A stretch of DNA of 64,000 bases, from NCBI GenBank assembly GCA_029964075.1, contig CM057134.1:18578905-18642904 (forward strand). Reading direction: 5' to 3'. Position 1 is the first letter of the stretch; the number at the start of each line of letters is the position of its first letter. This stretch comes from Patiria pectinifera. Taxonomy: Eukaryota > Echinodermata > Asteroidea > Valvatida > Asterinidae. Under the pieces are notes generated by a model, which worked only from the letters and a program-made list of their open reading frames with translations, searched no databases and was not told where the DNA came from. Below, in pieces: positions 1-64,000 of the stretch. Position numbers and translations under genes: made by a program.

Positions 1-446
1 AACCAATGTTAGCCTCATCAGACTCAAGCCACAGCTCCACTAAAATGTGCTGCATTAACCACCACCAATGCATGGACAACCCTCAACAATTACAGAGATT
101 TGGGGAGACCGAGTGTGACAATTGACATCTCATTCTCAGAATTTTGAATGCATTGCTAATGACGTCTGATGCTCACGCAAAGACACTGTGGGTTTGTGCA
201 CTCTCACAATAAGATTAGTCAGGCGCACTGTGCGCCCTACATGTACGCCCACGCAGTCCATGCGCGCAGTTCATGCAACAGGGGTGTCCCCCCCCCCCAC
301 CAGTTGGAGCTTTCAAAAGTGGTAAAAAATGTTCATGCATGCAAGAAGTTCACACCACCTGAAACAAAATCAGTGTTATGGATTGAGATCCATCTCTTGC
401 CACATTAAACATGTTAAAACATTGCTATGACGTCACACTGTTCTTA

Positions 447-480
447 AAAGTGTGGATTCGGAATTACGAATCCACACTTT
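447..480. repeat. Perfect hairpin with AAAGTGTGGATTCG stem
   Basis: A 14-bp stem (447-460 with 467-480) around a 6-nt loop, no mismatch. Confidence 0.8.
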
Positions 481-795
481 GAACATGTCGGACAATTGTT
501 ATCCAATATGAGCATTAATTAATAGGACCGTCTGCATGAAAAGTTTCCTTCCGTAATTACCAATGCATCTTCACTGTCAGATTCTCCGACGTCACTGCAA
601 AAACTACTTTGAGTCAGAAAGAAAATAGTCGTATGAACTATCCATGTTGACTGATTACGTAAAAGAGCCTCGAAAAACTCCCTTGTAAATTACCCTAATG
701 GTCACGACTCAAGTACAGGAGATATGCAAGTCTTTTCGTCTCCACTCACTGGACTGTTAATGACATTACTTCTTTTGACGCAATGGTTTAAGTCG

Positions 796-871
796 GAGAA
801 TACACTCGCAAGTGTGGATTCTTAATTTATGAATTCTTAAATTACAAATCCACACTTTCTCCTGTATTCTC
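796..871. repeat. Extended hairpin sharing the AAGTGTGGATT stem
   Basis: GGAGAATACAC and AAGTGTGGATTCTTAATTT pair with AAATTACAAATCCACACTT and TGTATTCTCC. The core stem is the same as that of the hairpin 350 bp upstream. Confidence 0.7.
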
Positions 872-2733
872 CTTAACATAGTCCTCCTGAACATGTTCCT
901 TTATTACACACAATTATGAGCAGAGTAATAAAAGCTGTTGCTGAAGATGAGCTGACATGACTAACCTCAAAAATGGACGAGACACATGTCAGCTGACGAC
1001 AGCACAGACCACACCAGATGAAGCGCAAAGCTAATAGTACAGTCTTGTTGCATTTTATGTACTGCATAATAATGTACATGTATGCACTCTGTTACCAACA
1101 CTACTCTATCCTTTAATTAGCCGGAACAAAGTAGGCCAATACTTCCACTAATCTAATTCTACCTCCATGCATGCATTAATTGACACACTCTTTGTAAGTG
1201 CACATTTTTGTCTCAACAATACCTTGCCACGCAGTGTCTGTATTCTAGTTTCCAGTCACCAGCTGCAACCCACAACAGTCCAAATCTCTCTCCCCCCCCC
1301 CCAGGTCTCCCTGGGCTGGGGCTAATCTAATTCATTTTCTACCTCATAGGAATTCCTAAACACAAGGGTGGCATTTGTTCTTATCCCCTGGTCCAGCCAA
1401 GCAACTGGACAAGGACAAATGGCACTTCAAAAGTTGGATAGGACTATAATCTGAACCTATTTAATATAATCAGGCTGTGCAGGCTACACTTTGCTTGCCT
1501 CTTGGGGGAAAATGTGGCCGTGTTCCACATAAGGCCAAAACAAAAAGTCTTTGGTTTCTGGTATGGAGCTTGCCCCAAAAGTGGTGCGGCGACGCAGCTT
1601 TTTCTTCTTTTTTTCCCTTTTTTCTTTTCTTCAAATGTCGGCTGATGTTGCAGAAGATGATACTTTGATTCCCTTCATGCCCTTAAAACTCTCAAAAATA
1701 TCCTTCAGGGTGGAGCTTGAGGTTACCTCAGTAAGGCCATACGGCTTGAGAATTCTGCACCCACTTACGATCTTGACCGACAGGAACATTCTTTGGGAAA
1801 TTTGGATATTCAAGACAAAAATCCGAGAAAACGTATACAGCGACATCGACATCGTGCCTGTGCTGCCAGGCTGGTCATTAGTCTGCTCCCCTACATATTG
1901 CGCTGATTAAAAGGCTAAGCATGCAATATTCCAACAATTCAGGGACTCACAATACTGAGTACCGGTACTGAGAATCCCAAAAACCAATTGTTTTCATTCT
2001 GTGAGTCTCAAAACATCAGATAATGGAGGGACAAAAAACATTTTTTGCCCATGAAATAACCAATGTATAATTTCATTGATACTGCACTAGTCAGAAGTAG
2101 TGTCTAGCACCTATCCTCCCTTTCCATACACTGTCTTCACAATTATGCCACCAGAACCAGACTGCTGAGTTGTCCATTTTTGAAGAAAAAATGCCAGTGA
2201 GTTTTTATGCTCCGTATACATATCTTGGCTTCTCTAGTATGCAAACGATTGAAGGAAACCCCGCTTTGAAATACAAACTGAGACATTAAAATTGCCAGGT
2301 GAAATATACTCCAGACTTTGCTGCATTTCTTTAAAGAGATTTTTGGATAAATTAGAGAAAGTCTAGGACTCATATCACATGAGTCAAGTTAGCCCATGGA
2401 GGAAAAAAAAAGAAGGTCTCCCATGTTTTTCTGAACTCAATTTTGGCCAAACCTGTGACACTCATTATCATCTTAAATTGCAGATGAAGGCCAGTCAGTC
2501 TGCAGATGATGATGAGCAGAGCAATGAAATAGTCTCCATGGTCATACCGTTCAAATAGCCAAACATGTCTGCAATGCTGTCTTTAATACCCCTTCCAAGG
2601 CCAAAAAGATTACACAAACTTCCAGGCATGATCCAGGAGGATGCTTGGTGCATTCTTATCAAGGTTTCCTTTTTGGAGTGTTTGTATGTTTTTCTTTTTT
2701 CAGTATCCGTGTACCATGCTACATGTACATGTG

Positions 2734-2806
2734 CACTGAACATGTACATATGTACATGTACCGGTACATGTACCGGTACATGTACATGTACATGTACATG
2801 TAGCTA
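2734..2806. repeat. TACATG/TACCGG palindromic simple repeat
   Basis: ACATGTACATATGTACATGT and TACCGGTACATG units form a self-complementary tract. Similar short TACATG runs occur elsewhere (18,015-18,100), as is common in echinoderm and amphioxus DNA. Confidence 0.8.
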
Positions 2807-2845
2807 CATTGTACACGTACCCTCACAAGTTTTATATAATTACAA

Positions 2846-3205
2846 GTAGAGTAGATCATTTGTCATTTGTTCCTTTTTGTTTTCATTTGAAGCAACAAAA
2901 GTGCTCAAAATCTAAAGACCGGTGCGTAAAAACTAACCTGATGAAATTTTAGCTCTGTGAAGACTGTAATTTACAGGAACTTGATATTAATTCCAAGATT
3001 GCCTTTAGAATCGTATTTTGAATTGCGTCTGAAATCAGCATCCCGAACATTCTCGTTCAGCCGATTGCTGCTACGTGATGTCACAGACTGAACCGACGAA
3101 TAATAGCTATCGCACACGCGTGTGCGTCGTGTCAACGCTTGCGCGTATCCATTCACAGATTTGCCCAATTGCAAACCAGCTACTTATGGAATTTTGTTTT
3201 ATTTA
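2846..3205. mobile_element. TTAA-type MITE family, one-ended copy
   Basis: It begins AGTAGAGTAGATCATTTG and continues through AAGCAACAAAAGTGCTCAAA and TTGAATTGCGTCTGAAATCA to CAAACCAGCTACTTATGG, parallel to the full copy at 61.08 kb. The right terminal repeat is absent. Confidence 0.6.
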
Positions 3206-3319
3206 ATCTTTTACAAGCGTTTATCAGGTGGATTTTGGAAGATTTCGTGGGATTTTGGAATAGCCCAGTCACTATTACTTTGTACGGGACTTGATGTCCT
3301 TTGAAGTTCAAGGACTAAC

Positions 3320-3450
3320 CTATTTGGGCTCCTGCAAAGTGGTGGGTTCGAGTCCCACCTCAGTAGTTTGTGAATTTTGCTCACAATCACTCGGGCTAAC
3401 ACTGAGAATACACTGTGTATAAAACACGTCGGTGAAGGGCAAAACCCAAT
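3320..3450 (+). mobile_element. Family D SINE, diverged copy
   Basis: B-box-like GGGTTCGAGTCCC precedes ATCACTCGGGCTAACACTGA and GTGTATAAAACACGTCGGTG, which matches the family D body at 10.5-10.8 kb. Confidence 0.6.
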
Positions 3451-4449
3451 GTTGATAGGCGTGGTGTTTGAAAATTTCTGCTTCAAATCATTGAAACTTC
3501 CTGATCAGGAAGCTTCGCAGCATTTCACTTGCCATAACATTAAAGATGTTTCCTCTTCAGCCCAATTTAGCCAGAGCGTGGGTGTGTGACCTCCATCTTG
3601 GCTGACCTATTAAACAACTTAAAAAAATACCCGCTGTCACTCTGGCAGAGCACTTATTTCTTGTGGCTCTGGTTTTCCCAGAGGGAACACTTGGTAGCCA
3701 CTCAGGGAAGCGCCAAATTTCCTCATCAGGGGAAACAATCTTGTGACATCTGAAAATCAGACCTTTGAAATTTTGTGGGATTCGTTCTTATCCAATAAGC
3801 CAGATCGGTGTTTTGATTAAGTAGTCCAGAACAAAGGTCATTCGGGATAGAAACACTGACGGGATGTTACGCGATGTTACAGGATGTTACGCGAATGCCC
3901 ATTTTGCTCGTAGTTATTAACACGCAAAGTGTCGTGCATCCGTCTCCTAGGCGTTCATGCGCCTTTGATGAGAGTTTGATTATCCCGAATGACCCGTGAC
4001 TCATATCATTGAGCGCATGCGCAGTTGAAATACCGAACTGGCTAATTAGCATCTGCCCAACCACAAATTGTTTAACAGACATTTGGAAAACTACCTGTAC
4101 ATATTGCGTTTCTTCAAATTTCCTCCCCATATAGTTTTAACTTGTATAAACTTTCATTAACCTCCTCCAATATCCCTCACTCTGTGCGTCATGGCACACT
4201 CTTGTCTTTTCAAGTTTGAAGACGTATTTTGCTATGCTAATACAAATTTTCAGAACACAAATTTTTGATCCCAAAAATTACGGCAAAAAATCGGCCCGCT
4301 TTAGCCCCCCAAAAAAAAAAAAATTGAAATCTGGATTCTAGATGCTCTGTGGTGCGATCTGAGGCAATTTTTTTTAACTTTTTTTTTTTTTTTTTTAGGT
4401 AAAATTTCTTGCCCAGTATATGCCTTTCACATAAAAAAAAAAAAAAAAA

Positions 4450-4710
4450 AAAAAATCGTTTCTTTTTTGGGGGGGCATCTTGGCCCCCTGGATCTGCCCT
4501 TGCTAACTTGCATGGGCCAAGATTCCAATGGTGGATCCAAGGGTGGATCCAGAGGGTTACTGCAGGGGGGGGGGCTGGGCCAGGCGGAGGGGCGGAAGGG
4601 GTCTCTCTATTGAAAAATTGCCTTACTTGAGAGCATTTAAGTCACTGCCAAGAGTGGGGTGGGGGTGCCCCCCTTCTCACTCCCCTGGATCCGCCACTGC
4701 AATCCAGGTT
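4450..4710. mobile_element. MITE fragments, GGATCCAGA family, tandem or rearranged
   Basis: CCCCTGGATCTGCCCTTGC, TGGATCCAGAGGG and CCCCTGGATCCGCCACTGC lie close together and match the ends of the element at 8.1 kb. The order suggests one copy inserted in another, followed by decay. Confidence 0.45.
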
Positions 4711-5277
4711 GATCATATGAAAGCAGAAAACAAGAAAGTACAATTAGGGCCGAAGCCCCTCCTTTCTAATTTTTACCCTAAAAGTAAATCAGCAGGACCT
4801 ATCATTGCCTTTATCAATCCTGCAAAAGCCTGCAGGATCTCCCAGTGGATCTGTGGAGGGCTGGGGTCAATCGATATGTCTTGAAAAAATTCTAGATTTT
4901 TTTCTCAAAATTCAGGAAGTCTTCCTCGCTTACTTTTCAAACTCTACCACCAGGAACCTATTGCATGTCTAAGATGATTACACCGATGGTCACTGATCTC
5001 ACATTTTAGTCTGGTTTCCTGTCATTTCGTATTAAATTCTCACTGCAGGGGTGACTGCCAAGCAGCTTCCATTTGAATTCTCTTTCTTTAGACACTAAGA
5101 GGATGTGACAGTGTACTGCATGTACGCATACATGCTTGTCCCTCTTCAGGTTTGAACATGGACACCGACTGTGTTGAACTGGAGTGACCAGTTCAACACA
5201 AAATGCACTCACGCAAGTTTTTAGTCACACGGTACCATAACTTCCCCGCACCATCGCTACACACAATGTATGTACTA

Positions 5278-5735
5278 TAGGGATGTGCATCGGAACCGGG
5301 TACCCGAGTACCCGACCGTTAATGTCAGGAAACGGTTCCAGATTATGGAATCGAGTACCCGTAACCAACTTTACAAATTACTTAGTTACTTCTCAGACAA
5401 TGAAAAAGAAAGGTTTTGAAGTCATTTGTGGGGAATTTTCAAAATAAAAACCAGGCCACATGGGAAAACAAAACATATTTCACATTTATGACGCTCGCGA
5501 AAGCTGCAGTTTACACTGTAAAGCTAGCTCACTGTACACACTTGTATCTTGCTGTATTGATGCGCCGATGCGGTAGTATTATCGTGCGGACCTTTGTAAA
5601 CAATCTCAACAGCAACTTCCAAGATTTGAATTTTGGCATGTTTGGCGTTGGGTTTCTTTAACGGGTACCCAGGTACCCGTGTTTTTTTTCCATCGGGTAC
5701 CCGGATCCTGTACTACCCGTAAATGCACACCCCTA
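5278..5735. mobile_element. hAT-type MITE with 8-bp target duplication
   Basis: The 458-bp element starts TAGGGATGTGCAT and ends ATGCACACCCCTA (inverted). It is flanked on both sides by ATGTACTA (5270-5277 and 5736-5743). The 8-bp duplication and T/CAGGG-type ends point to hAT. Subterminal GGGTACCCG palindromes occur at both ends. There is no transposase; the longest frame inside is 81 codons and unlike any known protein. A related inverted copy lies at about 59.85-60.12 kb. Confidence 0.8.
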
Positions 5736-8102
5736 ATGTACTAACAGTAACAGGCATCCTGAACAGAAACTCCTTACTGTTGACAATGATCAGAACAGAC
5801 ATCCACGTACCCTGACGGGCTTTCATACCAACAGACTACACCAAGTTTCAGCAATATAGGGAGGGGGGTGGTAGCATCAACATTTGGAGCACATGTTGAG
5901 CAGTCATTCTCAGATTCTGCATTGCATACCTTTTAATGTAGGAAAATCCTAAATTGAAAACTTGTGTTAAAACGGACATTGTGGGTTCCACAGTGAGTTC
6001 TGCACAGTCATTTTCATTTGCAGCACAGGCAGCATTTTAGTGAGTCAGAAACTCAATTTTTACATTTCAGAATTTAGAAGAGACCCTGAAAATTTGGGAG
6101 CAGTAGGCCTCACCCCTGGATTGTGTTATGGAATTTAGGGTCTGGGGACTGATTATGAACCTCCCCCCTAAACTCTTTCCCATGTTGGAAGAGTGCCACA
6201 TCCTTAACTCACAGTTCAAGAATGGCACATGGGAGACATTACAACATCTTGAGAATGATGAATAACATTCACCTTGCCTTTATACCTAGTAGGCTGCGGG
6301 GCACAGCACATGGCAATAACATGGGAGTGACCCTTTGAAAAGCCACGGGTGAACAAAAATGTTGTTAGGGTGTGGGTGGGATAGGCTACTAAGGGACAAA
6401 GTGAGGTGTAACTCATAAAATATGAGAGTAAAGGCGAGTCAAACAAAAAATGTCTTTTCTTGTTTTCTTTCAATCTTGCACTTGAGTCACCGTTTAGAAT
6501 GGACTAGTTTTACGTGTTTCCAGGTGGATTCCCTACGTACGAGAATGCCAGTGGGCCGTGTTGATGGTAAGGTACCGTATACGGACTGCATCTGCATTCC
6601 GACGTCACTGAACTAGACATTTGTTAAGTTTTGTATTGAATGGAAAATCAATATCTTAAGATCGAAAGTCGGGGTGGGTGGGTGGGTCAAAACAATTTTG
6701 AAATTTAAAAACACAATTTTGAATGGCCCCTGAACTTTTCTCTCTAAATTGTCTAGTGCCTCCTTTTAGTAGGTGATTGAGGGCAAATTGTATTCTAAAA
6801 AAAAATGTCTTTTCTTGTTTTCTTTTAATCTTATTTACACTTGAGTAAATTTTCTTTCTAAATTTTCTATAGCCCCTCCTTCAGTAGGTCATTAAGGGCA
6901 TATTTTATTCAGTGGAAGAGAGTTGTCAGTGTGGCCCAAATTTATGCAACCATTTACAGTATTTTAGCGTTGTGACCCAAGCTGCCCATCATGGTTTCCT
7001 CCAAAAGACCCACTGAGACTTCAAATGGTCCTTAATGGATTCCTGATCTCAGAAGAAATACCAGACTCAGGCACCTTGCTGGGTCTATTTCCTTGTTAAT
7101 TAGTGACAACAGTGTCGCACGAGGTCAGTCTGGGGTCCCAACTACAGGGCATACTCATTAATGTTACACCAGGGGTTCAGGGTAGGTCAGGCTGCTTGTG
7201 TAGGTCTGCCTAAATTTTGGGCTAAACCTAGTTCTGGCCATTATGCAATCCAATGTGCGGACCATCACTAACACCTGACGTGAAATTAAAGACACCTCAT
7301 GTACGCCAAAACTGATTGAAGGCATTTCAATGTTGAATGAAAGACTAAATGAACTCCGTGCAAGAATTACATAGATGGCACAGTTGTTTGTAATTATTCG
7401 GCAATTGACCGGGATATCCCTCGAAAGTCTCTGAACTTGTTTCCAGTGCATGGGGTCCCTTGGTACACAAAATATCTTCTCTTCTGTGAGCGCATTTAAT
7501 CCCCTTGAATAAAACCAACACGAATTGAAAAAAAATAAATAACCTGACCTTTTTTCCAATAACCCAATTAGACATTCCTAGCAAAGGTTTTCCTAAATAA
7601 CGTGTTCACCGGTTCTGAGGCAGGGCAAACGAGTTGCCTAAAACTAGGCGAAGACAGCGCATCCAAATTGCAGACAGTTTTTTTTCTCCAATTGAATTGA
7701 AAAAGCAGGCAGGGAATCCACTTGGGACTGCCATCACCGGGACTAGACATCCGCACTTCCTTTTTTTAATTTGCCTACAAGCCGTGTGTCTGTGACTTGT
7801 ACAGGGTGGAGTATTTTGTGACAAGTGCAGGAATTGAGTGCAAATATTAAAGCAACATAACCTACATCTTTCTAGTGGGGGGTGGATAACGAAACTGAAT
7901 GGAAAACCTCCTTGTAAATATAATATGTTTCCTTGCTTTAAGGCTATACCAGTTAAAGGGTTATGTTATAACTTCAGGGTCCAAAGTGTGACATTTTCCT
8001 GTCCCTTTTACCTCAAAACTCTGTAAATTGCTGCTCAATTATGATTAAAAATGACTTCAAACCATTTTGTATTTGTTTAGGTTGAGTAGGTAGTTTGCAC
8101 AT

Positions 8103-8418
8103 TGGCGGATCCAGAGGGCGGGGCCAACGGGTGACATGGCCCCCTTCCCCCTCCCCCCCAAAAAAATGTAATACAAATAATTTTCAGGACATAAATTCAA
8201 ATGTTGCATTTCTCTTTCGCATGCCATAGCTATACATAAATAGTTTTCATATCACAATGTGGAAATTCATTCATTCAATTGTTACTAGTGATGACTTGAA
8301 TGTGAAAATAGCACACGTAACTCTATATTTAATTCCCCTTCCCCTTTTCGAATAAAATAATACTCGAGCCATCTTGCCCCCCCCCCCCCTGAAAATTTGG
8401 TTCTGGATCTGCCCTTGT
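8103..8418. mobile_element. MITE with GGATCCAGA-type ends
   Basis: Inverted ends GGCGGATCCAGAGGGC and GGTTCTGGATCTGCCC flank homopolymer-rich sequence. The flanks TTGCACAT and CTGCACAT fit an 8-bp duplication with one mismatch. Related ends occur at about 4,480-4,700 and 55,790-55,816. Confidence 0.6.
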
Positions 8419-10499
8419 CTGCACATAATCAATCTTTGGCTTGGAGGAAGAATACAAGTAGCGCATCCAGAATTATAAAAATCATCTGACCTAACAGACC
8501 TCAAATTTATAAAGGACACATACAGATCCAGACCCTTGATGACTTATTTTGTTCTCAAGGAAATGCACCAGCACCAGACAATAATGCGAAGGTTCCAGAC
8601 AGCCGAGGGTACGGAGGGTTTGTGGAGGGGTTGACAAACACAAGTCAGAGCGAACCCCTACTGCTGCCCAGCTTTATCAAAACAAAAAATTTGTTCAGGG
8701 GACAACCTTCAGTGCAACAGGTATTTATATTCTGGTTGATAGGCCACCCTTTTCCCTCCCCACCCCCTGTGATGCAGATGATTCACCTAACCTTTAGTGT
8801 GGGGCTATTTATAGGAACTCCTAGCTGACACCGATCACAAGTCTACTTGTTGGGAGCTTCTTGAGAGCGACACCGCCAACAATCTTTGGTTGACATATCC
8901 CCTTTTTCCCCTAAAGCCAGAAGAAGCTTCGGTGAAAGGTAGTATCAACATCTTTTGTCTCCTGCGATGCCAAAAATGTGGCACTTCTTCCCGCCGAATT
9001 AAAGAAAAAAAAGACCTATTCACTTCACTCTCTGGAGACACAGCGTGGGCTCTCTGATGACCATCCAGCTTTCTAAACACAGTCCGTTATTCGCACCTTC
9101 GTTAGAAGTCCGCTATTGGCACGTCGCCCATTCAGAGAAGTTCACAAGGCTGCCACTCTAATAGCTTGACTGGGGAGAAAAGAACAGCTTGCTTCCAAAA
9201 GGAACTCATAGTAAATCTCGGGCTGGGATGACAGGCCTTTTGTGTCCGTCAAACAATGCGACATTGTCTACTGGTGTCGGCCATAATGATTCCATTCAGC
9301 AAGCACACAAAGCCGTTTGTTCTGCTTTGGCTATTTAGCAAATAAACAATCTCTTCTTGGACAACGAAGTTTCACTTTTTAACATCGTAGAAACATGGCA
9401 AATTGTCATTAGCCTTTTTAAAAAATTTTGCGCAAGGTTGTGATGAATAAATAAAAGGATTTTAATTAACAGGACTACCCGTGTTTCAAAAGCTTCAAAA
9501 TATTTGCCGCTTTTCCTTTTGGTTATAAATATGTAGAACACTTTGTCTAGCAAACCGGACATTCAAAAAATATGCCATAGGCTGTATTAACACCGAGCTT
9601 GTTAAATGAAGAAACGTGTACATGATGTGGCAAAAACTGGTTCTCTTGCATTGCATTTTCTAACCTCAAAAAAGTGAAAATCCAGAATTTGAGTCTCTTC
9701 TTAGATGCACAAAACCTATAGCCTTGTCGTCATTGTGGATACTCTGAAGACTCGCAGCTTTGTGCCTTCCACAATAGAGCAACACTTCTCTGCTTCTTTG
9801 TTGAGTTTCTCCTTTCTCGTAGAGGACCAAAAGGATTTCAGAAGGATCACATATGCTGGCCTGGCGGCCTTCAAGTGTTTTTCTGCATCTAAAAAAGCAT
9901 TTTGGGTTGTAAGTCCCTGAAGTATGCCGGCTTACATTTTTGGAGGGCTTTATTTGTCTAAACAGGATGAAAGTGCAGCGAGGTTACATAGATAAGAGTG
10001 TATGTGTGTGTATGCAGGTTTCTTTAGTTTGTCCTATGGAGCTACGTGTATTTAAAACAGCTCCATGGTCGTCCCAAGGGGAATTTACGCAAGATCTAAA
10101 AACAAGTCTCAAACGCCAGAAACCATAGGAGCTTTTTTGTTTTCTTGCTTGAAATGTATTTGGGAGGGGAAGGTGAGGGAGCAGGTTAAGATTTGCGAAG
10201 TCATGTTTGTACTTTTTTAAACTAATAAAACAGCAAGATTCTCTGTGAGTGATCCCATTTGCTATTTCCCAGGTTTGCAGCTTGTTGCTAACATTGCTAG
10301 AATCGTGACTTTGGGCGTGATCCCTCTCTACATGCATGTGCGAGTTTATGGCTTCTGACTAACGCCCTTGAACAAGTACATGTACATTGACAAAATGGGG
10401 AACCGCCAATATAGGGCTGGATAGCTCAGTTTTTCTAGTGGTTTATTTGATCAGTTGAATTTTACTTGAACGAGGACCTTCATGAATAAAACAAGACTT

Positions 10500-10590
10500 A
10501 GGCCTTTTTTCCAACTTTCACTCGGGAAGTACATGTAACACACTGAGTATACAGTGTTTATACGTCAGTGAAGGGCAAAAACCTAATTTG
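10500..10590 (+). mobile_element. Family D SINE body, headless copy
   Basis: CCAACTTTCACTCGGGAAGTACATG and the end GTTTATACGTCAGTGAAGGGC match the body of the copy starting 180 bp downstream. The two copies lie in the same orientation. Confidence 0.6.
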
Positions 10591-10683
10591 ATTTACATCA
10601 CCCCGACGCAGAATTCCATCTTATGAATACATAATGCGGTACCCGCTGCTATGTACATCAGATTCGAACCAGCCAACCAAATC

Positions 10684-10845
10684 CGTTACCTCGGTGGTCC
10701 AGTGGTAAGACGTCTGCACTAGAAAGCAGAAGATCGTGGGTTTGAGTTCCACCCGAGTGATTTTTTCCAACTTTCACTCGGGAGGTAACACACTTGAATA
10801 TACAGTGTTTATACATCGGTGAAGGGCAAAACCTAATTTGAAGAC
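10684..10845 (+). mobile_element. tRNA-derived SINE (family D)
   Basis: The head CGGTGGTCCAGTGGTAAGAC, a stem around CTAGAAA and GGGTTTGAGTTCC look like a tRNA with an AGA-type loop. The acceptor stem is imperfect and a SINE body follows (TTTCACTCGGGAGGTAACAC, GTTTATACATCGGTGAAGGG). Partial relatives lie at about 10,505-10,590 and 3,335-3,450, so this is a SINE and not a working tRNA gene. Confidence 0.7.
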
Positions 10846-12699
10846 TTAGGCCTATTTGAATATCAGGGTCCTTCTTAAGACTGTGTCCCGAGGTGTGTAA
10901 TGTACATTTTCTTTATTCTGCAGAAAAAGGAACTAAACTATTTGAATGGACAGGGAGCCAGCTATTTTCTTCACCTTTTCCAACACCACTCCAGGATAAA
11001 CTGGCATCCAAATCAACACGTAAACTCACAAGCCTATAAAATGCTTGAAACACCAACTATACTCCTTAATCTGTCGTTCTGTTATGTTAGATTCCTGGCC
11101 ATCAGAATAACAAAATACCCGAGGGGGACAAGGCAAGCAGGGCAGGCAAAGGGCTGAGCGAGTAAATAGGTATGGGGCTATTATCTACAAGTCCTGGTAT
11201 CTTAAAGCAATAAACTCCGTACAGCTGAGAGGAAAGTTGGCTGCTGTTAGCAGTGTTAGCAAGAGGTCCCAAAAGGCTGTCAAGTAAATAAATAGTGGAG
11301 GCAGCTAGTGCAAATTGTGCAGCTCACTTGTATTACAGCTGAAATCAATTCTGTTAAGCCGTGGTCGCATTGAACTAATTTTTTTGCAAGATTTTACCGA
11401 GACGATGGTAAAAATGGGATGGCTAAAATCTTTACCAGTGTCCCCACTGGTAAGATTTTACCGATACCGTGGCTAAAGTAACCGCATTGGGCATAAATAC
11501 GTAAGTGAGATTGATTTTCCTAGATCCTTGATCACGGTAACATTTTAACAATTTGTGGACTGCTGTGATGTGGGATATGATGTTTTAAACACCCGAGGTA
11601 CAATGTTATATACCAATAAGTCAAAACGATAAATCGTTGAAACTTACTTTGCAAGAACCATGTGAAATCAGTGCATTGTATCGCTTGATAACTGCAGGCT
11701 TTCCTGCCCGACATAAGACTGAGCGTGGTTGCGCACACATTGCATGCAGCTCGGTCGCGAGCGCATGTGTGTGTAGGTTCTACACGCGTACGTGCAATGC
11801 GCATTGTATATGAGGTTAGCCATTGTACATGCGTTTTCACAGACTAGACACGTGGCCTTTGTCGACCAATGAAATTACAATATCCAAACACAAGATATAA
11901 CAAATTATATTATGGAATGTTGTTCACTATCCGCTCCGTTCACAAGTGCCCCCTCACCGGCAAAGAAAGTACAGTTGGGGGTGACCGACCGACGCCATCT
12001 TGCCTGACTGCAATTCATTTGCCGCGAAGCACGGCCACTGCGTGTACATAGTACAAATCCCCTGGTGTACGTGCGTCACACACAAGGAACGGTGCGCGTC
12101 AACCAGCGAATTGTCCCGCAAATGGGACGTCGTTGCTAGGTAAGAGGCCGCCCTCTTTCGTCGGCACATGGAGCCCATAGAATAATGAAGGTAATAACTG
12201 TTCCTTCCCATTTAGAATTAGCCATAACAGAATTTGAAGTGTCTTACAACTGAGAGTAAATAATTTGCCCAGAATTTCTTTCAAAACTTCAAACAATCCA
12301 AACCTACCAAACAAAATTTCACAGATTTATCGGTCGTCTTCTGTCACCCCTGGACATAAAAATCCCCCAAACATTTACTCTGTAATACTCCATTCAGACT
12401 GTTGACTGAAAAAAGGTCATAGCTTACCCCCAATCCTACCCCCACCACACCCTATATGTGCCAAGGTCCTGACCCTGCAAGTGCCATGCGGTATCTACAT
12501 GACTCATCTTGTATTTTTCTTGGCCCCACTTTTATCTCCAAACCCGTGTTGATGTGTGGATGATCTAATTTGCAAGTCAGCTGAAGTGCAGGCTGGGCAA
12601 TTTGGGGACAACTCCTAGTTTTTATACAGGATGTTATGGGATGTATCATGTTCAAGTACGGATTAATGTATAACTTGACAAATACTAGCAAGCACTCAG

Positions 12700-12990
12700 A
12701 GAGCGCAAACCTTCGCCAAAGCTAAACAATTCCGTCATATTGCCAGTACATCCAAAAGAAATACTGGCATAAATGGTGAAAAATCCTTTAAAAAAAACCT
12801 GGATCCAGACCCAGATCCGGATCACTTCCAAAATCTACATGTAATTGATATGTATTTGTAACCAAGGAACACCCCTAAACAAATTTTCATTAAAATCCAT
12901 CCATAACATTTTGAGTTAACACTTGCAGAACACAGACAAGCCAACCAACAAACCAACCAAGCAACCAACCAACAAACCAATTAACAAACT
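12700..12990 (+). mobile_element. Non-autonomous repeat with GGATCCAGACCCAGATCCGG core and ACCAACCAA tail
   Basis: The sequence GCGCAAACCTTCGCCAAAGC, then TGGATCCAGACCCAGATCCG, ends in an ACAAACCAACCAA simple tail, as SINE or LINE 3' ends do. The family is not named here. Confidence 0.45.
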
Positions 12991-13744
12991 AACCTAATCC
13001 GATGAAAACATAACCTCCTGGGCCGAGGTATCTAGTCAGGTGAGCTTTGTTTGTAATAATCGGGTTGAGAGGCTCTACCAGGGTAGAAAATCCAGATATT
13101 TTAACATGGACAGGGGAGATCATACTAGTGTGAAAATTAAGGCCTACGAGCCAGCGTACCACGAATGTAATCGAGCACTGCAATGCTTCTAAGGTTTTGT
13201 AAATTAAATAGGTTCGAAAACAACATTAATTATTCGTGCTACATATGTTTAACACAAAGGAAGATCGCGTGAACATTGGTTCCTTTCTTTAATTTGGGTT
13301 TCATTTAAACGTTTTGGAAAATTTGTAAATGGATTTAGAATGGCTTTCATTTAAACGTTTAAACGTGTAAACGTCACATCCTTAACAGACAGGGACAAAC
13401 AGTCAGCAGTGCAGTTTTATTGGGTGGTGGGCATGAACAAACATGTGCTCCAGCTGCAAAAATGTGATAATCTCAGCACTGCGACAGGATCCCATTCAAC
13501 ATCAGCGTCAGTGATGATGAATTTGATGTTAATTCAACATGGCAGTTGCTTCCTACCACTTGCTCCTGTCTCTCAAGAACAATGGGCCAAGAATAATTCC
13601 TTGGAGGCTAGACTACATTATTTTCCAAGCCAACACATCCGTTGAATATACATGTATATTAAAATGACATGAAGCAACAAGTGCAGCAACGATACTGTTC
13701 AGTGACTGTCATGCTCGCAGCATATTTTCTAATAATTATAATGT

Positions 13745-14118
13745 CAGGCCTGCCAACTCTCACGCATTGACCACAAGACTCATGCATTTCAGCTTAAATT
13801 CTCACGTTCTCACGCCCACACGGGACTTCTCACGCTACAAACAAAAACAAATTTTAACAAATACATAAATAAATTTTTAAAAAAAATAAAAAATCAAGAG
13901 ATTGACTCCAAACTCAAAAATGTTTAAATGATGATCTTTTGCTCAAAGAAATTGGTTAAAGTGGTCAGAACTTCAAAATTGCCTCAGATCGTACCATAGA
14001 GCATCTAGAATCCAAAACCCACGCCGTTAGGGCTTCATGCTTCATGCTCGCATTAGTTCTGATCAAGGTCCTTCAACGAATTCTCACTCTCGGCTCTAAC
14101 TCAAAGTTGGCTGCCCTG
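13745..14118. mobile_element. MITE with CAGGCCTGCCAACT ends (copy 1)
   Basis: It starts CAGGCCTGCCAACTCTCACG and ends AAAGTTGGCTGCCCTG (inverted). TAATGT flanks it on both sides. It shares internal CTCACGCCCACACGG with the copy at 19.9 kb. Confidence 0.7.
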
Positions 14119-17100
14119 TAATGTTTTTGCCATTTAAAGAAATGTTTAAACAAGGCTATCTGGAGTGCAACCAACAACTTTTTATTATAATTAGAAATTA
14201 GAAATAGATGGCAACTTTCAAAAGTATAGCATTCTGCACAATGGAAAATGTTAAGTAAATGACTGGATAGAAAGAAATATGGATGAAATGAAGAACATAA
14301 GTCTGGTATGGAAAACTAGAGATTTTCACCAGAGGCTGCGATTTTGAGCATGTGCCACTGCATGTGCCAGTGTTTATCAATTTGTACCTTTTATTTAAAT
14401 GTTTGTATTGCTAGAAATGTTAGGGGTGAAACTTGAAAACAGAAGTGGAAGAAGAGCCACTTTAACTCAGGCATATGCAGCTGGAAGTCACAATAAAGAA
14501 GAAATTCAAATCTTTCCAAAACTTTGTACAGCGTTTTTCTATTCTTAATGGCATGGGAAGCTGATCCGAGGAAAAGTTGCATGCCTGTTAACTACAGAAG
14601 AGACAGAAAAAGGTTTTGGGTTGCTTCGCCCATGCATACATGCATGTGTGCACCATCTTTTATTGGTAAAAGACTTGTCTTTCATGGGCAGATTATCACC
14701 ACAATGATTCATCTCTGACCTCTCAATCCCAACGGGAAAAAAGTCCATCCCAACAGGTAGTTGTAAGTCCCCTCCCTGGACGATCCACAGACACCTGCCT
14801 TATTCATTGCTTAGGGCCAAAATAAAGCAAACCCAGCCAGCCACAGAACCACAGATATGAAAGTACATTGTACAGGAGCAGGGGCTGACCCAGCCAGGAG
14901 ACAGGGGGAAGGGGGTGTGTAGGGGGGCGGGCGCGGGGTTGACTTCTTATCATAACCTATCAAGAAGTTTATCAGAATAGCCCAAATGAAAAAATGGCCT
15001 GTGCCGGTACTAACTTTAAGTTGAACTATTTTCATGAAGTTAGGGTCCAAGTTGTAACTTTTTTTCACTGACTTCTCTGAAATCATTTGCATGTAACTTT
15101 TAAGAAAGCTTTCTGTACCACCTTGTTGTTACATTCCTCTTAGAACCTTGAAATGTCTCTTCCCTCTCCAAACTTTAGCCTGAACATACCCACCCCCACC
15201 CCATCCCATTCCCACCCCTCCCCTTAAAAAAAATATCAACATGTCCGACAGTGACATCCTATTTTAAGGCATGTGTATTCTTGAAAACCATGCGTATCAC
15301 AGCAATATGTACTTTAAAGTTGAACATGGCATACATATTCAGGGTTTAACGATACAATAAGAATATCTACAGATACTGCACGTGTGGGAAACAAGCTGAT
15401 CTGGACAGATTATTTTTTAACATGAAAAGGGGACATGATCGAGGAAAAGTTGCGACTGAGTTCCAAGGCTTCGGAAATTGATAAGACCAAACAAGAAAGA
15501 CACAAAATTCTTGAAAGGGCTGCGTCCCACCTGTATTATCAAGGGAAATGTTTTTTGAAAGTGAACTTGGGGGAAAAGGAAGACGGTTAATTGGAAGGGA
15601 AAACTTGATAGAGCTCCATTGTCACAGGGGACGGTTCAATAAGGGAAACACCTTGCTCTGTGATACCCGACTTGGTTGTTTCTGAACCCTTTATAGAAAG
15701 CCAAGCCGATGATAAGTTTAGGGGGAAGGGGGAAGGGAAGGTTTGGCCAGGGTGCAATGTCCATCCATCATGCTGTCACAATTACGTCCAAGGAAGTGAC
15801 TGGCAATCCAATTGCACTGCAGACAAGATGTATTAATAGCCTCTTTTGCCAACATCGGGATAAAGAAATTGTGTTAGCTTTTGTTTTTAACAGACAGGAA
15901 AAAAACAGGTGAAAGTGTCAGGGTAAAATGTTCTGGGTTTCAAAACTTGAAAATCCCAAGAGATCTTATAAAAATTTCGCTGCCACGGAGTGGGCAAAAT
16001 CACGCAGCCATGACAATCTTAAATTGAATTGATCTCATGCCAAGTCTGTGTTGAGTGGAAATACGTATCAGTATTGAGAGCGGTAGTGGACTAGTGGTGA
16101 CAAAGTTTATCAGCGTGCGCAATAAACCTTTCATTTCACCATCTGCTCCGGCTTGTTCTGAATTCATCTCCCTTGCGAGGTATTCAAGCGGGACACTTGG
16201 GAGCGTCTGGCCGACTGATGATGAAAACTGGATGCCAGTCTATGGATGTGCCATACCATGGCACTGCAAATGATGTCAGCAATTCGTCTGATGCGAGATT
16301 TTAATGACTCATTTTTCAATTGAAATTAATGTCTGTTAGCTTTACAAATAGACCGTGTATATTTGCACAACAGATTTTCTACAAAAAAAAACTTGACGCA
16401 TATTTGACAGATAAAAAATATATAATTCTGTGGCAGATTGCTTCCAAATCTACTTTTTCAATGTTACTCTTCATGCAGACAGATATAGACAAACATTGAC
16501 TTGAAAAGCACAGAAGTTTGTGTATTATGCATAATGGCTTCTTCTTTAAAGGGAATTTTATAAAACATTTGCAAACGTCAAAAAACAAAACTACTACATT
16601 ACTATGAAATACCTTACTGGACTGTTAGTGAATAACAGTCTAAAGGCATCCTGTGAAATCACGGCACCTGGTGTGTCGTCATTTTTAAGAAAAGTGGTAT
16701 TTTTGTATCAATTTCCAATGCTGGTCGGCCAGCGTTGTTCCTTGACCTTACAATTCCCAGACATCTAATAGTTGCTCCATTTCATCTTACGTGGGGTCAG
16801 GGGAAACCAGACTTACGTGATTGTTTTTCTTGGTTTTCCAGCATCTGCGAACACTAAACTTAAAACAAGTCAGTGTAACAATATTTACTATAAAATACTA
16901 ACCCCCAAATCCATCCATTTCTGAAAATTACAGCAAAAGCAAATGTATATTCCCTTTAATTGCATGTATAGTCTCCAACATGCTTAGAAATCAGTTAATA
17001 TAAAGGACATAATAGACACCGACAGAAACTGTCATAAACTTCAATCTGCATGACACAAATAGTGGTAAAGGGGTCACCGGGCCAGGCTACTGTTCACCAG

Positions 17101-17557
17101 ATGTTTTGCCATTATTTGACGACCACAGAACCTGTTCTACATGTGTTTTGTCAGCATGCATGCCGGCAACAACAGGAGCGAAACCTGTTGTCACAGTTTT
17201 GTTTCCAATCATTTTCTAACCACATGTACAGTTATGTTCCTCTCTACTTAAAATAGAAAACTTTTAACAATACTGTAATTGTTTTTATTCCAGTAATAGC
17301 TTGCAAATTGCGTTAAATGTAGTGCAGACTTTGCGGGTTCATGAAATGCCTACAATTTATAACAATTTGTGAAATAACACTGTAAAATTGTCAGGAACTT
17401 TTTAACCCTAACCCCCTAGGCTCTTTTTGTTTGAGGAACCATCCTCAATCCTCAAAAATCCTCCAAAATGTTGCACTTGTGCTCAAATGAAGGATACCCA
17501 GCGCTTCAATCCTTCAAAACGTTAGACAGTCCTGCCTAGCTGCCTCTCAATATGCAT

Positions 17558-17935
17558 TCATCCTCAATCCTCCAAAATCCTCTTCTTCTTCAACACCATT
17601 CATCCTCAATCCTCCAAAATCCTCATGTGCTTCAACACCATTCACCCTCAATCCTCCAAAATCCTCATGTTTCTCAAACACCATTCATCTTCAATCCTCC
17701 AAAATCCTCACGTGCTTCAACACCATTCATCCTCAATCCTCCAAAATCCTTTTCTCAAACACCATTCATCTTCAATCCTCCAAAATCCTCTGTGCTTCAA
17801 CACCATTCATCCTCAATCCTCCAAAACTTCTCAAGTGCTTCAACACCATTCATCCTCAATCCTCCAAAATCCTCATGTTTCTAAAACACCATTCATCCTC
17901 AATCCTCCAAAATCCTCCAAAACCCTCCAAAACCA
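17558..17935. repeat. Minisatellite, unit about 42 bp, nine copies
   Basis: The core CAATCCTCCAAAATCCTC recurs nine times, separated by variable ATGTGCTTCAACACCATTCAT-type spacers. All plus-strand frames across it are open, but the peptide is only a translation of the repeat. The left flank (AACCCTAACCCCCTAGGCTC at 17,404) is shared with a repeat-poor relative at about 23,930-24,060. Confidence 0.85.
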
Positions 17936-19799
17936 CCAGGAGGATTTCGGTGGATTGAGGAAGAACTTTGCATGTTTCATATAAAATGGACACACAAGAC
18001 ATTGAAAAGAGCAAGTACACATGTACATGTACACATCGTGTAGTTTGTTTTCAGGCAATCTCAGAACAGTGGTACATGTACATCATACATGTGCATGTAT
18101 CTTCAGTAACCTTGCAGTAGTCAAGGATAAATCTTTGGTGTTTGTTAGGGGACAACTACCTGTACACCTTGCAGCTTTTATTGAAGTGGTCATCAGAAGA
18201 AATTAATGGCTTTTCTTCAGTGCTAATATGCCCCCTGGAATGCTGTCTTTTGTGTGTACATGAAGGTCAAATGACCAATAATCTGACAGAAAAGGCAGTG
18301 TGGTATTGGGCTAATCTAAATTCCTGGCCCTGGAATAGTTTGAGTTGAAAATTCTTAGGAATTTCCCAACTGTGTTGTACTCAACTTGTAATTAATAGGC
18401 TGCCTATGATCCGCAGACAACCTGGTATAGAGATTTGCACTGTCCATGGTACAATTTAAAACCTGATGTTTCTTCCCAATTTTCAGGTTTTTTCCACTGC
18501 TTATGCAGTTGAAGGCTCAATAAGTATAACTCTTTAGTTGATAGTTCGTGTAGTGTTTATCAACCAATGACGACAGCGGTTGCAAAGTAAAGGAAAAGAT
18601 TACTATATGAATCATAGTTCTATATGCCCCCCAAGTCTTTGGGAATAACAAAGGCTAACAATTCTAGGAAGAAAAGATTCCAAATGTAACAGACATAACT
18701 AAGTAACTTAAAGAATAGCACAGATTGCAAAGGCGTGAACATGAACAATTAGCAAAGATCGAAACAAGATCTATAAAGGCCTACTCTGTAAAGACTACCA
18801 AAAAAAAGAACTTAATTTTTCTTGATTCAAACCAAGACAACATTTTTCTAGCCTGCAGAAACATCAACAATTAACTTTTAAACAAATTTTAGGATGAACT
18901 TGAATTGCCATACACCTACCATATACAATCAAAATACCCAATCTAGTCTTCATGGTACAGTATATCATAACATTTGTCTGTCCTGCTAACGGTCTAACAT
19001 GAACAATAACCTGGAATGATGCAAAAATAAATAAAACTTTAACTTGATCTTCCTAATCGGATTGGAAATGTTGAAAGTTGAAACTGTAGTCAAAATACTC
19101 AGACACTTGTTGTTTACAACATAACATGTTTACGACAAGTTCTAACCTTGAGTGAGGTAACTGTAACTAGTGTAACCAGTTGGTACTGGTGATTACACTT
19201 TACATGCAAAATCTATACATTCATTGTGTGTTCTAGGGCTCGGTGACCGACCGAAAATGTCTGTGTACAGTACAGTGTACAATGGTACCTCGGGTATCAA
19301 ATCTGTTATGCGAGTGCGTTTTGGCGCGATTTGAGGCATGCACGCGCACGTACATGCAATTGTAATGGAATATTGACAAACCTGGCCTGGGTCTTGTAAA
19401 CCAGGCAATGAGTCTCGAATGGCCGGTTTCTAAAGCGGTGTAGGGAGGGGACAAACATGCCTCGATAAATGGAATCGCGGAAGCGTTCATGCAGACAGGA
19501 ATTGAAAGCTTGATTGAACTGGCTATAAACACGAACAGGCACACCTATCTGGTGGGTTTTTAATTCCATTTTATTGCATTAATGCATTTACATGTGTGGT
19601 TATTTCGCTTTTTGGAAAGGGGGTTGGGTTTGGGGTTGGTTAACCCCAAAAGTGGACATTTTCTTTCTAGCAGAAATTTCTCATTTTCTTTCTAGCAGAA
19701 TTGATTTGGAAGTTGCGCCACCCAATTTTTTTTTTTTAAGTGCCAATGTTCTGCTAGCAGAACCTTTTTTTGAACTTTGAGGACTCTCTCTGCGCCCCC

Positions 19800-20345
19800 A
19801 AAATACCATGTTTTGAATTGCGCCCAAAATCAGCATCCGGGACACTTCTCATTCAGCCAATTGCAGCTACGCAAAGTCACACACTGAACAGGCCTGCCAA
19901 CTCTCACGCATTGATCGTGAGACTTAAGCACTTCAGGTTATTCTCACACTCTCACGCCCACACGGATTTCTCACGCCAAAAAAAAATATACAAAAGGATG
20001 TTTACATGATGATCTTTTGCTCAAAAAAATTGGTTAAGGTGGTCATAAATTGCTTCAGATCACACCACAGGGTGCTAGAATCCAAATTTTTTTAGGGCCC
20101 TAAAGCGGGCCCTGCCGTTAGGCCGGTTCGCGCTCACATAAGCTCTACGCTTTGATCAAATTCCATCGCAAAATTCTCACTCTCTGTTCTTACTCAAAGT
20201 TGGCAACCCTGCACTGAAGCGACGAATAACAGCAACCATCAACCCATTCACGGATTCGCCGAATTACAAACCAACTACTAACGGAAATTTCAAAGAATGC
20301 GTCACTTGACGCATCTTAAGAAATGGCCTTCTTTTCCTTCAAAAT
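19800..20345. mobile_element. TTAA-type MITE family internal part, interrupted copy
   Basis: AATTGCGCCCAAAATCAGCATC at the left and TACAAACCAACTACTAACGG at the right match the internal region of the elements at 2.85-3.20 kb and 61.08-61.93 kb. The terminal repeats are not preserved. Confidence 0.55.
19889..20211. mobile_element. MITE with CAGGCCTGCCAACT ends (copy 2), nested in another element
   Basis: Ends CAGGCCTGCCAACTCTCACG and AGTTGGCAACCCTG are flanked by an exact 7-bp CACTGAA on both sides. The sequence outside (AGTCACACACTGAA, then GCGACGAATAACAG) is one continuous older repeat, also seen unbroken at about 3,080, so the insertion site can be read exactly. Confidence 0.75.
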
Positions 20346-21104
20346 ATCGATTTCTTCAACGTATAATAGACAAACTTTCAATACGACATTTGATAGAACA
20401 AGTACAACAAAGGAAAATAATGCAGTCTTCAAAAAGATAAGGGGTAGAACCTGCCAAATGCGATTGAAGTGGACTTTTAACCTACATCTTGTTGTTAGGC
20501 AATGCAACGTTAGTTTATCACAAACTTGAGTGACTCAGTATCTAGACAATGTGTCTTTGGCCCACATTCCTCATGTCTGTTTAGAAACATTCGATGACAC
20601 GAAAAAGGGCAAACATTCTGGATACAAGTGCATGCAATAATGTGTTCCAAAGGAGACACTTAAGTTGATAACGCATTCTGTCACAATTTATGAGTGAGAG
20701 GGTCGGGTTACCGACAGGTGAGTGGAACCGGTGAGGTCGAGACCTACAAACGAAAATTCAAATTGTCACGTAGGCACTTCATTGATGGGTACTTGGTGAC
20801 CTGAATTCCTCTGGCACTTTGCAAAAGAACCTGTCAATATCAACGAAACTTTGCCCTTTTGATAAACCTAAACATATTTAACAAGCTCATATGAACTCCC
20901 TTGACATTTTTGTTGGGAACTTTCTGAATCGATCCAAAATCCACCAACGTACTGGGAAGCAGACCGGTGGGCCCTTTCACATTAACCAAAATCTCCCCCA
21001 TTGGACCCCGGTCAGAGGTAAAATTTCGACTAGCTGGTCAGGACCAGGGTTAAGAGGCTCTACCCGGGTAAAAAAATCCAAATCTGCAGCCAGTCTGTCC
21101 ACAT

Positions 21105-21303
21105 ACGTGTATTGGTGTATGTGTTCTACATAACCCCCGAGGACCGACAACAAAGAGAGAACAGATCCTTTCAGTCCTCGTGAGTTGGGTATTTTTGTTG
21201 GAAACGGTCCTCTGTAGTACGTTTGTGTGCTTAGTCTATGGGAGTGTGTTATATAACAGGGACGAAGGTAAACACAAAGCATTGTCCTCGAGAGTATAGT
21301 AAA
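21105..21303. repeat. Dispersed repeat, about 190 bp (copy 1, inverted)
   Basis: The reverse complement reads TACTATACTCTCGAGGACAA, CCCATAGACTAAGCAC, GAGGACCGTTTCCAACAAAA and GTCCTCGGG, the same order as at 63,366-63,535. Confidence 0.65.
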
Positions 21304-23715
21304 ACAAGAGTGAGTGTAAGTGTGAATGATAAACCTTGTTTTAACTTGTGTTCAATTGAAGCAGGTCCAGATGGACCATAGTTGATTTTACCCAGGTAGG
21401 ACAAGGTCTATTGAGACCTTGTGTTTGTGTTTTGAACATTCAAGGCGCCTTTAAAAGCAAGTTCGATATCTCGATGAAGTAGTCCAGGTCAAAGGTTATT
21501 CAGGATAAAAGCGCTGATGTGCTGCGCAATGTTACACGAACGCCCATTCTGATCGTTATGAACATGGGAGTGTCATGCGCCCATCTCCCTGTGCATTCAT
21601 ACGTCTTCGTGAGCGTCCGAATGACCTGTGACTCGTAATCGTATACCAAACTGGCTTATTGCCATTTTAATTCAGAGCAACAGGCTCCATACTCCATAGG
21701 CCTCAATCATCCAAAGCTTTTGGTAGAATCTGAAGGATCCGGGAGTGTTTCAATCAATGATCTTTTAAAATCAATAAGATTTCTTTGCAACAATTTCTGA
21801 GAATGAATGGACTATATTGAGCCAATTTGCAACAATTTTTTTTACAAACCTACGTGTATGGCAGCGGCATGCCCAGTGGCAAAGGCACTCAATTGTCCTC
21901 TTATTAATGTCGCCACTCTTTTGGTCATTGCCGTCATTGCGTGGGTGTGTACTTGCGCACACGTCCGTCATGTGACTGGATTCGGCAAGTTGCAATTTTA
22001 AAATGAGTAGGCACATGACAACAAAAATACAATTGTCGGCAAATGTTCAAAGCCTTGTGCCCGGCGTAAACATCTTAATTTTCCGAAAAGCCCTGGGGTT
22101 GATGAATCATCATGTATTCTTCCATCAGGAAAAAAAATAGGACCAAAAAAAAAAACTGACAGGTGCATACATAATCCTATTTATGTTGATCTGACGCAAT
22201 CCGAGCAAGTTGAATTTGGCAAGATTAATCTCTGCATGCGGTTGCAATTTCCAGTAACTTTCCGGAGGTCCTTTTCTTCTTTGAAGGATAAGCAAAGACA
22301 ACAAACTGTTTACAAACTATAAAAAACAACATCTCATTCTGAGAGAGAGTGTTTGTCGATCAAAACAAGTTAGCGAGACACTGGCACCGCAGGAGGTGCT
22401 AATGTATCATCCTAAAAACCCTGGAAGCAAAAAAAAAAAAAAAGAAACCACACACACAAAAAAGAAAAATATTGACCTGACTATTAAATTTAATATTGTC
22501 CCATAAAGAAAAGGAAAGCTTTTGAATATGAGAGCTGCGGGCGATTTCTTCACTGTCCGACACCACCATCAACAATAGTTTGAAATTTGTCTGTAAACTA
22601 ATGCCCCTTGAAAGTACGCAGTCAGAAGCTTACAAGTTTTGGAGTGGCATGTATTTTCAGCTTTTCCCTAATTTTTTTCACTGTTCCTGATCACAATATT
22701 TTATTTTTTTAGACACATTGATAGTGGTACATTGCAAGAATTTTTTTAATTATTGAAGGACAATATACACCTTTAAAGTCACAGGAACTTTGACAAGAGT
22801 TTTCGTGATCTGTTTACTTCATTAAGTCAAATAAGGAAGTGTTAGCGCTTTTATGTAAGAATTGCTTCACCAATGGGAAAGCCAAAGTTCTTGGAAATTT
22901 ATTTTAACTTCCGTGAAAATTTTGGGACATTCCCTTTAGAAAGTGAAAGCATACCTTTCCGTACCATTGTTTTTGCAACGTTTTGAGATACATAATATAT
23001 CTATGTACACATTCATTTAAGCCTTGTTAAATTTCATCAGGTTTTGCTAGATTCCATTCTTTTCATTTTTCCACTTTGTGAAGCTATGCATCAGCCTTGG
23101 TCTTGAGTAAACATTTTTTCCAGTTGAAATGCCCCCTGAGATTACCATGTGACCACTAAGATGGTGATATCCGAGAAACAGTCCATGCATGCTGCGATTA
23201 TACCCATGGGGAGCAAGCCATGACAACAGGGAAGTGTCCTTCGCACGCTCCTTCACGAGGTTGCATAGCGCCCTCTGTTGTTGAATCTAATAGCCCGGAG
23301 GGAGGCAATTACAATTTCTCGAGCTAAAGAGCACGGGAGTTCTCCATCTGCCTTATCATGTCCTACCCGTTTGGCCGTTATCTCGCACTACACTTAATTG
23401 CAGTTGAACAAGCAAAGTAAATGCTTTCCTTAACAAATTAGCGCGAGGCGGTGGTGACCGCAAAAATCCGAAAAGGTCACTTGGCGCATGAATCACGTGT
23501 GGGCAGGGAGTAACATATCGCATCTGTTTCGCTCACTACCTTCCAAAAAAGGAAATGTAACTAGAATGTCCCCACAGAAGATAAATGCATGAGTTAGTGC
23601 ACATATCCTATGATTCCTGTCGATGTATAAAGCTGGCTGCTTATCGATTTTCATGATCTCCGAGAAACTACACAGAAAAATGAATATCGCCCAAAAAAAA
23701 GGAAAGGTTACTTAC

Positions 23716-26700
23716 GATACATGCAACCAGATTCGCCGTTGAATCGCGACCAGCCGTGGCAGCACTTGTAGCGGGTGACGTAAGAGTTTTCATAAACGAG
23801 ACGGTACGATGTGTAGTATGCAGTTCTGTTAAATTAATTTCAAAATAAACACATTTAAAATGTGAGCAATCTTCAAAAGTATCGAGCCTGTCACTTAGGC
23901 AATTTCCTGTTCTAAATTATTTTCTTTTAACTCTAACCCCTTGGGCTCTTTTACTAGAGAGTATCCTGAATCCGCCAAAATCCATCAATTTTGCCAAGCA
24001 AAATCCTGCAGTTCCACTAGGCTTACAATCCTAAATCCATCAAAATCCCCCAGTTTGTGCAATATTAATGATTCTTTCTTTGAAAGGCAGAAAATATGAG
24101 GGAACAGCTGGCTTGCAGCCTTTTGAAACTCGCCTGGTGAAAAGGTTACTTCAACACTATGTTCCTAAACTTTGTTGCCAATTCCCTGGTGTCAAGCTTA
24201 CTATGTGTTAAGTTTTATCCCTATAAAAGTGTTCCTTTGTGGTATGGCTGAGGCGGCAACAATCACACGTTGTGCAAAAAAATCCGCGCTGGGAGTTCAA
24301 TTTGGTGTCAGACTTAAGCTCCCCATAAATTCTCTCAATTATGTCACTTCTGACGAGACCACATTTGCAGTGTATCAGTGTCACAGTAATAATACACATT
24401 TGAAGTTGAATGCTAAGTGGTAAAACATCTTGTGGGGTGATTTGGTCCAATGGTTATGGTGTTCGACTTGTGTGCCGTGGTACAGGAGTGGTACAGGAGT
24501 TCGACAGAATCCTGACCGCTGGAACATTGGGCTTGTGCTCTTCTTGAGCAAGGCAATTTACCACTATTGCTCCATTCTTCGGATGGGACGTAAAGCCGTA
24601 GGTCCCGTGTGTCGTAGAATGCACGTTAAAGAACCCAGTAACACTTGTCGCTTCGTCCAAATTAAGGTTTCTGGCAGTGGCTGCTTAATGCCCCACAGCA
24701 CCTTGTAAACCTTTATAAGGTGCTACATAATTGGTGTTATATCTCTCATGTATTTCATTCACCTGTCTCTAATAATAGACAGTTCTCCAAGCGCCTTGAG
24801 TACCTATACTCCGTTGCGTCATGCCTGAAATTGATTTCAGCAACGTAGCCATACAGACAGAGATCTTTTGGAGGGGGGCAGGGCTAGGTTGAGGCGGGGG
24901 GGGGGGGTTTCTTGTAAGCCAATTAGTCAAGTACAAGCTTTACTATAGGCATGACTTGTCTGATTTTATATATTTTTAAAATTTCTTTTAAATAATTACC
25001 TGCGTTCATATCCGACGCACCACTGGCCAGAGTAGCCGCAGTTGGGCCTCCATACTTTTACCATCCTAGTGTAGGCTTTGACGCAGGGCCGTCGGTGGCC
25101 TATCATCGAGGGTTCCTGGTAAGGACAAACGTGTGGCCTGAAATGGCAAAAAAAGAAGTGCATAATTACAAAAACTCATTCTCAAAACTCAAATTCTACA
25201 TAAAAACTTTTGACATCAATGGTGCTCATAGTCATCCATTACTGCATATAACACTATGTAAAGGAAATAATCGAAATCTGAGTGTCAATTCAAAACATGG
25301 GCAATTCTTCAGAAATTGAAGCTAAATTAATTTTGAGAAGTCTTTCATGTGATGTAATACAAATCATTATTGTTCACGTAAGTGTTGCTAGTATGCAAGG
25401 TAGGGAGTTAAAAGTACTAACCTGATGAATCAGTGAAAGTAATATGTCAGATGTACTTTAAAAAAAAAATAAGGGGTAGAGCTTCAAAAATCAGACAACC
25501 CCAATTTTATGTCATATTGTGACCAAAGAATGGCACTGATACACAATGTTTGGAGGAACTTTTTCATTATACATGTATTCTCAATTTATCATTTTTCCGA
25601 GCGCGAGCAGGGGAGCATTTGCCCTACCCCCCCCCCTCAAATAAACAGCAATATGGCTTTGCACCTCTTTTTCCTTTTTTCCCCATTTTTTTCGGGGGGG
25701 GGGGCAAGCCCATGGTATCAACATATACAACAAATTGTTAACACAAGACAAAAGCCTTGATATAATCATAATTAGATCTGCTGCCGCCTTTCTGACAAGA
25801 CTGACGTGAATATTAAGTTTGAGGTCCTGATGTTTTGATCCTAGCACAAGCCTTCTCAATTGCACAAAATAAAATTCCTTTGAGAAACATTCTGCTAATA
25901 GTGCTAGGATCGAAACGTCTGGCCCGCTCCCTTTCACAAAAGAAAAGCTATTAAAGCACTCCTCTCCTGTTGAGTTCAATGATCTCTCGGTATATAATAT
26001 GCCATAATTGACAATCGATACTGCGCGGGTCAAATTCCTAGTCCTATCTGTTTACAGGTGTATTGGTGTTACGGCCGGTGACCGCGCGCTTTTTTGGTGC
26101 CATCCAGACACAACATCCAGCATTGCACAACCATTGATGCGGCCACAGGTTGATCAACACGCCTTTTTGTAACGGAGGAGTGAACCAAACCATTCTTGGT
26201 GTCCAAGGATCTGCGCCTCGCGTGACAGCGAACAATCAAACCCTCTCATTTCAATGACACTTTGGCTTACGGATAAGCCCTAAACACGGCCACAAAAGGA
26301 CCTCTTCACAAAAGACGCAGCGAAGAAGGGAAAGAATAACACACCGCGAATACCTCCAAACAACACCCGGCACTGTTTTGAGACGCACAGGCGAGTTACC
26401 AAGGACTGAAGGATCGGCAGTTTTTAATGTCATTTTTTTCAGGCATGGTAGCCCACACTATAAAAAACTTTCATTGTATAAATTGGTCACGATCGGTCAA
26501 AAAAACGTTACTTTCCAATTAAGTTTTGACAATGACGTACGACATGCCCCCTTTTCAGCAAATGAATGATGTGCCAACATATTTTATATCTTCACTAAAA
26601 AAAGATTGCGACAGTTTTGCTCCCCATACGTGATAAAATCATTGACAAAGCATGGAGGTCGGAAACCTCTCAATGATTTATTTCTTAGTCTTACCAACTT

Positions 26701-27270
26701 TTTCTATAGGCATAGGACAACATGCACCAACATGACCAAATCTTTCTATAGGTAGGGAGAAGAATGTATCCAGACGCCACTTCTTTGGTTGTGTACAAAA
26801 CCTGTGGCTGTGGAGAGTCGCATGCATTTTCAAAGAATTTTCTAACAAACTTGCAAATGTTTCTCAGTCATGTCAGTCATCCCGGATTCATGGCTTTTCG
26901 ACATTTTTGCAATGACTGCCCTTCATTGAGATCATATGACGAAAAAAAGTGGCGTCAGGATGGAACATTCTTTCCGAAAATAGGGCTCATCAACTTACAT
27001 TCCAGCTCCCAGTTCATTGCCCGACGACGCCATCGGGATCCCTGATGTCCGGACCGGGATAGGGTCCATGGATCCCGGGGCTGGTCCTCCTCCGTACCCC
27101 GCGTACTGCTGCTGCTGATAACCCTGCTGCTGATAGTAACCCTGTTGTTGCTGCTGTTGGTCATTATAATTCACTCCTCCCTGCGGTGGAATATACTGGG
27201 TTCCCACGAGCTTCAGCTCCGCTAGTAATCCCATCACCAGCACGGTGATGAATGCTGCACTCCTTGCCAT
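23716..27270 (-). CDS. MEGF6-like secreted EMI-domain protein, first three coding exons (5' part only)
   Basis: Exons 26999-27270, 25000-25137 and 23716-23825 join in frame (phases 2, 2, then 1 outgoing) to 173 residues. The start was set at the second Met (MARSAAF), which opens a clear signal peptide (FITVLVMGLLAEL); an in-frame Met nine codons upstream (27297) is the alternative. Next comes a Gln/Tyr/Gly-rich stretch of about 60 residues, then an EMI domain from residue 92 (PHVCPYQEP). Its cysteines are in VCPY, RPCVK, PNCGY, QWCVG, YKCCHGW and SGCMY. The string CVGYERRTAYYTSYR closely resembles the EMI domain of MEGF6 (CVGHERRTVYY, from memory). MEGF6 continues with many EGF repeats (known). 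The outgoing phase-1 junction suits EGF exons, but none is visible to the left, so the rest probably lies outside the window. Confidence 0.75.
24432..24815 (+). mobile_element. tRNA-derived SINE (family A)
   Basis: The head carries Pol III box-like sequence (TGGTCCAATGGTTATGG, then a degenerate B box). The body then contains GCTTGTGCTCTTCTTGAGCAAGGCA, GGATGGGACGTAAAG and the end CGCCTTGAGTACC. The same body occurs at about 51,870 and 55,105. This copy has a small duplication (GTGGTACAGGA twice) between the boxes. It lies in the MEGF6-like intron between exons 2 and 3. Confidence 0.75.
26999..27270 (-). CDS. MEGF6-like exon 1: signal peptide and Q/Y-rich low-complexity segment
   Basis: After the signal peptide the exon encodes QYIPPQGGVNYND, a run of six Gln, then YYQQQGYQQQQYAGYGGG and a Pro/Gly/Ser linker ending ELGAGM. 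The DNA for this part is a CTG/TTG-rich imperfect triplet tract on the plus strand (about 27,105-27,160), so length polymorphism between individuals is likely. The donor is GAAT|GTAAGT. Confidence 0.75.
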
Positions 27271-27959
27271 GGCTGCACTCCAGTCTGCGGACTCCAAAAG
27301 CCTACTCTTTTTTTTTTAACCGTCGTTACACAAATCGGCTCACGATTATTTTACACAAACAGTGACAAACGATGGCTATCGATTCCAGTGTGTCCTTAAA
27401 TCCTGTAGTAAGTATTGGTTCCAATACTAGTCTTATTTCACCACAGTAGCGATATTCCTGTTTTCCCCAATAGCTGGTTAATTCCGATCGACGGTCGGTG
27501 GTGTCTGAAAATTTCCCCCAGCAAATATATCGACTTGAAATTGTACCTTCCACTTATCCGTGAAGATTTCAAAAACTCGTTGTAGCCAGTGATCGGCTAT
27601 AATGGCTCGGCAAACTAGTAAGAACTACCGGCAAGTATTCCAAACTCTCGCAAGTTTTCCACGTTTCATTCAAGCTCCAGTAAGAAAATAATCAAGCTCG
27701 CAAATGTTGCGTCCACTCGCCCTGAAGTCCAGCGAAGTATGAGAATGGTAAGTTTGAATAGCGCTGTCCCAATCGCGATCCCACGAGCACTGGCGCATGG
27801 CATGTATGCCGTGTACCGTATGTGTACAGTATATACGTGCCTGTTGCAAAGTGGGTCATGCATATGTATCTCATTTTCCATTGGTTCTTTCTCGGAACCC
27901 GTCATCATGGACTCGTATCGCTATTTGTCTACTGACCCAAGTCGGCGCGCCGTGATTAC

Positions 27960-28100
27960 CTTGCGCCCAATCATCACAAAGAGGAGGCGTGGCTACCGTG
28001 TTGGATTTCATTCAGCTATAGGTCAAAAGTTTAGCGTTGAAAGTACAGCGGGTGCATGAGTATAAATACGGCAGAGTTATGACCGCAGTAAAATTCGTCG
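27960..28100 (+). promoter_or_regulatory. TATA/CCAAT promoter-like block
   Basis: In order on the plus strand: CCAAT (27967-27971), a GC/CACC-like GAGGCGTGGC (about 27983), and TATAAATA (28061-28068) in a G/C-rich setting. The spacing is what a classical Pol II core promoter shows. It points away from the MEGF6-like gene, about 0.8 kb from its start codon. I could not recognise a coding exon downstream. Confidence 0.35.
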
Positions 28101-30029
28101 ATCTGGGAGAGATTATTAATTTTTAGGTCGGGTCGGGTCCTTTCAATGGATTTTGCTGTTTGATTCAAAGTCTAGTTCAATTTCCCTTTCAATCCTAGTT
28201 TTATAGCCCTGTTGTGCATAGGTAAGCGCAGTATAAATCATTTTGGATATTAAAAAGTAGGTTATGACAAGTTCATAATACAGGCGCAGTTCAAACAAGG
28301 AAACAGGGCATAACAAACACAAAACAGACGCTTAAAAACTCGATATGATCATCAAAATATGGACGTTATTTCCTGTATTTAATTTGGCCTTTTTAGCCCG
28401 GAGGCAACCGACCTGAATTTTAAAAGTCATCGTATAATGGGGTAACAACGATTTCTACCAAACTCGTTATAGATTTTTATTATGTACAGAAGTGTTTTGT
28501 CGGTTATAAATTCCTTGCTCGGAATATATCATTTTTTCTTACTCATTCAAAAGCAATCACAGACTAGAGGTCGAGTATCCCTAATAAAAATTTCGAAAGT
28601 TTCCCTCTGATAGGAGTAAGAATGGACAATATACTTATCGACTAATCACTTTTGATATTTGTTTGTCTTTCTAATGCATGTCCAACATCATTTAAAAATT
28701 CCGATGTGTTTTTTTCCAACTCACTTATACCTTACTAATGTAAGACATTCTTACGAGAAATGCAGAACTCATGAATAAAAATATTAGGAATATTTATATT
28801 ATAACTAGTATTAGATTTGATGCCTGAAGCTTCTGGGCACTGGTGTGTAATAAATTATAAACATTATTTTGGTTTCCTTTTTCAATTGGGGGCACTTTAT
28901 GACACCACACCTGACTAATGTCACATCACCCTCATAATGTATTCGACCTTTGACCTTATACGTTCTCTCGGGTGAGTTTCCGGTGACCTTTGCTATGGCA
29001 GGACTAAACCTCCCGCTGTCGGATACGCTCTCATCCCCGCGAGAGGTAGTTTGCAATCTATCAAACTCACTCGGGGTTGTTTTATCCCCAATTTGGTTTC
29101 AGGTGAAGGGCCCGAGTGAGGAATCTAAATTGGAAAGCTCTATAAAAATGAGGGACGTTATTTTAGGATTTCACCCTCTGGTGAACCTGATGATTTTAAC
29201 ATTTCAAAATACGTCCGGTTGTCCTAAAACGGTAACTAGATCCAATTTGCGAGGGGCACTGCCTTTTTTTCTTCGTGTATATAGCGACCTTTCGAATAGG
29301 TTCATGAAGTGGTGCACCGGGATGAAGTTTCAGTTGGGAAAAGGGAGCACGTGCCCTCTTATAAAGTGTCCCATCCTTTTTGGATTGGAAGTGGTATTTT
29401 GGCAGATCCACGTACGACGATAGGCCTTCAAAAGTTCGAATGAAGGCTATGTGCGGCCAACTTCGGTACCTTTTCTTGCACAGTACTTCATGGTTCAGAT
29501 CGTGGAGCTATTAAACAGCTCCATGTTCTGATGAAGATGTCAAGATGAGCATCGCACACAGTTCGAACCTTCGGAACACAGCACACAAAAAGAGAAATGC
29601 GATGATACAGATCAAGGTGTTATGACTATTTATTCAATCATCAATCATTTAAAACGTTGCCTCGTCACGTATTGATATTTTGTGGTTTTGAGGTTTGCTG
29701 AGAGGTTGTAGAGCACCTCACCCGACCAGATTTTCTTCTTTTGCAATAAATGCCAACAAAATTAATTCCATAAATTCTATAACTTGCTAAGGGAGTACTC
29801 GGAGCAAGCGAAACACCTTTATTCTCTTTTCTTTTCAGTTATCGTGGCGGCAAGGTATGATACATTATTGGCCGGACGGAAAGGACAAAAAAGGCTAGAA
29901 AGTGGGATGTTGTGGTTTCACAGAGCTGGAGCCATGCTGTACCACTGCGGTGGCCTGATCAAATCCCGTGGACCTGGCCCTGCTGGCTACGTGTGGTTAA
30001 CCCCACGTCATGATAGGGTACAAGACCTT
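28101..30029. other. No gene recognised
   Basis: A 157-codon plus-strand frame (28,950-29,423) has no recognisable motif. A small GGAGCT/AGCTCC hairpin lies at about 29,503-29,522. Confidence 0.4.
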
Positions 30030-30039
30030 AATTAATGCC

Positions 30040-30760
30040 TAGTCTGGTTCCCCGACCTGACAATTTCCCCCGACGTCTACACGTCTAAATTGTAGGTCAG
30101 GCAGCCTCCGTGGCTAAAAATAAACATGACGACATTGACGGCCCTTTTTCAAAGCTCGACTTCGTTTCCGACTTCGCTTTATCACATAAAGCTTTTAATG
30201 TTCCGATATTTGTTTTTAAAATAAATCACTTGCTTCATATATCATACAGTTATGATATACAGTTTAATACTTCTGTAAAAAAACATTGACTAATTTTAAC
30301 CTTGAATCTTCAAAGTTGGACACCCAAACAGCACTGTTAGCAGGCGGAGCCGAATTGAGACCACGCCGCGTTTTGGAAAATGCCGGTAACGGTCGTCAAA
30401 TTCAAACTAGTGCATGACGCAGCAAAAAGTTCGCCCCTCGTATACGATCCGAGTGCAAAATCGTCGTTGAATTTCAAGTTTTCTAAATAAAAGCAATGGA
30501 TATTAATTATCAACTAGTTTTTTTAAGTTTTTAATAAGCAATTAGCAGTTAATAAAACCTATGTTATACTCGGAAATACTCGGACACTATCCGATTGTCG
30601 ACGAAATGAATTCGGCAAACTTCGGAAAGTTTCGGAAAAAGGAGGAATTCCTCCCGTTTTAGTCACGTGATGTAAATTGTAATACATTGTATTACCGGAG
30701 GCTACCTGACCTAAGATTCATCAGGAATAGTCGGAATCTTTTGGTCTGGGAACCAGACTA
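30040..30760. mobile_element. MITE with TAGTCTGGTTCCC ends and 10-bp target duplication
   Basis: It starts TAGTCTGGTTCCCCGACCTG and ends GGGAACCAGACTA. AATTAATGCC flanks it exactly on both sides (30,030-30,039 and 30,761-30,770). A second inverted pair lies inside (GGTCAGGCAGCCTCCG against CGGAGGCTACCTGACC). A 9-10-bp duplication is usual for Mutator-like elements; assignment is inference. Shorter relatives lie at 57,099-57,182 and one end at about 48,390. Confidence 0.8.
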
Positions 30761-31598
30761 AATTAATGCCAAGCACAGCCAAACTACCAAAACATGATTC
30801 ATTCACGACAAACGAAATCTGAGTGGTGTTGGCTTCCGTTTTTCCAATTTAGAGGTCCAGTTGGAATTTCCCTTTATTAACCTTATCTGATGACGAGTTG
30901 GTAATTAACCAGAAACGGTGTAAAGACAAAGCAAAAAGGGATGTACGTGTAACAAGTCACGAATTGCAGGAAGCAGAAAGGAAATTGACAGACCTTCCTC
31001 GTTAAGGACAGATTGTGAAATTGTTGTTTTCGCAAGGTCGGGGCTCCCCCACAACACACAGCAACGTAATGCAACTGAGGAGTCAAGTTTAATGTTGCAA
31101 TATTGTACCACCCATGCTGGTGCTTTTTTTTTTACAATAAGGGGTGGGATGTTTGACTATCCACGGAGCTATCCAAGGTCTAAAAAAAACCCTGTATGAC
31201 CCAATAAAAATTGAACTAACCAATGTATCCGAGAAAGCAAAGTAGGTCTACGTGTACTTTTGTTCAGATTTACCGTTTTATAGTCAGATCTGGGAAGTAG
31301 AACCAGACGTGTCGGATGTCCGACACCCTTGCTCAACTGCCGTTGTCATGTGACGGCCATCTGCTGGCATCCAAAAACAAACATAGGTTGCTTCCGGAAC
31401 CGGACTGTAAGTTTCAACCAGACACACTGTTTGGATTCAAGGGCAAAGCAAGGAAGTATGATGGCAACATGGCCGACAGAGAAGGTAGACATAGGCCTAC
31501 ATGCGAGCTGATTACACAAGTTTTCGTCTGATCGCTGTCTACGACTGGAGCAGACTTTTGCTCGACCCAGAGGACCAACCTATATAGTGTCCTCTTCC

Positions 31599-31917
31599 TA
31601 CTGTTTGAACGACTGTCACTTGTGGGCCGGGCAGTGCAATCGTATGGAGATCGTGCCTTTCAAGCCGCTGCGCCCCGGCTGTGGAATTCCCTACCCCGTA
31701 ACATCCGAGAAGCCAACACACTTCAGCTCTTCAAAAATAGACTCAAAACCCATTTATTTGTTTAATCATGCCATATGTTATTTTGCTTGTATAGTTTTTT
31801 GTATCTGTTTCAATGCATTCTTTGTTTGTATCTTTAAATTAATTTGTCAGCTTTTGTAAAGCGCTCCGATCTTTGTGGGGCGCTATAAAAATGCCTATAT
31901 GTATGTATGTATGTATA
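31599..31917 (+). mobile_element. 5'-truncated non-LTR retrotransposon (CR1/L2-like), C-terminus and 3' tail
   Basis: The frame ending at the TAA at 31763-31765 reads SYGDRAFQAAAPRLWNSLP and then FKNRLKTHLFV. This is the typical C-terminal end of CR1/L2/Jockey-type reverse transcriptase proteins. The rest of the ORF is missing upstream, as expected for 5'-truncated LINE copies. After the stop comes about 150 bp of 3' UTR with GGGGCGCTATAAAAATGCC and a short TATG microsatellite tail (about 31,898-31,917). Confidence 0.75.
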
Positions 31918-33500
31918 GGATTACCCCGTTACGCCGATGAATGGGCTAAACTCCGCCCATTGTGTAGACCAGAATGCATGAAAGACTAAATAGCGATTTG
32001 AATCACTGATTAGAATTTTGTGCACACTATGACCAGCTTTATATAGGTTTGCCAACAACGAGGCCAAAACACTGATGATGGAGTGGTGTTCCATGAAACA
32101 TCAATATTCATGTGGTGGAATGACATCATTCTGCATATCAACGGACCTAGATTACTCCTTATTCCTCCTACGTTCCACATGTCCGCACAAGTTCGTAAAC
32201 CTTCGCCTTTGCCAGTCAAAGGCGAAATTCTAAAGTTCGAAGATCGCGATTTAATTAGAACGAGATGAGAAGCCATTTTTTTCAGGGACTGAAGTTGGGC
32301 ACGAAAATGTTTATTGTAGTTCCGAATTTAATGGTATGGAAATGGATAGAATAGGAAGGTTTTTTTTCAATTGAAATGTGGGAATTCTTCCAACCGTCTC
32401 AACCCCAACGAAACAAAATTCATCCCACCTGACCCATTTCTCGTATGCTGGGCCAACCGTGAGAGTTGAGCGGCAAGTGTGCCTCCAGAAGCTATTTCTG
32501 TCTGATGTGAAAACCCAAAAGGTTAATTCTCAAATATAGATCAGGCCGTCAGGAAGGGGTTTAGGTGGCAAGGACGTCGGCTTGTGAACAGTGTGTAGAG
32601 AGAGGAAGGCAAAAGTAATTGGTATTAACCAGACTGCATTTTCCTGAAGGAAATGCGTTTGGAAAGCCCCGAAAGGTAGAAATAGAGGGCGCTATATCGT
32701 TTCCCCAGTCATCGGTTCCAGGTCATTTGTGGGTCCACTGTAAGCCCCATTGAAAACAGTGTAAAATCAACAAAGTTGAGGGCCAAATAACATGCAAGCC
32801 AACATCACTGGGGTTCCTCAAACAAAAATGAAATTATTGTCTTGTCTTTCATTTCTTTTCAATTTTAGGTACATTAGCAAATTATATTTTTAAATATTCA
32901 TACCCAAATAAAATCACCTCCCTAAAAGTGATAGTTCCCAAGCCTGCATGTAGCCATTTTACAAGTGGCATCCTTCCACTTTCACAGGCAAATAGGACCT
33001 ATTTTTCATCCGTGATTTTATCAAGCCAGCCCTCAGACGGAAGCCCAAAAACCAGGGAGTTGATCCTTGGGTATATTTACACAATTCCACCGTTTTTAAA
33101 GCTAAAAGGTCTCCGTTTTCAAAAGAAATGGGGGGGGGGGCACTTTTTATGCTAATGACTTGCGTAGAAATTCTCACTTGAATTAGTTCTGTGCACCCTT
33201 GTGTGCGGTTTCACTTTTAGCCGGCCAACAAAACACTCGATCATGCCAAGATGACATTTATTTCATAGTTTTCTAGCAAAGCGGCACAAAAACCCTAATA
33301 TACAGTGGGCAACACAAACACATATAACATGTAGGATGATATGACATACACATTTTGTTTAAACAAAATCAGTTCCTTTTTTTTTTTAGAAGCCTCGGAA
33401 TGTTGTGTCCTTGCCACAGAAGATTGGATATGAGATGTATTTGTTGGGTTGTTCCGAATAATGAAGTAATTTGAAACAGTCTCTTGGATTTTGCCTTTCT
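31918..33500. other. Intergenic spacer before the ZCWPW1 3' end
   Basis: I see only short frames and homopolymers. It separates the LINE remnant from the likely ZCWPW1 3' UTR. Confidence 0.4.
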
Positions 33501-33516
33501 AATTCTTGAACATTGT

Positions 33517-33522
33517 TTTATT
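33517..33522 (-). terminator. ZCWPW1: Poly(A) signal candidate of ZCWPW1
   Basis: TTTATT on the plus strand reads AATAAA on the gene strand, 870 nt past the stop codon. Another copy lies at 33257-33262. The AT-rich stretch 33.5-34.39 kb has no other coding content and is best read as the ZCWPW1 3' UTR. Confidence 0.35.
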
Positions 33523-34391
33523 TCGTGCAATAAATTAAACGTTTTGTTTACAACAGGTAGCTGCGTCTCTGTACAATTAAAAATCTGTTTTCTAACACAT
33601 TCAACAGCACCATTGAACAAATTTAAATATGCTTATTTATAGACATCATAAATATCAACGATAAAGGCTGTATTAATTTTTTTCATAAATGAATGAATTA
33701 TTACTGTCAAAATGAAAATCAAATTCCCAACATGCAATATTTCAGCAAGTGCAAACATTAAGTTATCCTGATTTTCTGCCAACTTGAATTCATCCGATAC
33801 TTCTGGAAAGGTATCTTCATCAACTTTTTAACACAACTGATTCACGTCAAGCAACAAGAACTAATTAACAATAGAGGTGAAATCTAGCACATGGATAGTT
33901 ATTCCAACATAAATGTTAACGAAACTAAACGAGGGCTTGGTTGTTCTTTTCTGCAAATGTCATGCACATTTCCATTTAAATGTATCATCTCAAGACATTG
34001 TGATTTTAGACCTACAACCACAGAATTTGGATGGGATGATCAAATGCTGCGTCACCAAATTAAACAAGCCAGGTATAGCATTCCACATTTTGGATCACCT
34101 AAAAAGTTTAAATACAATTCATCTCCATTGAGACGTTGGGTCATCCTGAGCCTCCTAAAAAGTCCTTATAAGCTATAATGATGGAGCCCATACTACCCCA
34201 AATCCCATGCAAATTACCAAAAATGGTAATTTATATACAAAATGCACTTTTGATATGGGATATACTTATATTTACTAAACAACTGAAGGCAAAATACAAT
34301 ATCAAAAAATCCAACAAATTAACTTTGATAACAAGAGGGTTCTTAAAAAGTAAGACAATGCCATATAAGTCATGTTGGCAAGGGTATCTAT

Positions 34392-36745
34392 CTATTCCTC
34401 AACTATTTCAAACGACTGTGGGTTTGCATCACTTCCTGATGTCTGGTTATGGAGTTTGTTGGGATCTCCATGTGAAGGCTCATCTACTATGTCTTGATCC
34501 TCAGGCCAGTCCTCTAGATCCTCCATGCTGAAGTCATCACTATCCTCCCCGGCATCCACCTGATCCACCTGATCTTCTACGACCAAGACAGTGTCATCAT
34601 CGAGGAGATCCTCATCTAGATTGAGGAGGAACTCCTCATCATCAATGTAAGCTGGCTCCTGCTGTTCAGCTTTCATCTTCTTGGGAGATGGAGATATGCT
34701 GTCCTTGGCATCGATTCCTGACTTCAGGTTGGGGCCATCTCCAATTTCAGATGATGGTTTACGCTTGATACTCAACTTCTTTGATACAGGTTTTTCAGTT
34801 TCTCCTGTTGGTTTATTTACACCTGATGATTTTGTCTCAGGGACAGCATTTTCATTCCTAGTGGTGTCTGGAATTGTCTTGTTCATAAGCCCTTGTAATG
34901 CTGACGGGGGAGGTGCAACTGAAGAATCCTTTGAGACAGGGGTCTTGTGTTTGATGCTGAATTTCTTTGCAGTACCTTTCTTAGGCGGATTCTTCTCCGG
35001 CTTCTTCGGTTGTTGGTTAATCGTACAAGTATCATCCCTAGCCAGCTCTGCTGGGGGACTTGGATTTTCACTTATACGTGGACTGGCATCAGTCAAAGCA
35101 ATTTCTGCTGAGGAAGTTGACTCGGGAAGGGGGACGAGATCACCTTTCTTCTTGATGCTAAACTTTTTGGCTTTTTGTTTGGTCACACCAGCATCTCCTG
35201 GGCCAGTTTTAGTGGCGGTGGTATTTGTTTTAGTAGGCTGTTTGTTCAAGTCTTTGTCAATTCTCCTTTCAACTGGCATCAAGACGACACTGGCTTGATT
35301 TTCCAAGTTACTGGAAAGTTCGTCTTTTGTGGTTTCCTTCTGATGAACCTTTTTAGACAACTGCTCATCTTTTCTCACAAACGGATCTGCAAAGGATGAC
35401 TTCTTTGGCTTCTTTCCCACATCCTCTAACTTCTTGGATGGTGTTTTGAAAGCTGGCTTCATCTTTGGGCCAGCCTCGGCCGTCTTACTCTTCTTTTTGG
35501 TTTTGGCATTCGAAACATTATCCTGATTGTTTGGAGAGCCTTGAGCTTCAACATTCAACTTGCCAGACATGTCTTCTGCAGTACCGGTTTTGACAGGATC
35601 TGCTGAGGGTTTTGCAGCAGAAAGTTTCTTGGCTCTTGGCTTCTTGACTCTTGGTTTGGAATCTGTGTCACTTTCTCTAACATCTTGGATTTTCTCAGAT
35701 TCAGCTTTTCGGGCATCAGTCTCATTCAAATTCTCTGTGTTCATCTTTGCTGCAAATTTCTTTGCTCTGGGCTTCTTGACTTTGGGTTCAACTTCACCAT
35801 CTGATTTCTTCACCCTTGGCTTTCGGACTTTCTTCTCTTTTAGGATGACTGCTCCGTCACTTTTCTCAGGTTGCTGAAGTTTTCCAGATTCTTCTTCTTG
35901 GGTTCCATCAGCTATGTTTCCTGCTTTCAGTATCACAGCAAACTCCTGATTCTTGGCAGTAGGTTCAACCTCACTCTTCAATTTCTTAACCCTTGGCTTT
36001 CTGACTTTCTTCTCTTTTGGGATGGCAGCTCCCCCACTCTTCTCTTTGGAGACAACCTCAACATTTGATTTCTTAACCCTTGGTTTTCTGACTTTCTTCT
36101 CCTTCGGTTTGACATCTCCATCGGTTTTCTTTGATTCTTGTTTCTCAGATTCAAGTCTAGTCTCGGGAGACTCTTCTGTCTTTAGCATCACAGCAGGTGC
36201 TTTATTTGCCTTCGGTTCAACCTCAACATCTGATTTCTTTACTCTTGGCTTTCTGATTTTCTTTTCTTTTGTTCTCGCATTAGGATCAGAGTTTTTACAC
36301 CGATTCATTGCGTCATCTTCCCCTGTATTTCCTGCTGCTTCTTCATTGAGTGAATTACAGCTCTTTTTGACGCGTTGCTTCTTTGCCTTCTTCGTTGAGC
36401 CATCTTCTTTCACCTCATCATTTATTATCTTGGATCGTATTTCTGGTTCAGAAGCTTGAATATCTCCAACACTCTTGTGATCTCCTTCATCCATGCGCTT
36501 TGCAGTATCATCCCTTGACTCTGCAGTGATGCCTGCTTCTTTCTCCTTACTATTTTTCTTTGAATGATGGTGATGCGATTTATGCTTCTTTTTCTTTTTG
36601 TCACTAATCTCGCTGCTAACATCTTTGAGAGACTTCTTGTTGTACTGCCTTTTTGTCTTACATTTCTTATCAATGTTGCCCTCACATGCCTCTCCATCCG
36701 TAATCTTGTGTGACTTCCTTCTCTTTTTAGTTTCCTTTGGGGCCT
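34392..36745 (-). CDS. ZCWPW1: ZCWPW1 terminal exon: 784-codon lysine-rich repetitive tail with acidic end
   Basis: One 2.35-kb exon encodes residues 453-1236. After a KKRRKSHK/HHHHSKK stretch it carries at least four copies of EKK(V/I)RKPRVKK, each followed by an acidic spacer of the SDVEVEPK type. Two VKKPRAKK units follow, then three later copies of (A/S)KK(F/L)SIK(K/H/R)K. The last about 100 residues switch to acidic sequence (DEEFLLNLDEDLLDDD, EDWPEDQD) and end in SFEIVEE before the stop. The composition is H1-tail-like, so DNA or nucleosome contact is an inference. The tail is far longer than in mammals. Large ORFs on the plus strand here are complements of this exon and not genes. Confidence 0.85.
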
Positions 36746-39700
36746 CTGCAGAAAGTAAAGAAAGTTTTTAAGAAAATGACTAAATGGTAAACATCTTTCC
36801 TACTGGTAAACATCTTTCATTTGCATCAGCAGAGGACGAAGTATCTTCCATGACAGAGAAATAACTAAAACTACGGGGACACGGTTGACTGAGCAAAGTA
36901 TATTGACGAATCCGGGCAAGTGATCACTGTACACTCACAAGGCCCCCTTCAATGGAAAAACCATTGTGCATGCTATTGTACAAAGCAACTGCCCATGACG
37001 GATTATCTGAACAATAGCTAGTACAATGCTTTCGCCATTGAAGGGGGCCTTTTTTGGCGATAGAATTGATAGCGTCTCCAGATCGGTCCATGCTGAAAAT
37101 TAACAGGACGTTTCTTAAGGCAATAAGATTTCTTCCAACTAAGTTTTCAAACAAATTTTTCTTTTCACACAGTTGTTGTGGGGAATTCAATATTTCCCTG
37201 AAGGCATTTTGCACTGGGTTACAGAAGATATTCTACCTTCTTCAAGAGGCAAGTCTTGAAGTGACTGTATGGTCTCCCCCGCCTCACTCAGTAAGGCCTC
37301 TGCCTCCTCCAGTATCTCGTCTACGTCCAGCCCAAGTATCTCAAGATCAAACTCTACATCCACATCATCCGACTCATGGTCTGAATCTGAATCTACATCT
37401 ACAACCTCAACTGTGACAAGATCAAAGACACAGAAAATGTTTTTAGAAAGACAGATTTTGAGAAAAATCAGTTAAATTATTGTTTCTCAGTCTTTGAGGT
37501 ATTTTAAAGTTCATGGTTTCTCTAAGATTACAGCTGTTTTCTTCAAATCAAATTTGTGGACGTTGGGGTTTGCTATTTTTATGGTTTAAGTAACTATTTG
37601 CCGGAATTTTAAAAAGACATGTTGACTTTTGACCCAAATCGTTATGGGTGATTACAACAAAATGAACCAAAACATTTTGTTACTGGATAAAAACACCTCT
37701 CAAAGAGTAATTTAAAGGGAATCTGATTTTGATACGACTCAAAAATGGCTTATCAAACCCAGGTTTAAATTCTTCTTAAACAAAATTTACGGTTCAAGGG
37801 TTTTAAAGGTTTTTTTCCACTGACCAACAAATAAATGAAATGTTTCCATAAAGGCGCTCACCAATTGAAGACTCCTGTGAGTTATCCACAATCTTTCCTT
37901 TGAAGGTGTGACTGAAGCCAAATGTCTTTATTCGCTCCTGTAGAAGTTAAGATATAAAATAATTTACCCTTTGTGATCCCCAAAACAAGGTAAACAGTAA
38001 GTAACACTACACTTATTACTCTGAGCTAACTTAAACCTGTCTGGACTTATATGGTGGTTTCCTACAGGGATGTGATTGTCAATTGGAAACAAATCTGAAA
38101 ATTGGATGAAAGGTCTGAAAGATCTAGTTTTTCCTATACTGATAATGTCTTTCTCTCAGAAAGGATTGATTTCAGACAAAAGTCTGAAAAATCGCATGAC
38201 TGTTCCTAGTTTGTCAACGTAACTTTTTTGCATTCCGAGATGTAAAGATGATAGAATACAAACAAACAAAACAAGAAATACATGTAACTAAAGAAATTGC
38301 AATAGACTGATCTATTAAGCCCCCAATGATGCTTTGTCCGACATGATTAATGTCAGACATGCGTGCAGGCTTTGTCATGCAGCTGTTGTTGCCTAACATG
38401 CACAGTGGCCAGGGTAAAACAAACTTTTCCCAGGGCCATTGAGTGGGCCCCAGACCCCACGCCGCAAAGGCTTCACGCTCGCAGTGCTCGATCTTGGACA
38501 GATGCCCCTATTCTATAATTTATCGTGGCTAGAGCCCTGAGCCACTGCATAAAATGCATTTTTAAAAATTATCTTTAAAAAATGATGATTATAAACAAAA
38601 GACTTTTTTACGTACCTGTACGTTCATGGACAGTGCCTTGTTAGCTCTGGCTACAGCTTGACTAACCTGATGTTTGTAGTCTCGGCCCTTTGCGTGTGTC
38701 TGTTAAAGTCATGGTTAATGTAAAATCATTCTCACTCAAAGAACATTTCTCTAAGTTTTGTTTGGATTTTGTTTGGGTTTTGGGGGTTTGTTTTGGGGTT
38801 GGGTTGGGGTGGGGTGGCCAGGTTTGGTTGGGTAGGGTTGCATTGTTTTGGGGTTGGGTTGGGTTGTTTTGGGTTGGGTTTTATTAGGGGGGTGGGGGTG
38901 TTTGGGTAGGGTTGGGTTTGGTTGGGTTGTTTTGGGTTATTTTGGTTCGGGTTGGGTTGAGTTAGGTTGGGTTGGGTTGAGTTGTTTTGGGTTGAATTGT
39001 TTTTTTGTTGGGTTGGGTTGTTTTGGGTTGGGTTGGCATGGGTTGGGTTGGGTTGGATTGGGTTACTTTAAGGGGAAGTTTTTACTGGCCAGTGTTATCT
39101 CAGTACCTCCATATTGCCAAAGCATGTGATCTGGGAATGGAGGCAAAAATCAGGTAACATTGCACAAATATCTGTGAAGTACAATTAAACCAAAATTTAC
39201 ATTGCATTTTGAAGTTCATGTCTTGACTGTAGAATGTGTTATCTTAAATAGTTGGAATGCAGACAACTTGCATCGAACAGTTAGCATTGGCTTGTCATCT
39301 GCAACAGGTACCTCTTCCAGGTGCTACTTTTACTCTTCCTAGGCAAAGTTAATACCCATCCCGTCCCCAGAGTTTGTCAAGTACAATCTCCAAAAGCACA
39401 GCAAGTCAAATAACTAGTACTATACCTATGAAATTTTTTATATTTGTTCATGGCAAACAGGTATTTGAGTCAATATTCATTGTTTGGTAAAAAGGTGTTT
39501 TTTTATAAAAAATCTCACAAAGACCTTCTCAAGCTCTTTGAAGAAATAGATCATTTGCTCCAATAAAAAGATAATTTTAAACCCTACTTTAACATTATAA
39601 CTTTGTAATTGTTTTGTATAATGACAGTAAAAGTATTATGTCTCAGCTTATTAAGCTGCACTTAAATGAAATCTGATGTTCTATTGCATAAACGTTGTTT

Positions 39701-42700
39701 ATACAATAGTGAGACCTCGTGTGAGGTCTCACAGAAAGTCTCAAGTACATCACTGATTACATGATCAACCCTCACAGTTCCCCCAACTGAATTAATCCTC
39801 CTAAGACAGTCATCGTGGTAAGGATTGGATAAATCTTACTTGTTCGTCTTTGCTGGGATCATACTTCCTGATGAATGTGCTCTTCAGCCAAGTCCTGGAG
39901 ACATTCTTGTCCAGAAACACAACATGGTAGTGAGTCTAAAAACAAAATGGAAAGAAATACTCACAAAACCAAAATCAATACTTATAGTTTAACAGAAATA
40001 TATATCTCATTGCGTCAAAAGTTAATTAATCTGGCTTTTACACGTACAAAGAAAAAAACCCTGTAAAATTAGTAAGTGACAACTTGACCACACTTAAGGA
40101 AAAAAGGGGACTCATCGGTTTTAACTTTGAAACAGTTGTCTACTTTTCCCGCATTTTCTGGTGATAGTCAAAAGAAAGACAACATAGTAAACCTTGGTAT
40201 TTTTTGTACTAGTAATTAATAATAATTGTGCTTATATAGCGCTTTCCATCGTATCAACAATCTCATTACAATTATTACCCCGTTCATCAGGCCATGGGAC
40301 CACGCGGCAGCCGATATCAGCGCTCAATCGGTCCTCGACCCTCACAGGTACCCATTTATACTCCTGGGTGAAGAGAGGCAATTGTAGTTAAGTGTCTTGC
40401 CCAAGGGCACAAACACCGTAGCTTTCTATGCCATGGTCCAGTGGAGACTGGACTCTGAGAAAGCCCTGGGAACATGTTTGAAACGGAGAGACACTTTCTC
40501 AAATCGAGTGTTCCTTATGAAATGACTTTTGAAAAACAGAATTGGTTTTTAGAACCACTCTTTGAGATTCTTACAGGGTAGGTGTCTGTGTCCTCTTGTT
40601 CCAGGTACGTACCAGTGTCTGGGTCTTCCTCTACCATTGCCGGCCACCTGTCATATTTACAGAAAAATATGCATTTTAGTTTCATAGCAAGAATTCATCA
40701 TTGCATTGATGTGAATAGCAGTCCCTGGATTAATTTTCATGTGTCAAATTCAAAGTTAAAATATCTTGAGCCAACTTTTGATGGAAGCTATGGATTTACC
40801 ATGGGAAGCCCTGCATCTTGGCCCAAACAATGGATCCCTCGGTGAACTTGGTGAAGACAAACTCCAGCGAGTGGTAATCCTCCTCAGGGTGTTCACAAGA
40901 ATTGTGAGCGGAATCTTAAGACAAAAAAAGTAATTGAAATAAGGATTATTATGTTCCCATGCTTTAGTGTTGTAGTGAAGACTCCTGATGATGGGTGGAG
41001 CGTACTGGTTTTTTAATTGAGTTCCCCACTAGACCACATGATGACCAGGGGCCAATTTCACAGCACTGCTAAGCACAAAAATTTGCTTAGCACAGAAAAA
41101 GTCTGGCTTATAAAAGCAGGTTACCAGCCAAAACTCCATGTGATTTTCATGCTAAGCAAACAACAGCTGAATACTAATCACAAGCAATATACGTACATCA
41201 CATGGAGTTTTGGCTGTTAACGTGCTTTTTATAAGCCCGACTTTTTTTCTGCTAAGCAAATTTTTGTGCTGAGCAGCGCCGTGAAATTGGCCCCTAGGGC
41301 CCAATTTCATGGCTCTGCTTACCATTAGTGGAAAATCCCTGCTTACCATAGCAGAAAATTCTGCACTTACGGCTAGCATATTTCACAAGTTGGCAAAGAT
41401 TTTGGCATATTATGCGCATGTGTACATCATGTAACTAAGGATTCTGTGCTGACAGGATTAGCACAGATTTTGGGGGCTAGCGCTGTAGCACAAAATGATG
41501 ATCATAAGCGCGGAATTCTGTGGTGAGCAGAGCCATATGAAATTGGGCTCTGGCAACGTGTCGTGAGGGTACAATCTGTCGGGTGCCTGGCAGAAGAGCG
41601 TATGCGCCTATGCCCTTACACGGGAACGCGTAATCACCAAAACATTTTTAGCAAAACGGCATATGCGGAAAACTGCCTCTATTTTATTGAAATTTTAATA
41701 TTTTCATCTGAAATTAATACAAGTTGTTCAAAAAATTTAATGATTCATACGTGTGACATGTTTAAAATTCATACGATTTATAATACGTGTGGGAGAACAT
41801 CGGATTCATAATACGTGTAGGGGAGCATTGGAGCCTTTCAATGCACATTTCTTGAAAAGCGATTTTTCGCGTCGTAACGCTCATATGCCCTTCTGCTGGG
41901 CAGCCGACGAATCCTCCATGGGCAGGTAAAGCATACTGTCTGACAATTGAGTTCCCCTGGTTCTTTTCAGAACCTCATAAACTCACAAAAGGCGGATTTC
42001 TTACTACACGGTGCAACCACAAACGTACTCTTATTGCTAATACTTCAATAAAAATATCCGCTCTTGTCTAGGTATGGAATAATTATTTCATAAATTGCAA
42101 AATATTTACAGCCCTAAAAAGTAAAATACTTAAGGTTTATCTTTTCTGCATTTAACAGATCCATTAGCAACCCACAATAAAAGCCTATCAACAGAGGATT
42201 ACAGATGCCCAATATAGAATAAAAGTAGTATTTCATGAAAAAAAAACAATGAAAGTTTGTTAGGAGAAAAAAAAAAGATTTGATGAAGAGTTTAGCAACG
42301 TAAATGCTGACTAAAGGCCTGTAAATAAACTGAGGAGTAGAGGACTATACAGGGTGAGTAAAAAAAAACGAAACCCAAATGTCGGGACTATTGTTTTATT
42401 GAAGTTCTGCATGTAGCACTTTCAATATCAAGGACGTGAAAGCCCAATTCAAAAACTTTCTTTTAGTACAAGAATCATTCAAACCACTGATGTACTTTTC
42501 AAGTTACGGGATTTTAAACACAACCACCGTTTTTAAGTTCTGTCCACGGATCACCTAACAGGTATGCGTTCTGTCAGCAAAACGAAAACAATTCACACAC
42601 ATCCCTATGTCATTTGTTTTTCGTATTGCTGAAAAGAACACTGAACCGTTTTGTGATCCGGGACAGAACCTTAAAACGGTGGTTGTATTTAAAATTCTCT

Positions 42701-45700
42701 AACTTAAAAAGTTCATGAGTGATTTGAATGATTCTTGTACTAAAAGAAAGCTTATGAATTGGGCTTTCATATCCTAGATTTTGAAAGTGCTACATGCAGA
42801 ACTTCACTAAAACAATGGTCCACACACTTGGGTTTTGTTTTTTGACTCACCCTGTACATACTCTTTTTTTCCCTAAAACACATGTTCTTGTACAATGCAG
42901 AAGTATCTACAGACTTTTACCTGTATTCATTTCGCAGACCCAGTGCTCAGGTATCAGTGCGGGGTCCGTGACATCGCTCAGATAGCGCCACTTCAAGCAT
43001 TCACTGTGCATACACTGCACCCAGGTCCCGTCTTCGTGGACCGTTCGCTCTTGAAGCTTCTTCTTCTTATCACTGCCCTTTCTTTTTTTCTTGGGTTTGG
43101 GGTCAGATTTTGGGAGGAGTTTTCTCTTGATAGCTTTGTGGAGGGGCACTGAGGGTTTTGGGTTAAGGAATGATAAGAAATTATACAATTATAAAACAAT
43201 TATACACGATAAAACAATTATACACGAGGAAATGTTATTCTAGACCAAACATGTTGGGACGTTAAGGCCAACAACAAAAAAGCCGGTCTCTGGTCAGCGC
43301 GCGCATTGATTTTGATCATGCGCGTCAATCTTTTGTTTTCTTCAAATTTTCCACGGTAGCTACAAAAGAGATATCTCTATTGCAGCACCACCTCAAATTT
43401 TTGTACGAAGGAGCACCAAGGAATTGGGAAAGTGCACAAAGGCAAATGATGGAGGACACCAATATATATGAGGACACAAAAAGCAAAAATAGAACCCACC
43501 TTGGCTGTACAATCCAAGCTTGAAAAAAAAAAATGGGGGAAAAAAAATAATGCATTGCCGCATCAAATCTGGAGTTTAAGTCTGACCGGAGACAGACTAT
43601 TTTTTTTTTTTGGCCTGAGATTTTTTTTTTTTTCAGGGGAGGAAACCAATTTTGGAAGAAATGGTTTGGAAGAAGACTTAGCTAGAAGCTTTGACATTAT
43701 GCCTGCAAAACAGTAAATGACACATTTGAAGTCATCAACACTTTCCTGCCATTTTAATAAAATGATTGCATATTTGAGGTCAATAACATTTTTGCCTGCA
43801 GCTTTTAATTACTGAATTTCTGTCTGCCTGCCACTGTCTGCCCAGGCGCGGTTCTACGGGGGGGCTAGGGGGGGCTGTAGCCCCCCAAAAATTTTGTCTA
43901 GCCCCCCCCCCCAAAAAAAAATTCCGTAAAAAAAAAAATTGCATTATCAAAAAGAATGATTGTGATGTACATGCGAACGGTCTCCCCCTAAAGAAGAAAT
44001 AGCTGTGACAAGGGTGCATTTGTTAATATATTGTGAATGATTTTAGGATTTTTTGGCGCTCCCCATTGAAAATATGGCATGAACCCCCATTGATTTTTGG
44101 AGGCCTAAGTGTCTGGAAAAAATAACCGGTCAACATTTCAGCACGCCTCCCTGAAAAAAATTCTTGATCCACCGTGCTAGCCCCCCCAAAATATTGGTTC
44201 TAGAACCGCGCCTGTGTCTGCCACCACTGTTAAACAGTAATTAGACATTTTAATGAAACATTTATCGCCTCCAATATTCATAAAGTAGGCCTATGAGCGC
44301 CGGGCGCCAACAAAAGAGGGTGCCTTTTTAGCACTGTTGAGTCCCGTATACGGGACACACATCGTGTCGTACTGTACTGTACTGCTCGTACGCACAACTT
44401 CTAGAAATAAATGTGCCAAAGCTATTAGCGTCTTCGCGTGTGCGTCAGGCATTGTCGGCGCGCGAATGCGTTTGAATTTATCTTGCGATGGTCTCCCAGA
44501 CCAATCCCCACCCCCAATAACTTTGGATCATTCGAAATACGCAGTGGATGGACCGGGAACCAGTCTAGGTCTCCCCCAACTCTCCTTTTCTGGCCGTTGA
44601 AGGGGTACTTGTGCATGGAGCCCATAACTTTACATTTGAGGTATTACTGACAAGTATTTGAAAAACTGTCAACATATACACACCCATTACGTACTTGAGA
44701 TATTAAAAGTAATGAAGAAGAATCACAATTTTGTTCCCTTTTTATTTGCAGCGACGGTGACTGAACAGCGTTACCATACAAAACACTAAATTTTGTTTCT
44801 AGACATCTTAAGTTTCATACCAGATTGTGTAGAGCTCTGGTACTCCAGTTTTCTCCCGCTGCTCTTGCGTCGATCAGCCTGTGGAGTCTTCTTCTTGTGC
44901 GACCTCTTGTGAGAGAGTTTGGGAGGCATGGGTAGGGACTCTTTTTCCTCGGCGCTCAGCTCCGGGGTGACTAGATCACTGTGTCTTTAAGGAGAAAATC
45001 AGCATGCAACCATAACAGTCACGCTCATGAATAACAGAATCATTTTTTTTTTGGGGGGGGGGTGTCTTATTATTTGAAAGAGCATCTTTAATTTTAGAGG
45101 CTTACTTAACATCTAATTTAACTTGCCCAATATTTTTTTTCATAATAAGGAACAAAACATTGTAACTATCAGCTGTGGCTTTGTGGTTAAGTGGACTCGT
45201 GGTCATTGGATTCGTGGTCTGTGGGTAAAGCCCAAGGTTGTGGGTTCGAGTCCAGCCTGGAGTCATGGTGCGTGTGCCCTTGGGCAAGGCACTTTGTCAC
45301 TCATTGCTTCTCTCCACCCAAGAGTAAATGGGTACCTGTGAGGGCAGAGATGGTTATGGTGATTGATTCTAGCTTCCTTGCGCCTAGCAGGCTGCATCGA
45401 GCTGTGTACTCCCCAGGGAGCTGAGATGGTATTTGTAAAGTTTCATGGGCCCAATGAGCAGGGGTAATAATGATGTAGCGCCTTGCGCACAGTCCTGGTG
45501 GATACGTGCGCTTTATAAATACCCAATATTATTATTATTATTATTAACAACTCCTCAAGTTATAATCATCTTGAACCAAAAAGTGCTAGGTGGCAGGTGC
45601 CTACAATATAAACCCATGCCTTTAAAATCAGCGTCCAATTTAATTGAGCTACTATGCAAAATGATGTTGTTAAGAAAATGTGTGTGCCACGAGAAAGTCG

Positions 45701-47972
45701 GAGAGAAAACCAGTCACAATTAGCAATATCACGTGAAACAATTTGGCTGATGATCTGTTTTTGAAAAGAAATTAATATGTTGGGCAAATTCTTGTGCTTG
45801 AAAGCTCAGTAATATTGGGCCTAGGAGTTTGAGATTGCTCACATGTTATCTGTTTGCTGTGGTTGCTGGTCAACATCTTGAAGTTCTTCTTCCTCGCTCT
45901 GTGGATCCTCCAGATCTTCATCAAGACAACACCCTGTCAATCAACACAAACACTATTTATTTCAGTGCAGTATCTTTAGTTGTACGAAACCGACATTTTA
46001 TTGCTATTTGGAACAGAAGTAGGGCACATGTGAATAATGATAAATAAAACCAATAATGATAAATTTTAAACAGTGACTCATTTTGGCCTCTTTGTCTGTT
46101 GCATCTAGCCCATATAAAGCTGGTATGTCATTTCCTGAGTCCAAGTGGCGGCCATTAAAAAAAAAGCTGGCGGCCATCTTGAAAAGTAGCCCGGCCGGTC
46201 GTTTTGGAATATGAGTCGGGCGGCCATTTTGGAAAAAAAGAAAGAAAAAAATGGGCCTCCTTCTTATACCTCCTTCCTTTTTTTCAAAAAGGCAGGACGC
46301 TAAACAAGTTTTTTTTTATTTGGCCTTAGCATATTGTCAATTGATCAAGCACACTTGAAAAATCTATATATTGCTCACATTATTGGTTATGCTGTTGATT
46401 TTCATGAGGAAACTTTCATAACAGATTATTCACCGCTACAACACTACAATTTATTTGGAGACTCACCAGGTCTGTCAGCAAGTGTCTTTTTTCCCCTTTG
46501 CAGCACTGCATCACAGAGTTCATTGTACTCCTCATCGGACACAGAATTTGCCGACGGGATATTCTAGTGATACACACCATACAAAACAAAACCCAACAAT
46601 TAAGTTTGTTTCATCAATAAGGCCGAAAAAAATAAAAGTTCTGCTTTCGGTTACCCTACCTACCCTATTTTGACAGCCCCTACCCTAATTTGTTTTGGAA
46701 AAAAATGAGGGAAAAACCCCCTGAAAATCATCAATTACTACCTTTTACCTTTGACTACACGCAGACACCTCCATATCATCGTACACACACAAAATTGCAA
46801 AAAAAATCCCTACCTACCTACCCTATTTTCAAATGCCATGTAATCAGAAGCAGAAGCATTTGGGGGGGGGGGGGGGCCTAATTCATTTAGCCATCAATAA
46901 TAATGATGTAGCCTACATGTCGCTGGGGATAAAGTATATTTCTAGCTCCTTACATGACCCTAATTAGGCCCTACTTAAATTTAAACAATAAAAGGCGAGG
47001 CAAATCAGTTTCAATTCTTTTTATAAAATGCAGTGGCTATCGTTACGGCAGCCGTACCGTGATTTTCAACTGCTATTGTTACTATAGTAATAGTAGTAGG
47101 CCCCTATTCAACGTCAGGATGTTTGGCTGCCGGAACCAGACTATCAACCGAATGGTTCTCGGACTTTATTAATTATTTCCCTTTTAAAAACAATTCTCCA
47201 AATCCACTGATTACAAAGAAGGAAATGAAATCTAGGCCTTCTTAAATAAAAAGAATAATTCGATGAAAAAAATATTAAGGAAATTCTCAGAATACCTGAT
47301 TATTTGTGTTATTTGTGTTGTTTATTGTTAACAATAAGTGTTGTTTTTCTTGTTTGTCTTGTATTGTTGGGCACATCCACCGCAAGCTTCGGCTTTTTAG
47401 AATGCTGCCTCCACAGAGTGGAAATAAATGTTTTATTGAATTGAATTGAACATCATTTTGTACATGTACCAAAGGCGTTTTGGTTGGATGGGTAGGCTAG
47501 CTTTTGTAATGTGATATCGATTCACAATTGATGCAATGCCGTATCAATACCAGTTGACATGGTTGAAAATTGCATTACAGCTGCAGCCCTATAGATTAAA
47601 CAACAACAAATTTAACAACAATATTATTGTGCCCCCCCCCCCCCCGGAAATGTTAAAGTTATTAATAGACTTCCATGGCCTAGCCAGCTAGCATGACTAG
47701 CCAGCCACTAAAACCATGCTAACCGTTAGCCAGCCTAGTAAATGTCAATGATTGATAACCACGGTCCATGTAACGAAACGTTAAAGATCATGCTGACACA
47801 AGCTTACCCGTTCGACATCTTCGACATGTTCGACAGGTTCGCTTTCTTTTATCTCCTCATCAACATTAACTTGGGCCTCCATGCCTAACGTTACGCTCGC
47901 TTCCAATTCGCTGTCATCATTCTGCCGTGTGGGCCTATTCTTGGCTCCTTTCGTTTTATTTTCGGCCTCCAT
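34392..47972 (-). CDS. ZCWPW1: ZCWPW1-like histone-methylation reader (CW zinc finger + PWWP), 12 exons, complete
   Basis: Exons in transcript order: 47808-47972, 46467-46563, 45843-45933, 44821-44978, 42921-43148, 40800-40914, 40575-40647, 39840-39935, 38616-38699, 37862-37937, 37237-37410, 34392-36745. All introns are GT-AG and all phases match, giving 3,711 nt or 1,236 residues. Exon 4 has a second acceptor 6 nt upstream (start 44984), which would add two residues. Order of parts: acidic N-terminus (1-117), basic linker (about 130-205), CW zinc finger (213-258), PWWP domain (about 273-345), a short helical and acidic segment (345-452), then a 780-residue lysine-rich tail ending in an acidic patch. 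Human ZCWPW1 (known) has the same CW-PWWP order in about 650 residues and reads H3K4me3 together with H3K36me3 in meiotic nuclei. The CW-PWWP pairing is also found in ZCWPW2, but that protein is short, so the long basic C-terminus favours ZCWPW1. Confidence 0.88.
36939..37052. repeat. 114-bp hairpin element in ZCWPW1 intron 11
   Basis: AAGGCCCCCTTCAATGG and CCATTGAAGGGGGCCTT are exact 17-bp inverted ends; the inner part is also partly complementary (ATTGTACAAAGCA against TAGTACAATGCT). Confidence 0.7.
38772..39065. repeat. GGGTT-rich tract in ZCWPW1 intron 8
   Basis: About 290 bp of GGGTTGGGTTG and TTTTGGGTT units on the plus strand. With runs of three to four G every 5-10 bases it has strong G-quadruplex potential. 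The G-rich strand is the template strand of ZCWPW1, so the transcript is C-rich here. Confidence 0.85.
39840..40914 (-). CDS. ZCWPW1: ZCWPW1 exons 6-8: last CW cysteine and PWWP domain
   Basis: Three exons (40800-40914, 40575-40647, 39840-39935) together encode the end of the CW finger and the whole PWWP domain. The motif reads VWAKMQGFPWWPAMVEEDP, so the signature is a true PWWP at residues 284-287 and is split by an intron inside the first W codon. It is followed by the strands HYHVVFLD and SRTWLK. PWWP domains of this family bind H3K36me3 and DNA (known). The position directly after CW is the diagnostic ZCWPW arrangement. A minus-strand SINE sits in the intron between exons 7 and 8. Confidence 0.9.
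40206..40445 (-). mobile_element. SINE 3' half (family B relative) in ZCWPW1 intron 7
   Basis: Read on the minus strand it contains CCCTTGGGCAAGACACTTAA, AAATGGGTACCTGTGAGGGT and GCGCTATATAAGCAC, then an ATTATT tail. The tRNA-like head is missing. Confidence 0.7.
41047..41295. mobile_element. Hairpin MITE in ZCWPW1 intron 5, first of an adjacent pair
   Basis: Left AGGGGCCAATTTCACAGCAC, right GCGCCGTGAAATTGGCCCCT. The arms stay complementary for about 100 bp, including TGCTAAGCA motifs and CCAAAACTCCATGTGAT against ATCACATGGAGTTTTGG, so almost the whole 249-bp element can fold on itself. Confidence 0.75.
41296..41551. mobile_element. Hairpin MITE in ZCWPW1 intron 5, second of the pair
   Basis: It starts AGGGCCCAATTTCATGGCTC and ends GAGCCATATGAAATTGGGCTCT. 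It abuts the previous element with no spacer and shares the (G)GGCCAATTTCA terminus, so the pair may be one insertion into the end of the other. A related end lies at about 54,600-54,640 (GCTATGAAATTGGGCCC). Confidence 0.7.
42350..42854. mobile_element. 505-bp palindromic MITE with TA target (mariner-type) in ZCWPW1 intron 5
   Basis: CAGGGTGAGTAAAAAAAAAC opens and TTTTTTGACTCACCCTG closes the element, each abutting TA. The arms remain complementary for about 200 bp each (GAAGTTCTGCATGTAGCACT against AGTGCTACATGCAGAACTTC; AACCACCGTTTT against AAAACGGTGGTT). The long arms and TA target point to the Tc1/mariner group. Confidence 0.8.
42921..43148 (-). CDS. ZCWPW1: ZCWPW1 exon 5: CW-type zinc finger core
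   Basis: The exon encodes a run of lysines (about residues 178-201) and then the CW finger. The zinc ligands visible are C216 and C221 (in WVQCMHSECLKW) and C242 (in EHWVCEMN). The fourth, C253, is supplied by the next exon in NSCEHPEE, which matches the family pattern of a late Cys followed by a Pro-Glu pair. The conserved tryptophans W213, W224 and W240 are all present; in the family W213 and W224 help form the cage for trimethylated H3K4. Nothing in the sequence suggests loss of methyl-lysine binding. Confidence 0.92.
43843..44214. mobile_element. hAT-type MITE with 8-bp target duplication in ZCWPW1 intron 4
   Basis: CAGGCGCGGTTCTA and TAGAACCGCGCCTG are exact 14-bp inverted ends. TGTCTGCC flanks both sides (43,835-43,842 and 44,215-44,222). 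The exact ends and duplication suggest a fairly recent insertion. The inside is rich in C and A homopolymers. Confidence 0.85.
45176..45546 (+). mobile_element. tRNA-derived SINE (family B) in ZCWPW1 intron 3
   Basis: The B box GGGTTCGAGTCC is followed by CCTTGGGCAAGGCACTTTGTC, AAATGGGTACCTGTGAGGG and the end TACGTGCGCTTTATAAATACCC with an (ATT)n tail. It lies antisense to ZCWPW1. The 3' end GATACGTGCGCT is shared with family A, which suggests a common 3' module. Confidence 0.8.
46636..46880. mobile_element. CCTACCTACCCTA repeat in ZCWPW1 intron 1
   Basis: It runs from TTCTGCTTTCGGTTACCCTA to AATCAGAAGCAGAAGCATTTG and a G run. The same 250-bp sequence lies in inverted orientation at 49,312-49,572 in SIX6OS1 intron 1. 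Confidence 0.65.
47300..47452 (+). mobile_element. Retroposon 3' end with TTGAA tail in ZCWPW1 intron 1
   Basis: CTGCCTCCACAGAGTGGAAATAAATG followed by TTTTATTGAATTGAATTGAA is a typical 3' end of a non-LTR element with a pentamer tail. No coding part is kept. Confidence 0.45.
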
Positions 47973-48959
47973 TTCATGAATCTTGCAACACCAAAATTCT
48001 CAACACCTGGCCCGTCCGAGGCCGTACCGTGTTCACTCAAGTCTCAACACTCACACTGCACTGCATTAAGCTGCACTGCCTCAACACAGTCACGACAGTG
48101 ACAGTTACAGAGCAAAATTAACTCTTTTTTTGTACAAACGGCCTCGTCTTTTTTAAGTCCAAGTCCAACAACTTCATGGACCGACAAAAAATACAAAGCG
48201 AAATCTTTCAAAATTCAAACATGTAAGAGGATTCTTTTTACTGCAGAATGAAGGCCAAACCTGTAAACGAAATTTCACGGAGGCGTCCGATCCGACGTCA
48301 CTTCATGCACTTGGAAAAGTTTGGGCCGTGCATGGTCTGGTGCATGTGGTAATATATACGTTAGCGCTATCAATCCTATATAGCTGAAAGGGAACCAGAC
48401 TATACTTTTGACAAAATGTTTGAGTAAAACTTTTCGCGCCAAAAATAAAGGCACCAGTGTCTTGATAACTATTTCATGTACGCTTCCGTCTATTGGACGT
48501 GCGCACGTATCGGACAATATTTTGCGCTCACTTCCCGTATATATTTTGTACGCGGTGTCGATGTCAAAGAGCGGAGCATGAATTTTATAAATAAAACAGT
48601 CGTTGAGCGCACTCTCACGACCGGCCTAGAAAAAGTGAAACTGTGTCACATTATTGTTCCAGTTCCACAACATTTGTTCGGAAATTTATGCAACAAGGGA
48701 CAGGGTTTAGACGAATGCGACGACACATTTATGAAGATAGAAGTTTATAGTTTCGATTTTTACGTTTCCCAGACCGGAAATTCGATGAAATAATCACGAA
48801 TTCAGCCGAAGGAATTCGTCACTCTACACAGCAGTCGGGGCTCGTTTGGTTATCGTACTAACTTTAACTTACATTCACTTAAGCCTTGCGTAAACTACGT
48901 TAGGCCTGTCCTTAGTAGACCTTGATAGTTCTCAATTAACAGTAACACCTTACTTTACC
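47973..48959. promoter_or_regulatory. Shared (bidirectional) promoter of ZCWPW1 and SIX6OS1
   Basis: This 987-bp spacer lies between the two divergent start codons, so it must hold both 5' UTRs and both core promoters. I see no convincing TATA box close to either ATG. Visible elements are a near-palindromic E2F-type site TTTTCGCGCCAAAA (48431-48444), a CRE-like GACGTCA (48294-48300), an inverted CCAAT box (ATTGG, 48492-48496) and CACTTCCCG (48529-48537, ETS or E2F-like). In mammals E2F6-containing repressors silence germline genes outside the gonad through TTTCGCGC-type sites (known); the same logic here is inference. A lone repeat terminus GGGAACCAGACTA lies at about 48390. Confidence 0.6.
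48431..48444. promoter_or_regulatory. E2F-type site in the shared meiotic promoter
   Basis: TTTTCGCGCCAAAA is close to a perfect E2F consensus in both orientations, so it could serve both flanking genes. It lies nearly midway between the two start codons. Confidence 0.5.
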
Positions 48960-51900
48960 ATGGCGTCAGGAAGCATGGCCCTCGTGGATTCTGGTCTGGC
49001 TGACTTGGACAAAATTCTTCAGAGCTTAGGTAAGTTTCTCCCCACAGACATCTGACTGACACAAACAAATTTGTAATTTCCAAGGCCCAAGTGAACGCAT
49101 GCATTTGACATTAAATTATCATGGCCTTTTATTTTATAGGCCTACTTTATCGTTGGCTTTTGTTTTATTGCTGTTTTAATCCATCAGTCATAACCATGAT
49201 AACTTTTTCTTTAACTGATATAGGCCTAGGCCTATCATGAAACAAAGAAATGGCTGAAGTGAATTAAATCTAAACAAAATCATGAAAACCTAGCTAACGT
49301 TATGCGTAACTTAGCCCCCCAAAAATTGTTCTGCTTCCGATTACATGGGTCATGGCATTCAAAAATAGGGTAGGTAGGTAGGCAATTTATTTTTTTTGCC
49401 AATTTTTTTGTGCACGATCATATGGAGGCATCGGCGTGTGGTCAAGGGTAAAATTAAAAGGTAGAAATTTATGGTTTTAGGGGTTTTTTCCCCTCATTTT
49501 TCCATACAAAATTTAGCGTAGGGGCTGTCAGGATAGGGTAGGTAGGGAAACCGGAGGCAGAACTGGTTTTTTTTTTTGGCCAACAAAGTTGAATTGATAG
49601 TGCCCTGTTTGATGTATAAAGAACCCCAGCTTTTTGACTTTTGCCCTTCACCATTTTTTCCCATTGTGTTACAGAAATTGAGAATAAACAACAGCAGCAT
49701 GAGATACAAAAGGAACAGCAACAGACAGCAGGTTTGTTAAACTTTAGTAAAAAAAAAGAAAACGAATGAGGATTAGATATAGAGCCTAGCGAAAATGTGC
49801 TTTGGCAAAATGTGCTTTGTCCACAGCAAGTAAAGTTGATGGATATTAATTTCATGTGTTTCCAATTTGTCATGCTTTTGTGCATTCATTGACCTAGCAA
49901 CTCTCTTTTTTGCCCCCTTTTAGCAAGATGGCTGAATGACTGAACATGTTTATTGTGATACCCTGTCCTGCGCAATGATACAACACCTCAAACACTGCAT
50001 CGTCAAAATTCATATGTGATCGACAACAGCCAAACAAAAATTAAGCATGCAACTGTGGCACGATTAAACTTAAGTTTTCGGTTAAGAATAACAATTCTCC
50101 AAACTTCACATTCAGAATCTCAAATTTCTAACTTTACTCAACACTCTTCTAACAAATTTGTGTCTCAAATCTGACAGTAAATAAAATTAAAAACTTTTTT
50201 TCCAAAGTTTGAAAGGAGCTTTAAAAAAGTGTCCCCCCCCCCCCCAAAAAAAAAACACTTTCAAAGAGATGGGGAAGTTTGGCCTATAAGATGTTCGAGA
50301 AAAACAGTTTGATATTCTGTTATTTGTTAGCCTTTGAAGCAGCCACTGTCGAGAAAGAGATGGGTACAAAAACACTACAGGAGGAAACGGCCAAGCTGGA
50401 TGAGGAGACTAAGGCAGCTCATCAACAGTTTTGTCGCAACAAGGAGACTTATGAAAGGTCAACTGGATGGATGTTTGCAGAATTGTAGTAAAGTCAATCA
50501 CAAGACAAATCACAAAATAAGGTCCCTTTATAATATCTGTACATGTAGAACTCCCAAGCCCAAAAAGGAATGTCTTTGTTGAGACCCAACAGCTTGAGAC
50601 CAGGTTACTTGTTTTTGACTTGTGATTGACTTGTGATTGATTTGTGATTGACTTGTGATTGACTTGTGATTGAATTGTTATGGACTCGTGATTGACTCGT
50701 GATCGAATTGTGACGGACTTGTGATGGACTTTTGATGGACTTTTGATGGACTTGTCATGGATTTGTGATGGATTGTGATTGACTTGTGACTGAATGGTGA
50801 TAGACTTGTGATGGACTTATGATGGACTCGTGATTGACTTGTGATAGACTTGAAATGGACTTGTGATTGTGAATGACTTGTGATGGAATTGAGATGAACT
50901 TGTGATGGACTCTTGATGGACTCTTGATGGACTCGTGATGGACTCGTGATGGACTTGGGATGGACTTGGGATGGACTTGAGATGGACTTGTGATGGACTT
51001 GAGATGGACTTGTGACGGACTTGTGATGGACTTGTGAAGGACTTGTGATTGGCTTGTGATGGACTTGTGATGGACTTGTGAAGGACTTGACATGAACTTG
51101 TCAGTGATTGACTTGGCAGCAACACTGAAAATTTAACTACTCTCCAGTGTCAACTTTGAAATAACAAATGAAATGATTAAGAAAGGAAAATCCCGAAGTA
51201 CCCTTTTTTAATTTCCAATTTCTTTTTTTTTTTAGCTTGAAGAATCATTATCTTGCCTTAGTGTTGAATCAAGAAACGGCGCAGAAAGAATTACATGAGC
51301 TGCAAGACAAGTGGCAAGTCCAACAGTAAGTTTGATTTCACAGGAAAATGAAATAGAGCTTGACCGATGTTCAGTTTTAGAGGTTGGAGGAAAACACAGA
51401 ACGGTATATTCAAGGGAAACGTGCATTTGTATTCCTAAGCTGTCCCTGGTAAACATTACACCTGCCTGTTCAAGCCCCCCCCCCCCCATGTTCAATTTTC
51501 TGTTTCAGGAAATGGGAATTTCTAATATCCTAGATAAATCCCTGTGTTTGAGTTGTTTTCAGTGAAAATATGTCTAATGCCCAAGGTGTAAACCCCCCCC
51601 ACCCCCACTTTTTTTTTACCCATGACCCATTGGATCACCCCCTCTCCCCGCAAAAAAAAAGGTCTGGCTATTTTCTAACTTTCCAAAAGCCCAACTGTAT
51701 TACATAGCACTGAAAAACGGAGAACCGACAGTGCTGATGTATTGTAAGCAGCCAGTTTGCATCAGATGTACATTTGTATCATAAACAGCGCCCCTAGTGT
51801 CCAGCTCCCCCCCCCCCAGCTTTCAAAATTCCATGACCAGGTAACTTTTGGATTTTGGTTATTCACCATTGGGCACTGTGATCCAATGGTTACGGTGTTC

Positions 51901-54900
51901 GACTCGTGTGCCATAGTACATGGGTTCGAATCATGACGGGGAACATGGTGCTTGTGCTCTTGAGCAAGGCACTTTACCATTATTGCGTTGCTCTTCGGAT
52001 GGGACATAAAGCCGTAGGTCCTGTGTGTTGTGTAATGCACGTTATAGAACCCCAGTAACATCGCTAAGAGAAGGGGTTAGCCCCGGTGTTTCTGGCAGTG
52101 GCTGCAATATGCGCCGCAGCTCCTTGCAAACCCTTGTTAAGGTGCTACATATTGGGTCTCATATTTTTCATAAACTTCATTTACCCGTCTTTAAAAATAG
52201 ACATACCTAATTGTTGCGTGCGTTATATAAGACTCCGGTATTATTATTATTATCCCCCATGAAATGGATTTACGCCACTGTCGGTGCTCAATAATTGTGC
52301 ATATTAATATGTGCAAAAGACACCTATGTGGAATTGTTTGATTGTGCACAGAGCCGAGCAGGAGAGAATTCTGCAGCACTACGAGTCCATCTGGGACAAG
52401 TACAAGGCCAAATACGAGGAGAAGGCGTTGGCCGTGGAGCTGAGGCAGTGGCAGCAGCAGGTGGCGCAGACGAGGGAGCAACTGACTGAATCAAAGCAGA
52501 AAGTGACGTCCCTAGAAACAGCCATCCAGGAGAGAGAAGACCAGAAAAAAAACGGTAGGATATTTTTTGGGGGGGGGGGGGGAGACCGTAGGATGAACTG
52601 CCCCCCCCCCCCATCCCCGCAAGCTTGTAACAAAAAAAATCTGGAAAGGCATTTGATAATGTGCTTAAAAGGATAAATGTACAAAGAGTGAACAAAGAAT
52701 TTTCAAAACTCCATTTTCCGATCCCCCAAAAACCGAAAAGCAGGAAGGGTTCATAGACAGCAATTGACACAGAATTGTAGTGTTTATTGTGGCATTTTGA
52801 AGATTTCGGCATTTTACACCCATTTGAGACATCCCACAAAAGGTAAAAATGCAAGGGTCAGCGTTTTCTTCTGTGAAGTTAAATTTCTTGGCAATATCTT
52901 CACAAAGATGACAATTTTTTTCACAGAAATTTTTCAAACCAATTTTTATTTTCTATACAGTTGATATGATCACTCAATTTCTATCATGTCAGTGTTGCCA
53001 TTGTTGTGATGACCCCAAAACATATTACTTTTCCTACATTTGTATCTTATCCTTCTCAATCTCTCGTTTTCCTTTAAAAGCTCCAAAGCCATTCAAAAGC
53101 CTGAATGATTGGGTCATCCAGATGTATCCTTACACAAAACTGAAAAAGTAGCCTCTTGCAAAAATACACTCTGCGTTAAATAAGACACATTTTGTAAGCC
53201 TTCTTAATAATTTCCAAACTATAAATGCAGATTTAAAGAAAAACCACTCACTGAATTCTAAAAGACAACTAGTTCAGAATGGGAAACCCTCTTGCTCTCT
53301 TACCAAATATATTTTTTTAGGTCAAATTAATGAAACAAAGAAAATCAATCAGCATTTTGTTATTTATTATACCCATAATTTCAATTTTCGGCTCCTTATG
53401 CATTTTCAATTTGTATTTTTTTTTACAGAAAAAAAGGTTTTTTCTGTATTTGTTTACGTTTTTAACCCTCTGAAAATACAATTTTCATTTGGATTTCTTT
53501 TGGCCCATTATTACGCACAAAGAAAAGTCAGAATTATTGCTTGGCTACAAATTAAAATTCCATAAAATAAATGTGGACAGGTTTTTTTGGGTTTGATGTC
53601 TCATTCAAAAGTGAATAAATTTTATTTTGCTAGACAGACAGCAGTTCAAAACACAAAATATATTTTTCGGTGAACTAAACAAAAATAAAATAGACTTGAG
53701 GTGAGCAATTTTAAATTCAAACAAAATGATCTGAAGACGGCTTAACGAAGTGTGGCATCAGAGCCAAGGCTGCAGTACAAACAAGAGATCTTAGAAGACA
53801 GAAAGAAGAGACACTGAGGTCAATCAACAATGCAAAGATGAAGATACAAGAAAGGAAAGATAAGCAACTCCGACTGCAAAAGGTAGGCCTGCGATCTTCC
53901 AGGATTTTTCATCTGTGTTAAACATCTTAAAATAGGATTGAATTCAATTGTGCACATTTAATTCTTTATTACGGTTTTCTCTCTTTAAACATTATTCATG
54001 AATACCTAAGACAGTTTACCCATTCCTATTGGTCGAGAGCCGTCACGTGGCTGTTCTTAAATAGTTGATAAAACACCGGCTGGCTGGTTTAAACACTTTT
54101 ACAGTATCACATGAAATTTGGACTCCTATGAAATCTGGTCCCTTTTACCCTTTTATTGGTTAAACATTCACTTTATAAAGGCATGAGCGATACCACCACT
54201 GAATTTGTATTTGGAGAGTCCTCAATTGACACTACACCGGCACCGCTGCGTTCTGCGCCACATCACGTAGTGCACATCAATCTCCTTTTTTTTTTTTCAT
54301 TTCACTCAACATTTATTTCCAACTCTGTATACAAACGCAAATAATATACATAATATAACGAAAAAAATTAACACGAGATGAAATAATAATATTAAAGCAA
54401 AATGGGTCAATAGTTGTGCTAACTATAACAGAAAAGTTTGCTAACCTTAAGCACTATTTCATGAGGTGGATGTGGTTGCGTGCATGAAGATTTCTACTGT
54501 TCAGTCACTAATTGAAGCAACTTTTTCATCTGAAGTAAGCATTTCTTTTGCTGTGCTTACTGCATGCTGACGGTCTACGCGTAATAGACAGAGACTCTGT
54601 AAGCAGAAAATCATAACAGCTATGAAATTGGGCCCGACCTATAAACTTGACTTTAAATTATTTGACTTGTGATTGACTTTATTACACCTCTGCCTTTATC
54701 CTTAATACAACACTATGAACTATGCATTTAGGATTTTTTGTAATAAACTTCTAGGCATCTCAGTGATGTACATGTACTGTAGTCCCAACGTTTAAACACA
54801 ACTTTGTACATATCTTATCACGAATGATGGGGTGTGAGTAACCATTTATGACTAATAATCATCGCAGTGTCCGGTTTAAGCAATAATTAATCTTTTGAGG

Positions 54901-57900
54901 ACAGGAAAAGGAGGAACAGGAACGCAAGAGGAAGTTGAAAGAGGCCGAAGACAAGACACGCCAGGAAGAACTGGAGAGGTATATTAAGATCCGAGGTCGC
55001 ATGCTGATCTATAAATAGACCAGGGGTCATGCAGAGGTCAGACCTGGATCAGACATCCCCAGTCTAAACAATATACCCATTTAAAATATGCCCTGTTCAG
55101 TCTAGGGGTGCTGTGGTCCAATGGTAACGGTGTTCGACTTGTGTGCCGTGCGTGGTACATGGGTTTAAATCCTGACCGTGGGAACATGGTGCTTGTGCTC
55201 TTGAGCAAGGCACTTTACCATTATTGCTTCGTCCTTCGGATGGGACGTAAAGACCTTAAAGTCCCGTGTATTGTGTAATGCAAGTTAAGGAACCCAGTAA
55301 CACTTATCGCTAAGAGAAGGGGTTTGACCGTTGTTTCTGGCAGTGGTTGTTTAATGCGCGGCAGCACCTTGTAAACCCTTATAAAGGTGCTATCATATTT
55401 TCTGATGTACTTCATCCACATGTCTCTAATAACAGACATAAATTCCAGCGCCTTGAGTACCTAATTGTTGGTAGATACGTGCGCTATTAAAGACTACGGT
55501 ATTATCTTGTTCCATATGTCTAGTTTGGAGACGTCGGGGCAGATCTTGCTTTTAAGAAACTGGGGTTTGATATGAAGGGGGTTGACCAAAGGCACGCCCT
55601 GCTAGTGGGGTCCAGGGCACACCCCCAGAAAATTTTGAAATCTACAATGCTTTCTCCTGCGTTCTAAGGCAATTTAAAAAATAAATAAATTTAGGAACTT
55701 TAGCATTCCATATATTAACTTTGGTCCTCTTTTTCTAGTATCAAAACATTGCTGAACAGGAGGAGGGGGGGGGGGGTGTCACCCCCGCCACTCCCCATCT
55801 AGATCCGCTACTGGACTATTATTTGAGAAAATCAAAACTGCACACAGGTTGGGTCACAGCGGGATTGCTTAGTTATGGTGTTTCGTACTAATTGAACCAT
55901 TTCAAATACGCAGCTGCTGCCTTGATTGTAAACAAAATGTCAAAAATATTTGAAGAAAAAACCTGTTTGTTACTTTCACATGTTGTTTTCCAGACAAAAA
56001 CAACAACAGCTGTACCAGGAACACAAACTGCAGCAGTTGAAGGCACAGCAGCAGCAATGGCAACAGCAAACCTCAGTTCCTACCACGCCCCAACAGATCC
56101 TTCCCCCGCAGTCACCAATATTTCAGCAGCCCACCAGGAGAGCCCCGCCCCAGTACATCCAGAGTCCTCTGGTTAGGTCGGTAGCTGCGGTTCCAGCCAG
56201 CCCACTGCGGCGACCGCCTTACTTGCAGATGCCGATCCTGGCATCCCCTCGACTCTCGGCCGATAGTGCCAGTGGCAGCTCTGAGAATGTGCCGCAGCCA
56301 TTTGCACTCAGAATGCCAGTGGAGAGTGTGAACAAAACTCAGGTTCGTTTGTTCAAAAGCGATTCCTCTGATCCAAAAAAGGCCCAAAGATAATTTCAGA
56401 TGCGTACATGTAGTTAACTTTGTGATACCGATTCTTTTGCGGGAAAAAGCTCCTGCCTTTATGGTTCACACTGCAGTTCCTTAAAATAGCTTGGTATTTG
56501 AAAATAATAAACACATTACCCAAATTATTGTTTTCCATTTATATCACAAAAACATGACATTCCAAACCAGACACAACCACAGGCAATGGTGCAACAGTCA
56601 TCGGATGCCTCTGTACCAAAGGAAGCACCAGCCCTACCCACAGTCTCCGCCCATGAGAGGGCGGAAGTAGCCAATCAGAGAGCAGTCCCACGGCAGGACG
56701 AGCCAATCACAGAGGGCCGATTTGAAGTCAGTGGGGAGGAGGAAAGTGGAGGAACTGATGATGCAGGCATGTGCAAAATTTTACCAATTGTTGACCAATT
56801 CTGAGTGCAGTACGTGACCTCAAAAGTTATAATTTGCACCGATTCTTGGCATATATGGACTCACAAGTATGTACATGTGTATCGCAAGTATTCCCGTTAA
56901 CTGTGACGAAAAGTAATATGTGAAAGAGACTTTAAAGGGAGTATAAAACATGTGTTGAATAATATTTGTGCTGTTATTTTTAAAAAAGGAAGGATTTGGG
57001 GGTTAGTATTTTATAGCCAATATATTGTTACACTGACTTGTTCGAAGCGTTGTGTTCGTAGATGCTGGAAAAGCCAAGAAAAAACAATCATGTATATGTA
57101 GTCTGGTTCCCTGATCCCACTTTAAGATGAAACAGAGCAATTTATAGATGTCGAGGAATTGTAAGGTGAGGGAACCAGTCTAGCTGGCTTGTACCTGGTC
57201 ATAGGTGTGCAATCAATTGCAAATAGGGGTCAAAACTCCCTCTTCAGCTGCATAAAAAAGTAGAAAAATTGTGCAAGAAAACACAGCAAATGCCTGCAAA
57301 GCCCTTCTTGGCAGCTAACCTCCATCTTGATCGAAACCTGGATCCGCCCCTGCAACATGATGGAGCACCCTTTGCCTTTTAATCTTACAGTGGACGAATC
57401 TCTGAGTGAAGCCCCAGTGACACCGGCTACGGACCTGACCAGCTTCCAGGACCCAGGCACACCCGGATCAGTCGTGTCTCTGCCCCCGAGAAGCCCCTTT
57501 GATCTGGACACTCATCTGCAGAGTCTGCAGGAGATGGCCAAGTCGCCTGGATTCTCTTACTCATTTAGGCCCATGTTTGGTGCAGCCGAGGATGCAAATG
57601 CACATGTACGTGTCTCAGTTGTTTTCAAATCAATTTTCAAAGTTGAATCACAAGTCAGCAGAGTTGTAATAAAGTTTTCGCAATTCCTCATTCAAGTCAA
57701 TCACAAATCTTTCACTCTCGGATCAAGTGTGGGTAGCATGGGTGGCTAGTGCGTAAAGCGCTCGCCTCTCACCAATGTGGCCCGGGTTCGATACCCAGCT
57801 CGGGCAATGTGTGAGTAGAGTTGTTCGTTGATTCTCTCCTGCGCCATGAGGGTTTTTCTCTGGGCCCTCCGGTTTTCCTCCCTCTGAAAAAATCAACACT

Positions 57901-60547
57901 TTTGATCTTAGGCTGTGCTCCGTGGTCAGACATGGGTCGTATGGCGGCAGCCTAAGGCACCTATGGCAGCCTACGGCTCGACCACGTTGTAGCCACGTCC
58001 TTGGCAATTCAGCTTCTCAGCTGCGAGTAAGAATGATTAGCCCACCAACTTATTTTAAGTAAGGATGATTAGCCCACCAACTTATTTTAAGTAACAGGCT
58101 TTTCGAATGAACTGTGACAATAGAATTCCTTTCGGCAGTTCGGCTGCAGCACTAGACAGCGTGATGGTGTTGCAAGCTCCTGATACGAGCTCTGTAAACT
58201 CAAGTCTCAAAAAGGTATCTTTTATTTAATTAACCTCATTTTGTTTGTTGTAGGGTGAAGTGGCGGACAAGTCTTGTAGTAACCCTCCAACCTCCTCCTC
58301 AGAAAACTTTGACTCTCCTTTCTTCGAGTCTTTCTTCTCTGGGGTAAGAGTTGAGGAATTTGTGACATTGAAACGATTATGTGCCAATAACATGGTCACT
58401 GTTAGCTTGTGTTACGTGAGAAATGTAGTATGGCGCTGGGTTCCAGGAAGGACATATTGTGCATGTGCACTGGTTCTCGTATATGCACGAACCTGGTGTA
58501 ATGTGCACTGTATACACATTACTAGTGTTGGGAGAAATCGTAGATAGCAAAATCCTGTTATTCTAATTTCGTTGCGTCAGTGCAACAAGGTCGTAACTCC
58601 ATTCTGCAACAAAGTCGTATCTCGCGCAAATACGCTCTGTGCAACAAGGTAGTATCTCAACGTCCACTGACTTTGCGTGTACATCCGGGTTATTTTAAGC
58701 GGAAACGACCTTTTGACATTCTAAAACTCGCGTTTTGCGTTCATAACTCCATTCTGTAACAAAGTCGTATCTCGCGCGAATACACTCCGTGCAACAAGGT
58801 CGTGTCTCGACGTCCATTGACTTTGCGTGTACATCCGGATTATTTTAAGCGAGATACAACCTTTTGACATTCTCAAACTCGCGTTTTGCGTCGTTCTTGC
58901 CATTTTAGGAGATCTGACCTTGTTGCACTGACGCGACGATTTTGTTTCAAACTGAATAACGGTTATCTGATTTTACCAGAAGCTCCCATTCAGTTCACAG
59001 TCATGCCGAGAAAAGTGACGAGTGAGGTGCTGCATGAAATGCCCTCTGCAATGATTGGGTGTAGTTTGCAGGATTCAATGACCACCGGGCCTTTACAAAA
59101 ACACGGCAGAGCTGTAATTTTGAAAAAAATGGGTGGGAACTTTCTGATAAGTCAAATGGGCAGGCTTTTCATGAACCAAAAAGACCGCTAGCAATTGAAT
59201 TCGATCGAAATCAGAGATGATGGAGCAAAATTGGGGAATGTTCCAATTGTTTTCTTTAGCCTGTGTCACAAAAACTGAAAGGCTATATTTTTTTATAGAT
59301 TGGTGTTGAGTATCCGGTTTCTAAAATTATAGAAACCGAATAGTGGAATTCAAATCAAATTTGTAAAAAATCTGGATTTTAATCCCACCACTACACACGA
59401 TAATTTGCAAATGTGATGTTCACAAATCCACAGCATTTACATCTAGGGGTAAATGCACTCAAATTTGCTTCAAAAATGGCACTCTACATCAATTTAACAG
59501 CTTTGGGGATAATGGCACCACAAGGGTCCACAGAGATATTTACAAGCCATTTTAAACAGTAAAAGAATTTAACTTCGAAGTGCGGCTTTATGTTTAACCA
59601 AATGTGTTTCTCAATACCCCAAGATGGTCGGAGCCATTCAGCCAGCCTCCAACACCCCAACAAGTATCTTTGGTGCAAGCAGAGACCAAGTGTCATCGCA
59701 TTCTACTGGTGCATGTAAGTTTGAAGTTCGAGGTAAAAACCATCAAAATCATAAGAAATAAACACTATCTGATTGGGGTGTTTAAAGGCAGAGTGGACCA
59801 TTTGTAATTTGTGCATTTGTTTTCTTCATTTGAAGCAACAAAAGCGCTCAAAATCTTAAGATGGGGTAGTTTTATGTTGTAAACTGCAACTTTCGCGAGC
59901 ATCATAAACGTGAAATATGTTTTGTTTTCACATGTAGCCTGGTTTTCAGTTTTAAAATTCTCTACAAATGACATTCAAAACCTTTCTTTTTCATTGTCTG
60001 AGAAGTTACTAAGTAATTTGTAAAGTCTGTTAATGGTACCCGATCCTATAATCTGGAACCGGTTCCTGACATCAACGGTTGGGTTCTCGGGTAGCTGGTT
60101 CCGATACACAGCCCTAATTGGTCAAAAGCTGTCAGCTGACATACATCATCGGGTACCAAGGACATGATAGAAGGCACCCATTGCATGTCAGAATCCGAAG
60201 GGCAAGATGCAGTTGTTTTGCATATTTAAGCGCCAAATCTGCAAATTATTTTCCATGGACTAGTTGATACAAGTGCATGAACAATTATCGTCTCCTGCTC
60301 TGCAATTGATTTTTATTCTGGGATATTTGTTATAGCCATCTTTGGAAGGCCTGGCAGCCCTATGGATACTGGCCACTCCAGGCCTCCAGGGGGCGTCCTG
60401 TCACTATTCGGCGGAGGTCAACAGAAAGCGGACAAGGCCAGAAATGACGAGGATAAGTCCCCGGCCACTGGCTTCAGTTTCAATTTCGGTGGGTCCAGAT
60501 CCCCTAACGTTGACAGTTCCGGAGAGGGTAAATTCAGCCTTTTCTAA
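48960..60547 (+). CDS. SIX6OS1: SIX6OS1 (C14orf39)-like synaptonemal complex central-element protein, 14 exons, complete
   Basis: Exons: 48960-49029, 49675-49731, 50331-50457, 51236-51325, 52352-52554, 53081-53147, 53762-53882, 54905-54978, 55994-56342, 56583-56766, 57391-57605, 58254-58343, 59624-59714, 60336-60547. They join in frame to 1,950 nt or 649 residues; vertebrate SIX6OS1 is close to 590. The start ATG sits in the favourable context ACCATGG. Features: short N-terminal helix (LADLDKILQSL, compare SLDRLLLEF in mammals), coiled coil over about 30-180, a conserved APKPFKSLNDW block at 183, a charged helix and Q-rich stretch (about 205-305), then a disordered S/P-rich tail with FG-like motifs. 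In mice SIX6OS1 joins SYCE1 in the central element and is needed for synapsis (known). Identity rests on remembered family motifs, so orthology is likely but not proven. Intron 10 uses a GC donor. Confidence 0.72.
49312..49572. mobile_element. CCTACCTACCCTA repeat (inverted copy) in SIX6OS1 intron 1
   Basis: It reads from CCCCCAAAAATTGTTCTGCT through AATAGGGTAGGTAGGTAGGC to GAAACCGGAGGCAGAACTGG. It is the reverse complement of the intron 1 repeat of the neighbouring gene. Confidence 0.65.
50618..51100. repeat. 11-bp minisatellite in SIX6OS1 intron 3
   Basis: About 40 copies of GACTTGTGATG/T and variants (GACTCGTGATG, GACTTGAGATG). It fills most of the intron. Confidence 0.9.
51874..52252 (+). 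mobile_element. tRNA-derived SINE (family A) in SIX6OS1 intron 4
   Basis: A box GTGATCCAATGGTTACGG, B box GGGTTCGAATC, body with GGATGGGACATAAAGCCGTA, and an (ATT)n tail at about 52,240. It runs in the same orientation as the host gene. Confidence 0.8.
52352..53147 (+). CDS. SIX6OS1: SIX6OS1 exons 5-6: coiled coil and the conserved PF-SL-W block
   Basis: Exon 5 (52352-52554) encodes a heptad-rich helix beginning AEQERILQHYESIWDKY. Exon 6 (53081-53147) is only 67 bp and encodes APKPFKSLNDWVIQMYPY. In vertebrate SIX6OS1 the same order is found: a helix with QYKEVLKQYQLKY, about 50 residues more, then VPAPFPSLTKW (from memory). The phase agrees on both sides: G from exon 5 plus CT gives Ala, and AA plus A from exon 7 gives Lys. 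Skipping exon 6 would need a different acceptor for exon 7, at 53777 (after CTGCAG), which also exists, so an isoform without this block is possible. Confidence 0.7.
55106..55508 (+). mobile_element. tRNA-derived SINE (family A) in SIX6OS1 intron 8
   Basis: TGTGGTCCAATGGTAACGG head, GGGTTTAAATCC B box, the shared CTTGAGCAAGGCACTTTACC body, and the end GATACGTGCGCTATTAAAG followed by a short ATT-like tail. It is full length and in gene orientation. Confidence 0.8.
55994..56342 (+). CDS. SIX6OS1: SIX6OS1 exon 9: glutamine-rich then proline/serine-rich segment
   Basis: This is the largest exon of the gene (349 bp). It starts with a Gln-rich amphipathic stretch (RQKQQQLYQEHKLQQLKAQ, then a Q run) that extends the preceding charged helix, and changes to Pro/Ser/Arg-rich sequence with several SP sites (QSPIF, QSPLV, PASPLRRPPY, ASPRLSAD). 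The SP sites could be targets of proline-directed kinases, which is inference only. The donor is CAG|GTTCGT. A longer reading frame continues past the donor, but downstream exon 10 fits only the spliced frame. Confidence 0.68.
57099..57182. mobile_element. 84-bp mini copy of the TAGTCTGGTTCCC family in SIX6OS1 intron 10
   Basis: TAGTCTGGTTCCCT and AGGGAACCAGTCTA are inverted, with only about 56 bp between them. Confidence 0.6.
57391..60547 (+). CDS. SIX6OS1: SIX6OS1 exons 11-14: disordered C-terminal tail with FG-like motifs
   Basis: Exons 57391-57605, 58254-58343, 59624-59714 and 60336-60547 encode a low-order tail. It carries repeated Phe-Gly or Phe-X-Phe motifs: TSIFGASRD, GRPGSP after SIF, LSLFGGG, FSFNFGG and the terminal FSLF before TAA. 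Exon 12 is rich in Ser, Asn and Phe (SPFFESFFSG). No catalytic motif is seen. The evenly spaced hydrophobic FG patches suggest short linear interaction motifs; the partner is unknown. Introns 11, 12 and 13 each hold a transposon. Confidence 0.65.
57735..58096 (+). mobile_element. tRNA-derived SINE (family C) in SIX6OS1 intron 11, with a duplicated end
   Basis: A-box-like GGTGGCTAGTGCGTAAAGCG and B-box CGGGTTCGATACC stand about 30 nt apart, followed by a body with CTCTGGGCCCTCCGGTTTTC. The 3' edge holds two copies of a 36-bp unit containing GATTAGCCCACCAACTTATT (58,027-58,096). Confidence 0.7.
58564..58945. mobile_element. MITE with an internal 150-bp tandem duplication, SIX6OS1 intron 12
   Basis: TTGCGTCAGTGCAACAAGGTC at the left and GACCTTGTTGCACTGACGCG at the right are inverted. 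Inside, a 150-bp unit that starts TAACTCCATTCTG is present twice (58,594 and 58,744), each copy itself holding GTGCAACAAGGT and AACAAAGTCGTATCTCGCGC. Confidence 0.75.
59776..60117. mobile_element. Composite MITE remnant in SIX6OS1 intron 13
   Basis: The left part (TTTAAAGGCAGAGTGGACCATTTG, AAGCAACAAAAGCGCTCAAA) matches the end of the TTAA-type element at 61.08 kb. The right part is an inverted copy of the hAT MITE of 5.3 kb and ends CCGATACACAGCCCTAA. It is the debris of two element families fused together. Confidence 0.65.
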
Positions 60548-60901
60548 ATTTAGATTTTTACGAAAATACTATAACAGTATTTATTGAAAGTGTTCAAGTG
60601 TTCATTTCAAGAGTTGATGTTCTGAAAAGTTTAATTTGCTTCGTTGTACAGTGCACATGCAATGCTTGTAGATTTTTCAAATGTGCTAAAAAGATTACTC
60701 TGTTTGTATTGAAAAAGCAGTTTAAGTGCCCTTTTTGAAAAATCCAATCTTTCCCACGCAAAGCATTTTAGACACTTGAAATTCTTGTGAGTGGTGAACA
60801 ACTTCATTTTGTTTGACATAAAAGTATGACAGGTACATCATAGTATGTGCATATTAATTACACTAATTTTATTTAAATTAATCTGTTTACATTTTCAACC
60901 T

Positions 60902-60907
60902 AATAAA
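60902..60907 (+). terminator. SIX6OS1: Poly(A) signal candidate of SIX6OS1
   Basis: AATAAA lies 355 nt after the stop codon and is followed by T/G-rich sequence (GTGCTTTG, then CTTTTTC). It would give a 3' UTR of about 0.38 kb. Confidence 0.5.
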
Positions 60908-61078
60908 GGCGTGCTTTGTAAACATGCTTTTTCAATATGTACACTTTTTCATTTGGCCAGGAATATTTCATCAATATGGTAAACACAAATGGAATTACGG
61001 AAATAATTTAAAGTAATTAAAGTCATTATTTACTATTCAGTTTGGCATGGTTCAAACTGCTAAGCAAAGCTGCTTAAA

Positions 61079-61926
61079 GTTAAAGGTAGAGTAGATCATT
61101 TGTGACTGTGTGCATTTGTTTCGTTTTAAGCAACAAAAGGGCTCAAACTCTAAAGGAGGGGGCTTAACAACTATCCTGATGAACTTTTATCTCTGCGAAT
61201 GCTGTATATTTCGAGAAAACAATATTCCAGGACCTTGGTTTCAATGGGAGACTTTTGAGACATTGGTGGCAGCAAACACACCTGTTCTGATTTAGGCCAA
61301 GTTCGGGCAAGGACCATTAGTCGACTAGTGAATGATTTGTGACGTACCTTACGCCTGCGCACTAATAGCAACGTGCGAACGTCTCTAGTCAAACGCTGGT
61401 CAAAATGTCATCGCAAAACTTCTGGATCCTGGCTCTCTGCTAGCGTTATGAATGGCGCGGCTATTGGTTACCAGCGAAGCAACCAGCCCCAGTAGGCTGG
61501 TTCCAAATAGTCGACTAGCGTAGTCAACCACAGTCGACTAGACAGAGTTCGGGCAAACGTTAGTTAACCATTGGTCAACTATAGTCCTTGCGCGAACTTG
61601 GCCCTAGCTGATTGCAGCTACACGATGTCAAAACTGAACTGACAAAGAGCAACCGCGTGTACGTTGTGGCTTTGATTGCGCGCCCCCATTCACCGATTCG
61701 CACAATGACAAACCAACTACTAACAGAAATTTCCAAAAATGTGTCACTTGACTCACCCATGGAAATGGCCTTCTTTCATTGTTTTCTTCAAAATGACAGC
61801 ATACCAGAAGGAATAATTTCACAGGGAGTTTAGTGCCATTACCACCTTTAAACCAAGTAAGCTCTTTAACAAAATTTTGTTCAGCTACTTTTCAGATCAT
61901 TGCAGATGATCTACTCTACCTTTAAC
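61079..61926. mobile_element. TTAA-flanked MITE, full length
   Basis: The ends AGGTAGAGTAGATCAT and ATGATCTACTCTACCT are inverted copies, each abutting TTAA, the target used by piggyBac-like transposons. About 530 bp is the element itself and the remainder is a younger insertion at 61,293-61,607. No transposase frame is present. Confidence 0.7.
61293..61607. mobile_element. Short inverted-repeat element nested inside the TTAA MITE
   Basis: GGCCAAGTTCGGGCAAGGAC at the left and GTCCTTGCGCGAACTTGGCC at the right form 20-bp terminal inverted repeats with one mismatch. CTGATT lies on both sides. The inside carries repeated GTCGACTAG/TAGTCGACTA palindromes. Confidence 0.75.
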
Positions 61927-64000
61927 AGAATATAAGGCTTAGCAGGTTCATGTGCAACGAAACACAATAGCGGACAACCGGTCACAAACAATAAACATCA
62001 TATGTGGCTGGTAACCTACATGTGTTCTGCAAGGCAAATACCTTCTGTCAGCATGCCCATGATATTAGCCGCAGGGTTCAATCATTTGTTGGCCTTAACA
62101 ATATTAACATAATTCACAATTTTAATGAAGGTATTACTTGGAAAAAAATCACATTGATTTCATGTTGTAGCTCTATTCTACTGTACATGTATAAGTAAAT
62201 GTGAATGATGACATACTCTCATTTAAAAAAAAAAATGACCTTAATATATCTCAATATTTTTATCCAATTTTCTTTAAATTAAAGTAATTCTTTGAACGTT
62301 ATGAAATATGAAGCAATTTCTTAGTCAGATAATTGTTGAAGTATGGCTTTGAATATTCACATTTTAATTACAGGCATATTTCAAAGTCATCCAGGAATTT
62401 TCTCATGATGTGGTTGAGTTTTCTCATGATGTGGTTGAGTGTATCACTATGACTGCTGCGCATACGGCACAGAAAAGTTGTTTATAAAATAAAAAAATGT
62501 AATACTTGAAGCGTGCAGCTACATGTAGTGAAGTGTTTGTTAAATTGCTAAATTGACTTTAATACCCTACTAATGCACAGAAATAGGTTTGAAAGACTGC
62601 TTGTCAGAAGGCATCGGCGGTGACTTCATAACGATTTTCTTCAGAGAAAGAGATTCTTCAAGCATGGAAGGTATAGGACAGGCCTGGCTAAATAAATTGT
62701 CTGTACTTCTGGCGAACGCCTCCCAATGTCAACTAAGTGTTCCAAATTGTTGCGTGTAAACAGTTAATGTTTATGTCGTGGTGCTCCCTGCATATTTGAC
62801 AATAGCCCTACCCACTGTGTGTGACATACGGGCATCAACCCCAACTCCATGGGTTTCGAGCGTGTTCCTTCACTAACCGCGGGCCATGTAGAATACGAAA
62901 ACGACGTCAATTACTATTCACTCTGCGTGTTTTTCAAATGCTGCACGCACTATATGCGTTTGCATTATATCCTGCACATCACGCACATACATTTTTTTTT
63001 CAAGACTGCGCTACGCCTCTACAATATGGAAAGTCTGGAAAGCTCATTTTGCGAGAAAAATATCTGTATTTTGTGCTGTAAAAGGGGTACACACAGAGGT
63101 ACGCATATTATACATTCTAGCAATGCGACGTCGAAATCTAATTGCTGAAAGGACTCATATTACAAATTAAAATACATCATAATTGAAAGCACTATCACGC
63201 GTTAAACACATCGACCGCAGTCCTAATTTAAAGCTCCAAAACAATGGGATACTTAAATCACAAAATACCAGGGGTTAAGATCGCGCAAGGCATGGTGGGA
63301 ACCAACATGGCACAGCAAGATTGTACCCATGGGAACGAGGTTGTACGCATGTACACACAGTCGTGTTTTACTATACTCTCGAGGACAAGGCTTTGTTTCT
63401 CCTTTTGCCCCTACAATATAACTGTCTCCCATAGACTAAGCATACACACGATCGAGGACCGTTTTCAACAAAAGATAAACGCTTGAGGACAACAAACAAT
63501 CTGTTGTTCTCCGTTTGTCTCTCTGTCCTCGGGTGTAATACATGTGCATGCATGTCGGACATTAATCACGGCTGTGATTGGTCGAACCACCACTGGGCAG
63601 GGCTAAATGGATCAGTGCACTGAGCAGTGGACACGTACATATCGTTAGGTGCAACGTCAGCTTTTTCCACAGACGAGAACTAAGATGTGCCGTAAAGATA
63701 CCTTGGATTTGTTTGCGTAAGCAAGAAGCAGAGATGACAGGTGCTTTAAGGTGAGTCCTCAGACAGGAAGCAGACGCACATCTGATCTTTGCTCATCAGC
63801 AGGATTGCGTTGCCATCCGGATGCCACTGTAACCAGTTCACTTGGAAGCTCGCTTTGCAATCGGAAGAAACAGGAAAGAAAGCTTGCATTAATTATATCA
63901 CTGCCAGTTGAAACGGAGTACATCAGGTGACAAATAATTAAAGATAACCATTTGGGAGGCTAATCATCCTTTAGGCCAAAACAAAAGGTCTCCGGATTCT
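61927..64000. other. Right-hand spacer, no gene recognised
   Basis: It contains the dispersed repeat at 63.36 kb. Two exon-like pieces end in good donors (GGAAG|GTATAG at about 62,670 and TTAAG|GTGAGT at about 63,751). They could be non-coding first exons of a gene lying to the right, but nothing coding supports this. Confidence 0.35.
63364..63540. repeat. Dispersed repeat, about 180 bp (copy 2)
   Basis: GTTTTACTATACTCTCGAGG through CCCATAGACTAAGCATACAC to CTGTCCTCGGG matches the inverted copy at 21.1-21.3 kb. The family is not recognised. Confidence 0.65.

Follow-up and report, generated by a model that had tools for sequence, protein, structure and literature searches.

The organization that we favour, with moderate confidence, for positions 34392 to 60547 of the analysed window, a stretch of 64,000 nucleotides from the asteroid Patiria pectinifera, is that of a divergent meiotic gene pair, in which a ZCWPW-family reader predicted on the minus strand and a distant SIX6OS1 homologue predicted on the plus strand would share one bidirectional promoter. 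This degree of confidence applies to the joint reading as a whole, including the opening of the promoter through E2F-type factors at meiotic entry and the co-production of both proteins.

Gene models and predicted proteins of the pair

Both gene models were built in phase from the raw sequence. The minus-strand gene starts with an ATG at position 47972 and its stop codon ends at 34392, comprising 12 exons that encode 1236 amino acids; the plus-strand gene starts with an ATG at 48960 and its stop codon ends at 60547, comprising 14 exons that encode 645 amino acids. The head-to-head arrangement proposed in the first-pass annotation was recovered and its positions were reproduced exactly, as both models could be rebuilt in phase with an interval of 987 bp (47973-48959) between the start codons. 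Neither model contains a frame break, and the phases agree over all 24 introns. An AG acceptor is present in every intron and a GT donor in 23 of the 24, the other one being a GC donor at 56767 (plus-strand intron 10). The donors matched the consensus at six or more of nine positions in 23 of the 24 introns, compared with 16% of 2,000 random GT sites, and the weakest donor (plus-strand intron 6, after position 53123) matched at four of nine; because the splice sites had been picked to fit, this agreement indicates consistency and is neither a blind test nor a proof, and the independent support for the models comes from the Pfam and family matches. A codon-bias ranking trained on these very exons was circular and was set aside. 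In-frame stops were found 30 nt upstream of the minus-strand ATG and 69 nt upstream of the plus-strand ATG.

The first four exons of the minus-strand gene are located at 47808-47972, 46467-46563, 45843-45933 and 44821-44978. Exon 5 (42921-43148) encodes most of a CW zinc finger, exon 6 (40800-40914) the end of the CW and the start of a PWWP domain, exons 7 (40575-40647) and 8 (39840-39935) further parts of the PWWP domain and exon 9 (38616-38699) its end, according to the Pfam matches and, for exons 5, 7, 8 and 9, the PDB matches. These are followed by exon 10 (37862-37937), the acidic exon 11 (37237-37410) and exon 12 (34392-36745), which encodes a long C-terminal tail with basic KPR(V/A)KK repeats (repeat family D4) and an acidic end. 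In this last exon, four 95-nt direct repeats at 35773-36296 encode the KPR(V/A)KK-type basic repeats, and the repeat tail is perhaps DNA-binding.

Pfam analysis of the minus-strand protein revealed a zf-CW domain (PF07496) at residues 212-258, with 54.5 bits against a cut-off of 27.5, and a PWWP domain (PF00855) directly C-terminal to it at residues 273-364, with 62.1 bits against a cut-off of 25.6. Judged by these domains, the predicted protein belongs to the ZCWPW family of CW+PWWP readers. The first-pass annotation had named it a ZCWPW1-like histone reader, and of this name the family part held, whereas ZCWPW1 and ZCWPW2 were scarcely separated: the CW domain scored 52.5 bits against ZCWPW1, 46.2 against ZCWPW2 and 39.9 against MORC3 in PDB, a comparison that covers the CW domain alone, the PDB matches listed for the PWWP domain holding no chain of either paralogue. 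As the CW domain favours ZCWPW1 only slightly, a gene predating the ZCWPW1/ZCWPW2 duplication is equally likely, and the minus-strand gene may thus be older than this split. ZCWPW1 and ZCWPW2 are paralogues whose presence is coupled to PRDM9 across vertebrates (Cavassim et al., PMC8892340). The recognition of H3K4me3 by human ZCWPW1 depends on the residues W256, E301 and W303 (Huang et al., PMC7314539). An alignment to 2e61, in which we matched the residue numbers ourselves, showed that the minus-strand protein keeps Trp and Glu at the positions of W256 and E301 and has Tyr at that of W303, a position occupied by Phe in the aligned ZCWPW2 chain. Given the two residues that are kept and the Tyr at the third, a function of the predicted protein as a reader of H3K4me3/H3K36me3 is plausible. 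In PDB, the PWWP domain matched MSH6 best; an MSH6 gene was rejected because a CW domain is adjacent and because, apart from zf-CW and PWWP, Pfam gave for this protein no more than a MUM1-like PWWP model below its cut-off. A search of prokaryote and viral contigs with the CW-PWWP region gave no confirmed relative (five pattern matches in prokaryote contigs, none of them confirmed), and positions 45000-49000 of the window had no match among plasmids; as the collections searched consist of prokaryotes, viruses and plasmids, these blanks carry no information on animals.

The plus-strand gene begins with exons 1 (48960-49029), 2 (49675-49731), 3 (50331-50457), 4 (51236-51325) and 5 (52352-52554), followed by exon 6 (53081-53123), which precedes the weak donor and encodes a PxPFxSLxxW motif common to human SIX6OS1. 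Exons 7 (53762-53882), 8 (54905-54978) and 9 (55994-56342) lead to exon 10 (56571-56766), after which the GC donor is found, and the gene is completed by exon 11 (57391-57605), the Phe-rich exon 12 (58254-58343), exon 13 (59624-59714) and exon 14 (60336-60547), whose encoded tail ends in FSLF before the stop. For the full predicted protein, S6OS1 was the sole Pfam match at E values up to 1 (residues 39-301, E = 6.5e-5, 22.1 bits). This score lies under the curated cut-off of 27 bits, and the protein is therefore called a homologue and not a formal Pfam member. No S6OS1 match was obtained with the reversed protein or with four of six block shuffles. Among the fragments, residues 74-240 scored 21.7 bits, residues 1-202 18.1 bits and residues 1-287 13.6 bits against S6OS1, residues 1-181, which end just before the motif APKPFKSLNDW, had no S6OS1 match, and the C-terminal 267 amino acids had no Pfam match.

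Pairwise comparisons were made with a human SIX6OS1 sequence that was itself checked against the S6OS1 profile, where it reached 905 bits over the full length. The first 300 amino acids of the plus-strand protein gave a Smith-Waterman score of 144, compared with 66.9 ± 12.5 for block shuffles, none of 500 of which reached it (z = 6.2), and the alignment was collinear from the N-terminus. The motif region scored 74 against a shuffle mean of 30.2 (0 of 500; z = 8.2), while the score of the C-terminal region (53 against a shuffle mean of 42.7) was reached by 50 of 500 shuffles and was not significant. The plus-strand protein combines an N-terminal part of about 290 amino acids rich in helix formers with an end enriched in Phe, and a similar layout is present in human SIX6OS1. 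Its last 114 amino acids, an end length taken from the SYP-4 truncation in PMC11833701, contain 13 Phe (P = 3.9e-5) and its last 180 contain 17 (P = 1.0e-5), and at end lengths of 60 and 100 the P value is about 0.02; over the same four end lengths (60, 100, 114 and 180), the P values for human SIX6OS1 were between 6e-5 and 4e-4. Based on the profile and the alignments, the plus-strand protein is very probably a distant SIX6OS1 homologue. The first-pass description of the gene as SIX6OS1-like is thus upheld as to homology on moderate evidence, namely the sole Pfam match and the N-terminal alignment, with a score that stays under the Pfam cut-off, and the Pfam search at E values up to 1 assigned the protein to no other family. 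The sole PDB match of residues 1-237, to chain 3mx9_A (E = 0.011), was weak and was taken as chance.

Several repeats are present in the introns of the pair and beyond. An inverted repeat at 42363-42843, in minus-strand intron 5, has 183-nt arms that are 88% complementary and 115 nt apart, with the look of a small transposon, and plus-strand intron 3 contains an 11/22-nt tandem repeat about 490 bp long at 50607-51101. A dispersed element with a SINE-like look occurs three times (24542-24806, 51958-52228 and 55199-55463; families D5, D6 and D8), two of the copies lying in plus-strand introns. At 10688-10760, an Rfam tRNA match of 36.2 bits was not called by ARAGORN and is perhaps a tRNA-derived repeat. 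Outside the pair, nine ORFs were sampled from the 203 of at least 60 amino acids in 1-34300 and 60600-64000; none had a Pfam match above cut-off, and one had a weak match below it (E = 0.021). The ORF at 26995-27315 on the minus strand has a hydrophobic start, a Q/Y/G-rich stretch and a Pfam match only below cut-off; it may be the initial exon of a further gene, and additional CpG-preserved windows begin close to it, between 27.3 and 30.1 kb. Mammalian SIX6OS1 owes its name to its position opposite SIX6, and no SIX gene was seen in the window in the scan of the nine ORFs outside the pair. The first-pass annotation places the human genes on different chromosomes, SIX6OS1 on 14 and ZCWPW1 on 7.

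CpG content and E2F-type site of the 987-bp interval

The interval at 47973-48959 is a candidate bidirectional promoter according to the gene models and the CpG content. Its CpG observed/expected ratio was 1.22, compared with 0.62 for the window, and 3 of 631 windows of the same length reached this value, two of them overlapping the interval itself. The ratios of the two gene bodies were 0.51 and 0.58, those of the first introns 0.57 and 0.44, that of minus-strand exon 1 1.39 and those of the two halves of the interval 0.92 and 1.53. Exon 1 of the plus-strand gene is not CpG-preserved (two CpGs in 70 nt, ratio 0.44), and within the interval no CpG occurs beyond position 48898, which leaves about 60 bp to the plus-strand start codon. 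The CpG-preserved stretch is accordingly made up of minus-strand exon 1 and of the interval up to about 60 bp short of the plus-strand ATG. In animals with methylated gene bodies, stretches with this pattern are promoters kept free of methylation. The bulk ratio of vertebrates is near 0.2, and the 0.62 of the window accordingly speaks against a vertebrate origin. The preservation of CpG suggests that the stretch is probably unmethylated in the germ line, CpG content serving here as a proxy for methylation. From the geometry of the pair and the CpG content, we infer that the interval would act as a single bidirectional promoter. Upstream ATGs were found 5, 94, 205 and 250 nt before the minus-strand ATG and 175, 229, 245 and 272 nt before the plus-strand ATG; the nearest of them, beginning at 47977, is out of frame with the minus-strand start codon. 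In addition, a 101-nt repeat in two inverted copies that are 79% complementary (46626-46726 and 49475-49575) flanks the interval, with one copy in the first intron of each gene.

A palindromic E2F-type site (TTTCGCGCCAAA) lies at 48432-48443, close to the centre of the interval, and has no second match in the window. The palindrome, TTTSGCGCSAAA, which we take to be the E2F consensus, is present in only this copy, and the two start codons are 465.5 and 522.5 bp away from its centre. When the whole window was shuffled (n = 100), the mean number of copies was 0.00, and dinucleotide shuffling of the interval produced the palindrome in 7 of 20,000 cases. As the site had been spotted by eye before any test and 20 motifs (18 + 2) were tested in total, the corrected chance of the palindrome is about 0.007. 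The 10 of 631 control windows that hold it all overlap this one site, because the window contains no other. Among 18 promoter motifs, those of E2F alone stood out in the interval: one CCGGAAR site and four TATAWAW sites were not convincing, since 49 and 55 of 631 windows, respectively, have as many, and the 987 bp contain no full NRF1, CRE, CACGTG, GGGCGG or GTTGCC motif. Neither the PRC1.6-type motif GCGGGA (PMC5806899) nor the STRA8 motif CNCCTCAG (PMC6392498) has a match in the 987 bp, an absence that weakens the most specific of the mammalian parallels.

Proposed joint control and rival explanations

Under the proposed mechanism, the 987-bp stretch would act as one bidirectional promoter serving both genes. 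Outside the germ line, this shared promoter with its E2F-type site would keep both genes silent; when germ cells enter meiosis, the stretch would be opened, released from or activated through E2F-type factors, and the reader of recombination marks and the synapsis protein would then be made together. The functions of both proteins would be those suggested by their mammalian relatives. In the mouse, the central-element protein SIX6OS1 is required for synapsis and for the processing of recombination intermediates before crossover formation (PMC5095591). Six6os1 is directly upregulated by STRA8, and at STRA8-activated genes E2F motifs show the strongest enrichment (PMC6392498). ZCWPW1 is a reader of histone marks linked to PRDM9 hotspots, and male mice need it for break repair and synapsis (PMC7314539). 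Loss of MGA derepresses ZCWPW1 (PMC5806899; PMC8266391).

Chance adjacency is a serious rival to this mechanism, and we consider it possible, if rather unlikely. Both genes would then be what they seem, perhaps within common open chromatin, and their arrangement would be a lineage-specific accident with no selected co-regulation. One genome was seen and the pair was picked out after the fact, and a single E2F-type site is no proof of joint control. If, roughly, a few hundred of some 25,000 genes are meiotic and 10-15% of genes lie in head-to-head pairs less than 1 kb apart, a fraction of one pair of two meiotic genes would be expected per genome by chance. An accident accounts less well for a CpG-preserved stretch that runs unbroken through the whole interval, with no split into two parts, and for one palindromic site near its centre, as a single common element would have. 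Another reading is that hidden 5' exons place one or both of the true starts elsewhere, so that the 987 bp would not be a common promoter. The start positions are deduced from the models, ATGs lie upstream of both start codons and the CpG-preserved stretch ends before plus-strand exon 1; nevertheless, the in-frame stops close upstream of both first coding exons, together with a CpG-preserved stretch that fills the interval, as expected if transcription starts there, render such distant starts quite improbable. Two distinct promoters inside the 987 bp would be a further possibility.

The identity of the plus-strand gene is the other point at which the pair could fail, as an unrelated coiled-coil protein might resemble SIX6OS1 in composition only. 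This would agree with the 22.1 bits against the cut-off of 27, with the drop to 13.6 bits for residues 1-287 and the missing S6OS1 match of residues 1-181, and with the C-terminal alignment to human SIX6OS1 that was not significant. A likeness of composition fits poorly with the reversed protein and four block shuffles, which had no S6OS1 match, with the 21.7 bits of residues 74-240 alone and with the z scores of 6.2 for the N-terminal and 8.2 for the motif region (0 of 500 shuffles each), and the Phe-rich end is as in human SIX6OS1; we regard this possibility as very improbable. If the two genes form a divergent meiotic pair under one promoter, they would offer a simple way to test whether a single element switches on both the reading of hotspot marks and synapsis. 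Were the adjacency due to chance, the locus would still provide two complete meiotic gene models, one of them diverged below its Pfam cut-off.

Age of SIX6OS1 and comparison with known systems

SIX6OS1 was described in 2016 as first appearing in cartilaginous fish (PMC5095591), and according to a review it is possibly absent in bony fish (PMC8531508). If the plus-strand gene were a true invertebrate orthologue, the dating to cartilaginous fish would be too young, and the possible absence in bony fish would represent a loss. A far-reaching conjecture, which we regard as unlikely, is that of an ancient meiotic "divergon": early animals would have kept the mark reader and the synapsis protein as a head-to-head unit under an E2F-type switch, vertebrates would later have split this unit when SIX6OS1 came to lie opposite SIX6, and SIX6OS1 would be much older than cartilaginous fish, with its dose coupled to that of the mark reader. 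SIX6OS1-like proteins of invertebrates may well be present in databases already. Among open-access papers that name both SIX6OS1 and ZCWPW1, no title or abstract opening mentioned a linkage of the two genes. None of the invertebrate terms sought occurred in the available text of PMC7494361, and in the accessible parts of two further papers SIX6OS1 is treated in mammals (PMC8598163) and listed for mouse (PMC10359014). In the sea cucumber, syce1 is male-biased, and C14orf39 occurs in the available text of that paper in a reference title only (PMC9128100), while the sole open-access match for ZCWPW1 together with echinoderms was, from the part available, a brain-imaging study.

Like vertebrate ZCWPW1 and ZCWPW2, the readers of PRDM9 marks, the predicted minus-strand protein has a zf-CW domain directly followed by a PWWP domain and keeps the equivalents of W256 and E301; it differs from them in the Tyr at W303 and in a tail of about 785 amino acids with at least six KPR(V/A)KK motifs. 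The predicted plus-strand protein resembles SIX6OS1/C14ORF39, a component of the central element of the synaptonemal complex, in its N-terminus rich in helix formers, its P-x-P-F-x-S-L-x-x-W motif and its Phe-rich end, and differs from it in its low identity and its Pfam score below the cut-off. The central-element protein SYP-4 of C. elegans, which has a disordered Phe-rich end, would be like the plus-strand protein in its working only. The Phe-rich C-terminus of SYP-4 is needed for crossover control, and a parallel to SIX6OS1 was suggested by the authors of that study (PMC11833701).

With regard to the arrangement of the pair, the closest parallel among the systems considered here is the Stag3/Gpc2 promoter, which is bound by MGA, L3MBTL2 and E2F6 (PMC8266391). 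Like the candidate promoter described here, it serves a meiotic gene and its neighbour. The two systems differ in that the Stag3/Gpc2 pair has one known meiotic partner, whereas in P. pectinifera both partners are, by homology, predicted to be meiotic. The Stag3/Gpc2 promoter is divergent, and one of its partners alone is a known meiotic gene.
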